From assembly GCA_947561395.2 (NCBI GenBank), contig OX387194.1, positions 14,494,048 through 14,558,047 of the forward strand: DNA of 64,000 nucleotides, read 5' to 3'. Source of the stretch: Buxus sempervirens. Its lineage: Eukaryota > Streptophyta > Magnoliopsida > Buxales > Buxaceae. The first letter of the stretch is position 1, and the number at the start of each line of letters is the position of its first letter. Shown piece after piece: positions 1 to 64,000 of the stretch. A program made the position numbers and the translations under genes. The notes beneath the pieces are model-generated. The model was not told the DNA's origin. It saw only the letters and a list, made by a program, of their open reading frames with translations, and ran no database searches.

Positions 1-1653
1 TGAAGTGAGATGGATTGTATGTGCCAACATATAATGCCGTAGCTTTTTCACAGCGAAGATGAGGGCAAGACATAACTTTTCAATTGGCGAGTAATTCAAT
101 TTTGCACCAACCAAAGTCCGACTCAGGTAGTACAGGGAATTCTCCTTTCCTTCTTCATTTGCTTACGCGAGAAGAGCCCCCAATGATTGTTCCTGTGCAG
201 CAATGTAAAGGATGAGCGGCTTTCCTGGAATTGGTGCCATCAACACTGGAGGCTTCAGGAGATATTCTTTTATGCTTTTGAAAGCATTTTTGCATGTATT
301 GTCCCATTCAAAAGGGACATCCTTCTTCATTATCCTGCTAAAGGGCTGACATCTTCCGGCGAGGTTGGAGATAAACCATCGGATATAGGCCAAACAACCT
401 TGCAAGCTTTTCAACTCATGAATGTTGCTTGGTTCTGGCATATTCTGGATGGCATCTATCTTTGACTGGTCAATCTCAATGCCACGATAATGGACAATAA
501 ACCAGACGAATTTGTTGGAGGCGACCCCAAATGCGCACTTCAGAGGATTCATCTTTAATTGATACTTCTGCAATCTGTTGAATATTTCATGAAGATCATC
601 AAGATGATCATTTATTTGCTTTGATTTCACGACCAAATCATCTACATAGCATTCAACCTTTTGGTGCAGCATATCGTCAAAGATTTTTTGCATTGCACGC
701 TGATAAGTGACGCCAGCATTCTTGATTCCGAAAGGCATGACTTTGTAACAGTAAATTCCTTTTGGAGTCCGGAAAGCAGTGAGTTCTTCATCCCTCAGTG
801 CCATTCGGATTTGATTATACCCGGATGAACCATCCATGAAAGACAAAGCTTCATAGCCAGTGGTTGCATCGACCATAAGCTCTGTAATGGGTAATGGGAA
901 ATCGTCTTTAGGGCATGCTTTATTCAAATCACGAAAATCAACACAAACTCGGATTTGACCATTTTTCTTCTTCACCGGAACAATATTGTTGATCCATGTT
1001 GGGTATTTGACTTCCCAAATGAAACCAGCTTCAATGAGTTTGTTGACTTCAACCTCAATTTGTGGAATAAGCTCGGGTCGATGACGACGTTGAGCCTGTT
1101 TTATAGGACGGACACTATGCTTGATTGCAAGGTGATGGACTGCAATCTTAGGATCCAACCTTGGCATTTCCTTGTATGTCCACGCAAAAACATCTTTGTA
1201 TTCCTTAAGCAGCTCGAAGTATTTAGCTTCTTCATCCGTACTTAAGAGAGCACTCACATAGACGGGCTTCGGTTCTTCTTCTGTCCCAAGATTCAATTCT
1301 TTAAGAACATCAACAGTGGCTTGCCCCCCTTCTTCAGAAGAAGGTCCTTCATCCAATGATTCCTCCGTTGTAATGTGATTCGCTTCAGCAAATTCGTCTT
1401 GCACCTTAGCGGCATCGTCATCAGAAGAGCGTCTTCTAACAACCAAGGCGTCTCCTATCGACACGTCCAAATCTTCCAGATTCTCTAAATAGGATGAGGT
1501 ACATTTTTGCTTATTGCTTTTCTTTTTCAATGTAGCAAAACGCTTGTATTGCTGTGGTTGCTTTCGACTTGACTTCTGATGATCAAGACTACTGTTAATA
1601 TGAATGGGATGGGGACGACGATTCACGGAAGCTTGTGGTGGTGAACCGTGCAT
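1..1653 (-). pseudogene. Tat-lineage Ty3/gypsy reverse transcriptase, element E1 (partial)
   Basis: The open frame 163-1653 (496 aa) carries a linker of about 180 residues and then a reverse transcriptase. Visible blocks are DFRDLNKACPKDDFPLP near residue 240, MDGSSGYNQ, PFGIKNAG and the catalytic CYVDD near residue 340, followed by the thumb and the start of the RT-linked RNase H. The frame closes at 163 on a TAA where the family would have glutamine, and the same frame resumes in 162-1 (LYYLSRTL) to the window edge. aRNH and integrase are therefore outside the window. The enzyme would copy element RNA to cDNA in the particle. The Tat assignment rests on motif style. Confidence 0.85.
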
Positions 1654-1671
1654 GGTTGGAACTTCAGCTTT

Positions 1672-2208
1672 CTACAACAATCGTTGAAACACCGGAGTGT
1701 TTGTACTGGGCTTGCCAATTCTATCGAAAACAGAAGTACAAGGCTTCACTGGCTCTTCCACAGTTTCAACAACTACCTGTACCATGACGGGATTTGAAGA
1801 AGCCCTTTTGATGGTGACTTTATGAGGAACATCTGGTTTGTAGCCCAAGCTAGAGGCTTTGCGTGGGATAGAGAATCCCTGTTCCCGTAAGAACTTCTGT
1901 GTTTTTGTCAACCCTTGGACTTGGCTCGTATTGGTCAGGACTTCATCTAAATTTCCCAAATGTTCAGACTCATTTCTTTTTCCTCCAGCATTCTTGAGAA
2001 GCTTGGAAGCTTGCGGGTTAAACCACCCTTTTGGAGATTTTTGAATTTTTTGAAGAACTGGCTTGGAGATTGATGCCTTGAGTAATGTTGGAGCTGGCAA
2101 CGTCATTTCATTTTTCAGAATTTCAAGATCTTCTCTGGAAAATGAAGACTCGGGATTTTCTTGCAACACCCGCACTTGAGACTGTTCTTCCTGTCGTTTC
2201 GCTTTCAC
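1672..2208 (-). pseudogene. E1 protease-RT linker region
   Basis: A 178-aa open frame between the protease and RT frames of the same minus-strand element. It contains TKTQKFLREQGFSIP and a GYKP segment, which resemble the glycine-containing linker found between protease and RT in Tat polyproteins. It is separated from the RT frame by a stop and from the protease frame by a frameshift around 2208-2480. No enzymatic motif was seen. It is probably part of one ancestral gag-pol reading frame that is now broken. Confidence 0.55.
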
Positions 2209-2391
2209 GACATATTTGAGTACGGAGCGAACTTGTGATGATGTTGTAGATATGAAGGTGGATGATGGCCCAGGAATTTGACTATCTTCCTTTTCAACTT
2301 TAGTGTCAGGATCTTGACAGGGTTTCTCCTTTGAAACAAGCTTAATCTTGCATTCTTTTGGAATTTCTGCAGGAAGAGCTTCTGAGATGAC

Positions 2392-3525
2392 TTATGCCTC
2401 AGCATAGAATTTGGCATCAGCAAAGTGTGATTCTTCTTTGGTGAAAGGTTCAGTTTCAGCAACCACTCGTTTTTGTTCACCGTTACGAATGTATTTCAAA
2501 CATTGATTCCAGGTAGATGGTACTACTGTCTCATGTAACCACGGTCGTCCCAACAACAGCTCATAGGACGTCTTGGAATCAATAACATGGAATAGGGCAG
2601 ACGATGTTAGTTCTCCCATTTCCATATTGATCCGCATCATGCCAATAGCACGTTGCCCCCTTTTATTGAAGCCTTGGATTGTTAGCCGACTTTTGGATAG
2701 TTCATCTCTAGAAATTCCCAGCTGCTTCATTGTATGAATTGGCATAATGTTAACAGCCAATCCACAATCAATAAGGATGCGTGAAACTTTATGTTCAGGA
2801 ATGTATCCGGCAACATAGAGCGGTCTGTTATGTGGATGTGAACCCAGCTGCAAGTCTTCATTTGAGAATGAGATAGCGGTTAGACAATTTGCATATGAAT
2901 TTTCTTCAGACAAGGCTGCAATCTTTCCTTTGTACTTGTTCGGATCCACTAAAGCATGTGCTAATGCATAGCGATCCGCCAATGGCAAAGAAAGAGCATC
3001 AGACCAACCTAAGCTAGGTGGTATTGCTTTAAGGCATTTCGTGATGCAGTCCTTTTCTAGACTTTCTTCTGATTTTTTATGATCCATTTGAGATGAATCA
3101 TCTTCACAACTGATGGCATAAGTTGTGGCATAGTCCTCTAGAAAGAGTTCCTTTGGCATAAACTCCCATAATGTGACAGGCTTGGGGCGGCGTTGCTGGT
3201 AAGATTCTTTCTTATTGTGCCTCCTTAGCTTTGGAGCAACTGGACGCCATCTTTTTATTGTAGCTTGTCTTGCATTAGTGGTCGGAACTGATGGGCGAGG
3301 ATTACGGCGCTTGCGACGAGAAACAAGCTTCCATCCTAAGTCATCATCCTTGAACTCGTCTATAATCGTCGACATTTGTGGGCGGATCATCTGGATAGAA
3401 TTCATTGCTTGTACACATGATTTCTTGTATTTCTCTTTCTTGCTGATGAATGTTGAATATCCATCCTCGATTTCATCTTCAAACACAGAGGATTCTTCCC
3501 AGATATCTAAATCATCAGTGAACAA
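2392..3525 (-). pseudogene. E1 retropepsin-like aspartic protease region
   Basis: A 377-aa frame. The protease core lies in its second half: RILIDCGLAVNIMP holds the catalytic aspartate followed by Cys-Gly instead of the usual Ser/Thr/Asp-Gly. The flap and C-terminal block YELLLGRPWLHE follows about 75 residues later. The long N-terminal part is rich in basic residues and has no recognised domain. The protease would cut the gag-pol precursor. Whether D-C-G is tolerated is unknown. The frame ends on TAA at 2392 and continues into the linker through a frameshift. Confidence 0.75.
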
Positions 3526-3799
3526 CTAATAAAGAGTTGGTATATTTGGATTTCCCATTCTCGGCATATCTGGGTATGCATAAATGGTTGAAACCTCCTG
3601 ATCAACCCGAAATTGGACGGGGATAGCTCCTGGTGGAAGAAGCGCAGTTGGTACAGCCTCCTTTGATGTAGGTGCGTCCTAGGTGAGAGGTAAAGCTTTC
3701 TCAAATTTCATAGGAGTTTGAACTAGTACAGGGTCAAGTGAACCAAATGTTATTGTTGTAACATTGGTTGTGGCCACATCATCTCCTATGTCCAACTCG

Positions 3800-5395
3800 A
3801 TTTTTCCCTTCTCTGGCTAGGCGGAGGATCAACTCTTTTAGAACAAAGCATTTTTCAAGTGTATGACTGACAATCAGGTGATATCGGCAATAATTTGGGT
3901 CATCTACCCGTCCTGACTCCTCAGGCCTCTTCGGGGTCTGGAGATCAATGATTTTGAGTTTTATGAGTTCATCCAGTATGCATGGAATTTCGGAATCCGG
4001 AAACGGGTATTTCTTCGCTTCAAGTTCTTTCAGTGTTGGGCGATTTCTTTCACGGGATTGACCTTGAGCAGGTTTAGAGTCAACTTCTACTATTTTCTTT
4101 CGACTTGAAATGCGGGCAGGAGGAGCCAGGTTGAAGAGGTAGTGGTTGCCATAACCTCCTTTTCTTTAGACGGCCTTGCATCCTTCTTTACATCCTTCCT
4201 TGAATCTTTCTTGTGTCGTGGATCACTTGGAATGTAACTTGCATGCCTAGTAATTTGGATTTCCAAATCATGGGCTCGAGTTGCAAGTTCCTCTAAGGTG
4301 CGGGGCATGTTTCCTTTCAGGCTATACAGCAATCCCCAATGCATTCCTTGGACACACATGTCAATGGAAGATGCTTCGCTGATTCGTTCCTTGCAGTTGA
4401 GAACCAAGTTTCTCCATCTTTCAATGAACTCAGCAACAGGTTCTTCCCTTCTTTGTTTGGTTGCAGCAAGTTCCAGAAGACTCACGGTCCGTCGGGTGCT
4501 GTAAAAACGAGTAATGAACTCCCGCTCAAGCTGATCCCAGCTATCAATTGAGCCAGCTTTGAGATCAGTATACCAGTCAAAGGCAGAACCCTTGAGAGAC
4601 CGGAAGAATTATTTCACCATGAGGTTACCATATGTGCCAGCATTATTGCATGTTTCAATGAAATGAGCAACATGCTGCTTAGGATTGTCCTTCCCATCGA
4701 ACTGTTGGAATTTTGGAGGCTGGTAACCCATCGGCATGAGCATCTCATCGATGCGTTGAGAATATGGTTTAGCATAAACCAATAAAGACTGTGGTGAACC
4801 TCCATACTGGGCTCGTATGGTGTCTATGATCATGTGTTGGAGTTGTTGCACTGAAAGTGATGAAACTGACATCTGTTTAGTATCATGCATCATATTTTGT
4901 GACACCGCTCGTTCACGATGCTCCTGTTGTTGCTGCTGTTCCTGAGTATCAGGAATTGGCTGGGAGTGAATCCTGGAGGATTCGGAGTATCGTGACTAAC
5001 TTCAGCCGGTTGGTTCTGTAACTCAAGCTTGCTTACTAGAGTTGCAATTTGCATGTCTTTTTCTGCCAGGGATTGTTGTAATTTTTCAATGGCCTCGGCC
5101 ATTTGTTGAAAGCGATCATCTGATGTCGAAGCTTCCACCATCATTACCGGTGCAACGGTATTAGTAGTAGAGAAGGAGTATCCGGATCCTTCCTTCCCGT
5201 AGGAGGGTGAGGATGGATGAACAGCTACAATTTTCGGTGCAGCCACTTTCTTAATGTTTCTCCTGGAATGATGTTCCAGGGGTGACATAAGACGAGATTC
5301 TCAGGACTTTGTCTTGGACCGGGTTGTTGGCACGGCTTTAGCAACAGCACCTGAAGTCTTACTGGAGGCAGCAACCATAGTTTGCTTGGATGCCA
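3800..5395 (-). pseudogene. E1 gag capsid/nucleocapsid (broken)
   Basis: Frames 4090-4485, 4609-4905 and 4890-5288 together cover a retrotransposon gag. The N-terminal part begins at a likely ATG at 5393-5395 and meets an in-frame TGA about 95 bases on. The capsid block includes FQQFDGKDNPKQHVAHFIE and, after a frameshift, PVAEFIERWRNLVLNCKER. Near 3845-3905 a short C-x2-H type segment (CRYHLIVSHTLEKCF) suggests the nucleocapsid knuckle. At least two frameshifts and one nonsense codon separate the parts. Gag would form the particle and bind RNA. Confidence 0.75.
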
Positions 5396-5448
5396 TTTCT
5401 GCAGTGATAACTTCTTCTTTTGAACTCGAAAGATGAGAGGAAGAGAGG

Positions 5449-5466
5449 GTCCCATCGGGCGTGCCA
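5449..5466 (-). other. Candidate primer binding site of E1
   Basis: Read on the minus strand the bases TGGCACGCCCGATGGGAC follow the LTR end after a 6-nt gap. They begin with TGG, as expected for pairing with the CCA tail of a tRNA. The tRNA was not identified. Confidence 0.4.
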
Positions 5467-5472
5467 CAAATT

Positions 5473-6161
5473 TGTAAACACAAATTTCGTGTATCTCCTT
5501 TAACACAAAATAAAGTGACTACAGATAATATGAATTTGATAAAAAGAGGGATTTTACTCTCTTTGGTGCTCGATCACGTGAGCGTCCTCTGATTGACGAA
5601 TGATTTGATGTAGATGAATGCCAGGTGGCGTTCTTCAATTTTGGAGTGGTTGTATGTGTTCTTCACTCTGGGATTTGCGCTTGCTTCTGCTAGTTTGTTG
5701 ACTTGAGAGAGGATTTTCTCTTTATAAAGAAGTGCCTCTTTCTTCTTTGGGAGGAGGTTTTCTCTTCAAGAGAAGTGCTCCTTTCTTCTTTTGGTGGAGG
5801 ATCTACTCCTGCCTTTGAGTTGTTTATGCTTTTGTTAGAGGGTTTTCTCTTCAAGAGAATTCCTCCAGGACTTCTTTGATCTGCTTCTCTTCAGTTGACG
5901 GGTTTTCTCTTCAAGGGAATTTCTCCAGAGCTTCAGCCTTTCTCCCCTTTTTGATTTGATCTGTGTCCTCTATTTATAGAGTTAAAATTACAGGGAATTG
6001 ACACATTTACCCCTTAAGGGATAAATAACAGAATTTTAAATTAAAATATCCCATATTTATAAATATAGGATATGGGCTCACAATTTGGGCTTAATGAGCT
6101 ATTTTTTTACAAGCCCATTTACAAACATGGGTTTTGGGCCTTGCAAATTTTGATGCCTACA
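5473..6161 (-). repeat. 5' LTR of E1 (689 bp)
   Basis: On the minus strand the LTR starts TGTAGGCATC at 6161 and ends GTTTACA at 5473. A TATAAATA box lies at 5971-5978 and a candidate primer site follows the end. Downstream of the TATA are four degenerate copies of a palindrome, TTCTCTTGAAGAGAA, near 5710-5930. The other LTR is beyond the left edge, so neither the pair nor the target duplication can be checked. The element entered the tail of antisense gene X of Tat-2: bases from 6162 onward resemble 46900-47440. Confidence 0.65.
5971..5978 (-). promoter_or_regulatory. TATA box of the E1 LTR
   Basis: TATAAATA on the minus strand, about 185 bp into the LTR and upstream of the U5-like region. 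Confidence 0.5.
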
Positions 6162-6606
6162 CTCCTGTTCCTGCTGCTCCTGCGGATCCTGTGGGTCCCT
6201 CATCTCCAGTGATGGTTCCTGAGCCGGAGGACATCTCTGCTGCTGACCTGATTGTTCCAGATGCCCCCGTTCCTGTTGCAGACATGGTAAGTTTTCTTTA
6301 ATTTCATCTCCTTGGTTCATTTTGATACTTCAATTTATGACATTATTTCCCTTAATCCCAGCTATTTCTATTCCTGGTGCTTCTTCTGCTACTGCCGAGC
6401 CTTCTGGAGCTGCGGGAGCGGAGACCGCTGGGGCTGGGGGTCCAGTTGAGCCTGTTCTTGCTGAGCCTGAGGCTTCCTCACCCGATTATGCTCCTGACCC
6501 GCCTCCTGACATTTCGGACTATTTCTTGGAGTATCAGCTTCAGTCCATTGTGGATCGGAGACCGCGCTACATGGTCGAGTGCCTTCTGGCATATTCTAGG
6601 CGCTAA
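6162..6606 (+). pseudogene. 3' end of antisense gene X, Tat-2 copy
   Basis: Pro/Ala/Glu-rich coding tail with two exon-like blocks. The first ends at ACATG|GTAAG (6286) and the second begins after a CCCAG acceptor at 6361. It ends with YLLEYQ-like and RRPRYMV segments and a stop at 6604-6606. The layout matches the last exon of gene X in Tat-3 (46764-47375). The 5' part is absent because element E1 inserted at 6161/6162. The function of the protein is unknown. Confidence 0.55.
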
Positions 6607-6864
6607 TCATCTCGAGGTAGAGGCTGCAGAGGAGCGCGGGGGTGATCCTGCACAGTAGCAGTAGATTAGGATTTCTATGTATTTATATCATCCTTTGTAC
6701 AAAGAGACCTAGTTATATATGAAAAATTTTTTTATTCATTTTCTCTTGTTCTGCTCTTTTTTTCCTTCTCATTTTTATGCAATTATAACTTGTACACAGG
6801 TAAAACAGGTAAAATATTCAGATTTTTCTCCATTTTCTCTTCTTTTTTTTTGCCTTTTTTCTTT
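6607..6864 (+). other. Intergenic spacer between antisense genes X and Y (Tat-2)
   Basis: Contains the gene X 3' flank (AGTAGATTAGGAT also occurs at 47434) and a pyrimidine-rich run leading to the Y promoter. No open frame was supported. Confidence 0.5.
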
Positions 6865-7026
6865 GTATCCGATATATCAGATCGGATACACTGATCCTTT
6901 TTTGTATCCGACAAGAAATGTTGGATATAAATAGCTCCTTTTGTAGCCGGCATTGTTTGTCGGATATGAAGGAAATCCTTTGTATCTGATTTGATATATC
7001 GGATACATTAAAACATGCTATAAAGG
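6865..7026 (+). promoter_or_regulatory. Promoter of antisense gene Y (Tat-2): four phased palindromes plus TATA
   Basis: Four 25-bp palindromes of the form GTATCCGAY-N7-RTCGGATAC start at 6865, 6904, 6943 and 6982, exactly 39 bp apart. TATAAA starts at 7019, 37 bp after the start of the last unit. The gene Y coding start lies 117 bp downstream. The third and fourth units are degenerate (GTAGCCGGC, GTATCTGAT). The layout is the same as in the LTRs of family A. Confidence 0.8.
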
Positions 7027-7135
7027 CAACCAACCTCGGGATTTGAGTCTTTTTTACGAGTTTTTGAGTTTAGAAAACCCCTTTTTCCCCTTTTTCTTCC
7101 TCCCACTGATTCTTAGCAAGGTCCTATCATCCTCA

Positions 7136-8870
7136 ATGGATTCTGGATCATCTTCTGCCCCATTATTGTCTGTCCACGCAGCCTCCCCTGCAAAACAACA
7201 TTTTAGATCAAAACCCCCTAACCTCACTAGGTATAACCCCATAGATTCATTCTACAATAGGTGGATTAATTCTATGACTCTTGATGAAGAGAGGAAATGG
7301 GATTCCACCCATTTAGGTCACGTTCTGCTTATCGCAAAGATTCCCTTCAAGTGGGAAGTTATTGAAGCCATGATTGGCCACTGGGTACCTGACCTAAACC
7401 TTTTTCGTTTTGGAGACCATGAGATGACCCCCACCATTGAAGAGGTTGAAACCATCTTGGGCTTGAGGTTTGCAGAGAAGGTAGTGAACCCACCCCTTCG
7501 GCCTAGTTATAAGAAAGAGGCTTCTACTTATCTGGTTATAGGGAAAAAGGATTTAGGGGATTTTGACACCCTTCTAACTTTGTCTAAGTCTTTTTTGACT
7601 GAGAAGCTCTTGAGGGGGGAGAGCAGGGAAGCTAGGTTCAATGCCCTAACCCTGATAGTGGTTAACCAACTGCTTTTTCCACGGGATGATGATGAGGTCA
7701 ACTTGGCCCTTATCTCAGTTGTATGCCAGGTTAGGGAGCAGGAGAGATTGACCCCTATGATTTTGGTAGGGATGTACCAGGCTTTATTTGACTGTTATCA
7801 CAGGAAGAAGAAGCGATTCCTATCATGTGCCCCTATCCTGTAGGTAAAATTCCTTATTTTTTCCTTTTTTTTCCTTTTTTTTTCTTTTGCTTTTTCTTTT
7901 GCTCTTTTTTTTTTCTTTTGCTTTTTTTTTTCTTTTGCCTTTTACAATATATTGAAATATCACTCCTCTTTTGCAGCTTTGGTTACTTGACCACCTGAGT
8001 CAAATTGAGGAGATCAATCGACACTTATTCCCAAGCTTGAAGGTTCCCATCTTGATGAGCATCCGGGGGTGTCCTGACATTCCAGGAGGTAAACAGGGCT
8101 GGTTTACTTTCTTGGCTACACTCCAGGATGATTAGGTGAGGTGGCCTAGTACTTATCAGCCCAATGCCGAGACCGTGATCAGCTTTTGAGACCGCAACTT
8201 TTTGGTTCTAGCTGGCTTGAGTCATGCTGTGCTTTACCTGCCTTTGAGGGTTCTTCGTTAGTTCAGAGCGACCCAGGGGATTATAATCCCAAGTGGATAC
8301 GAGGACCATCTTGGGCCACTTTCACCCACCACCATGAAGCTGAACGCTTGGTTGATGAGGGAGTGGTCCTACGTTCGTTTCATGCGGAGCCCAGTCTTCT
8401 CAGAGTCCCATGTGAAGGACTATCTCTTCTGGATCAAGGAGCAGATACAGAGTCAAGCCCCAGTACCCGAAGATCCTCCTGTAGTTTTGGCTCCTACTTA
8501 TGAAGACATCCTGGAGTCTGAGAGAGCTTCTCACAAGAGACTTCAGCAGATATGGGTACGAGAGGCCCAGGAGCTTAGGATACGAGGCCTTGATATGGAG
8601 AGGCAACTTGAAGAGCAAGTATCCCGCCGTCTTGCTATGGAAAAGCAACTTGAGGAGTAGAGGCAGGCTCGCAGCTTTGAGGTCCGGATGATACGGCAGT
8701 AGCACCAGGATGCTTTAGCCAGCCTTAGGAGCATGTGGATTAGACAGACCCTTTCAGATGAGGTCATTTCCTTCTTGAGTGATCCCACTGCGGAGGGGGC
8801 TTCTGGGGTTATTGCAGCTCAGGCAGCTCGGATTCGGGAGCTTGAGGAGCGGCTAGGGGATAGAGACTAG
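7136..8870 (+). pseudogene. Antisense gene Y (plant-mobile-domain-like), Tat-2 copy
   Basis: Two exons: 7136-7843 and 7977-8870, joined across a pyrimidine-rich intron with GT at 7844 and TTTTGCAG before 7977. Exon 1 encodes about 235 residues with FKWEVIEAMIGHWVPDLNLF followed by MTPTIEEVETILGL, the pattern of plant mobile domain / DUF7745-type proteins. Exon 2 ends in a coiled coil rich in Glu/Arg/Gln (ERQLEEQVSRRLAMEKQLEE). Stops interrupt it at 7841, 8133, 8187, 8259, 8658 and 8700; most fit C-to-T or G-to-A changes. The start was chosen where similarity to the Tat-3 copy begins. It lies antisense to pol, downstream of it. The role is unknown. Confidence 0.7.
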
Positions 8871-9607
8871 CCTTCTTTCCTGCACATTTTTTTTTCTTTT
8901 CATACCTTTGTACGAAATTAAACTCCAATAGTGGAAAGACAAAGGATTTAATTCAAAAATAAATTTTTTATATTATTCGCCTCAGAATGCTCAGATGCTT
9001 GTAAAAACAAAGGTTTTATGAAAAGTATTTGATTTATCATCACTGGCCAAAGTACATATATTTTTATTTTATTTTTATTTTTATTTTTTTGAAATTTGGT
9101 CCATATACTTAATCACCCATAGTTAAAGGAATTAAAACCAGGTTAAATAATGAAAAGGGTAATCCAAATAATGAGGGATCAAATCTGTCTATCTTAGGAC
9201 CTTTAGAGTCATCCCAAATGCTTTTTCTTCCAAAACTGACCCCATTGTTCTCAGTCTGCTCAGTCTCAATATTCATGCTGATTTTACTTCAGGCCTAGAT
9301 CTCCATGATCAACTCAACCTCTAATTTGTTCTTTCTTTTTTTTTTCTTTTCTTAGTGCCAATATTGCCCCTAGCGCCAGTTACGGTTTTCACTAGGGCCG
9401 GCTTTTGCATTCCATCATCACCAATCTTACTCTGAAATTTGAATTAACATACTAAGATCACCGAGGGCTTAGAAATAGGACGAAACAAAGGCTAGGCTTG
9501 GTTTATGAAAGAAAAGGTATTAAAGGCTCAAAATTTTTCACATGTGGAAATAGGTCGACCGGACTTACAATTATGATGAATTTTGCCCCATTTCCCCAAA
9601 ATGTATC
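8871..9607. other. Non-coding 3' region of Tat-2 between gene Y and pol
   Basis: No supported open frame. It contains blocks also found at 49659-50400 in Tat-3: AATAGTGGAAAGACAAAGG, and the motif GCCCCTAGCGCC followed by ACTAGGGCCGGC. The conservation shows this spacer belongs to the element. T-rich runs occur near 8890, 9060 and 9330. Confidence 0.6.
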
Positions 9608-10141
9608 TGTAAGCATCTCATTTTTGCGCTCCCAGGAGAGCCGGAAATGCAAAACCCAGCTAGAAAGTCAAACCCTGAGGGGTCGAAATTTGACCTTTTG
9701 ATCAAGTGATAATTGGCCACCTTGCTTTATCTCAATGGATAGAGAATCCTGACACGAGTCCAACGCAACTGAGTTTGCTGGAATCGGAGTCCGGATGAAG
9801 GTTCTGTGGGCCGGTCAAACTTGAGGGTGAGCTGAAGGTTGACTTTTTTTGAACCCCGAGCCAGGTGCTTAGCTATATATCATTGGATAGAGGGCTCTGA
9901 TACGAGTCCAATGCAACTGAGTTTGCTTGCAGCAAAACCCAGAAAGCTGCACACGTGGCAAAAAGCCGCACACGTGGTGAGTAGCACAGGAAAATATCTC
10001 GAGGGGCAATCCGTAAATATCCAAACATGCCAAATATCCCAGGGTTTAAAGCAAAATTTTGCAGGGACCAAATTTGTGAATATCTAAGAGTATCGGATGA
10101 ATCTGCGAATATCCAGGGGCAAATCCGTAATATTTCGATTT

Positions 10142-10407
10142 TTATCCGACCAAATATGTCGGACATGCATACCTCAGTGTATAACCGACACTATTCATCA
10201 GATACAAGAAGATCAATTAGCGAGATTCGCTCCGGACGCCCGACAAATTCGCGGCGGCATTTAATTTTCGACTAATTGTGTTTTGTATCCGGAATTTAAT
10301 GCTGGATACAAAGGGACATATGTGTAGCCGGCCATGGAGGCCGGCTATGAACAAGGGACAGTGTATCCGGCATATAATGCCGAATACATTAAAATTGCCT
10401 ATAAAAA
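10142..10407 (+). promoter_or_regulatory. LTR A1 promoter: two plus three phased palindromes and TATA
   Basis: 25-bp palindromes start at 10142 and 10181 (39 bp apart), then after 104 bp at 10285, 10324 and 10363 (39 bp apart). The arms are GTATCCGGC/GCCGGATAC-like. TATAAAAA starts at 10400, 37 bp after the last unit start. The 104-bp gap holds a GCGGCGGCATTTAATTTTC block also present in LTR A2. Confidence 0.8.
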
Positions 10408-10690
10408 CATAGCAGCCACCTCTGGCCGAGGGTTGGCTTCTTTTGCTGTTTTTCAGCTCTCTTCTCGCACCTGTTCCCATCTGAATCCTGCCTTTTTCAA
10501 CTCCCTCAGCCCTTCACCACCTCCCAAGACCAATCCAAGTCACTCCCACCATTCTTTTCCTTCTCCTTCTTCACTTGCTCCCTACCAAGAGTTGGAGACA
10601 TTGCTGCTGCTGTCAAGGAGGAAAGTCACCAGCTGCTGTACCACCTCAAGGAGGCATCTCCACCTTGCTCAAGGGTTCAAGAACCCCCAG

Positions 10691-10692
10691 GT
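10691..10692 (+). other. Conserved splice donor in LTR A1
   Basis: CCCAG|GTATTG, 291 bp after the TATA start. The same site is at 280-291 bp in A2, A3 and A4. Confidence 0.45.
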
Positions 10693-11947
10693 ATTGCTTC
10701 TCACTAACTTGTATTTCACATATATGAGTATGAAGGTCTTTTGAGCACAATAATAAGCTGGGTTCCTTTCCCCTTGCTGCAAGTCCATTCAAGTCTCTGC
10801 ATTGCACGCATATTCTTCTATTTTGTTATGACATGAAGGCCTCCAAAAGTAAAAGGTTCATGTAGGGTTCCTTGGGAGTAGGAGAGTTCATTTTTCATGC
10901 CATTTTAATCTGCTGTTTTTAGTATTTTTGGGAGGAGAATGTTTCTCCCAGCCTGATCTCATGTACCCCCCATATAACCCCCTTTCTTTTTCCCTTCTCT
11001 GAAGGTCTTGTGTTGAGCCATAAGCCTAGGCTTAAAGTTTGCTGGATATTTTCCCCTTTGCTGTTTTTTCTCTCTTGGTTTTTACATGTGTAGTGACATG
11101 CATGTTAAGATCGTATGAGCATGCCTTTCTTGATATTCTTACGTGCTTGATCCATTTCTCATGCATGCAAGCTACTATTGTTTTCTGTTTGTTTATGTTT
11201 ATCGATTGCTACCTGCTGCTTGGGGAGGTTGGTATGTTTTCCTTCCCCGTTGGTTAGTTGTTCGATGTGGTAAGCATGATCCCATCCCCCCTTGAACCCA
11301 CTGTTGTGGCCGACACAAGCTGCTGCTGGGTGCTACAGCGGCAGCACCTTCATCCCCTAGTAGGTAACCTCCAGGCATGACAAGCATGATCCCTTACCCC
11401 CTGCTCCCTTGCTGTCCTAGCGGTGTGTTTAGAACCCCCCATGATGGCTGCTGGTCCTCTAAGTTGCAGCATCTTTCTTATCAAATCCCGTGTGGATAGG
11501 TAGTGCCCATAGCAGCCTTCTCTTTGCCCACCTAATTTTTGTTGACATGCGAGTTAACATGCTCCCTTTGCCTGTGGTAACCTGCTATTTTTTAAAGTGT
11601 CAAAGCATGCACCCTCTCTCCCTCAACATGTTGTCCCAATTGTTTGACCTTGCTCCCATCTAAGCATGACCCATGGCCTGTTAGGGGGAGCATGTAGGAA
11701 TGCGTGATCCTTGCCCCCCACCTTGCTGTTGCTATGTTGCCGAAAAGAAGTGAAGGGCAGCAACCCCATGCCCTCTCCCCTTCCCCATTGCTTTTGCCGG
11801 AAAATCCCAAAGAAGGCCAAATGAGGCCTCTCCCCTAGCCTGAACCAATGTGGGCCCTCCCAGGGGCCCACATGACTTGTAGAAGACCCCTAGGAACCCC
11901 TGGAAACAACCCCATTGACCCAACCCCGAAAAAAGGCTATTTTAAGG

Positions 11948-12118
11948 TGATCCGGCAACTCAAGCCGGATCACCTATGGCCTGTGTGTATCCGGCAATCA
12001 AGGCCGGATACCTGATAAAAAATGCAATTTTCATGATTTTGTATTCCTTGCCGAATTTTCATGTTATTTTCAGCAAAACCAAATGAATCAATAGGGTTTC
12101 TGGGTCACCCGGAAACCC
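11948..12118 (+). repeat. Downstream palindrome cluster of LTR A1
   Basis: 25-bp palindromes start at 11948 (GATCCGGC type) and 11987 (GTATCCGGC type), 39 bp apart. A third 25-bp palindrome at 12094-12118 starts GGGTTTCTGGGT and closes with the complement. This cluster lies in the transcribed part of the LTR. Confidence 0.7.
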
Positions 12119-12248
12119 AACTTGGCACATGGATCGCCGGTCCAACTCAGAATACCCGTGGGCCTTCCAACGGGGCCCACCAAGCCCGATAAATCCAAAA
12201 GCATGCAAATAAGTAAGTTAAGTAAAGTGAACTAATTGAACCGGGTGG

Positions 12249-14576
12249 TGTAGACACCCCAAATTGCACTGTCAAAATGATCAATAATCATAAAAAATCA
12301 TTATCTCCTTGAAGACCAGCACATAATTTGAGAAAATGAGTTTTTTCCTTGTATCCGGTAACTCAGGTCGGATACAAGTGTTTTTCTTCGTATCCGATGG
12401 AACATGCCGGATACAAGCAGACCTCAGTGTATTCGGCATCACAGGCCGGATACATTAAGGCACTTGTGTATCCGGCCTGACATGCCGGATACATAAGTTT
12501 TGCTCAAAATTAGGGTTTTCCGAGAGATTTCACTTTTTACCATCATGTCCATTAAATGAAGGGAAATCTCGGAAATAACCTTAGGGTTAAGGTTGGTGGG
12601 CTATAGACCTTATGTTGCGTCTACCATTCTCACCAACCCTAACCCTAGCCTTTGCCTATAAATAGGAGGCTCCTCCTTAAGCAAATGGCCATTAACTCTT
12701 GCCTTGAATTCTCGCCAATAAGAGCTCCAAGAGAAGAGGGAAACCGCTGCGGAAGTGCTTCCAGAATCCAGGTAAGCCTCAAACCTCTTTTTAAATTTTG
12801 TTTTTACATTCCTAGATCTAGATCTCTTCTTCTACCTTTCTGTACAATAAGGCCTTTCTATGTGTGTGAAAACCCTTCCCCGGCTCAAAGTATCTCGAGA
12901 CTCCCCCTAGCCGTAAAACGTGAAGGCGGGATCTAGGAGAAACGAGACTGGGGATTGACCCTAGTGCTAGAACCTATGTAGCATAAAGCCTTTTTGAATG
13001 ATTGAAAACCGTTTCATATTCAAAGTACCCCATGATTATCTTGAAGAACCGTGTTTAACGGGGAGAGAGAACAAAGGGAAACGATAATGGAACGGAACCC
13101 TAGGTTGTTTTAGAACCATATTTTGATGAATATGTATGCATGCTATATTGTTATATTGATCTTGTATGATTTTTCACACTTGCACATACATAGCACTATT
13201 TTGGCGGGATAGGCTCACATTTGGGGATTTATTACATTCATTGTGATAAATCACAAATAAATGGCCTCAATCAATTCTGGAATGTTTTTAAATGATTTTT
13301 AAAGGTTTTGGATTCATCTTGCATGAATCACACACACTTTATCACAGTTTTGAGTTGGTTTTGTTCAAAAAGGGCCTAACTTGATAGCAACTGTACCCTT
13401 ACTTCGGATGCTCATAACTTCATCGTCCGGATGAATTTTGGAGCGATTCGAGAACCATGGGAAAGGTGAGGCTGTCTAGTTTATGTCCACCAAATTTCAT
13501 TAATTTCTATCAAGCAGATATTTGACACCTCTCAGTCGAATTTGATTGGATAGTTCAGGTTTAAATACGGAACTTGTCACTTCGACGGAGCGCCATGTGT
13601 TCGTTTTAAGTCCGATTCGAATGATTTTTATTTCTGGGCACACCTTTATGAGTCTATTTTCAAATCCAAATGGTTTTATAATTTTTTGACTCCATTTGAA
13701 TTATTGGTAACGGATTTACTCAGAACTGTTCATCAGTACTTTTCAGGGTAAATTTGTTATCTTCGGGGCCTGTTCGGGAGACCACCCAAGGCACATCCAA
13801 TGGAATTTTTGTATAAGGCTAGTTTCTTTGGAAAGATGGCCATACAGACTTCAATCACACCAAATTTCGTGGGTTTTTATGGAGTGGATGTTTCTAGGTG
13901 AGTTTCCGAACTTGCCTACTTGCTACTTTTGATTTTCTCCGGCAGCAACTTTAAAAGAGCCATAACTCTTAGGATTTCAACCGGAATTAATTGAAATTTT
14001 GCATGAGACTATTGTTTAGCCTAATCTTTCAAATGGATTTGGTTTGATTTAATTTAAAATTGGATTTGATTAATTTCAATGGAAATGGCCTTACTTTTTA
14101 CCAAATTTCCCGGATTTGCCTCAACTTGGTTTTGTGCAACTTTTGCTGTGATTTCCATCTTTTTGTGATATTCCAGAAATGATATTGACATAAGAGAGGA
14201 TCTGGAATCCATTTGGATCTTCATGTGAAGATATCATATATTTGGCCTTTTCCAAGGTTTTTCATGACTTTTAGCAAGCTTTCTTATTTCTTTCGCATGA
14301 ACAAACACTTGGCAACCACGTCATGTGGATGAATGGGGGTGCTTAATACCTTCCCCCGTTCATAATCTAATCCCCTTACCCATCTCTGGATTTGATTTTC
14401 AAGTAGGGTTATTTTTACCTTGGAATTGGCATTTTTGCACTTTTTGCTTATTTTTAAACTTGTGGTGTACATTCACACCCAAAATCTGAATGGTGGCGAC
14501 TCTCCCAATTTTTACATCGAGCCCCGTGTGTTGACGGAGGGATGATCATTCCGGTGATTTTTTCCCGTGTGTCACA
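12249..14576 (+). mobile_element. Solo LTR B1, family B (2328 bp), nested in A1
   Basis: Starts TGTAGACACCCC and ends GTGTGTCACA, with target duplication GGTGG at 12244-12248 and 14577-14581. It closely resembles B2 at 25763-28043. The TATAAATA box is at 12657-12664 and a splice-donor-like CCAG|GTAAGC at 12771. The start sequence equals that of the Tat-3 3' LTR, so family B LTRs probably belong to the Tat elements with antisense genes. It inserted after A1 was already in place. Confidence 0.9.
12351..12492 (+). promoter_or_regulatory. LTR B1 array of four phased palindromes
   Basis: Units of 25 bp (GTATCCGGY-N7-RCCGGATAC type) start at 12351, 12390, 12429 and 12468, exactly 39 bp apart. The array begins 102 bp inside the LTR and ends about 165 bp before the TATA box. 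Confidence 0.8.
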
Positions 14577-15633
14577 GGTGGGCCAAACCCAATGCAGCCC
14601 ACCCGAACCTTTATGTGTGGAATGATGTGAATTGCATGGTTTGGCCGAGACCCAGGGCTAGGGCCTATAGGGCCCGCCAAAGCCCACTAACCAAACCAAG
14701 TGTGGGTTTAAACCCTGACTTCATGGAATTCAGGCTTTCAAGCCCGGAACTGGACTACGGGCCCCAAGCCTAATGTCCAAAACATCTTAGCAAATTTAAA
14801 TAAAGATAAATTGGAAACACTTTGGCATCCATCATGGGGGCACACCCCGGGGCCCACCAACCAATGCAGACCAACCCCTTGCATGAAAATCACTAAGTCT
14901 CCAACTTGAATAAATTAAGTAAAATCAATTCATTACACCTAAGCCCAAAGGTCCTTCCAGGCTTAGACAGGGGCCCGCAAAGGTACATGGGCTTAACCCA
15001 GCCCACGAAGGACACCGTGGGCCTTCCAACGGGGCCCACCCAGTCAGACTCAGATCACCTAAATTAAGCAAAATAAAACCAATTAAAGGGACCCACACCA
15101 CTCAGGAGGTCCCGATAGACTTAACCAAATTGCATGTCAGATTAGGAATCAGGTGAGACCAAAGTAAGCTGACTCAAACCAGGGAACCCACGGGACCCGT
15201 CATCCGACGGGGTTGACTGGGGTGTCTACGGACTTCCCCCGACCACAACCGAGACCCTACTTAGAATCTCAAAGCCGCAGACCAAGCCTTAACAGGCTAG
15301 ATTAGACACCCAGGTGTCCGCCTGCACCCCATCAGACGTGGCAACTCTGAAATTTTCCTGTGCCGCGTTTCCGACGCGCGCACAGTATCTTTTGCCTCTC
15401 TTTTCACATTTGGCTTTCATTTGCCATTTTTCTTTGCTTTTTCTCTCTTTTTTCTTTTTTCTTTACTTTTGCCCCAATTGGCTTTGCCATATTTGTTTTG
15501 CCCCAGTATAAGACTGTAAGTCCAGTTTAGGTTTATCAGAGAAACGAACTGGCTCAACTTGGCTAGACTAGGGATTAAAATTTTGAAGGAAATAAAGAAA
15601 TATGGCCTCAGATCATTTCTTAGAAATGTTCAA

Positions 15634-16920
15634 TCAAGGAAAATACTTTTTTACTGCATCAGAGTTAATTGGCTCAGGAAAATCTGTCCCATCTATTTCT
15701 GTCAAGATGAGTGCACCCCCTGACAGGATCTTCTTGACAAAATACGGCCCTTCCCAATTCGGCTTGAAATTACCACGAGGATCTTCCAAAAATAGTAAAA
15801 TTTTCTTTAGCACCAATTTTCCTTCTTGGAAAGTTCTGGGCTTCACCTTCTTATTGTAGGCCCGGGCCATTCTCCTCTGGTACAATTGGCCATAACAAAG
15901 CGCTTTCAATCGTTTCTCTTCTATCAGGTTGAGTTGATCACTTCTTGATTTTATCCATTCAACTTCTTCCAATTCAGCTTCCATGAGCACTCTGAGTGAT
16001 GAGATTTCTACTTCCACTGGTAAAATTGCTTCCATCCCATAGACCAGGGAATACGGGGTTGCCCCAGTTGAAGTCCGGATTGAGGTTCTATAGGCATGTA
16101 GAGCAAGTGGTAGCATTTCATGCCAATCTTTGTAACTTACTACCATCTTCTGAATGATTTTCTTTATATTCTTGTTTGCTGCTTCTACTGCCCCATTCAT
16201 CTTCGGCTTGTATGGAGCGGACTTGTGATGGGTAATCTGGAACTACTCACATAACTTCTTCATATCCTTGTTCTTAATATTTGAAGCATTGTCTGATACT
16301 ATGGCACTTGGCAGTCCATAGCGACAAATGATATTGTGCTTCAAAAATTTAATAACATGGTTTCTTGTGATATTCGCATACGAAGCCCCTTCTACCCACT
16401 TAGTGAAATAATCAATCGCTACCAGGATAAATCTGTGCCCGTTCAATGCCTTAGGGGAAATCATACTGATGACATCTATGCCCCACATGGAAAAGGGCCA
16501 TGGTGATGTCATGTTGTGCAACTCACTTGGGGGTGCATGCTTGTTATCTGCATATATCTGATATTGATGACACCTCCTGACATGTATACAGCAATCATGC
16601 TCCATTTTCGACCAGTAATATCCCAACCTTAGAATCTTCTTTGCAAGCATGTGTCCGTTCATATGGGGTCCACAGACTCCTCCATGTACAGTCTCGATTA
16701 ACCTTTCTGATTCAGCCTTAGCAACACATCTGAGCAGAATGTCATTATGTGATCTCTTGTACAAATGTCCACCACTTAGCAGGAATTGATCGGCTAATCT
16801 CTGTATTGTCCTTTTCTCAGTAGAAGTGGAATTTTCCAGCAAACTCCGATTGTTCAAGAAATTTTGATGTCTTGAAACCATGGTGCTTCCTCTTTTGGTG
16901 CTCCCTCTAGAACAAGACAA
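15634..16920 (-). pseudogene. Integrase of Tat-2
   Basis: Two frames, 16243-16920 and 15634-16200, make an integrase. The N-terminal zinc module has HGGVCGPHMNGH and CIHVRRCHQYQ, where the last cysteine of the C-x2-C pair has become Tyr (intact in Tat-3). The DDE core shows D in MWGIDVI, D in IVSDN and E in GAVEAANKN. The C-terminal part includes FLEDPRGNFKPNWEGPY. A stop near 16243 and other lesions break the frame. The enzyme would insert cDNA into host DNA. Confidence 0.85.
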
Positions 16921-17735
16921 TAAGCCGGTTCATCTCTGACCTCAATTTCCAGTGGTTTGATGTCTACCCCTTTTGGCATGCTGACCATTGAAGCCAATGT
17001 TGCTAAAGCATCCGCAAACTGATTCTTAGCCCTTGGCATATACCCTTGGCATATAGTTGAAGGAAATTCGAGTAAAGTTTGTACTTATTTCTTCCAAATA
17101 CTGGTGATAGGGGATCAATTTGTGATCCTTGGTTTTCCATTCACCAGTTGTTTAGAAGATGATAAGACTCGAATCTCCTTATACGTCAAGTTCCTCCACT
17201 TCATGATCTATGGCGGCTTGCAACCCAATTATACGTGCTTCATACTCTGCAATATTATTGGTGCACTAGAATCTCAGCTTTACTGCGATCAGGATGTGTG
17301 AACCATCTGGTTTTACCAAGATTGCCCCTATTCCGTTTCCATTCATTTTGGCGGCCCCATCGAAGAACATCTGCCAAGAACTTTCACTTTCCTCTTCTTC
17401 AGTAAACAGAATTGCTTCATTAGGAAAGTTGGTCTTCAAAGGTTAGTATTCTTGCAAAGGATGTGCAACCAGGTGATCAGCAATGGCGTGGCCCTTAATC
17501 GCCTTCTGAGTAATGTACGTGAGGTCAAACTCAGATAGTAGCAGTTGCCACTTTGCCATTCTGCCAGTTAGTGTCGGTTTCTCAAATAAATACTTCAGAG
17601 GGTCCATCCGGGATATCAATAATGTGGAGTGACTAAGGGAGTAATGCCGTAGCCACTGAGTAGCCCACACTAGAGCACAACAAGTCTTTTCCAATGATGA
17701 GTACTTGGCTTCATATTCTGTGAATTTTACTCAGA
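16921..17735 (-). pseudogene. RNase H and archaeal-type RNase H of Tat-2
   Basis: Frame 17443-17694 holds the RT-linked RNase H end (EKTCCALVWATQWLRHY, AIADHLVAHP). The reading then passes through damaged frames to 16990 with the aRNH signature; the same region is one open frame in Tat-3 (52087-52932). The second RNase H is the hallmark of the Tat lineage. Several frameshifts occur between 17040 and 17440. Confidence 0.7.
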
Positions 17736-17998
17736 TAGTAAATTGCCCTTTCTTTTCTACCGGTCTCATCATGCTGCCCCAAGACACATCCCATCGATGT
17801 TTCCAACACTGACAAGTACAGGATCAGTGGTCTTCTTGGAGTTGGTGGCACTAGCACAGGTAGATTCAGTAAATACTTCTTTATTGTATCAAAGGCTTGC
17901 TGGCAATCCTCATTCCAGATCGTCGGGTTGTCCTTTTTCAGAAGCTTGAAAATTGGTTCACAGATAGCAGTGAGTTGTGCTATGAACCGGCTTATGTA

Positions 17999-19232
17999 CT
18001 AAATTCTTCCAAGAAAACCCCTATCCTCCTTCTCTGTTCTGGGTGATGGCATATCAATAATTGCCTTTGCTTTAGCCGGGTCGATTTCAATTCCCCTTCT
18101 GCTCACAATGAACCCCAGCAAATTTCCTTGATGTAGCCCCAAAAACGCATTTAGCCGGGTTGAGCCGTAGACTGTACTTCCTGAGACGATCAAACACCTT
18201 CTTCAGATTGATCAAGCGGTCCTCTTCTTTGCACGATTTGGCAATCATATCGTCCACGTAGACCTCCATCTCCTTATGGATCATGTCATGGAATAGTGCT
18301 GTCATGGCCTGTTAATATGTTGCCCCAGCGTTCTTAAGCCCAAACGGCATGATTGTATAGTGGAAGGTGCCCCAAGGTGTGATGAACGCCGTTTTCTCTT
18401 GATCTTCCTTAGCCATTTTGATCTGATTGTATCCCGAGAAACCATCCATGAACAAAAATAGGCTATGTACAGTAGTACTATCGACCAGAATGTCGATGTG
18501 TGGAAGCGGAAAATCATCCTTTGGGCTTGCCTTTTTCAGATCTCTATAGTCCACGCACATTCTAACTTTCCCGTCCTTCTTTGGTACTGGCACTATGTTT
18601 GCAAGTCATTCGGGGTACGTGGAGACAGCCAAAAATCCTGCTTGGAATTGCTTGACCACTTCGTCCTTGACCTTCAAGGTCCATTCAGGTTTCAATCTTC
18701 TCAGCTTCTGCTTAATTGGCTTGACCCCTGGCAACATTGGCAACTTGTGCACCACCATGTCAGTGTCCAACCCCGGCATGTCCTGATACGACCAAGCGAA
18801 CACATCCTTGTAATCTGTCAAGAACCGTGTCATTTCACCACGCTGCACATCAGATAGGCATGCCCCGATTTTCACTATTTTTGGGTCATCTTCGGTCCCA
18901 AGATTTATTGAAATGGTCTCCTCCATATTAGTTTGGACCCCCTTTTCATGACGTTCCAATTGATATTCAATTCCCTTTGGAACGTCTTCTTCTTCGACCT
19001 CGGTCTCTTCTTCAATCCCCATGAGGTCAAATTCAAGCTCAAGGTCGAAGTCATACTTAACCTGGTCTAATTCGGTTTGCTTATATGGTTCATAAGTGGT
19101 TTGGACCTTTTTGAAAAAATTAAATTTTCTAGAAAAAATAGAAAAATCTTTTTGGGTTTTTTGTGAGCCTTCTGCAAAAACTCTCCTTGAAGACGAAGGC
19201 TCATTAAAACCTTCAGGGAAATGGCATTCCAC
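17999..19232 (-). pseudogene. Reverse transcriptase of Tat-2
   Basis: Frames 18606-19232, 18312-18593, 18087-18305 and 17999-18193 form the RT. Motifs in order are VRMCVDYRDLKKASPKDDFP, MDGFSGYNQIKMA, TIMPFGLKNAGATY, then MEVYVDDMIAKS (catalytic YVDD), and the block KCVFGATS. The N-terminal linker is acidic (EEETEVEEED). Stops near 18306 and 18600 and a frameshift near 18140 inactivate it. Confidence 0.85.
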
Positions 19233-19588
19233 TAATGGAGTTTTTTTTTGGAAGCCGCATCAGTTTGCCAAACAAACGCTGCTTTAAAGGTAAGGGGAGT
19301 TTCCTTCCAATTGTTTAATACAAAATTTTCGGGAGCAGGGGAAATTGTGCAAGCCTGCTCCTCAAACCCAGAATCCGATGCCATCATCACCGGATGAGTT
19401 GTACTGCTCTTTTCTGCTGTGGGGCCCAGTCCAAATATGACATCATCTAGAATCTTCACCTTTGCCCAGTCAATGAAAGGCAGCTCCTTATCTGCTTCTG
19501 TCTCATCGCCCTCAGTCATGGCGAAGAAAGCCTCAACCTCTTCGGAGAAGTCCGTCCCTTGCTCTGGCTGTGGCCCAGGCCCGCCCAC
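19232..19588 (-). pseudogene. Tat-2 protease-RT linker
   Basis: A 118-aa acidic frame between protease and RT, with FGLGPTAEK and a DSGFEEQACTIS segment. It is matched by 54199-54459 in Tat-3, which ends where element A3 inserted. No known domain. It meets the RT frame through a frameshift at the run of T near 19245. Confidence 0.6.
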
Positions 19589-19660
19589 TATTTCAAGTAT
19601 AGGAGATGGGTTGTAGGGTTGCAGGGTTGGAACATAAGGCCTTTGGGAAAGATTGAAATT

Positions 19661-20680
19661 TCAGTAAGGGGGTTTGGACTGATCCATAGGAAGAGATAGT
19701 TGGATTATATATGAGGGTTTAGGAAAATTTTCCGTTAAGTGGGGGAATTTTCCTTTACTTCTTTTCTCTCCTTCTTCATGCTTCATCCTTCTCCAGCCTC
19801 TAGGTTTAAACCCCAGTCCTACTTTAGGAACCAGCTTCTTCGCCTTAATTGGCTCCAACATTCCTTGTAAATTGATTCCCAGGCCTTTCCCCGGGTGAAA
19901 GTGGTATTTTACCATCACTTTCCTTACCATTTTCTTTGCAGTTGTCCCTTTCCTTTCTTTTTTCTCACACCCCTCAGGTATGAAATTGACCGTCTCAAAC
20001 TGAAATGAGTGGAACGCAATCTTGTTGACAGTTAAATCCACATTTATCAAGGGTACATCAGGTGACACAATGGGAGGCACCAAGTTCTCAGCTAGGACAG
20101 TTATCACCCTTTGCCCTCTTATGTATTTCACCCTTTGGTGGAGCGTGGATGGTATTGCCCTAGCCGAATGTATCCACGGCCTCCCTAGGAGCAGATTGAA
20201 GGCTGCTGGAATATCCATCACTTCAAATGTGATGTTGAAAATATTCAGTCCAATTGTGACCGGCAGTTCAATCTCCCCTAGGGAGTGTATCTTAGAGCTA
20301 TCAAAAGCCATCACTATCCTCCCATTCGGCTTGATCTTCGACTGATCCAGACCAAGCTTGGCAAAAGTGATTAATGGGTAGAAATTTAATGCCGACCCAT
20401 TGTCAATTAAAACCCGTGCCACCATACTGCCCTTACAAAGCATTGTGATGTAAAAAGGGTTGACATGGTAGCACCCACCTGGGCTTATCTCACATTCATA
20501 GAAACTTATCACATTATGTGACAAGATTTGACCAACCATTTTGCCTAGTTGGTTCGGATCGATAGTCTGAGATACATGTGCACTCTGTAGCACCCTTAAT
20601 AATGCGTCCCTGTGCTTTTTTGAGTTTAGCAAAAGGCCCAGTATTGAAATCTGGGCCGGGACCTTGTTTAGCTGATCCAC
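19661..20680 (-). pseudogene. Tat-2 aspartic protease with G-patch-like linker
   Basis: A 339-aa open frame. The protease active site is VLIDNGSALNFYPL near residue 90 (Asp-Asn-Gly) and the C-terminal block is FNLLLGRPWIHSA near 165. After about residue 255 a glycine-rich linker has HPGKGLGINLQGML and VGLGFKPRGW, resembling a G-patch. The enzyme would process the polyprotein. The frame is intact over its length but is cut off from gag and RT by lesions. Confidence 0.75.
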
Positions 20681-20712
20681 AAGATTAAATTCACTTTTTT
20701 TTTATTATCTTT

Positions 20713-23034
20713 ATGAGGTCTGATGCCTCATTTTCTGCACCCTGGGGGGTGTCTTCTCCTTTTGTTTTTCCTTTTAATTTTCATTTTTCTTCTGTTTTTT
20801 TCTCTTTCTCCACCTCCGTTTCTTTTTCTTTCTCTTCTCCTCCCGCACATCTACCCAACCTCTTCATGAGGTTCACCTTCTCTTGGTTTTGGTTCTGGAC
20901 CACCGGAACCGTAGCCGTGACCCCCTCGCTGTAATTCCATGGTACAACTGCCTTAGAATAGGCCAGTTTAGGGTTATTAACCACCAGCGGCTGGAGTTTG
21001 GACCGGGATGTATGAGCCGGTTTAGGGATATTATAGGATGGCTGAACATTTACAACCAAGGGCTAGAGCTTGGATTTTGTTGGAACAGAAGAGGTGATAG
21101 AAGCAGTGGTGGGGTCAAGGTTGATGACCAAGGGAGTTTTTTATGGCTTGGCTGGAGAGCAGGTAGGTGGACAGCAATTAAAGACCAATGGAGGCCTTGC
21201 CGTGTTCATCTGGGCCATGAGGGAGGAGACCCGGTTCAAAGAGGAGCTAATATCCTCAGCAGCCTCATCACTTTTCCTGGAGATAACATTAACCTCCTCT
21301 TCTTCTTTCTCTTAGAAGAAATAGACCTTGATCGAGGTCCCCACAGGAGCTATTAATTGAGATGGGTCAAAGGCCCTTCTTGTAGCGGATATGGCAGTGA
21401 TGGAGTTGGACGGGCCTGCTCCATTGTGATAAGGGGGAGGGTTTTGCTCGATATCATTTCTGGATGGAGCCGGCGCAGCATTATTGAAGACCAAGGCCTT
21501 CTGATCCAACAGATCCTGGACCGCATGCTTAAGAACCCAGCAAGTATCTGTAGAGTGCCCTGGTGTACCCATGTGGAAGTCACAAGTGATTGCCGGATCG
21601 AAATTCCTCCCTTTGTGGCATTCGGGTTGGGCTCCTTCAAGGTCACATACTCCCCTTTCAGTAGGGTTGGCAACAGTTGGAAAAGAGATACAGGGAGAGG
21701 CGTGAAAACTCTGCTTCTTCTTGCTGCTAACCAGGCCTCCCTTTCTTCTTTAGTAAAAGTCCTCCATGGGTTTGCAGGCACGGAGGGGGAGAAGTTGACA
21801 TTGAGTGGGGTCTGATACGAGTGCTAGGCCTGTTGGGCCTGCTGGGGTGCAGAGATGTTGACATGGAGCGGTTTCATAGAGGGAGGAGCTTGTACCAGAT
21901 TCACTTCCCCTTCTTTCCTGGCTCCATTTTTCTTGAACTCAGTTCCCTTCTTCTGTGCCAGGGAAGCGGAGGAATCAGATTACCCGGTCAAAGTAAAGTA
22001 GTCAATAAGCTTTCTCGACCTGACCCCTTCCTCGATCCGGTCTGCCACCTGTACCAGGGCTGCAAAATTCGTGGTGATCTAACCCACCAGATGGTTATAG
22101 AAGGGCTGGCCCAGTGTGCTTACAAAAGTTGATATCATCTCAGGCTCCAACATCGGCGGCCTAACCTGGGAGGCGGCCTCTCTCCACCTCTTGGCATACT
22201 GCCTTACAGACTCCTCCTTTCCCTTAATCATCCTCATCATGTTGTACCGGTCTGGCACGATCTCCGAGTTAAATTTGTACTGATCCAGAAACGCGTCAGC
22301 CAAGTCCTTCCACCTTCTGATCCTTCCATGGTCCACCGTGGCAAACCACCTAAGAGCCGCTCCAGTCAAACTCCTCTGGAAGAGTTGGATTAGAATGCCG
22401 TCATCCCGGCCAAATTGGCATAGGGCCCCACAATAGAGCTTCAGATGGCTCATGGGGCAGCCAGTACCATCATACTTATCGAAGTCCGGGCACTTGAATT
22501 TTCCCGGTAGGCATACATCTGGGTACATACATAAGTCATCGAAGGTGGTACCTCCGTAGCTGTTTCCCCCTTCACCTCCTTGAGTTCTTCCTGGATCTTC
22601 TCTATCTTGTGCAGGAGTTTCTTTTCCATCTCCTCCCTGGCTTTTTCTTTTTCCATTTCCTTCTCATACTCCACAGTGTTTTCCCTGATCAGAATAGTTT
22701 TAGGGACTGGCTCAGAAATGGGTTCAGATATGGGTTGAGCAGGAGGTGGAATGTAGGCTTGAGGTGGTGGTGCTTGATTGGAAGTTGAGGCTTGGTTTTG
22801 GGCCTGGGCCTGTTGGGCCTGAGCTGCCAGTAGGTCTTCTAACATCTTGGCCAGTCCAGCCACTTGCTGTTGCAGCTGAGCAAAGTCCTGAGCGGGAACG
22901 GTGGCTTGAGCTTGATTCTCTTCAGGATTCATGGTCCGAGCTTTCGATCTGGTTATAGGAGCAATGATTGTAAGTAAGTGTACCTGGGGAAGGAACACAA
23001 AGAAACGTGTCTGCTCCCATTTAATCCTAGTCAC
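20713..23034 (-). pseudogene. Tat-2 gag
   Basis: Frame 22450-23034 is the N-terminal part, with a Gln/Ala-rich coiled region (AQQAQAQNQ) and a charged helix. A frameshift near 22510 leads to 22079-22528, the capsid: FDKYDGTGCPMSHLKLYCG, LTGAALRWFATVD, VRQYAKRWREAASQVRPPM. Frames 21353-21781 and 21312-21572 give the C-terminal part, with a GHSTDTCWVLKHAVQDLLD knuckle-like block. 20781-21059 is the gag-protease spacer. The start may be 22932 (MNPEEN) or the ATG at 23034. Confidence 0.75.
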
Positions 23035-23131
23035 ACCTATAAATGTATATAAGTGAGTTAGGTGAACACAAGTCTAAATTTATTTGTTTTTTTTTCTATA
23101 TTTTTCCATTTTTTTTGTTTTTGTTTTTGTT

Positions 23132-24228
23132 GGAATATTCTAGGGCTTCCAAGGGTCCCACAAATTTTTGAGTTGATTGGTACGAAAAAGACCAACCAAA
23201 GGTTTTATGGAATATTCAAGGGCTTCCAAGTGTCCCACAAATTTTTGAGTTGATTGGTACGAAAAAGGCCAACCAAAGGTTTTTTTATGGAATATTCTAG
23301 GGCTTCCAAGGGTCCCACAAATTTTTGAGTTGATTGGTACGAAAAAGACCAACCAAAGGTTTTTTATGGAATATTCTAGGGCTTCCAAGGGTCCCACAAA
23401 TTTTTGAGTTGATTGGTACGAAAAAGACCAACCAAAGGTTTTATGGAATATTCTAGGGCTTCCAAGTGTCCCACAAATTTTTGAGTTGATTGGTACGAAA
23501 AAGACCAACCAAAGGTTTTTTATGGAATATTCTAGGGCTTCCAAGGGTCCCACAAATTTTTGAGTTGATTGGTACGAAAAAGACCAAACAAAGGTTTTTT
23601 ATGGAATATTCTAGGGCTTCCAAGGGTCCCACAAATTTTTGAGTTGATTGGTACGAAAAAGACCATACAAAGGTTTTATGGAATATTCTAGGGCTTCCAA
23701 GTGTCCCACAAATTTTTGAGTTGATTGGTACGAAAAAGACCAACCAAAGGTTTTTTATGGAATATTCTAGGGCTTCCAAGGGTCCCACAAATTTTTGAGT
23801 TGATTGGTACGAAAAAGACCAAACAAAGGTTTTTTATGGAATATTCTAGGGCTTCCAAGGGTCCCACAAATTTTTGAGTTGATTGGTACAAAAAAGACCA
23901 ACCAAAGGTTTTTTATGGAATATTCTAGGGCTTCCAAGGGTCCCACAAATTTTTGAGTTGATTGGTACGAAAAAGACCAACCAAAGGTTTTATGGAATAT
24001 TCAAGGGCTTCCAAGTGTCCCACAAATTTTTGAGTTGATTGGTACGAAAAAGGCCAACCAAAGGTTTTTTTATGGAATATTCTAGGGCTTCCAAGGGTCC
24101 CACAAATTTTTGAGTTGATTGGTACGAAAAAGACCAACCAAAGGTTTTTTATGGAATATTCTAGGGCTTCCAAGGGTCCCACAAATTTTTGAGTTGATTG
24201 GTACGAAAAAGACCAACCAAAGGTTTTT
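23132..24228 (-). repeat. Tandem array of 14 units of about 78 bp in the Tat-2 leader
   Basis: The unit begins GGAATATTCTAGGGCTTCCA and contains GATTGGTACGAAAAAGACCA. Fourteen copies run without gaps over 1.1 kb. Unit variants recur in order: AATATTCAAG units with the GTGTCCC change occur at 23211 and 23996 (785 bp, ten units apart), and the short-T variant occurs at 23447 and 23682 (235 bp, three units apart), so blocks of units were duplicated. Each unit can fold GGTTGGT...ACCAATC. The array lies between the gag start and the expected 5' LTR, so it would be in the RNA leader. Confidence 0.9.
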
Positions 24229-25762
24229 ATTTTTTTTATTTGCTGAATTTTCTCAGTTTTAAGTTCAAAAGTTTGATTGAAACTTGTTTGAGGTGAGTTG
24301 GTATCAAGAAATATGACACCTTGGTTTCCTTTTTATGTATCTTCTTTAAGCTTATGGAAAGGGTAAATTTGAGTTTCAAAATTAGGTTAAATCCTAAAAA
24401 AAATTTTGTTTTTGGTTTTTATTTATTTAGTTTTTTTGAAACTTTTTTATATTCTCCTTGGGGTGCCTAAGGATTTTTCATAATGTTTTAGGCATTTTAT
24501 TCTAAAAATTTGGGATGAAAAAACCAATTTGCCAATTTTCGAGCTGTATTCGACATAATATGTCGGCTAAGGCAATGTCTTCTTGTATCCGATATAAATG
24601 ATCGGATACATGCATATATCCTTTTTGCCGATGAGCTATGTCGGATAAGAATAGAATTCTGTTTAATCGACCTAAGTTGTCGGTTAATGCTGAAAGGGCC
24701 CTTTTTGACTCATTTTTTCACCAGATCATGTTATTTTCATTCCCACTTGTTGACTTGGCCTTTAAACCCTGCCCCAAATTGGGCTTTGACATCATACTTG
24801 CTAAAATTCATAAATTCATGAGGGTACTTGTACCCTGCAAAGTTATACACCAATTGTTGGATTTTGTACACTTGGTTGCCTCTTGCCTGGACTTTGGGTA
24901 GGATAACTTCTAAGCAGAGTTAGAGACTCTTCCTATGGGTTACACCAACCTTAGGCTACAAACATTTTTGGGAAAAATTTCATCCCAACCATATGGACAC
25001 CATGGTTTTTAATTTACATGAAGATAATAAAAAGAAAACATGGCTTTACCTTGCTACCTTGTGTTACCTTCAATATGGTATTCATATTATACCTTGGCCA
25101 GTGAAACATGCAAACGGCCTTCCCACATTTACACCCAATTCCCCGAACGTAATTGTATACTTTTAGCTGAAAACGTGTTTCTCCACCTTCAAGCGTATGG
25201 TTTTTGGGTTTTGGCTTAATTGGCAACTTAGAACTCAAGTGTAGTGATGCCCGGAATCGAATCACAGATCCCATTGTCATCACATCATTGACTCGAATTC
25301 TAAGGTAAATGTTTTCACTTTTGCTTTCCGAAGTATTGACCTCGGTGCGCCAAGCTACACACATTCGGGTTCAACTTCCTATAGGTAATGGGTAGGCTGT
25401 GCAAATAGTTTAAAGTGCTCAAGTGCATTTGAAATTCAAGGTGCATTCATAACATCCTAGCCCCTTGCCACTCTTTTTCGTAGTCATGCATACAATTTCA
25501 AGCCAAGGCATATGACATTATATTGAAAGCAAAACACAAACAAGCAAGATAGTAAAAGCAACTCAATATGCACATAATTACTACATACCCAAAAGGCATC
25601 ATACAAGCATGTTATCATATTGTACAAACAACAATTAAACCATGCCCAACATGCTTGAAACCCAAAAGCATTTCCTAAATTTCCAGATTTCATGCTCTTT
25701 CTTCATGCTCAAAGTGTATCATTTATATCCCAAATTAAAAGCCTAAAAATACAGCACCTAAT
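24229..25762. other. Unresolved LTR/leader-like sequence with palindrome array
   Basis: No supported gene. Four 25-bp palindromes start at 24546, 24585, 24624 and 24663 (39 bp apart). Arms are of the GTATCCGAT/ATCGGATAC type and decay in the last two. No TATA box was found at the usual distance on either side. The stretch may hold the Tat-2 5' LTR or another LTR, but neither end could be fixed. Bases 25640-25760 are the first copy of a diverged repeat of roughly 130 bp continued after LTR B2. Confidence 0.45.
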
Positions 25763-28043
25763 TGTAGACACCCCAAATTGCAAAAACAATCATCAAAAAT
25801 CATTATCTCCTTGAAAGCCAGCACAGAAATTGAAGAAAATGAATTTTTACCTGTATCCGGTAACTCAGGCCGAATACAAGCAGGCCTTTTCGTATCCGGT
25901 AACAAGTACCGGATACAAGCAGTGCTTAGTGTATCCGGTACCATGTACCGGATACCTTAAGGCCCTTTTTTATCCGGTCTGATATACCAGATACACTAAG
26001 TTTGCTCAAAATTAGGGTTTTCCGAGAGAAATCACTTGTTACCATCATGTCCTTCATTAAATGAGGGGAAATCTCGGAAACAACCCTAGGGTTAAGTTTG
26101 GGGGGTTCTAGACATTAAGTTGTGTCTACCAATGACCTTAGCCTTTGCCTATAAATAGGAGGCTCCTCTTCAAGCAAAGGACCAAGTTTTTGGAGATCAA
26201 AGAACTCCGAGTGAAGAAGGGAACCGCTGCCGGATTGCTTCCAGAACCCCAGGTAAGCCTCAACCTTCATTTATTTTCTGTATTTAATTTATTAGATCTA
26301 GATCTCTTCTTCTACCTTTCTGTAGAATAAAGCCTCTTTTTGTGTGTGGAAATCCTTCCCTGGCTCAAAGTATCTCAAGACTCCCCTAGCCGTAAAACGT
26401 GAAGGCGGATCTAGGAGAAACGAGACTGGGGATTGACCCTAGTGATAGAACCTATGTAGCATAAGGCTTTTTGAATGATTGAAAACCGTTCTATAATCAA
26501 AGTACCCTTGATTATCTCGAAGAACCGTGTTTAACGGGGAGAGAGAACAGAGGGAAACGATAATGGAACGGAACCCTAGGCTATGCTAGAACCTATCTTG
26601 TTGAATCTATATGCATGATATGTTGTTGTATTAATCTTGCTTCGTTTTTCACTCTTGCACACATATTACACTTTTTTGGTGAATAAGCTCACATTTGGGG
26701 ATTTATTACATTCATTGTGATAAATCTCCAATAAATGGCCTCAATCAAATTCTGGAGTATTTTAAATGTTTTTCAAAGGTTTTGGATTCATCTCACACGA
26801 ATCTCACACACTTTATAAATTTTCGGATTTGATTTTCTTCAAAAGTGGCCTAACTGAACAGCATCTGTACCCTTACTTCGGACGCTCATAACTTCATCGT
26901 CCGGATGAATTTTGGAGCGATTCCAGAACCATGGGAAAGGTGAGGCTGTCTAGTTTATGTCCACCAAAGTTCATAAAGTTCCATCAAACTTATTTTTGAC
27001 ACCTCTCTGTCGAAGTTAAGTGGACAGTTCAGGTTCAAATACAGAACTTGTCACTTCGACGGAGCGCCATGTGTTCGTTTTAAGTCCGATTCGAGTGATT
27101 TTTGTTTCTGAGTATTCCTTTATGAGTCTATTTTCAAATCCAGTTGGTTTCATAATTTTTGGATTCCATTTGAATTATTGGTAGCCGATTTACTCAGAAC
27201 TGTTCATTTGTACTTTTCTGGGTAAATCTGTGATCTTCGGGGCCTGTTCGGGAGACCACCCAAGGCACATCCGAAGGGATTTTTGTATGAGGCTAATTTC
27301 TTTTGAACGATGGCCATACAGACTTCAATCACACCAAATTTCGTGGATTTTTATGGAGTGGATTTTTCTATGCAATTTTCCAAAGTTGCCCACTTATCAC
27401 TTTTAAAAATCCCCAGCAGCAACTTCAAAGGAGCATAACTCCTAGGTTTTTTATCAGAATGAAGTGAAATTTTACATGAGACTCTTATTTACCCTAATCT
27501 TTCAAATGGATTTGGTTTGGTTCAATTTAGAATCGGATTTGAATGATTTCAAGGCAAATGACATACTTTTTACCGAATTTTCCGGATTTGATTTAACTTG
27601 GTTTTGAGCAACTTGAGCTTTGATTTCCATCTTTTGAGATATTCCAGAAATGATATTGACATGAGAGAGGATCTAGAATCCATTTAGATCTTCATGTGGA
27701 AATATCATACATTTGTCCTTTTTCAAGGTTTTCTATGGTTTTAGCAAGCTTTCTTATTTTTGCATGAACATACACTTGGCTACCATTTCGTGTGGATGAA
27801 TGGGGGTGCCTAACACCTTCCCCCGTTCATAATCTAATCCCCTTACCCATCTCTGGATTTGATTTTCAAGTAGGGTTATCTTTACCCTAGAATTGTCAAT
27901 TTTGCACTTTTTAATGATTTTGAACATTTTTTGTGTCCATTCTCACCCCAAAATCATGAATGGTGGCGACTCTCCCATTTTTACGATGAGCCCGTGTGTT
28001 GACGGAGGGATGATCATTCCGGTGATTTTTCCCATGTCTCACA
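25763..28043 (+). mobile_element. Solo LTR B2, family B (2281 bp)
   Basis: Starts TGTAGACACCCC and ends TGTCTCACA, with target duplication CTAAT at 25758-25762 and 28044-28048. TATAAATA is at 26149 and a splice-donor-like CCAG|GTAAGC at 26252. It aligns by eye with B1 over its whole length, including CTTCGACGGAGCGCCATG and the GGTGGCGACTCTCCC block near the end. No internal region follows. Confidence 0.9.
25853..25994 (+). promoter_or_regulatory. LTR B2 array of four phased palindromes
   Basis: 25-bp units start at 25853, 25892, 25931 and 25970, exactly 39 bp apart. Arms are GTATCCGGT/ACCGGATAC, a slightly different version from B1. The array starts 91 bp inside the LTR. Confidence 0.8.
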
Positions 28044-29847
28044 CTAATAACATGGTACAAGAAATGTTTTGTTAGAGGAAAACATGCTTGAAAACTCCCA
28101 AAATATACACTAAATTTCCAGATTTCATGTTCTTCATTTGGATGCTCAAATTACATTGTTTTATACCCAAATGGAAGCCTAAAACTCAGCAACTAACAAC
28201 ATGATACAAAAGCTTTTAGCTTGGGAAATATATGCTTGAAAACCCAAAGAAAAATACCTACTGAATTTCCAGATTTTTTTTTTGTTCTTAATTCTTTATG
28301 TTCAACATGCATTATTCACATCCACATCTAAGCCTAAAAAAATCCAGCAATTAAAATAGAGTATAAGAAGTGTTTTAATTGGGGAAAACATGCTTGAAAA
28401 TCCCCAAAAATCCCTACCAAATTTACTGGATTCATGCTGTTAATTTCCATCATCCAGATATGACATTAAATCCCAAATCAAAATATGTTATCATCAAATA
28501 CACCAAAATCATGTTATGGGATAGGCTTTCCCTAAACAAATTTCTAGGCATAATTAAGCACCACATACATGCCATATCTTCATGAATCTTCTAATCATAC
28601 AAAACAACATGCTAGATACATCAAGCAAGTTCACATAAAATTTCCAAAACAGCAAGCCTTCTCAAATAAGAACAAAACACAAACAAACACAAAACATGGC
28701 TTAAAAAAATGCCAAATTGCTATATTTTGAAAACAAAAACCCAGAAATGCCCTTGGACCCCTCCCCTTGGACCCAACATAATGAGCCAGTTTCTCCTTGA
28801 TAAGTGTCAACTTTGTATATTTTCTGTGATTACTGCTAGATGTGGGTGTCATTTTCGAGCCAAACCAAATAAACCAACAGGGTCTCCGGGTCACCCGGAA
28901 ACCCAACTTGGGACATGGCCCATTGGTCCAAATTTGTACATTAGTGGGCCTTCCAAAGGGGCCCACCAAGCCCAATAAACACAATGAAATGTATGCATGC
29001 AACTTAATCAAGATAAGTAAAATTAACTGATAAAACCGGGCGGGCCAAACCTAATGCGGCCCACCCGAACTTATTAGTGAATTGATGTATGAAATGTGTG
29101 GTTTGGCCGAGACTAAGGGCAAGGGCCTATCGGGCCCGCTAAAGCCCACGAACCAACCAAGTAAGGGTTCACAGCCCTAACTTCACATAACCTGGGCTTT
29201 CAAGCCCTAATCAGGACTAAGGCCCCAAGCCCAGTGTCCCACCCATTTTTGGAAACTTAAGTAAGATAAATCCAATAAATTACCTGGCCACCATGTGCGG
29301 CCCACCCAATGGGCCTACAAACCGAACCGGCCCACTTTGCATGTAAATCACTTAATAATCCAACTTGAACTCCAAAACAAAATCAACTCATTGAACCAAA
29401 AATCCAAAGGGCCTCTCAGGCTTAGATTGAGGCCTACAAGGGTACATGGGCTTGACCAAAGCCCGCCAAGGACACCGTGGGCCTTCCAACGGGGCCCACC
29501 CAACCAGACTCAGATTACCTAATTAATCAAGATAAAAGCAATTAAAGGGACCCACACCACTCAGGTGGTCCCGCCAGACTTAACCAAACTGCCTTTCGGA
29601 TTAGGAATCGGGTGAGACCCAAGTAAGCTAACTCAAACTAGGATAAACCTAAGGGACCCGTCACCCGACGGGGTGGACCGGGGTGTCTACGGACTTCCCC
29701 GGACCACAACCGAGACCCTACTTAGAATCTCAAAAGCCGCAGACCCAAGCCTTAATAGACAAGATTAGGCACCCAGGTGTCCCCCTGCACCCCATCAGGC
29801 GGTGGCGACTCCGAATTTCCCCGTGCCGCGTTTCCGATGAGCGCACA
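28044..29847 (+). mobile_element. Family A LTR remnant A5 (3' part)
   Basis: Ends GATGAGCGCACA at 29847, the family A end, and matches 14580-15384 of A1 over the GGGCCC-rich part. It holds the 25-bp palindrome GGGTCTCCGGGT plus complement at 28880-28904 and the inner GGTGGCGACTCC block at 29802. 28070-28470 contains three diverged repeats of the segment begun at 25640. No family A start (TGTAAGCACC) was found upstream, so it is 5'-truncated or rearranged. Confidence 0.65.
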
Positions 29848-30361
29848 CTGGGTGTCTGGAAGCAATGTGGCAGTGGTTCCCTTCTTCACTCGGAGCTCTT
29901 CAATCTCCAACTTATTGGCCATTTGCTCAAGGAGGAGCCTCCTATTTATAGGCAAAGGCTAGGGTTAGGGTTTGCATGATGGTAGACACAAAATGATGTC
30001 TAGAGTCCACCAACCTTAACCCTAAGGCTATTTCTGAGATTTCCACTCCTTTAATGAAGGATATGATGGTAAAAAGTGAAAACTCTCGGAAAATCCTAAT
30101 TTTGAGCAAAAACCTTGTATCCGACAACTCAAATTGGCTACAAGGACACCTATATGTATCCGACATATTTCGTCGGATACATTGATACCTGCTTGTATCC
30201 GACGACCTGTGTCGGATATAAAAAGGTCCTCTTGTATCCGATGATTCATGTCGAATACAATAAAAAATGCTTAAATCTGAATTTTTGTGTTGGTTTCAAA
30301 GGAAAGAATGATTTTTGCCAATTATTAATCATTTTCCCAGCGCAATTTTGGGGTGTCTACA
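29848..30361 (-). mobile_element. Family B LTR fragment B3 (5' part, minus strand)
   Basis: On the minus strand it starts TGTAGACACCCC at 30361 and runs through a TATAAATA box (29943-29950) to CCAGACACCCAG, where the A5 end abuts it. It lacks the remaining 1.8 kb of the LTR. Upstream (30362 on) is the near-3' part of an older B-like LTR, so B3 probably inserted into that LTR with GTTAG as possible target sequence. Confidence 0.7.
30117..30258 (-). promoter_or_regulatory. LTR B3 array of four phased palindromes
   Basis: 25-bp units at 30117, 30156, 30195 and 30234, exactly 39 bp apart, arms GTATCCGAC/GTCGGATAC. The unit nearest the TATA box is the most decayed (TTGGCTAC). Confidence 0.8.
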
Positions 30362-31640
30362 GTTAGGCACCCCCATTCATCCACACAAGGTGGTTTCCAA
30401 GTATTGTTCATGTTTTTAAAAAGGCTTGCTAATAGAAATCAAAACAAAAGTAAAAGAAAAAGCATAAAAAATGTTTGGCTTTTTCATATAAATGATCCAA
30501 TTAATTTTGGATCCTTCTTATGAATATACCATTTCTTGGGCTTCATGATTGACTAAAATCAAGATAAAGAAAACAAATCTAAAGTAAAAACTTTAAAAAT
30601 CTAGCTCTAAGTTAAATCCTTGAAATCTAGGAATTTAATAAAAAAAATTTATTTTTATAAAATATTGAAGAATTGAACTTAACAATCTAGGGTACAGATT
30701 TAGCCCAGATATCTCATTAATTAAGAAATCTAAGCCAAATACACCCACGTTGATGAAAAAACATTAAAAAAGGGAGAGTTTAGACCATAGGGTCTTCTCT
30801 CAAAATTGAAAATAAACCAAAAATCACTTTGTGAAGTTGAAGAATGAATCAAAACCATCTAGGGTACAAATCTAGTCTAGGTTTCTTATTAAGAGATTTG
30901 AACTAGATTCACCCATATTGATGAAAAACATCCAAAAGGAAGAGTTTAGACCATAGGGTCTTCTCTCAAAAATAAAAAATAATTCAAAAATCACCGCATG
31001 AAGCCCTGGAGGTTACTTTAAGGCTTCTGATTCTAGATCTACTACATTGACTATGGCAGATCCAAGATCTTAGCCTAAATGATTAAAAACATTAAAAAAC
31101 ATAAAAAGGGTGAAAACAATGTGAAAAATCAAAATATAAGAGGAAAATGAGATCTAATGCTATGAACAGCATAGATCTATGGTATTCCTCCATATTTCAT
31201 CAATAAATCATTACACCATCTAAACCAAAGATTACAACTACACATTTCTAAGATTACAGCATATGGGGGTCTGCCTTATGGATCCATTCCTGTCCTCCTT
31301 TCCCCTAGAACTCTCTTTACGTTTTACAGCTAGAGAAGATACTTGAGGTACTTGGATTTAGGTTTGGGTTTACAATCACACACAGGCCTTATTTTACAGA
31401 AAGGGAGAAGATTAGAACTATCCTAGAAATTAAAACTAGAAAGTAAATGGGTAAAAAAGCTTACCTGGACTTGAGAAAGCAAAGAAGCAAGGGTTCTCTT
31501 CTTCACTTAGAACTCTCCTAAACTTTAATTTCTCAGCAAGTCTTAGCCACAATTTCTAGCCTTTTTTCTCAACTCTAACTTCTAGCCCTTTGCTTGAGGA
31601 GAGGCCCTCTATTTATAAGCAAGAGCAAGGGCAGGGTGGT
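30362..31640 (-). mobile_element. Old, diverged family B-like LTR remnant B4
   Basis: Minus-strand similarity to B LTRs: the block ATGAATGGGGGTGCCTAAC at 30362-30380, a splice donor-like CCAGGTAAGC near 31465, and a TATAAATA box near 31609-31616. It is AT-rich and contains a diverged direct duplication of about 165 bp (30670-30835 and 30840-31000, both with AGTTTAGACCATAGGGTCTT). It ends at the Cassandra fragment at 31641. Confidence 0.55.
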
Positions 31641-31760
31641 TGTAACGCCCCAAACCCATAACCAGCAAGATATTGTCCGCTCTGGGCCCACGGGCCCTCA
31701 CGGATTTGTTCTCAAGGATAACACAAGAAAACTTCCCAGGGGTCACCCATCCTAGCAGTG
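31641..31760 (-). mobile_element. Cassandra LTR fragment (3' part, with 5S box C)
   Basis: Minus-strand copy of the last 120 bp of the Cassandra LTRs at 34179-35340, from CACTGCTAGGATGGGTGACC to GGGGCGTTACA. It is joined directly to the gag of a Tekay-like element, whose frame ends on a TAG inside this fragment. Confidence 0.8.
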
Positions 31761-32174
31761 TTCCCACCACTCTGCCTCTAGAGGATCTGGTACTCCTTTA
31801 AATGTAGGAGGCCCCATCTTCCGGAACTGCTCCACTTCTCTAAGGTGCTGCTGCTGCACATCATTACGGCCCAACTGCACATCTGCCTGACCCTGCCCCT
31901 GACGTTGGCCATTTCCGTTGCCGGTTTGGCTCATCCTCTCCTCACGCTCCATGGTCAAGAGCTGAGTAAGGGTGCCCACTGCAGCCCATATGTCATCTCC
32001 CCTCTGAGGGTGTGCCTCACGAGGTGCCTCACGAGGTGCCTCACGAGGCTGGGGTCTCTGCTGGCCCTCAGCAGGAATATGGGGCTGCTCCTGAATGTCC
32101 CCCTCATACAAATCCTCCACTGGACGTACTACCGGGGTGCGTGCTCGCGCAGCCCGTCGACCCCTACCGGCCAT
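31761..32174 (-). pseudogene. Gag N-terminus of a Tekay-like chromovirus (truncated)
   Basis: The ATG at 32172-32174 opens a 140-aa frame: basic N-terminus (MAGRGRRAARARTP), a short REAP repeat, and the start of the capsid domain, FRKMGPPTFKGVPDPLEAEW. The coding sequence stops where a Cassandra LTR fragment begins (31760), and the frame ends in that fragment. The rest of gag and pol is missing. The primer site and LTR lie 140 bp upstream, so this is the 5' end of an element. Gag would package element RNA. Confidence 0.75.
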
Positions 32175-32315
32175 ATCAACTGCAACACAATAAAAAAAAA
32201 TTCAAGTTAGATAGGATCTCTCCCTATCATTCCTAGGTGCTATCTAGCGTGCACACAATCCCAAGGCCAACCTATAGGGGTTTTTATTTCATGCTTCCTT
32301 ATTATATACTTTGTC

Positions 32316-32328
32316 GGCTCTGATACCA
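32316..32328 (-). other. tRNA-Met-type primer binding site
   Basis: TGGTATCAGAGCC on the minus strand, 4 nt after the LTR end. This is the usual initiator-Met primer site of Tekay and many copia elements, and matches the site in the Cassandra units. Confidence 0.85.
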
Positions 32329-32332
32329 TCTC

Positions 32333-34092
32333 TGTAACGCCCCAAATCCGGGTTACGTGAAATGACCGTAACTCGTATCCGAGGGTTAACTAAAAATTCA
32401 CAGGATCCCAGCAGAGTATAAGAAACATGACATAAATGAACAAAAAATTCAGTTTCAGATATGAAGGTCAGCTAAAAGTTCCCAAACACCATCCAACCAT
32501 GAAGTACAATAATCATAAGTGACTCACAATATCCAAAAAAAACCAGACAACTACAAGTCTCTACTCAGCAAAATAGTCCTCCTCACGATACTCCGGATAG
32601 TCCGCCGGTATATCAACACCCCCGGTATCGTCCTCACCGAGATCTGGAAACAAAACAAACAGTGAGATACGAATATCTCAGCAAGCAGCAATGCATGCAC
32701 AAAATACAGTTATACAATTTAAACCATGCATAAGTTGTAATCAATTAAGTTTACGGTTAGCCTCGATTAATCCGACAAAACTCAACAACCATACTCGATA
32801 ACAAGGTCAAATTCGAGATAAAAATATACATATATTGGGACTCGTGAAGTTTGTCTATTTTGTGTGGCTAAGCACTAGTGTTCCAAACAATCCAGTCGAA
32901 ATACTGCAACAGCTCGAACAATCCAATTCATCGCCCTCATGGCGGAAATACTCGTGTGACCTCACCCTCATGGTGGAAAGGGAGTTGCTGCAGCACTTCC
33001 CTCATGGAATGCCTCTCCATCATGGAGGAAATGCACTAAGGAACTCTAAACTTAATCCAAACAAAATGTACAAAATTCACTGACAACTCGACTGTGGATC
33101 CACACTAAGTCTCACCCTTATTACTTTGGCAAACTTATCAAATGATTTACAAATTTAGCATAAAGTCATGCTCGATGAAATCCAAGTCATTTACATATGT
33201 TAATACCGAATTCAGTTCCAAAGAAACACTAAAGCCATCCAACAATAAAAGTTTACAGCAATTGGTACATACAGTGAAAATATTTTTCACTTAAACCAAA
33301 ATGATAACCAATGAATATTCAAAGAAAAACACCTCCAATTTCTATTCAGGTCATAATAGAAACCAACTAAATTCGTTGGTATTAAAATCTGCCCCAGAAA
33401 TTTCTGATACTCAACTCTTTATTAGCTTCAACAAAATTTCAGATTTGTTACTCCCTTTTCTAGTTAGTTCTAATATTAATAAGACTTTAATCAAAGACTT
33501 ACCAAGAAATCATATTCAGAATGATACTCAGGTCATGCCATAATATTAGTTCATTCAATGAGTTTTAAAATCAGAACAAGAGTGTTTCCCAAAGGACTAA
33601 TCCTCTTAGTTTTAAAAGTTCAGATTTGCTAATTACTTTCTAGTTGAGTCCAAGACCAATTAATCTCTCATCGTTATTGTCAAAAGAATTTCCATAAGTT
33701 ACTAACAGTTCTAAAACTCCCACTTAATTTTTGAATAACTCATGTGAAGTAATTAGATAAGCTTGACACAAAAATAAGCTTTAAAGAGTCTTCCCACTAT
33801 GCTGCAGAAAATTTAGGACATGACTCTAGTATTTTATCTCCCAATGATTCTCCTAACCATAGCACTAAGTTGGATTTCCTAATATTCTACTGAACAAGGA
33901 TGCTAATTAAGATTTAGATAAAACTATTTGAATAGGTGTTAGGAGCTGGAGACATAACTGTTTTAAAAAAAAAAAAAAACCCAAACAGCTACACTTTGCT
34001 CTTTATCATCTGCATTCCTCTTCGACGTCGCGCATCGCACGACCGTGCCCGAAGACGTTCGGCCGGCCGGAGCGAATGCGACCGTCTTCGGT
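32333..34092 (-). repeat. 5' LTR of the Tekay-like element (5' end not certain)
   Basis: On the minus strand it ends GGGGCGTTACA at 32333, next to the primer site. Similarity to LTR C1 is visible (GTGAGATACGAATATCTCAGC against GTGAGATTTACATCTCAAC; shared TTCGGGGCGTTACA-like end). The region is AT-rich with no gene. The opposite end is blurred: a GC-rich stretch at 34010-34090 precedes a Cassandra end fragment, so the LTR seems truncated or rearranged. Confidence 0.6.
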
Positions 34093-34120
34093 TGTAACGC
34101 CCCAGACCCATAACCAGCAA
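34093..34120 (-). mobile_element. 28-bp inverted Cassandra end fragment
   Basis: Reverse complement of the last 28 bp of the Cassandra LTR. It faces the first full LTR across 58 bp of other sequence. Confidence 0.6.
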
Positions 34121-34178
34121 TTGATGCGCCTCGGTTATTACCTCACTAGCTGCGTCATTGCCCCAAGCGCAAAGATTA
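34121..34178. other. Unassigned spacer
   Basis: 58 bp between the inverted end fragment and the first Cassandra LTR; nothing recognised. Confidence 0.4.
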
Positions 34179-34340
34179 TGTGACATCCTGGCTGTCTGAG
34201 TGGGCGGGTGAATGGGTAATCTCACTGGGCGAGCTACCAGGCGAGGATGTGCATATGGTTGGGATCCCACAACGCTCGGGGATGCTATAAGTAGTCTTAA
34301 GACTCCCAAATTAGCAAGAGGCCTTTTAAGGAGCAACACG

Positions 34341-34432
34341 GGACTAAATCCCCTGGGAACCCTAAAGTTAAGCGTGCTCGGGTAGGAGCATTGCTAGGAT
34401 GGGTGACCCCTGGGAAGTTTTCTCGTGTTATC
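34341..34432 (+). ncRNA. 5S rRNA-like domain in Cassandra LTR 1
   Basis: Matches the last three quarters of plant 5S rRNA: AAGTTAAGCGTGCTCGGG (box A region), then GGATGGGTGACC (box C) and TGGGAAGT..CTCGTGTT. Equivalent to a polymerase III internal promoter. It is not a functional rRNA gene, because the first 20 or so bases of 5S are not matched. Confidence 0.85.
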
Positions 34433-34510
34433 CTTAAGAACAAATCCGTGAGGGCCCGTGGGCCCAGAGCGGACAATATCTTGCTGGCTATGGGTCTGGG
34501 GCGTTACGAA

Positions 34511-34521
34511 TGGTATCAGAG
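34511..34521 (+). other. Cassandra primer binding site 1
   Basis: TGGTATCAGAG, one base after LTR 1; complementary to the initiator-Met tRNA 3' end. Confidence 0.85.
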
Positions 34522-34760
34522 ACTGCCCCGACCGCAAAGTGTGGGGGTTCGGCCCAACACGAGGACGCGTTGTCCCATGGAGGGGAGTATGTGACATCCT
34601 GGCTGTCTGAGTGGGCGGGTGAATGGGTAATCTCACTGGGCGAGCTACCAGGCGAGGATGTGCATATGGTTGGGATCCCACAACGCTCGGGGATGCTATA
34701 AGTAGTCTTAAGACTCCCAAATTAGCAAGAGGCCTTTTAAGGAGCAACAAGGAGCAACAC

Positions 34761-34852
34761 GGGACTAAATCCCCTGGGAACCCTAAAGTTAAGCGTGCTC
34801 GGGTAGGAGCACTGCTAGGATGGGTGACCCCTGGGAAGTTTTCTCGTGTTAT
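34761..34852 (+). ncRNA. 5S rRNA-like domain in Cassandra LTR 2
   Basis: Same domain as in LTR 1. This LTR is 10 bp longer because GGAGCAACAA is duplicated just upstream. Confidence 0.85.
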
Positions 34853-34931
34853 CCTTAAGAACAAATCCGTGAGGGCCCGTGGGCCCAGAGCGGACAATAT
34901 CTTGCTGGCTATGGGTCTGGGGCGTTACGAA

Positions 34932-34942
34932 TGGTATCAGAG
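34932..34942 (+). other. Cassandra primer binding site 2
   Basis: TGGTATCAGAG, one base after LTR 2. Confidence 0.85.
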
Positions 34943-35171
34943 ACTGCCCCGACCGGAAAGTGTGGGCGTTCGGCCCAACGCGAGGACGCGTTGTCCCATG
35001 GAGGGGAGTATGTGACATCCTGGTTGTCTGAGTGGGCGGGTGAATGGGTAATCTCACTGGGCGAGCTACCAGGCGAGGATGTGCATATGGTTGGGATCCC
35101 ACAACGCTCGGGGATGCTATAAGTAGTCTTAAGACTCCCAAATTAGCAAGAGGCCTTTTAAGGAGCAACAC

Positions 35172-35263
35172 GGGACTAAATCCCCTGGGAACCCTAAAGT
35201 TAAGTGTGCTCGGGTAGGAGCACTGCTAGGATGGGTGACCCCTGAGAAGTTTTCTCGTGTTAT
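35172..35263 (+). ncRNA. 5S rRNA-like domain in Cassandra LTR 3
   Basis: Same domain; AAGTGTGCTCGGG carries one C-to-T change relative to LTRs 1 and 2. Confidence 0.85.
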
Positions 35264-35340
35264 CCTTAAGAACAAATCCGTGAGGGCCCGTGGGCCCAGA
35301 GCGGACAATATCTTGCTGGCTATGGGTCTGGGGCCTTACA

Positions 35341-35744
35341 GTGGTCCCAAGAGGTTCTAGAATGTTCCAATTCAGTTTTAGAAACATGAGTTGGAGTAAA
35401 CATGACACTCAATGAGGGCAAAACGGTACGGACGAAACCCTAGAGAGATATAGAAATAGTAACAATGCTTAAAAATCGAGATTTTACGAAAACACCCAAA
35501 ACATGCGTGTCCGCATTTGATTTGCGGACACGCCTTGTCCACATTTTTAATGTGGGCACCTAATGTCCGCAAATCGAATGCGGGCACCTAATGTTCGCAA
35601 ATCGAATGCGGACACGGCTCGTCCGCATACCTTATGAGGACAAAACAGGTTTGACCACATTTTCATCTTTTTTGACCTATTTCAAATCCAAATAAATATT
35701 TGTCTTTATTTTCTCATCTTGTATTGCAATTTGGGGTGTCTACA
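35341..35744 (-). repeat. 3' LTR fragment of Tat-3 (family B type)
   Basis: On the minus strand it starts TGTAGACACCCCAAATTGC at 35744, directly after a polypurine tract, and is cut at 35341 by the Cassandra array. It includes a palindrome array starting 101 bp inside, like the other B LTRs. It fixes the 3' boundary of Tat-3 and shows that the antisense genes X and Y are inside the element. Confidence 0.75.
35507..35643 (-). promoter_or_regulatory. Tat-3 LTR array of five palindromes, 28-bp period
   Basis: 25-bp units start at 35507, 35535, 35563, 35591 and 35619, exactly 28 bp apart. Arms are TGTCCGCA/TGCGGACA. Same unit length as the GTATCCG arrays but with an 11-bp shorter period. Confidence 0.8.
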
Positions 35745-35758
35745 ACTGCCCCTTTTCT
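35745..35758 (-). other. Polypurine tract of Tat-3
   Basis: AGAAAAGGGGCAGT on the minus strand immediately before the LTR start, as expected for plus-strand priming. Confidence 0.75.
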
Positions 35759-36084
35759 GCTGGAATTGGAACCAATTATATGCTGAGGGCAAAAAGACCC
35801 AAAAATTGCACTTTTCTTGAGATTTGCACAGCTAATTGCAACTTGCAAGGATTAAAAGGGTAATTTTGGAAAAAGTATTTGTGTGGAGGATTTACTGAAA
35901 AGTCCCTAACTTTAAGGGCAAATCCTCCTCTCTAGTCTCGCTGAGCACTCGTGGCTATGTAGTGAGATTCGAGAAAATCTTTAAAACAAAAGTGGATAAA
36001 TGGCAATCCTTGCAACTTACAATCAAAATGGGCATTAATTCTTTCAAAAATGTGGAGAAAATCACGAAAAATTCATTTTTTGGG
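35759..36084. other. Non-coding 3' region of Tat-3
   Basis: Between the polypurine tract and the gene X promoter. AT-rich, no open frame supported. Confidence 0.5.
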
Positions 36085-36193
36085 CTGTCCACATTTGCAT
36101 TGCGGTTTGGCCTTGTCCACATTTTAAATGCGGAATTGCCCTGTCCACATTACCTTTGCGGACTTGCGATGTTCGAGTTTCTTTTGCGGATTT
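36085..36193 (+). promoter_or_regulatory. Promoter array of antisense gene X (Tat-3)
   Basis: 25-bp palindromes of the TGTCCACA/TGCGGACA type start at 36085, 36113, 36141 and 36169, exactly 28 bp apart. They match the LTR array 450 bp away and the gene Y array at 47641. No clear TATA follows (CTTTTAATC near 36201). Confidence 0.75.
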
Positions 36194-37428
36194 CTAGGGC
36201 CCTTTTAATCGCGAACGCGAATAGCCCTGTTCATTTCCTCTCGAATCCCTTGTGACCGCACCTTTCTTTCCGGTCTTCTTCGCCGACATTGACTCATCTC
36301 CTCCGACGACAAGCTCTCCGGTGACAGTAATCATCTCCGGCGACCTTCTTTATCTCCGGCGACAGTCAACCATCCTTGGGCGTGTTTTTGAGCCCGTCGG
36401 AACAATGCTTCCTTTGGGGTTCTTGTGCTTTATTCTTAGCCAACGACTGCTCGAGGGAGTTGGCTTCTTCTTTTGGGAGTTTAGGCAAAGCAAAGGTTTG
36501 CTTTTTACTTCTTCAATCCACTGCAAACAAGTATGCCTGCTTCACCTCATCCATGAATGACCGATTACTCTTTATCGAACAACATCCCCCAAATTCCCTT
36601 CTTGTTCATCCTGATATATTCCCAAATTCCATGCTCCAATATCTGTTCCACACATGCTTTGTTAGTGAGCCAATATCTGTTCTTTGATTGTGACACACAT
36701 GCTTTGCTTATGGTCCAATATCTAATTTTGCCATCAAGGCTTTATCCAAGAATCTGTTAGCTGTATTTTTATGAATGCTTGTATGAACTTTGTGAGACTG
36801 CATTCATGTTTGACCCATGACTGACTTTATGCAAAGACTGTAATCTTTGCTCCCCGAGTAGACATCTATCAACTCAGAAATGAATACTCAAGGCTTTGAT
36901 CTTAATTTTATGTCTTTGTTGGATCCTTGGCTGTGTTGGATTGTAGCTTAAGAAACTTGATCTCAGTATGCTTGAATGCTAGGCTTTAACTTGAAATGGT
37001 CACTCTTGAACTGACTTCTGGCCTCACCATTGAATCTTTGAATTTATACCAGAATAGGCCTGGATTTGTAAGCTTGAACTCTTGTTTATGCTATTTTAGC
37101 ATACTTTGATGACCCTGAAACCAAACAAAATTTAGATGATCAGGAATCTTAGAGATAAACACAAAATCCCAATTCTTAATACATTTTTTTTTCTTTTTCT
37201 TTTTAATTTTTTCTCTTTTTTTTTAATAATATAAAGCCAAAAAATGAACTCCTTTAGTTGACCCCTGAGTGGTCGGAGGTTTCTGTAGTATTTCCTTCCA
37301 TTCTCCATTTTCCTCTTCCCTGCAAGCAATTAAACTTAATTAACATGAAAATCAAACAATAAAAATTCACAAAAAACAAATAAATAAATAAATATATAAT
37401 GAATCATCTCCCTGATTTGAACTCACAG
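36194..37428 (+). other. 5' untranslated exon and intron of antisense gene X
   Basis: Probable leader exon to about 36530, where GCAAACAA|GTATGC gives a donor, then a T-rich intron ending TGAACTCACAG at 37428, directly before the ATG. The leader has several CTCCGGCGAC-like repeats (36300-36365). Splice sites are assigned by eye. Confidence 0.45.
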
Positions 37429-38605
37429 ATGGCCCGTATTCGATCAGCTCCCAAGGATCCTGCAGATGAGCCCTCTTCTTCTAGGGTTCGGAGGGATCCT
37501 GCTGATGTGGCCTCTTCTTCGAGAGCCGGGAGGGACTCCGATTCTGAGTGTCCTTGATCTTCCTGTGCGCGCGTCGGAAACGCGGCACGGGAAAAATTCG
37601 GAGTCGCCACCGCCTGATGGGGTGCAGGCGGACACCTAGATGCCTAATCTAGTCTATTTTGGGCTTTGGTCTACGGCTTGAGATTCTAAGTAGGGTCTCG
37701 GTTGTGGTCTAGGGAAGTCCGTAGACACCCCAGTCCACCCCGTCGGATGACGAGTTCCGCGGGTTCCCTGGTTTGAGTCAACTTACTTTGGTCTCACCCG
37801 ATTCCTAATCCTGCATGCCATTTGGTTAAGTCTGGTGGGACCACCTGAGTGGTGTGGGTCCCGTTTAATTGGTTTTATCTTATTAATTAGGTGGTCTGAG
37901 TCTGATTGGGTGGGCCCCGTTGGAAGACCCATGGTGTCCCTGGTGGGCTTGGTTAAGCCCACAAATCCCTTGGTGGACCTCAGTCTAACCTGAGAGGCCA
38001 CTTGGGTTTAGGTTTAGTGAATTTATTTTATCTTAAGTTTTAATTTAAAGATTTAAGTGGCTTTCATGCAAAAAATGGGTCGGCATTGGTTTGCGGGCCC
38101 TTAGGTGGGCCCCCATGATGGTTGCCAAAAAATGTTTTAACTTGTCTTTATTTATCTTTGCAAAAGTGCATTGGACATTGGGCTTGGGGCCCACGATCCA
38201 GTTTTGGGCTTGAAAGCCCAAATTCCTTGGAGCTTAGGGTTTGCACTCTTACTCGGTTTGGTTAATGGGCTTGGCGGGCCCGATAGGCCCTTGCCCTTCG
38301 TCTCGGCCAAACCATGCAAACACCCGTCATTCCACAAAACAAGGCTCGAGTGGACTGCATTGGGTTTGGCCCATCCGGTTCAATCAGTTCATTTCACTCA
38401 ACTTGCTTAATTGCATGCTTTTGGGTTTATCGGGCTTGGTGGGCCCCGTTGGAAGGCCCACTGATGTACCGAGTTGGACCGGTGGTCCATGTCCCATGTT
38501 GGGTTTCCGGGTGATCCGGAAACCCTCTTGGTTCATTGGGTTTAGTTCAAACAACCATTTGAATACAACCAAATCAAGAAAAAACACAATTGGCCCTTCT
38601 GCCAA

Positions 38606-38669
38606 GTAGCCGATCATGATGGTCAGCTACACACAGGCTCACAGTGATCCAACCTGAGTTGTCGGATCA
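38606..38669 (-). repeat. Downstream palindrome cluster of LTR A2
   Basis: 25-bp palindromes at 38606 (GTAGCCGAT type) and 38645 (TGATCC..GGATCA type), 39 bp apart. A GGGTTTCCGGGT palindrome at 38501-38525 lies 105 bp further along the minus strand. Confidence 0.7.
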
Positions 38670-38956
38670 CTTTGGAATTGCAATTTTTGGGGATTTTGCA
38701 AGTGGGGTGCTCCTATGGGCTTCCTAGAGGCTTATGCAAGCCATGTGGGCCCCTGAAAGGGCCTACACTGGTTTAGATTTAGGGATCATCCCCTTTGATT
38801 TCGACAACTTAAACCAGGTGGTGAGGTGGGGGTATGGGGCTGCTGCCCTTCCCCATTTCTTCTCAATCATACAACAGCAGTTAAGGGGACATGGGGGTTT
38901 TGGTGGGGCATGCTTGGATGGACCATGGCAGCAGGTAAGTGGGGGTGAGGGATCAT

Positions 38957-41926
38957 TGTAACGCCCCGAACCCGGGTCAGTGCAAAGCGGCACCCATCCC
39001 GAACCCGGTTCGCTACTGTAACATCCCAAGTCCGGTTCAACAACCAAACTCGAGGTGTTACCACGAAGCTGGGGTCAGATACAAACCAAGATTCACAATA
39101 ATTTTAAACTTTACTAATTAATTACATCAGAGTTATGGTGGCCAATAAAAACAATTCTTTAATCAATATAGTCAATTCAGTTTCAATAAAATTTATGTAA
39201 TCAACATGTGACATTAATATCAATTATAATTCTACCCATCAAATTAAAACCCATCTTCGCGATCTCTCCAAGCAACCTGAAAAAATAGGGGAAAACGGAG
39301 TGAGATTTACATCTCAACAAGTAGCATGTGCATGTAAATTGAAATAGTCCAATGTAAGCAAATAGTCATGAGGTATTCGATTAATCAACGATAAGACGAG
39401 AAATCCATGTTATTCATGGCAATTCCAAATAAAGCGATAAAACAGATAATCATGTACAAATACCAGTATTGGATGTTAATGGGGTAAAACCAACAAAAGC
39501 GATAAAACACGTGCCATGCGGGACTCAAAAAGATGATAAGTATTTGAGATGACACTCAACTAACTGCTATACCACCATGCGGCTTAGTGGCAGTGCTACT
39601 TAATGATACTCAAGCCCCATGCAGCGCAGCTTAGACAAGAGCCGTAGTCACCGACTTATTGCGCACGAACTCAACAGAGTTGGCATGTACCACCAGCATG
39701 CAGCACCAGAATCAATACATGGAGATGGCCGCTTATCCACATGTACAGGGAATCACCAGCGGCTCACCGGGTTGTCCCTTCAAACATAGGACCTTCCCAG
39801 AGCAAACTAACTTGCAAGGGAAGGCGCTCGCATATAGGAGTAACTCAACCCAAACTAAATACCACTTAGCTAACCAGCCAAAACTATGGATCCATATACA
39901 GCTAAGCCCACCGACACAAAACACGACAAAACCACATACGGGAGGACACGCTAATGTAGGAGGCATACACACTTTTACCCGTAAAGGATTACACATCTCT
40001 GCACAGAGGATTACTCATCTCTGCCGTAAAAGATAGTATCAAACTCTACCACAGAAGCTGTACCACTCAACCATAAAGAAAAGCTAATAACTTCATACCA
40101 CATACCAATCCATACCAGAATATTCAATTCCAAGTGAAAATCATGATTCAATCCTTAATAATTCAAATGAAGCCTTTTTTAGAATTTCATATGCCATTTC
40201 CCAATATATTCAAAGTAAAGCTCATGTATCATAAATTCGATAGAAATCAATGTTTCCCCAATTCCATAAACCAATATTCATATTAAAGCTCAAAATAAAG
40301 GAAATCAAATCCTACTTAGAGTTTTCTTTATTAATCCCTTAATTAGAATCCAATTTCCTATCTTAACACCTAAAGTAGTTTCTTTTTAACCTTTCTGTAT
40401 TTTTATTTTCCAGCACGTCCTACAAACCTAGAATGAAGTTTAAAAGATTCTTATAAGCTATAAGTATCAGTAGTATTATTTCTAGCAATATCCATACCCT
40501 TTGACCCTTTTATAAACAAGCCTTTCATTGAAACCTTTAATTTATTGGATAATCTTTCCCATTTAATTTTATAATTTTTATACCTTAATTAGGTCCTTAT
40601 AATGATGCTAACATGCTCAACTAATCAGAAAAATCATTGTACATTTATTCAAATTACCGAATCCCCAAAATCTGCTAATTTTTACTTAGAGCGCTGACCT
40701 CTACAGGGGTAGGCGATCCTAGGCGCTCGTGTAAAATTAAACAGAAATTTCCAGATTTTTAAAGTTTGGATTTTTATGCTCTTGCTATATGTTTCTTTGG
40801 TCTAATTTAATCTAATAATATTCTAAAACATTCCTAAAGCCTTCTAGATCAATTTTTGTTAATTAAATACCATCCTATAATTAATTTCATGATTAAACCA
40901 AGTTTTGTTCTTTATTTCAACAAATCCTTCAAGAATACCAATCAATAACATATAAACAATTTGATTTCATGTAAATACTGTTCCAACTAATCCGTTCTAT
41001 CAATATTAAATCATAGAAAATGAAATCATGCAGTTCCTCACGTTTTCCAAGGGTTACTACTTGCCTTATACGCTAAATCCTTCTTCCATTGAAACTTCTA
41101 ATTCTGTACCTTACTTTTGCTCCTAAACGCACCAAGCTAGACTCTCCCAATTCAAATCTCCACCATACACAATGTAGTTCCATCAGTGAAGACCAAAACC
41201 TCCAAATTTGAAGGCGATCCACCGCACGGAGTTTTCCCGATCAGGTTTTGATGATGGCTGGTCAGACACCTCCATTAGCCACGTTCTTCCTTTCTCTCCC
41301 TCTTTTCTCTCCATAATAAACCCACGAAATTTCCCTCCTGTCTAACCTTAGTTTCCTATATATACTAGGCTTTAGAAATCCTAAACCAACCCTAATTGGC
41401 AAATTTAATTTGGGCTAACCCAACCATGGTCTAATTAATGCCTAACACCTTCTAATTTAATTCCTACTTTTTCTCCACCTTCTATTTTTATACTAAAACA
41501 ATACTAATCAATTCTCTTATTATCTAAACACTCTTTACAAGCTATTTTCGTGACTAATAATTACTTAAACATTAAATATCACCTAAAACCTTATTTTCTC
41601 CAAATTAATACGTGAAATTTCCTAATTACCCTTTTTCCCACTTTTAGGCTTTTATTAATTTCTTTTAATTTCTAGATTGTAAAAATAACTTATTTCCTTC
41701 TATTTTCTAATTCTAGTTATTATTTAATGATCTAATTATTAATTACCCTTTTCTGAAAATTACCAAAATACCCTTTTTATTCTTTTAGGCTAATTTCATT
41801 AAACTTATTTCTTTATTTTCAACTTATGACTTATTTGAATTACTTACCCTCTAAATTTTCACTTAACTCATATTTTCTTTTATTTATTATTTATTTATTT
41901 ATTAGGTGAAAATTCGGGGTTTTACA
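38957..41926 (-). mobile_element. Solo LTR C1, Tekay-like (2970 bp), nested in A2
   Basis: On the minus strand it starts TGTAAAACCCCGAATTTTC and ends GGTTCGGGGCGTTACA. The target duplication ATCAT is at 38952-38956 and 41927-41931. The end matches the Tekay-like LTR at 32333 and the start matches LTR C2 at 58826. AT-rich, no coding region. The 125-aa frame at 39659 lies in a repeat shared with C2 and is not considered a gene. Confidence 0.92.
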
Positions 41927-42126
41927 ATCATGCCTTGGCACTTGGAGAAGACAGCAAATTACTAGTAAAACAGATGCATTCACATCAATAAACAGTAGGT
42001 CATAGGGGGGAGGTAACATGCTCACATGCATAAAAAAAATACAGCTAATGGTAAAGGGGTTGGGGGAGCATGCATCAACACACAAAGGCACATATCAAGT
42101 TCTTGGGGAAAGGATCCTGCTCAGAT

Positions 42127-42143
42127 ATATATATATATATATA
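42127..42143. repeat. AT dinucleotide microsatellite
   Basis: Short (AT)n run inside LTR A2. Confidence 0.8.
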
Positions 42144-43047
42144 ACGGCAAAAACAGCAAATAACCAAGGTGAAATTAGTGCACACAAATCGGTGGCATGC
42201 TTGGTTTAGTAAAAAATCAGCAGCTGTCCATGTGGACTTACCGGGATTAGCATGCATGGATGTGGCATGTCCAGGATGGGGGAGCTGCTACTGCTCCCAG
42301 CAGCAGCTCAGGTGTGTCATGCTTGTGGATCAAAACAACATATGGTAGGGACACGTATCCAAAATAATCCCATACAAAGGTGCCTCATGCATACATTATC
42401 AAGAGACTAAAGAAGGCTTGCTATAGGTACAGGGACAGCAACTATTGGACTGAGTTTTAATGAGGCTTAACCTGCTACTAAAGAAGGGAGGTACTGCTGC
42501 TGTCTCCAGCAGCAATTCAAGTGAGCCACACCAGCAAGTTAAAGGGGGGCACAGGGGAGCATGGTGTATATAGGCAAAGACAGCAACCTTGACGTGGAGA
42601 TATAAGCATGTCAAGGCTGTTATGCATGCATAAAAAAAACATTTGGACGTACATACAAAAAACAGCAAGGATTATCCACCAATAGCAACCCTTAGCAAAG
42701 GTTCAATAAGAGAACTCATGCTTATATGCATACATGCAAACATAGCAAATAACCAAGGTTAAAGGGGGCCTGTGTGTGTGCAAGCCTGCTGGGCACAGCA
42801 GTAACACACAGGCTCACTGCAAGTGGGGGTTGTGAGATAGGGGACCATGCTTATGGAATCACCAAAGAAAAGAAAATCCCAGCAGAGAACAAACACGACA
42901 GCAGCATGTTGGTGAGGACTTATATGGAGAACAACAAAACAGTGAGCTACAAGGAGAGGGAACCATGCATACGAGGGGATCACAATAGCAAGAAAAGAAA
43001 TGAGTAACCAAGGGCATGCCAAAGTCCAAAACAGCAGGTGGTAGGCT

Positions 43048-43067
43048 GGGGGGGGGGGGGGGGGGGG
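43048..43067. repeat. Run of 20 G
   Basis: Unbroken G tract inside LTR A2; could form a quadruplex and is prone to length error in sequencing. Confidence 0.85.
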
Positions 43068-43863
43068 AGCATGCATGTTAACACGAAGTAATACACCAAA
43101 TAGAAAAATGAACATGCATTCATCCCTAAGCCCAACAGCAAACCCAAAACAGTAGCATATTGTAACTAAAGCCAAAGAACAAACAGCAAAGGGAGGTACG
43201 GCAGCAGCAAAAACACCCACAGAAAATGTAAGAAAGAGTGGGAAAAGAGAAAGAATCAAGAAGGGATGTGGGGGGTTTACTTAGGGATACATTAGGTGAA
43301 GAAGAGAGGAACATGCTCCTCCTAAAAAAATGCTTAAAATAAGCCCAAGAACAGCAACTAAAAGGCACTAAAATGTGTAAACCCTGGACTTCCATGCTCC
43401 CTAAACAAACCTACGTGGAACTCTTACTTGTGGTGGCTTCATGCCATGAAAAGAAAATCAAATGCATGCAGAAAATAACATGGAAACAAGCCCATGCCAA
43501 GAAGGAAAGCAAAAGTAAGAAAGTCAGCAGAAAAATCTGAATTTAATATATGAGGAATACAACATGATAGGGAACCTTACCTGGAGGTTCTTGGCTCTTT
43601 TGGGGAGGTAGAGACACTTCATTGAGGAGACAAATGTTGCTGGAGATTGCTTCTTCTTGCACCAACAGCCACTACTCCCTCTTGGTGTTAGTAGAAGGGT
43701 GGGGAAGAAGAAGGATGCAAGAGGTTTATGTGGTGCTGGGGTGGAGTGGGGGTGGTGGAGGCCAAGTGTGCTTAAGGGAGAGAAATTCGGATGAGCATGG
43801 GAGGGGGCAAAAGTCCTAAAACCAAGGAAATGAGCCAACAACTCAAAAGAGATGGCTGGTGGC

Positions 43864-44090
43864 TTTTTATAGAGAATTTTAATGTATCCGACCATATAGG
43901 TCGGATACACTAAGCCCTATTTGTATCCGACATAAAAAGTCGGATACAAAACATAATAATTGGAAAATTAAATGCCGCCGCGAATTTGTCGGGGAATCGG
44001 CGCGAATCTCGCGGGCTGATCTCCTTGTATCCGATGAATAGGGTCGGTTATACACTGAGGCATGTGTATCCGACATATTTGGTTGGGTAC
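43864..44090 (-). promoter_or_regulatory. LTR A2 promoter: two plus two phased palindromes and TATA
   Basis: Units at 43884 and 43923 (39 bp), then 104 bp, then 44027 and 44066 (39 bp), arms GTATCCGAC/GTCGGATAC. On the minus strand TATAAAAA starts at 43871, 37 bp after the start of the nearest unit (43908). The 104-bp gap carries the same GCGGCGGCATTTAATTTTC block as A1. Confidence 0.8.
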
Positions 44091-47000
44091 AAATCAAAAA
44101 AATTACGGATTTGCCCCTTGACTTGACCGATTCGACCGGTTTGACACTTTTGGATATCTACGGATTGCCCCCTGCGAATTTTGGTTTAGTCCCTGAGATA
44201 TTTGACAATTTTTGGATATTTAAGATGTAGTCCCTGAGATATTTTGCTGCGTTGGCTGCCACGTGTGCAGTTTCTTTGCCACGTGTGCAGTTTCCGATTT
44301 TGCTGTTCGGAAACTTCGACAGCTCATATCTCCTTCATCTGAACTCCGATTTGAGCAAACTCAGTTGCGTTGGACTCGTATCAAAGCCCTCTATCCAATG
44401 ACATAGGGCTTAGCACCAGGCACGGGGTTCGAAAAAAGTCAACTTTCGGCTCACCCTCAAGTTTGACCGGCCCACAGAACCTTTATCCGGACTCCGATTT
44501 CAGCAAACTCAGTTGCATTGGACTCGTGTCGGGATTCTATATCCATTGAGATAAAGCAAGGTGGCCAATTTTCACTTGATCAAAAGGTCAATTTTTGACC
44601 CCTTAGGGTTTGACTTTTTAGCCAGGTTTTGAATTTCTGGCTTTTCTGGGAGCGCAAAAATGAGGTGCTTACACTTCCTTCTGGGGGTTTGCAAGAGGTG
44701 ACCCCAAAGGTATACCCTTACCCTTCTGTAATTCAATTTTTCTCTCAAAATCCTTCACCCTGATCATTTCTTCTTTCAATTTGTTTCTTTAGTCGGCAGC
44801 TAAGGTTCCTGGCCGAGGTAGGGGCCGTGGCGAGCGCCGAGGTCGAGGCTGAGATGGAGGCCATGATGGAGGCCGTGATGGAGGCCATGGGGGAGGCCGT
44901 GGTGGAGGTCGTGGCAAAGAGGAGTCCGAGACTAGAGTGGAGGTACCTGAGTCGGTTGCATCCCAGATTAGGGATACCGACCTTCTTCAGGCCTGAGGAC
45001 TCATCCCTCAGCCTGTATTAGGGCAGATATCCCGTTGGAGTATCCTCTGTCCCATTACAGAGGGAGCTGGGCCAGCTTCATCAGATTCCTTGGGGGTTGT
45101 AGTTCTGCATTTTGCCGAGAGTTGGGCCTATTCGGTTTTGGCCACTTCATCACTATCCTAGCCGTGCGCTTGGATTGAGCTCTTATCACAGTGATGCTCG
45201 AGAGATTTTTCCTAGAGACGCTGAGCTTTCTTTTCCCAGACATTGAGATTGGGATTCAGCCGTCTGATTTTACACTTATCACCAGGATCAGGATGTCTAG
45301 ACATATCATCCCTGAGATGGTGAGGCCGGATGATGCTGAGATTGTTGCACTTCTTGGATATGAAGCGGTGTCCCCGAAGGCTTGGGATGGAGGGAGGCCT
45401 AAATTATCTCTGACTTGGTTGAGAGAGGCCTTCCGGGAGAGAGATTTCAGCCAGATTGCCATGGGCCATGCGGACTTCCCGATAACTTTCAGCTTCGTAT
45501 TTTTCTACATGATCGGCTCTTGCTTTTGCCCAGAGCATTAGACCTTTGTCAGCCCTCAATTTTTGAGCTTGTTGAGGGATTTGTAGCGGGCGAGGAGGTA
45601 TGCTTGGGGCCCGCTTATCTTTGGCACCATCTTGGCTGGTTTGCGTCGAGTCTCCAGAGGTCTTTCCACCTTCCGAGGTCCTGGAGTTGGATGCAGGTTT
45701 TTCTGGCCCTTCTTGCAGGTGAAATTCATATTTCTCTTTTCTTTTTGTCTTCTTCTCTTTTTTATTCTTCCGACCTTCTTTCCTTTCTTTGCAGTTTTTT
45801 GCTAGGGTATATATACCCTATTTCCGTCCCACCTCTACAGTGCCAAAGGAGACATTCCCGATGCCTCGTAGATAAGGTCTTGTGGAGCCCGACTCTGAGA
45901 AGAGTCGACCTAGGTCGGCTTGGGCTCATCTGGATCGGCTTTATAGGACTGATGTGAGTATCCTTCAGTTTTTTTTCTTTTCTTTCTTCTTTTTTTTTCC
46001 TGAATCACATGCCTAACACCCCTTTTTTTGTTTCAACCGTCCGTCCCCAGGTTTGAGGACGTTCCCGAGGCTCTTGCCCTGCAGGCGATTATAGACAATG
46101 CGTTTGCCCCTGACCAGAGGCGTCAGCGATACCAGTTCTTTATTGGTCAGTTGGGCAGAATCTGGTATCTTGGCAAGCGCTTCTACTATCAGCACACTGG
46201 CGAGCCTCGGATCCCTGCTTTTCCTGTGGATACTATCCCTTCATTTTCTCCTGGTCCCATCGATCTCGCTCGGTTCTTAGAGTGGACGGAGGCAGATACT
46301 CTGTTAGTGGAGGGTGACTATGATGCCTGGTTTGATCAGGCTTTAGTTGGGTGCCTCATGCCATCCATGCCTGTCCGAGGCGGAGTCACGGAGATTGGAG
46401 GGGTAGTGATTAGAGCCTATGACACCACAGTATGCTCTTCTTTCCTTTGATTTTCATTCTTATCTTCACTTTGGCTTAGAAATTCTGACATATTCTTTTT
46501 TGTTTCAGGAGGCTCAGTTGGCAAAGGTCCGGGCTCGATATACTGATTTAGAGCGACAGCGAGATGCTGCTATCGCTGAGTGGGACACCTTCCTTGTCAT
46601 GCTTGCCGATCTTAGAGTGCAGCTTGCCAGGGCACAGGGCCAAGCGGGTCCATTTTACACACAGGACCAGGCGGGTCCATCTCATGTGTCAGGTTGATTC
46701 TTCTCTTCTTTCAATTTCATTTGCTTATTCTGTTTTGATTAGAATTCTTTTTCTTATTGTCAGGATGACACAGCCGGTCCTTCCTCCAGCTTTTCACCTT
46801 ATTTTAAACATCCTAGCGGTGAGATATTTTCAATGTCACTGATGGAGCTCGTTACCTCTCCTCGAGCTGCAGAGGTGCCAGCAGCAGAGCCGGAGATAGA
46901 GGTTGTCACTGCATCTGATGTTGCTCCTACTGCCGAGGACATTCCAGAGTCTGCCCCAGCACCAGAGACCTCTCCAGATGCGCCTACTGAGATGGATGTT

Positions 47001-47375
47001 GAGATGGAGCCTGCCGGGGAGACTGCTGTGACAAAGGAGGTGCTTGAGGTAGATCTTGCTTTTGCCGAGCCTATGGTGGACCCATTGCCTGTTGCTGATG
47101 CTTCTGAGGCGTCTGTTCCTACTTCAGAGTTTGCTACCAGTGCTGAGCCTACGGTGTTGCCCGTTCCTGTAGATCCTGATGCTGAGCTTGCCAGAGATGC
47201 GGATACCCCAGAGTCTGCCTCGACTGCTTTAGATGACTCAGGGTATGTTCCTCCTGAGCACCCAACTGCCAGCCTTGTGCCTTTGAGTATTATGTATGAT
47301 GTTCAGTGTGTTTTGGGCAGGATGAATCGTTGCACCGCTCGCCATCTAGTGCCTCTTGTCTTCGGGCACCGATGA

Positions 47376-47640
47376 TCTCAAGGCGAAGGACATGGCAGAG
47401 GACGTGGCCATGGGGATGGATCTGCAGAAGGACAGTAGATTAGGATATCATGTATATGTTTTGTATTTTGATAAACTGATGTAACTTTCATTCATATATA
47501 TGAAAACAAAATTTGATTCATTTATCTTCTTCTTCATTTATATTCCGCAGTTTATTGAACTATTCTTGTTTAAACAGGAATAGGTGAAGCTTAAAACAAC
47601 ATCTAATTGTAATTGCATATATTTTTTTTCTGCTTTTGCT
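47376..47640 (+). other. Spacer between antisense genes X and Y (Tat-3)
   Basis: Holds the X 3' flank and probable polyadenylation region (TATATATGAAAAC near 47496). No gene supported. Confidence 0.45.
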
Positions 47641-47806
47641 GAAACCGCACTTGGTATGCGGACAAGGTGTGACCGCATTTCATTTGCGGTCATGCCATGT
47701 CCGCATTTGATCTGTGGACACAGCGTGTCCACATTTTATATACGGGCATGCCTTGTCCGCATTTTAAATGCAGTTTTTGGCCCCTGTGCGATTTTTCTAT
47801 AAAAAA
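47641..47806 (+). promoter_or_regulatory. Promoter of antisense gene Y (Tat-3): five palindromes, 28-bp period, TATA
   Basis: 25-bp units start at 47641, 47669, 47697, 47725 and 47753, exactly 28 bp apart, with TGTCCGCA/TGCGGACA-type arms. TATAAAAAA starts at 47798, 45 bp after the last unit start. The homologous promoter in Tat-2 uses GTATCCG arms and a 39-bp period. Confidence 0.8.
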
Positions 47807-47895
47807 CCCTAATGAACATTATTATAGCATCCTTCCTGCTTCTAAAACCCTCTAGGCGGCCGCCTGTTGTTTCTTGTGCATCCTTTGAAGGTTCC

Positions 47896-49658
47896 ATGGC
47901 TTCTCTTGCTCTGTCCTCCTCTATTGACGAAGTCCCTCCTGCAAGACAACCTTTTAGATCAAAACCACGCAATCTTACAAGATATAACACTGTGGATTCA
48001 TTCTATAACAGGTTGGTTAACTCCATAACCCCAGAAGATGATGTCCAATGGGATTCTATCAACTTTGGCCACATCCTGCTCATCCCTACCATTCCCTTTA
48101 AATGGGAAATTATTGAGGCTTTGATGGGACACTGGGAACCTCAACTGAATCTTTTCTGTTTTGGTGATAAAGAGATGACCTCTACAGTTGCGGAGATTGA
48201 AACAATCCTTAGCCTGAGGTTTTTAGAGAAGGTAGTGAACCCGCCCCTTAAGCCTAGCTACAAAAATGAAGCTTCTACTTTTTTGGGTATAGGGAAGAAA
48301 GACTTAGGGGAGTTTGACTCACGGCTAACCCTATCCAAGACTTTTTTGACTGAGAAACTTATAAGGAATGACAACCAACAGGCCCAGTTTAATGCCTTGA
48401 CTTTGATAATAGTTAATCAACTACTTTTCCCACGGGGTGATGAGGAGGTTGACTTGGCTCTCATTTCAGTCATATGCCAAGTTAAAGAGCGGGAGAGGTT
48501 AGCCCCTATGATATTGGAAGAGATGTACAAAGCCTTGACTGACTACTATTCCAGGAAGAAGAAGCTCTTTCTTGCATGTGCCCCTATCCTACAGGTACAA
48601 AAAACTTCTTTTTTCCTTCTCTTATTTTCTTTCTTTTTTTTTTCTTTCTTTTTTTTTTCTTTTTCTCTCTTTTTTTTTCTTTTTTTTCTTTTTTTTTATT
48701 TTTTATATTTTATATTTTTATATTTTTTTTTCTTTCCAATTGAAATATTTCCCCCTTTTTGCAGCTTTAGTTACTTGACCATCTGAGTCAGATCGAGATG
48801 ATAGATCGACGCTTTTCTACAAGAATGAAAGTTCTTGTTTTGATGAGCAACCGTGGGTGTCTTAACATCCAAGGAGGCAAGCAAGGTTGGTTCACTTTGT
48901 TGGATATTCTCCAGGATGATCAGGTGAGATGGCCTGGCACTTATCAACCAAACCCTGAGACAGTGATCAGCTTCAGAGATAGAAACTTCCTGGTCCTGGT
49001 GGGCTTAAGATCGGCTGTCCTTTATCTTCCTTTGCCGGTCCTTCGGTAGTTTGGAGGGACCCAGGGGATCATGATCCCAGATGGATATGAGGACTTTTTG
49101 GGGTCACTTACACCAGCTACCATGGGGCTATGTGCTCGGTTGATGAAGGAGTGGTCCTATGTTCGCTTCCTGAAGGGCTCAGTCTTTTCTGAGTCACATG
49201 TGAAGGACTATCTTTTCTAGATCAGAGAGCAGGTTCAGAGTCATGCCTCAGTACCAGAGGATCCTCCTGCCGTTCTTGCACCCACTTATGAAGACATACT
49301 GGTTTCTGAGAGAGCATCCCACAAATGGCTTCAACAAATTTGGGTACGAGAGGCTCAAGAACTTATCATACGAGGTATTGATCTGGAGAGGCAGATTGAA
49401 GAGCAGGTGTCTCGCCGTGTTGCTTTGGAAAAGAAACTTGAAGAGCAGAGGCAGGCTTGTTACTTTGAAGTCCGAGTGATACGGCAGAAGTACCATGATG
49501 CATTAACTAGCCTTAGAGATATGAGGATCAAGCAAGCCTTTTCAAATGAGGTCATCTCCTTCTTGAGTGATCTGGATGCAGAGGGAGCTTCTGGGATTAT
49601 TGCGACTTAGGCGGCTCGGATTCAAGAGCTTGAGAAGCGGCTAGGGGACAGGGACTAG
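47896..49658 (+). pseudogene. Antisense gene Y (plant-mobile-domain-like), Tat-3 copy
   Basis: Exon 1 is 47896-48594 (233 codons) and exon 2 is 48765-49658, joined by an intron with CAG|GTACAA and TTTTTGCAG|CTT. The fold-defining segment is FKWEIIEALMGHWEPQLNLF, then MTSTVAEIETILSLRF, as in plant mobile domain / DUF7745 proteins. The C-terminus is a coiled coil (LERQIEEQVSRRVALEKKLEE). Stops occur at 48768, 49047, 49218 and 49608. An upstream in-frame ATG at 47812 is not conserved in Tat-2, so 47896 was chosen. The product and its role are unknown. Confidence 0.72.
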
Positions 49659-50635
49659 CTCCTTTTTATTGCATTTTTTTTCTTTTTCTTTTTCCATACC
49701 TTTGTACAAAAGCAAACTCTAATAGTGGAAAGACAAAGGATTTAATTCAAAAATAAGTTTTTATACTATTGGCCTTAGAATTCTCAGATGCTTGTAAAAA
49801 CAAAGGTTTTATAAAAAGTATTTGATTTCTCATCACTGGCCAAAATATAAATTTTTTTTGAAGTTTGGTCCAAAACACTTAATCACACATAATTAAAGGA
49901 ATTAAAATCAAGTTGAATAATGAAAAGGATGGTTCAAGTAATAGGGAGAGATCAGATCTGTCTATCCTAGGACCCTTAGAGTCATCCCCAAATGCCCTTT
50001 CTTCCAGAATTGGCCTGTTATTCCCAATTTGTTCCATCTCCTGTGCTCATACTAATCTCACTTCAAGCTTGGACAATATGATCAAGTCAACCACTGATTC
50101 CATTTTTTCTTTCTTGTTTTTTTTTCCTTTTCTTGCCAATATTGCCCCTAGCGCCAATTACGGTTTTCACTAGGGCCGGCTTTTGCATTCCATCATTACC
50201 AATCTTTTACTCTGAAAATTGAAAGAATATACTAAAATCACCGAGGACTTAAAATTAAGACTAAACAAAGGCTAGGCTCAGTTTATGAAAGAAAGGATAT
50301 TAAAGGCTCAAAATTTTCCAAACATGGAAATATGTCAACTGGACTTACAGTCATGATGAATATGATCCCCATTCCCCAAACTTTGTTCATTTCTTTTCTT
50401 TTTGCACTTGGCTTTCATTTGCCACTATCCTTTTTTTTTCTTTTTTTTCTTTTTTTTTCTTTTTCTTCCCCTTTTTCTTTTGTTTTTTCCCCAATTTGCT
50501 TTGCCCCAGTATGAAACTGTAAGTCCCAGTTTAGGTTTATCAAAGAAACGAACAGGCTCGACTTGGCTAGTTTAGGGATTAAAATTTTGGGAAATAAAGA
50601 AAGATGGCCTCGAATCATTTCCTAATAATATTCAA
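49659..50635. other. Non-coding 3' region of Tat-3 between gene Y and pol
   Basis: Parallels 8871-9607 plus 15385-15633 of Tat-2, without the A1 insertion. Contains the ACTAGGGCCGGC motif (50170) and a T/C-rich stretch at 50420-50490. No gene supported. Confidence 0.6.
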
Positions 50636-51800
50636 TCAAGGAAAATACCTTTTTACTGCATCAGAGTTAATTGTCTCAGGAAAATCTTTTCCATCCATTC
50701 CTGTTAAGATGAGTGCACCCCCTAATAGGACCTTCTTGACAACATAAGGCCCTTCCCAATTTGGCTTGAATTTACAGCGAGAGTCTTCCAAAAATGGCAA
50801 GATTTTCTTTAAAACCAAATTTCCTTCTTGGAAAGTTCTAGGCTTCACTTTCTTATTGCAAGCCTTGGCCATTCTTTTCTGATACAACTGGCCATGACAA
50901 AGTGCCTTCAAATGCTTTTCCTCTATCAAATTGAGTTGATCATGTCTTGACTGTATCCATTCAGCTTCTTCCAATTCTGCTTCCATTAGCACTCTCAGTG
51001 ATGGGATTTCAACTTCAACAGGTAAAACTGCTTCCATTCCATAAACTAGGGAATACGAGGTTGCCCTGGTAGAAGTCCGGATTGAGGTTCTGTAGGCATG
51101 TAGAGCAAGTGGTAGCATTTCATGCCAATCTCTGTGACTTACTACCATCTTATGAATTATTTTCTTTATATTCTTATTTGCTGCTTCTACTGCCCCATTC
51201 ATCTTTGGTCTGTACGGAGCTGACTTGTGATGGGTAATCTGAAACTGCTCACACATCTTCTTCATATCCTTGTTCTTAATATATAAGGCGTTGTCTGATA
51301 CTATAGCATTTGGCAAACCATAGCGACAAATGATATATTTCAAAACCTTAAGAACATGGTTGCTTGTGATATTTGCATACGAAGCTGCTTCAACCCACTT
51401 GGTGAAATAATCAATTGCTACCAGAATGAATTGTGCCCATTTGATGCCTTTAGGGAGATCATGCCAATGACATCTATGCCCCACATGGAGAAAGGCCATG
51501 GTAAGGTCATGTTGTGTGGCTCACTCGGTGGTGCATGCTTGTTATCCACATATATTTGGCACAGATGACACCTCTTAACATGTATACAACAATCGTGCTC
51601 CATCGTTGATCAATAGAATCCCAATCGCAGAATCTTCTTTGCAAGCATGTGCCCATTAATATGGGGTCCACAGACTCCTCCATGTACAGTCTCAATCAAC
51701 CTTTCTGACTCAGCCTTGGTGGCACATCTGAGTAGGACATCATTGTATGATCTCTTATATAACTGTCCACCACTTAGGAAGAACTATCCTGCTAATCTCT
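50636..51800 (-). pseudogene. Integrase of Tat-3
   Basis: Frame 50636-51499 (287 aa) covers the DDE core and C-terminus: ILVAIDYFTKWVE, IVSDN, MNGAVEAANKNIKK, FKPNWEGPY. The zinc module is in 51418-51603 and upstream, with CIHVKRCHLCQ intact. The first catalytic Asp (MWGIDVIGM) is in the other frame, so a frameshift near 51430-51490 separates it from the rest of the core. The last residues match Tat-2 (SDAVKRYFP). Confidence 0.85.
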
Positions 51801-52086
51801 ATATTGCCCTTTTTTCTTTAGGAGTAACACATTCTGGTAAGCTTTGATTATTCAAGAAATTCCTGATATTATGAAACCACGGTACTTCTTCTTCTGGTGT
51901 TCCTTCTAGAACAAGACAATAAGCCGGTTCATTTCTGATTTCAACTTCTAGGGGTTTGATATCTACTCCTTCTGGAATACTGATCATTGAAGCCAATGTT
52001 GCCAAAGCATCTGCAAACTAATTCTTGGCCCTTGGCATATAGCTGAAGGAAATTTGAGTAAAATTGGTGGATATTTCTTCCAAATA
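51801..52086 (-). pseudogene. Tat-3 aRNH-integrase connector
   Basis: Frames 51799-52005 and 51941-52126 contain MATLASMISIPEGVDIKPLE and EEVPWFHNIRNFL, equal to 16854-17039 of Tat-2. It links the second RNase H to integrase. Stops (for example the TAG at 52019 on the minus strand) break it. Confidence 0.6.
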
Positions 52087-52932
52087 CTAGTGATATAGGA
52101 TCAATTTGTGATCTTTGGTTTTCCATTCACTAGTTGTTTGGAAGATGATAAGACTCGAATCTCCGTATATGTCAGGTTCCTCTACTCCATGGTCTAGAGC
52201 AGCTTGCAACCCAATTATACATGCTTCATACTCTGCAATGTTGTTTATGCACTGGAACCTCAACTTCACTGCGATTGGGATATGTGAACCATCCGGCTTG
52301 ACCAAAACTGCCTCAGTCCCGTTCACATTCATGTTTGCGGCCCCGTCGAAGAACATCTGCCAGGAACTTTCACTTTCCTCTTCCTCAGTAAACAAAACTG
52401 CCGTATCAGGAAAATTAGTCTTTAAAGGCTGATAATCTGGCAAAGGATACTCAGCTAAATGATCGGCGATTGCTTGACCTTTAATTGCTTTTTGAGTGAC
52501 ATATTTGAGGTCAAATTCAGAAAGCAACAGCTGCCATTTGGCCGTTCTGCCAGTTAGTGCCAGTTTCTCAAATAAGTACTTCAGTGGGTCCATTCTGGAT
52601 ATCAACGATGTGGAATGACTGAGGAAGTAATGTCTCAGTCTTTGGGTTGCCCATACTAAAGCACAACAAGTCTTCTCTAAAGGCAAATACTTGGCTTCAT
52701 ATTCTGTGAACTTCTTACTCAGATAGTAAATAGCCCTTTCCTTTCTGCCTGTCTCATCATGTTGTCCCAAGACACACCCCATTAATGTCTCCAAAACTAA
52801 CAAGTACAGAATCAATGGTCTTCCCGAAGTTGGTGGCACTAGCACTAGTGGATTCAGCAAATATTCCTTTATCTTGACAAAGGCCCGTTGGCAATCGTCA
52901 TTCCAGACCGTTGGGTTGTTCTTTCTTAGCAA
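52087..52932 (-). pseudogene. RNase H plus archaeal-type RNase H of Tat-3
   Basis: One open frame of 281 aa. Residues 1-165 are the end of RT and the RT-linked RNase H (EKTCCALVWATQRLRHYFLS). After a linker, the second RNase H shows FDGAAN (195-200), NIAEYEACIIGL (231-242) and YGDSSLI (256-262), giving the catalytic Asp, Glu and Asp. This duplicated RNase H defines the Tat lineage. It would remove RNA from RNA:DNA hybrids. Confidence 0.85.
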
Positions 52933-53019
52933 CTTGAAAATTGGTTCACAGGTGGCAATGAGCTATACTATGAACCTACTGATGTACTGAATTCTTCCAA
53001 GAAAACCCCTAACTTCCTT

Positions 53020-54450
53020 CTATGTTTTGGGTGGTGGCATTTCAATAATCGCCTTTGCTTTAGCAGGATCAATCTTAATCCCCCTTTTGCTCACTATAAA
53101 TCCCAACAATTTTCCTGATGTAGCCCCAAAGACACATTTTTCTGGGTTGAGATGTAAACTGTACTTCCTAAGTCGGTCAAACACTTTCTTCAATTTGATC
53201 AAGTGGTCTTCTTCTTTACAAGATTTGACAATCATATCATCTACGTAGACTTCCATCTCCTTGTGGATCATATCATGGAACAGTGCTGTCATGGCCCACT
53301 GGTAGGTTGCCCGGGCATTCTTAAGCCAAATGGCATAACAGTGTAGTGAAAAGTACCCCAAGGTGTAATAAAGGCTGTTTTTTCTTGATCTTCCTTTGCC
53401 ATCTTGATTTGATTATATCCAGAGAAACCGTCCATGAATGAGAACAGGCTATGTACAGTAGTATTATCAACCAGAATGTCGATATGTGGAAGTGGAAAAT
53501 CATCCTTTGGACTTGCCTTGTTAAGATCTCTATAATCCACACACATCCTGACTTTCCCATCCTTTTTTGGTACTGGCACTATATTTGCAAGCCACTTGGG
53601 GTACGTGGAGACTGCCAAAAATCCAACTTGGAATTGTTTGACCACTTCATCTTTGACCTTCAGTGTCCATTCAGGTTTCAGCCTTCTTAACTTTTGCTTA
53701 ACCAGCTTAACCTCTGGCAGAATTGGAAGCCTGTGCATAACCATGTCAGTATTTAACCCTGGCATATCCCGATATGACCATGTGAACACATCCTTGTAGT
53801 CTGCCAAAAATCGCGACATTTCATCAAGCTGCACGTCAGATAGGCATGCCCCAATCTTCACTATTTTTGAGTCATCTTTGGTCCCTAGATTTATTGAAAT
53901 GGTCTCCTCAATATTAGGTTGAACACCCTTTTCATGACGCTCCAATCGATATGCAATTTCTTTAGGAGGGTCATATTCTTCGACCTCAGTCTCTTCTTCG
54001 ATCCCCATTAGGTCAAAGTCGAGCTCAAGGTCGAAGTCATATTCAACCTGATCTAATTCCGTTTGCTTATATGGTTCATAAATGGTTTGGACCTTTTTGA
54101 AAAAATTAAATTTTCTAGAAAAAATAGAAAAATCTTTTTGGGTTTTTTGTGAGCCTTCTAAAAAAGCTTTTCCTGAAGACGAAGGCTCATTAAAACCTTC
54201 AGGAAAAGGGCCTTCCACTAATGGAGTTTTTTTTTGAAGCCGCGTCTGTTTGCCAATCAAACGCTGCTTCAAAGGTAATGAGAGTTTCCTCCCAATTTTT
54301 CAAAATAAATTTTTCTCGAGCAGGTGAAATGGTGCAAGCCCACTCCTCAAACTCAGAATCCGATGCCATCATCATCGGATGAATTGTACTGCCCTTTTCT
54401 GCTGTGGGGCCCAATCCAGATATGACCTCATCCGGAATTTCCACTATTGC
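53020..54450 (-). pseudogene. Reverse transcriptase of Tat-3, interrupted by A3
   Basis: Frame 53289-54272 (327 aa) has the acidic linker, VRMCVDYRDLNKASPKDDFP, MDGFSGYNQIKMA and TVMPFGL, then a frameshift. Frame 53020-53361 continues with MEVYVDDMIVKSCKEEDHLI (catalytic YVDD). 54199-54450 is the protease-RT linker, matching 19232-19588 of Tat-2, and is cut where element A3 begins. Protease and gag lie beyond the window on the far side of A3. Confidence 0.85.
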
Positions 54451-54885
54451 TCTAAGCACCTCATTTTTGCGCTCCTAGAAGTGCCGGAAATGCAAACCCT
54501 AGCTGGAAAGTCAAACCCTAAAGGGGGCAAAAGTTGACTTTTTGATCAAATGAAAATTGGCTACCTTGCTTTATCTTAATGGATAGAGGATCCCGACACG
54601 GTTCCAACGCAACTGAGTTTGCCCAAATCGGAGTTTTGATGAGGAAGATATGATCAGTTGAAGTTTCCAGGCAGCAACGCCAGAAACTGCACATGTGGCC
54701 AAGGAATCGCACACGTGGCGAAAAACACAGGAAAATATCTCGAGGGGCAATCCGTAAATATCCAAAATCTGCAAAATATCTCAAGGATTAAACCAAAATT
54801 GCGCAGGAGGCAATCTGTAGTTATCTCAAGTGTCAAATCGGTCAAATCCAAGGGGTAATCTGTAAATATCAAAAATATTGGCAAA

Positions 54886-55148
54886 ATAACCGGAATTAAA
54901 TTACTGTTAAACACAAATTGTGTATAACCGGAATTCAATTCCGATTCATAAAGTGAAATCAAAAATTGCTAGACAGATTCTCTGATTCCGTACCTGACAA
55001 GCTTTAATTACTAATCAAGTGCAAAAGTAACCAAAATTCAATTTCGGTTACAAATAAAAATGGTATAACCAAAATTGAATTTCGGTTATACTGAAAAAGC
55101 TGTGTAAACGAAATTCAATTTCGGTTACCTTTTTTTGGTCTATAAATA
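54886..55148 (+). promoter_or_regulatory. LTR A3 promoter: TAACCGAAAT-type phased palindromes and TATA
   Basis: Units start at 54886 and 54924 (38 bp), then after 103 bp at 55027, 55065 and 55104 (38 and 39 bp). Arms are GTAACCGAAATT/AATTTCGGTTAC with a centre of a single base. TATAAATA starts at 55141, 37 bp after the last unit start. Same grammar as A1 and A2 with a different sequence. Confidence 0.8.
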
Positions 55149-56591
55149 GAGACCCCAGCCATTTGGCTTGGGGTTGGCTGCTTCCTGAATTTTCCCCCCA
55201 CCCTACCTTGTTCGTGACCTCCCTTTACACCCTCTCTACCCTTCCAAAACACCTAAAACCCTAATCCAACCCTTCTCAAACCCCTTCTCTACCCTTTTCC
55301 TTCATTCTCATCACTGGGAGAAGATCTTGAGGAGCATTTGGAGAGGAGGAGGTGTTGTCCAAGAGCTGTGGTTCCACAAGGAGCCTTAAGCACACCTCCA
55401 AAGAGGATTTCAACTGTAAGGTATGGTTCCCCACTAGATTTTAATCAAAATATATAAATTTTAGCTCATTTGGAGCATGTTAGTTTTCAAGCATGCCATC
55501 CTCTCCCATTTTGTTCCCCATGTGCATGTCCTCTTGTTGTTGTTTTCACCTTCTCATGCTCATTTGATGGGTGGTCAGCCCTAGACGGCAAGAAAGGTAA
55601 GATGCCGGTAGGATAAAGAGAGGCTAGGGAGTAGTTTGGTGGGTTAGAGAGACCTTGCAACCACCATTCGGCTACTGTTTTGGCTTTCGTCATGGAGGTC
55701 TATTCTTCAAAGAGTGGAGCATGTTCCATTCATGTGTGCCATATAATGTATCCCTAAAGTAACCCCCCTTCTATTCCATTCTTTACGTGAGTTTTCTCTT
55801 AGAACAAGAGCATGATCTAGATTGATATTGTTATGTTAAAGATCATGAGATGCATGCTGGAGTTTATGCCTTATGTTTGGTCATACATAGTCTAGTTGCT
55901 ATCTTGTGCATGCCTAGTTGTTATCACTTGAATGCATAATACCCTCTTGATTGTTCTTTAGAATTTCAAGCATACGTGCCATGATTTGTAGGGTTATAGA
56001 ATCGCCTCATTTTGCAACTATTTTCACATGTCCTCATGGAGGTTTCTATCATTTTTTTTATCATTGTTTTGTGATCATGAGGAGCCGACCCCTTTGCATG
56101 TGCATCCCTATATGCTTGCATGGGTTTTCATTTGCTAGAAGCATGCTTAGTTGATATGAGTAGGTCACTGTTTGGGTGAAGTATGCATGCGATGAAAACC
56201 AGATTTTTACTCTTAGGTGGCCCATTTTCTCGTATAATCCAACCATGCTTTGAAACTTGTGTTTTGTCTTGGTTTGATGTCCTCCTATGTGCATGAATGT
56301 TTGCTCATTTTTCCGAAAGCCAAAGACTGAAACAGGGATGCTTGATCCCTGTTCAAGTACTGTCCCTTGCAAGAGAAAGAAGGAGGAAGGGAACCCCCAC
56401 CCATCCCCTTGCTGTTTTGATTTTGAAAACCCCAAAGAAGAACCAAATGGCCTCATTCGGACCACTTTGGGCCCACACAAACCTCTTATATGTTCACAAA
56501 CCCCTTGGATTGGTTTTCTATTGAAAAAAGAGAAAAAATGAGTTTCTGCAAGTTGCCCAAAATCACAGGTCGGTTATGGGCAATGCCTGGC

Positions 56592-56799
56592 TTAACCGAA
56601 ATTGAATTTTGGTTAAACCAAAAAATGTAGTATAACCGGAATCCAATTTCGGTTATACTGCATTTCAGGCTTGACCGAAATTAATTTTCGGTAACTTCAA
56701 ATTATAATAAAAACCTGATTTTTTGGTGTTTGCTGATTTGTGGTATTGCTTGAGCCGAACCGGTTGAACCAACAGGGTTTCCGGGTGACCCGGAAACCC
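56592..56799 (+). repeat. Downstream palindrome cluster of LTR A3
   Basis: Units at 56592, 56632 and 56671 (about 39-40 bp apart) use the same TAACCGAAAT arms as the promoter of this LTR. The GGGTTTCCGGGT palindrome follows at 56775-56799, 104 bp after the last unit start. Confidence 0.75.
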
Positions 56800-57773
56800 A
56801 AATGGTGCATTGGCTTCTAAGCTCAATTGGATCCTTTTGTAGACCTTCCAACGGGGCCCACCCAGTCTAAGATCACTTTACATTAGACAAGATAATTAAA
56901 ATAAACTAAATGGGCCAAACCCTACGAGGCCCACCAAAGCCCAAAAAAAGAAGAAGCATGTAGGCTTAGCATAGGCATGGTTTGGCCGTGACTGCGAGCG
57001 CGGGCGTATCAGGCCCACTAAGCCCATCAACCCAACTGGGTAGGGTCCAACACCCTGTCCCATTGAACCTTGGACCACCCGGTCCAAATCTAGACCAAGT
57101 GGCCCCAAGCCCAAGGTCTTGCCCACTTTTTGAAACTTAAATAAGATAAATCAAATAAATCACTTGGAAACCATGTGTGGCCCACCCAATAGGGCCCGCA
57201 AACTAACCCGGCCCACATTTGCATGAAAATCACTTAATTCTTAAAACTTGAATTTTAAAGTAAAATCAATTCATTGAACCAAAGCCCAAAGGGCCTCTCA
57301 GGTTAGACTGAGGCCCACCAGGGGATATGTGGGCTTAACCAAGCCCACCAAGGACACCGTGGGCCTTCCAACGGGGCCCACCCAGTCAGACCAAGACCAC
57401 CTTAATTAAGCAAGATAAAAGCAATTAAAGGGACCCACACCACTCAGGTGGTCCCGCCAGACTTAACCAAAATCTCATGCTGGATTAGGAATCGGGTGAG
57501 AAATCAGTAAGTTGACTCAAACTATGAGGAACCTATGGGACCTGTCAACCGGCGGGGTGGACCAGGGTGTCTACGGAATTCCCCGGCCCGTAACCGAGAC
57601 CTTACCTAGAATCTCAAGCTGCAGATCTGCCCAATAGATAAACTTAGGCACCCAAGTGTCCGCCTGCACCCCATCAGGCGGTGGCGACTCCAACTTCCCA
57701 TTTTTACCCTCCCAGAGGCACGCGTGAGAATCCGTGCGCCCCGCGGTGCGGCGTTTCCTGAGCGTGCACAGCC

Positions 57774-57791
57774 TGGCGACTCTGCTGGGGA
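57774..57791 (+). other. Primer binding site of element A3
   Basis: TGGCGACTCTGCTGGGGA, 3 nt after the LTR end. Consistent with the 3' end of a tRNA-Arg, the primer reported for Ogre/Tat elements; the tRNA identity was not checked. Confidence 0.75.
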
Positions 57792-58825
57792 ATTTCAACC
57801 CGATAGAACCCCTGGTTAGAATGAGTCAACCTAAGAGGGATTTAGTTGGTTCTAGGATCTTTTGCTGTCTCGTCGTAATTAAGGCGTAGAATACACGCAA
57901 CTGCGTATTCTAGGGAGTCCTGTCAAAAGGATGAGATAATTGCCTAAGGAAAGTGGAATATAAAAGGTCCCTTGTGACCCTCTGCTTACCTGGGGACTCT
58001 CCCGGAACCTCGTATCGCGTGCCAATTCTAAACTTCACTATACGAGGCAGTAAAAAAAATTCATTTATCAACAAAATCCAAGCAAAACTCACTCGATTAG
58101 ACACAGCACGTAGCCCAACTGCACACACGGGCACGCCACCACACCATGGATGGATTTTTTCATATCCTGTTTTTTGTGATAAACTACGTGGGGTGACACG
58201 CACAAGGGAGGTTGCGTTAATGATCCGACCCTGAATGAATGAGTGCGAATATTGCATCTCCTTTTCCAAAACTTAGACCTCTCTAGCAGCCACCATTCTA
58301 ATTCCTATGAACTGACTTTTCGGATGGTATTAGCCCTACGCTCCCGTGGCTTGCCAGGGAAAGCAGGGTAAACCCATCTCTCCAGTTTTTTGGAGTCCAT
58401 TAGCACCACAGGTTTCCTGCCGTGGTACGCGAGGATCCAGTACTGGTCCAGACCCTTGTAGGCTTATGTCTCGGGCTGGGTATCCTTCCCCACCTAACGT
58501 TTCTGAATAAATCACACTTTGGGCATGTGAGTGTGATGTGAATGATGAATACGAGAGGAGTAAAATTGGAATAAAATCCAGAGTCCATTAGGGGCAGTAA
58601 CCCCCGTTTTTTGCATCAAATGGAATAAACCCTAGATGCTGGGCTACCTCAGCCCTAGTTTAGGAAACCCACCCAACTTTGATAAGGGGAACCACCCCAG
58701 ATCCATGCATTGAGTCCTATAAGCCATGGGCCCTGACCCATTAAAGTCCGCTGGGAGCACTTTAAGTTCGGATTGGTCTTTTAGAGTAGATGAAAGCCGA
58801 CTAGATCAGACAAGCAGATGAAAAA
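57792..58825 (+). other. Untranslated leader of element A3
   Basis: About 1 kb after the primer site and before LTR C2, without a supported gene. Frames up to 119 aa on either strand show no domain. The element's coding part would lie beyond C2, outside the window. Confidence 0.6.
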
Positions 58826-61049
58826 TGTAAAAGCCCGAATTTTCACGTAATAAATAAATAAATGATAAATAAAAGGAAAAATGATTTTAAGTCCTAGTTA
58901 AAATAATAAGTGAAGATCTAGAGGATAAGTAATTCAAATAAGTAGTAAGTTGTAAATAAAGAAAGAATTTTAAGGAAATTAGCCTAAAAGGGTATTTTGG
59001 TAATTTTCAGAAAAGGTAATTAATAAATAGATCATTAAATAATAATTAGGGTTAGAAAATAGAAGAAAATAATCTATTTAGACAATTTAGAAATTAAAAG
59101 AAAGTAATAAAAGCCCAAATGTGGAAAAAAAAGGGTAAACAGGAGATTTCAATTCTTAATTTGGAGAAGATAAGGTTTTAGGTGATATTAAGGTTTAATT
59201 AATTATTATGCATGAAAATAGGTTGTAAGTAGGAGTTTAGATGATAAGAGATTTAATTAATAATGTTTTAGTAGAAAAATAAAAGGTGGAGAAAAAGTAG
59301 GAATTAATTAGAATGGGTTAGACTTTAATTAGACCATGGTTGGGTTAGCCCAAATTAAAGTAGCCTATTAGGGTTGGTTTAGGACTTCTAACACCTAATA
59401 TAAATAGGAGATTAAGGTTAGACAAGAGAGATTTTTCGTGGGTTTATTATTGAGAGAAAAGAGGGAGAGAAAGGAAGAAGGCTGCTAATGGAGATGTCTG
59501 ACCAGCCATCACCAAACCGTGATCGGGAAAAATCTGTATGGTGGATTACCTTTAAATTTGGGGGTTTTGTTCATGACTAATGGAGCTATAATGTGAACAG
59601 TGGAGATGTGAATCAGAGAACTCTAGCTTGGTGCATTTGAAAGCAAAAGTGAGGTCCAGAATTAGAAGCTTCAATGGAAGAAGGATTTTAGCGTACAAGG
59701 CAAGTAGTAACCCTTGGAAAACGTGAGGAACTGCATGATTTCGTTTTCTATGATTTCATATGGTTTCAATGGATTAGTCGGAACTGTATTTACATGGAAT
59801 CAAGGTGCTTATATTTCAATGATTGGTATTCTTGATGGATTTGTCAAATTAAAGAAGAAAACTTAGTTTGATTATGCAAATAAATGTAGGAGGGTATTTA
59901 ATTAATAAGAATTAATCAAGAAGGCTTTAGGTATGTTTTAGAATGTTAGTAGATTAATTTAGACCAAAGAAACATATAGCAAAAGCATAAAAATCCGAAC
60001 TTTGTAAATCTGGAAATTTCTGTTAAAATTTTCACGAGCACCTAGGATCGCCTAGCCCTGTAGAGGTAGGCGCTCTATGTAAAATTTGCAGATTTTGGGG
60101 ATTTTGTAATATGAATAAATATCCAATAATTTTTCTGATTAGTTAAGCATGTTAGCATCTTTATAAGGACCAAATTAAGGTATAAAAAAATTATAAAATT
60201 AAATTGGAAAGATTAATCAATAAATTGAAGCTTATGATGAAAGGTTGTGCATAAAAGGGTCTAAATGGTATGGGATATTGATAGATATAATTCTACTGGA
60301 ATTCCCAGGGTAAAAACATCTCCTAAACTTTATTTTAGGTCTGTAGGACATGCTGGAGAAATAAAATCTAGAAAACCTAAATAAAAACTATCTTAGGTGT
60401 GAAGATAGGAAATTGGATTCTAATAAATGAATTAATAATGAAAACTCTAAGTACGATTTGATTTACTTTATTTGAGCTTTCAATATGAATGTTGGCTACT
60501 GGAATTGTATAAACTCTGAGCTTTATCAAACATATGATACATGAGTTTTATTTTGAATATATTTGGGAAATTGCATATGTTATCCTGAAAAAGCCTTTAA
60601 TTGAATTTGTAAGGATTGAATCATGGTTTTCCCATGGTATAAGCACCTTACTTTTGCATCCCTGGAAGTGCTGAAAATGAAAACCCTGGCAGAAAGTCAA
60701 ACCCCGAGGGGACAAAAAGTTGACTTTTTTATTAGGTGATAGTTGGCCACCTTGCTTTATCTCAGTAGATAGGAAATCCCGAAACGGTTCCAACGCAACT
60801 GAGTTTGCTGAAAAAGAGTCCGGATGAAGGTTCTGCGGGCGGTCAAACTTGAAGGGGAGCCGAAAGTTGACTTTTTGCTAAACCCTGAATTTGCTGCTAA
60901 ACTCTAGCTCAGTGGATAGAGGATGTCGACCCGGTTCCAACGCAACTGAGTTTGCCAGAATCGAAGCTCAAATGAGAGAGTTATGAGCAATCCTTGGTCA
61001 AAAATAAACTGTCCACGTGGCAAACTGCGCCACATGGACGCCCCCTTGC

Positions 61050-61249
61050 TTAACCCTTAAGTAAACAAAAATATTAACAAACAGAGTCTTTCTTAACCCC
61101 TAAGTAAAAAATATTAACAAAAAAGTCTTTCTTAACCATTAAGCAAAAGTAATAAGTCACAAATAAGAAATAACAATAAAAAAGTCACTTTTGATAAAAT
61201 ATTTAAAAATTGGTCTTTCTTAACCCTTAAACAATCTCTTCTATAAAAG
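61050..61249 (+). promoter_or_regulatory. LTR A4 promoter: TTAACCCTTAA repeats and TATA
   Basis: The 11-bp palindrome TTAACCCTTAA or close variants start at 61050, 61092, 61132 and 61220, inside a repeat with AGTCTTTCTTAACCC. TATAAAAG starts at 61242. The spacing (42, 40, 88) is looser than in the other LTRs. Confidence 0.55.
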
Positions 61250-62228
61250 GGGAGGGGGTGGGATGCATTGGGGGTGGAGCACACTTTGTCTCCCACCATT
61301 TTTCTTCTCCAAGAGCTCCAACCTGTCTCCCATCTTTCCCAAGCACCCAAAACCTCCTCTCAAGCCTTCTAAACCTTTCCCACTCTCTTCTTCTCCCATT
61401 TTTGCTCAAGGAGGAGGCCTAGGAGATTTTTTTGGAGTGAAGGGGGTGCTGCATAAGGGCTGCTCCAGCAGCCACTCGTACTCCAAGGAGGCTTCACACC
61501 CATCCCCCAAAGGTTTGAAACCCAAGGTGAGCTTCCTTGGGTCATGTTCTTTAACATATGTGAATATTAACTCATTTGAAGCATTATTTCATGCTATGTG
61601 TTGCTATTTTCATTTTCTTATGGTTTCTTCTCATTTAAAAAGAGGGTGTTCCTCTTCTCTTGCATCTGTGGTATCCCTTCCTTTATAAATCCCCTCTTTC
61701 CTTTCTTTAAAAGAGCTTCCTTCCCTAGTTAGATGGTGAGGCATATGGTTACATTATAGGGCATGCATGATATATGTTTGTTTCTTCTCATTCATGCATG
61801 GCATAATCACTATTGTTCAAGCATGCATGAGGATCCCCATCGTCTATCTCCATTCTGAAGCCATGTGTTGCTACTTTAGGATTGCCTGAGTGTCATGTAG
61901 TGGCTGTTTTCTTTATGAGTTCCTTTTACTAAGATTGGGTGCCATTTTATTTGCTGTTTTTTGAATCATATGAAGTCCCGGCCATCTCATGCATGCACCC
62001 CATGAATGTGGTTGTGTACAAGAGCACACACATCAGGAGGCAACCTCCAATGCCTCTTCCTTCCCTTTTTCGTGTTGTAAAAGTTCCTAAAAGTGACCAA
62101 ATTGGGGCATTCCCTCTCACCTGAACTAATGTGGGCTCACACAGGAGCCCACACAATCCCTGGAACACCCTAGATGACCCAAAAACCCAACCCCAATGCA
62201 AGAATCCAAAAAATTAGCTTCTGTAGGT

Positions 62229-62436
62229 TGATCCGACAACTCAGGTCGGATCAATAGAGACCTACGCGTAGCCGGCAGTAGATGCCGGATACATTGAGCC
62301 TTGTGTGTAACTGGCATCTCAGGCCGGCTACACTACCAGAATACCATTTTTGCTATTTTGTGATATTGTGCTGTTATTTTGGTTTGTTTGATCAATCCGG
62401 GCGAACTAGTAGGGTTTTTGGGTCCCTCGGAAACCC
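62229..62436 (+). repeat. Downstream palindrome cluster of LTR A4
   Basis: 25-bp units start at 62229, 62268 and 62307, exactly 39 bp apart (GATCCGAC, GTAGCCGGC and GTAACTGGC arms). The decayed GGGTTTTTGGGT palindrome follows at 62412-62436, 105 bp after the last unit start. Confidence 0.7.
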
Positions 62437-64000
62437 GAGGTAGGCCTTGGACTGACCCGGTCCAATTTGATTCCAGTGGGCCATCCAACGGGGCCCACTA
62501 AGCTCGACAAACTTATTTTTTTTAAATCAAGATAATCAAATTGATTGAGTGGGCCAAACCCATTGAGGCCCACCAAAGTCCACTCAGGCAAGACGCATGT
62601 TTAGTTAAGTTGTGGTTTGGCCGAGACCACGGGTAGGGCCTGTCGGGCCCACTAAGCCCATTGAACCCAACCAAGGTTAGGGTTTCCAAACCCTAACTCA
62701 GGAAGTCTTGGGCTTTCAAGCCCAAGCCCAGGTAAAGGGCCCCAAGCCCAAAGCCTGGCCCATTTTGGCAAAGATTAATCAAAAAATAAACTCAAAACAA
62801 TTGGCAACCAGGACGAGGCCCACTCAGGGGCCCGCAAGTCAATCCAGACTCACTTTTTCATGGAAATAAATTTAATCTCCAAACTTGAAATTTAAATAAA
62901 ATTGATTCATTGAACCAAAGCCCAAAGGGCCTTCCAAGCTAGACTGAGGCCCACCAGGGGCATGTGTACTTAACCAAGCCCACCAAGGGATCCGCAAGCC
63001 TTCCAACGGGGCCTGCCCAATCCAACTCACACCACTTTAAGCTAAGAAAGATAAAACCAAGTAAAGGGACCCACACCACTTTGGCGGTCCCGCCAGACTT
63101 AACCAAATTGAATGCTGGAATAGGAATCGGGTGAGTGAGAGACCAAAGTTGACTCAAACCAGGGAAATCTATGGGACCCGTCATTCGACGGGGTGGACTG
63201 GGGTGTCTACGGAGTTCCCCAGACCGCAACCGAGAACCTACTTAGAATCTCAAGCTGTAAACCAAGCTTTAATAGAAAAACTTAGGTACCCAGGTATCTG
63301 CCTGCACCCCATCAGGCAGTGGCGACTCCAAACAAATCCCGAGGCACGCATCATTTTGTATGCGCCTCGTCGTGCGACCGAAATCAGGTACGCACACATG
63401 GAATGGAATACTTGGGTATGGTTTGGTATGTGTTATGATGTTGTTCACTTTACCCTTACGGTTGGGTGATACGGCTTCTGTGGTTGAGTTGATACTAACT
63501 TTTATGGCAGAGATGGGTAATCCTCTGTGTAGAGATGTGTAATCCTTTACGGGTAAAAGTGTGTATGCCTCCTGCATTAGCGTGTCCTCCTGTATGTGGT
63601 TTTATTGTGTTTTTTGTCAATGGGCTTAACTGTATATAGATCCATAGTTTTGGCCGGTTAGCTAAGTGGTATTTAGTTTGGGTTGAGTTACTCCTATATG
63701 CGAGCGCGCTTCCCTTGCAAGTTAGTTTGCTCTAGGAAGGTCCTATGTCTGGAGGGACACCCCGGTGCGCCACTGGTGATTCCCTGTACATGTGGATAAG
63801 CGACAATCTCCATGTATTGATTCTGGTGCTGCATGCTGGTGGTACATGCCAACTCTGTTCAGTTCGTGTGCAATAAGTCTGTGACTACGGCTCTTGTATA
63901 TAGCTGCGCTGCATAGGGCTTGAGTATCATTAAGTAGCATTGCCCCTAAGCCGCACGGTGGTATAGCAGTTAGTTGAGTGTCATCTCAAATACTTATAAT

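Follow-up and report, generated by a model that had tools for sequence, protein, structure and literature searches.

Palindrome arrays and antisense genes in the window

The window, by which we mean the whole 64,000-nucleotide stretch of Buxus sempervirens analysed here, is plant DNA packed with nested Ty3/gypsy (Ogre-like) elements, and carries RT, RNase H, integrase and gag domains together with LTRs flanked by 5-bp TSDs. The Tat feature of two RNase H signatures after the RT was found at 52087-52962 (RT_RNaseH and RVT_3). In Ogre elements a tRNA-Arg primer binding site is expected directly behind the 5' LTR; the sequence GTGGCGACTC, a presumed match to tRNA-Arg, occurs six times, but within LTR-like units, a short distance ahead of the 3' end. 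Spread over these elements we tabulated 52 palindromic units of 25 bp (two 9-bp arms around a 7-bp centre) in 15 arrays. Beyond the table lie distal units at 10142 and 44027/44066 and a degenerate TTAACC array, so the initial annotation's figure of about 58 units is fair; its figure of 12 arrays is too low, as we count at least 15.

Element 2 carries an antisense gene on the plus strand. Upstream of it, array P_aORF2 (6865..7006, +) consists of four palindromes of the GTATCCG type in 39-bp steps, and a TATAAA (7019..7024, +) begins 13 bp after the final unit. Exon 1 (7136..7834, +) encodes a DUF7745/plant mobile domain (PMD), with a Pfam E of 2.2e-17 for the frame 6995-7843; the 3' exon (8262..8870, +) shows coiled-coil-like heptads by eye and contains stops in the window copy. 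LTR L1 follows (9608..15384, +; TGTAAGC...GCGCACA, TSD GTATC), with a proximal array of three units at 39 bp (L1a, 10285..10387, +; TATAAA at 10400, 13 bp after it), distal sequence upstream of that array (10142..10205, +; a second, distorted unit at about 10181 was placed by eye) and a two-unit 39-bp array (L1b, 11948..12011, +) with TATA absent within 90 bp. Nested within L1 is solo LTR T1 (12249..14576, +; TGTAGACACC...CACA, TSD GGTGG), whose array of four units at 39 bp (12351..12492, +) lies 102 bp from the LTR start. Solo LTR T2 (25763..28043, +; TSD CTAAT) holds a similar four-unit 39-bp array (25853..25994, +), as does T3 (30117..30258, -), 103 bp from an LTR start at 30361 (-). A further four-unit 39-bp array, E5 (24546..24687, -), lies on the leader side of element 2, and its flank looks, by eye, like the "mid" (leader) array of the full elements that we fetched. 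An alignment of T1 to E5 had suggested an LTR start here; we dropped this assignment once comparison with the fetched elements pointed to the mid array.

Element 3 is organised around 28-bp arrays. Array P_aORF3 (47641..47777, +), with five units of the TGTCCGCA type and a TATAAA at 47798 (+21), precedes an antisense gene whose exon 1 (47896..48594, +) again encodes a DUF7745/plant mobile domain and whose 3' exon or exons (48771..49655, +) are decayed. Array T4 (35507..35643, -) has five units of the same TGTCCGCA type at 28 bp and belongs to an LTR starting at 35744 (-). This LTR begins with TGTAGACACCCC, as the T1-T3 LTRs do, and is preceded by a PPT-like AAGGGGCAGT; we infer that it is the 3' LTR of element 3. 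Before it lies array S36 (36085..36193, +), four decayed TGTCCACA units at 28 bp, whose upstream flank shares 75% identity with L077, an antisense promoter region; a tblastn search of the window revealed no further PMD gene after S36.

The remaining arrays lie in three LTRs. L4 (37564..44673, -; TSD GGAAG, with a nested insertion inside) holds two two-unit arrays at 39 bp, L4b (38606..38669, -) and L4a (43884..43947, -), the latter followed after 13 bp by a minus-strand TATAAA, and a distal pair (44027..44090, -) 104 bp from the proximal array. In L2 (54450..57740, +; ends approximate) there are two three-unit arrays: L2a (55027..55128, +), of the TAACCGAAATT type with steps of 38 and 39 bp and a TATAAA 13 bp after it, and L2b (56592..56695, +), with steps of 40 and 39 bp. 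L3 (60638..63396, +; TSD CATGG) contains the degenerate TTAACC array (61045..61148, +; 39 bp) and a three-unit 39-bp array, L3b (62229..62331, +).

Spacing and symmetry of the units

Palindromes are strongly over-represented in the window. Compared with 20 Markov-1 simulations, perfect 9+7+9 palindromes number 14 against 0.35 expected, and those matching at 8/9 or better 48 against 10.1. We assessed spacing with minisatellites masked, using 100 block-wise simulations, palindromes of at least 7/9 and spacings of 20-100 bp. Nineteen pairs lie 39 bp apart (simulated mean 0.24, maximum 2) and six lie 28 bp apart (mean 0.32, maximum 2), while the highest pair count at any spacing over all 100 simulations was 3. 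Further spacings with more than three pairs are 78 (9 pairs), 56 (5), 31 (4) and 63 (4); 78 and 56 are the doubles of 39 and 28.

Within arrays, the step is 39 bp in 22/22 cases for the GTATCCG type (ten arrays) and 28 bp in 11/11 cases for the TGTCCGCA type (three arrays). The claim that spacing holds without exception thus stands for these two types, but not for the TAACCG type of L2, where the steps are 38, 39, 40 and 39 bp. Several of the 28-bp units are weak palindromes (4-6/9). Within-array identity is 0.80 for arms, 0.44 for centres and 0.33 for spacers in the 12 arrays of the 39-bp type, and 0.73, 0.52 and 0.32, respectively, in the three of the 28-bp type. Spacers are therefore near random and centres variable, while arms and spacing are kept. 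The two arms also change together: they pair in 250/288 cells, against 214.6 when arms are re-dealt across all 32 GTATCCG units (reached in 0/5000 trials) and 236.1 when they are re-dealt within arrays (36/5000), revealing symmetric co-variation inside single units.

Position relative to the TATA box is also regular. In 6/6 of the fetched 39-bp antisense promoters the last unit is followed by a TATAAA that begins 13 bp on, and within the window 4/30 array ends have it at exactly +13. By contrast, none of 21 T-type LTR arrays is followed by a TATA within 40 bp in sense orientation. Since arms co-vary, spacers diverge but keep their length, and many arrays sit at a fixed TATA distance, the units behave like dyad-symmetric sites in exact register, and very probably dock a dimeric regulator. 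This much of the proposal that they are sites for a dimer in register is sustained; the feature under selection may be helical phase or simply exact spacing. Only two periods, 28 and 39 bp, are seen across five motif types, so their 11-bp difference, read as one helical turn, can be no more than a hint; in one promoter (L066) a 39-bp step even occurs within a 28-bp array.

Genome-wide spacing and family-specific motifs

Genome counts were made for one motif, with spacers of 14 bp and 15-21 bp. The bare unit occurs 30,553 times in the 676.5-Mb genome (reversed control, 0), and the unit pair with a 14-bp spacer 16,882 times, against 65 for 15-21 bp spacers combined; these counts are not independent, because the copies are related. 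In a systematic 200-kb sample, 27 pairs lie at 39 bp, against 0.88 simulated. The palindromes at fixed period are therefore real, and the predicted excess of 39-bp spacing in other copies is borne out across the genome. Individual copies were inspected at 38 sites (L005-L042), drawn from the first-listed places on contig 1, with bare-unit places chosen irrespective of spacing and 14-bp-spacer places chosen by spacing. In young elements (seven LTR pairs, 98.15-100% identical), arrays occupy the LTRs, the leader, the antisense-gene promoter and a place before the 3' LTR.

The motifs at 39 bp are GTATCCGRY and GTATCCGAA, TAACCG occurs at 38-40 bp, and RTGTCCGCA and RTGCCCGTA occur at 28 bp; all five share a CCG core. 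T4 has its LTR start and array position in common with T1-T3, yet differs from them in motif and period. The search for antisense genes gave 6011 candidate places. We examined 241 bp upstream of 20 of 150 scored matches (the majority of the best-ranked ones and some lower, with matches starting at residue 13 left out), against four motif sets and two periods chosen once the sequences had been seen; it is at these 20 promoters that the 28-bp rule was checked outside the window. Fourteen of the genes share 79-83% identity with the element 3 gene; at least two RTGTCCGCA units at 28 bp stand upstream of 12 of them, a single weak unit upstream of one and none upstream of the last. Among the six more distant genes, four have RTGCCCGTA at 28 bp and two have GTATCCGAA at 39 bp. 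Linkage by itself would produce part of this correlation between antisense-gene clade and upstream motif. More telling is that arrays scattered over a single element agree in motif: in element 3, T4, S36 and P_aORF3 have one common motif, distinct from those of other families. This point draws on the window copy of element 3, with its inferred LTR assignment, and on a few GTATCCG elements that we fetched. The suggestion of element-specific recognition, by a putative factor, is supported by this sharing.

A candidate factor and its known relatives

The antisense gene is under coding constraint. Two of the antisense proteins are 68% identical, and between elements 2 and 3 dN/dS is 0.16 for exon 1 and 0.21 for the 3' exon. 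In both genes PF24924 scores over its cut-off, and PF10536 reaches E values of 6e-8 and 2e-7, yet stays below its own; DUF7745 and PMD are the only Pfam matches of exon 1. The Pfam scan recognised no DNA-binding domain in the protein, and no domain at all in the element 3 3' exon and neighbouring frames. A PDB sequence search with the antisense exon returned a single match (E 0.78), which we took as chance. Outside this plant genome we found no relatives at E<=1e-3 in a protein database (7999 candidates scored), nor any in IMG/VR, GTDB contigs or plasmids.

We consider it somewhat more probable than the contrary that the arrays serve as operators close to the promoters of Ogre-like Ty3/gypsy elements that bear a PMD, and that the dimeric factor reading them would in all likelihood be the antisense protein of the element itself. 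A symmetric dimer would read each 25-bp palindrome, and neighbouring dimers, held at an exact, family-fixed spacing, would contact each other or the adjacent core promoter. Because the operator is common to the LTR (which drives the sense RNA), the 5' leader, the antisense promoter and the region before the 3' LTR, one factor could control both transcription units. It would most probably be the DUF7745/plant mobile domain protein with its putative coiled coil, activating or de-silencing its own family and also regulating itself. Family-specific motifs would then hold families apart. Against this reading stand the different half-sites that two antisense proteins 68% identical would have to recognise, the absence of a recognised DNA-binding domain, the T-type LTR arrays with no nearby sense-direction TATA, and the T1-T3 arms, which resemble one another no more than the LTR flanks do. 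The full form of this model, in which the antisense PMD protein binds its own family's in-register palindromic operators at several promoters and switches on or de-silences sense and antisense transcription, motif and protein changing together while 28 or 39 bp is kept, is plausible but falls a little short of an even chance.

Alternatively, host transcription factors could bind the arrays, different factors having captured different families and the spacing reflecting host enhanceosome geometry. The cores of the array motifs presumably resemble host motifs, and candidates would be MYB/GARP- or AP2/ERF-like proteins that recognise a TATCC or CCG core. LTRs commonly recruit host factors (review PMC12786077); the CCG core common to five motif types and the lack of a recognised DNA-binding domain in the antisense protein also favour such factors. 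However, it would be unusual for a known host factor to recognise, as a dimer, paired 9-bp arms lined up at exactly 28 or 39 bp. Furthermore, the arrays T4, S36 and P_aORF3 differ together from other families, and LTR arrays at equal positions differ between relatives. We regard this alternative as rather unlikely, if a serious one.

Two further explanations would dispense with a binding protein. If the units worked by folding, into RNA hairpins or DNA cruciforms, for instance in RNA packaging or small-RNA production, 9-bp stems, 7-nt loops and co-varying arms would also be expected. Mismatches over the 52 units do not favour an RNA hairpin, as their G:T skew is slight (31 G/T vs 25 A/C), below what tolerance of RNA wobble would predict; moreover, hairpins would leave exact inter-unit spacing unexplained, and the antisense-promoter arrays lie upstream of a TATA box at fixed distance. 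We hold this to be improbable. The arrays could also be functionless by-products of slippage or unequal exchange, uniform by descent: the copies are related, tandem repeats are common in such elements (in the window and in passages of PMC11963269), and the arms of T1, T2 and T3 show no more conservation than the sequence around them (0.85, 0.79 and 0.69 vs 0.83, 0.79 and 0.76 for LTR flanks). Against this stand the near-random spacers and variable centres beside kept arms and spacing, the symmetric co-variation inside single units, the fixed TATA distance, and motifs that change between families while the period stays at 39 (38-40 for TAACCG) or 28 bp, which together make a by-product origin very improbable indeed.

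Passages of PMC7264820 and PMC11963269 say that it is unknown what the antisense accessory genes of plant Ty3/gypsy elements do. The arrays offer a concrete target, with a defined 25-bp palindrome, a register and a TATA distance. Binding by the antisense PMD protein would explain family-by-family expression control of very large retrotransposons, provide natural protein/motif pairs for studying specificity, and give a lead on the role that MAIN, MAIL1 and other host PMD proteins once had. Even if host factors are responsible, this one genome carries a striking regulatory load, with over 16,000 dimer-like sites at exact spacing.

MAIN and MAIL1 are needed for expression of genes with the "DOWN" promoter motif (part of PMC7156037), and so likewise link a PMD protein to a promoter motif; they are, however, host genes, and palindromic arrays and direct binding are not described in those passages. 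Retand/Grande-type elements (TRP28; Grande gene23) have, like ours, an antisense gene with its own promoter, lying between pol and the 3' LTR, whose product is a suggested regulator (sections of PMC11963269 and PMC7264820). The Retand TRP28 domain (PF04195) had no match in the window frames scanned, and PMC11963269 describes variable tandem arrays, with palindromes appearing solely in the title of a reference. In architecture the elements here resemble Ogre, with its plant mobile domain in an accessory ORF (reported in 57% of elements in part of PMC6317226), long LTR-like units (2.3 kb and more here) and two RNase H signatures; the literature listings searched gave no report of palindrome arrays in Ogre.

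The parallel with VANC proteins drawn by the initial annotation holds in logic, but protein family and element class differ. VANDALs are DNA transposons, whereas the carrier here is an LTR element with RT, RNase H, integrase and gag; VANC proteins have DUF1985/DUF287, whereas the protein here matches DUF7745/PMD and neither of those domains. As in VANC/VANDAL (Arabidopsis VANC21 and VANC6), a second protein gene accompanies the mobility genes, and family-specific short motifs are repeated in non-coding regions; passages of PMC5735166 and PMC10398659 describe the VANDAL motifs as short, repeated, non-coding and differing between related families. In that anti-silencing system the protein binds its motif and DNA methylation is removed. 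The word stem "palindrom" does not occur in the main text of either paper; the spacing here is rigid, and in many arrays linked to the position of a TATA box. If the antisense protein does read these arrays, LTR retrotransposons would have a sequence-specific regulatory code of their own, and self-recognition of the VANC kind would have arisen a second time, independently, in class I elements.

Palindromic units and their spacing

The window contains 14 perfect palindromes with 9-bp arms and a 7-bp centre where 0.35 would be expected, a 40-fold excess over a Markov null, and the leading spacing between its palindromes is 39 bp; the fixed-period arrays proposed in the initial annotation are thus real. 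Laid out in register, the window yielded 52 units (25-bp imperfect palindromes) in 15 arrays rather than the 12 first counted, and distal units together with a degenerate 39-bp array in the LTR L3 bring the unit total close to the 58 or so then proposed. Start-to-start steps were 39 bp in 22/22 cases in the ten GTATCCG arrays and 28 bp in 11/11 in the three TGTCCGCA arrays, so the claim that these steps never vary holds in the window. The two TAACCG arrays of LTR L2 have steps of 38/39 and 40/39 bp.

Across the 676.5-Mb genome (G000), GTATCCG-N11-CGGATAC occurs 30,553 times (reversed control, 0). CGGATAC-N14-GTATCCG, with a 14-bp spacer between units, occurs 16,882 times (control, 0) versus 65 for spacers of 15 to 21 bp together (control, 5); because genome copies are related, these counts show constancy, not independent events. 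At 38 fetched sites, the 114 steps of at most 160 bp comprised 107 of 39 bp, four of 38, and one each of 40, 64 and 104. Twenty 10-kb segments of contig 1 (L043-L062), sampled systematically and regardless of content, held 27 pairs of palindromes matching at 7/9 or better at 39 bp, where simulation gave 0.88; the pairs listed included none of the TGTCCGCA type at 28 bp. Spacer counts, steps and sample together refute free drift of GTATCCG units on the long-spacer side, in line with the initial annotation. A second peak in the sample at 41 bp (16 such pairs versus 0.62 simulated) is perhaps a minisatellite.

Mean identity within the 12 arrays of the 39-bp type was 0.80 for arms, 0.44 for centres and 0.33 for spacers; in three arrays of the 28-bp type it was 0.73, 0.52 and 0.32. 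Between LTR copies, identities of flanks, arms, centres and spacers were 79%, 79%, 29% and 55% for T1 and T3; 83%, 85%, 64% and 69% for T1 and T2; and 76%, 69%, 32% and 60% for T2 and T3. From these pairs, arms track flanks without exceeding them; centres and spacers fall behind. Within single units the paired arms agree in 250/288 cells, more than when arms are drawn from other units: this count was equalled by 0/5000 arm-pairing shuffles over all 32 units and by 36/5000 within arrays. Inner dinucleotides were symmetric in 71 of 120 distinct units (34.4 expected if independent), a descriptive count since these units, from loci fetched by then, are related. As read from these sequences, the features kept are dyad symmetry and distance.

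Elements and array positions

The recognisable coding content of the window is Ty3/gypsy, with minus-strand frames for RT, RNase H, integrase and gag at 163-4608, 16243-22663 and 50636-54299. Antisense to pol, on the plus strand, are two genes matching DUF7745/plant mobile domain (PMD), whose exon 1 starts at 7136 in element 2 (E 2.2e-17) and at 47896 in element 3 (E 5.5e-16). Element 2 also has, between gag and pol, a frame encoding a G-patch domain (19661-20701, minus) and, on its leader side, a 79-bp minisatellite of 14 copies (23123-24228). A second antisense gene region of element 3 (45179-47375, plus) holds frames of 120, 148 and 210 aa, for which a Pfam search gave no match even at E 10.

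Self-comparison of the window and inspection of ends delimited two kinds of nested LTR. The L type (TGTAAGC...GCGCACA) comprises L1 (9608-15384, TSD GTATC), L2 (about 54450-57740), L3 (60638-63396, TSD CATGG) and L4 (37564-44673, minus, TSD GGAAG). The T type (TGTAGACACCCC...CACA) comprises T1 (12249-14576, TSD GGTGG), T2 (25763-28043, TSD CTAAT), and T3 and T4 (minus, from 30361 and 35744). The tract AAGGGGCAGT precedes T4, and because a similar tract precedes the 3' LTRs of fetched elements, we infer that T4 is probably the 3' LTR of element 3. A 421-bp tandem repeat of 2.8 copies (34177-35339) lies downstream of the T4 array.

Six LTR copies contain GTGGCGACTC, on the plus strand at 14493 (T1), 27963 (T2), 29802 (L5), 57681 (L2) and 63319 (L3) and on the minus strand at 37610 (L4), about 46-83 bp ahead of the terminal CACA in copies with a known end; L1 has GGCAACTC at the corresponding place. 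We take GTGGCGACTC to resemble a tRNA-Arg primer binding site. Such a site is expected directly after the LTR, so its place inside puts the true LTR end, or a peculiarity of priming, in question. In several of these copies the TSDs flank the entire unit, GTGGCGACTC included.

On contig 1, the LTR array lies 90 bp from the LTR start in 17/21 scored LTRs (the rest at 81, 102, 102 and 116). A mid array follows about 3.74-3.78 kb downstream in the three elements examined (L018, L026, L040), and arrays stand at the antisense-gene promoter at L011, L015, L019, L023, L027 and L041. One or two units precede the 3' LTR by about 530-660 bp at 5/7 3'-LTR loci (L012, L016, L020, L028, L042), and none was called before it at L024 and L031. 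Across about 1 kb, seven LTR pairs show 98.15-100% identity, so the array-bearing elements are young copies. The flank of E5, the leader-side array of element 2, is by eye like that of the mid array. S36, the array before T4, may itself be an antisense promoter, since its upstream flank matches the antisense promoter region L077 (75% identity over 120 bp, E 2.6e-16); no PMD gene was found downstream of it within the window. In the L-type LTRs L029, L054, L1 and L4, distal units lie 104 bp from the proximal array, and L029 and L054 carry one more unit 192-193 bp further upstream. L-type LTRs also carry a second array in their 3' half (11948, 38606, 56592, 62229), with no TATA box adjoining it.

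Core promoters and motif families

TATAAA starts exactly 13 bp past the last unit at 4/30 window array ends: P_aORF2, upstream of the antisense gene of element 2, and the proximal arrays L1a, L4a and L2a, the last alongside a motif other than that of the first three. Because the three L arrays are homologous, these four cases count as at least two independent promoters. The same +13 placement was found in 6/6 fetched antisense promoters and in two L-type LTRs, L029 and L054; at L058 the distance is 12 bp. For 28-bp arrays, with variants accepted, a TATA-like box lies at +21 in 9/17 promoters with at least two called units. In the remaining eight the last called unit is farther upstream; in seven, the distance to the box exceeds 21 bp by a whole number of 28-bp periods, give or take 1 bp, and in the eighth, L066, the box is 11 bp off that register and the array has one 39-bp step. 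L066 (G000:C21:15585674-15585914) is a single case of a step longer by 11 bp, about one helical turn. Two GTATCCGAA promoters have a TATA-like box at +11. Of 21 T-type LTR arrays, none has a sense-direction TATA within 40 bp.

T4 shares with T1-T3 the first 19 bp of the LTR and the array position, but differs in motif and period (TGTCCGCA at 28 versus GTATCCG at 39). Should T4 be its 3' LTR, element 3 would carry one and the same 28-bp type in three places: in its LTR, ahead of its 3' LTR and upstream of its antisense gene. From 6011 candidates, 150 matches were scored; we drew 20 antisense genes from these and classified their promoters with a menu of four motif sets, two periods and a cut of 13 of 18 fixed after the sequences had been read. 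Among 14 genes 79-83% identical to that of element 3, 12 have at least two RTGTCCGCA units at 28 bp upstream, L063 has a single weak unit and L069 none. L069 (G000:C11:18847318-18847558; gene 81% identical), lacking an upstream array, has kept its TATA box where it normally lies. The six more distant genes have RTGCCCGTA at 28 bp (4/6) or GTATCCGAA at 39 bp (2/6), and GTATCCGRY at 39 bp stands before all seven element-2-like genes (the window's and six fetched). Because promoter and gene are linked, this match between clade and motif fits coevolution and also plain descent.

A candidate regulator and known systems

Exon 1 of the two window antisense genes shows 68% protein identity and a dN/dS of 0.16 (dS 1.16, near saturation), and the 3' exon a dN/dS of 0.21; these ratios indicate that the protein was maintained by selection before these copies decayed. 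Its 3' part looks coiled-coil-like by eye. What the sequences show directly is symmetry, spacing, position and coding constraint; binding, factor identity and the sign of the effect we infer. Most likely, a dimeric regulator would sit on the palindromes in register and, once bound, act on the core promoter adjoining the array; this regulator would most likely be encoded by the element. The argument of the initial annotation from the helical turn, based on two period values only, is unproven, and exact spacing constrains the units more tightly than phase alone would.

We found no description of palindrome arrays of this kind in the literature searched, mostly without full texts and with little cover of subscription journals and bioRxiv. 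In published reports, antisense genes of this sort are common, with function given as unknown and a regulatory role proposed (PMC7264820; PMC11963269), and a PMD is present in 57% of Ogre elements (PMC6317226). The host PMD proteins MAIN/MAIL1 are described as required by genes that bear a promoter motif (PMC7156037), a meeting report mentions VANC-DNA coevolution as unpublished work (PMC12859917), and VANC proteins, the parallel drawn in the initial annotation, are described as binding to family-specific repeated motifs (PMC5735166; PMC10398659).
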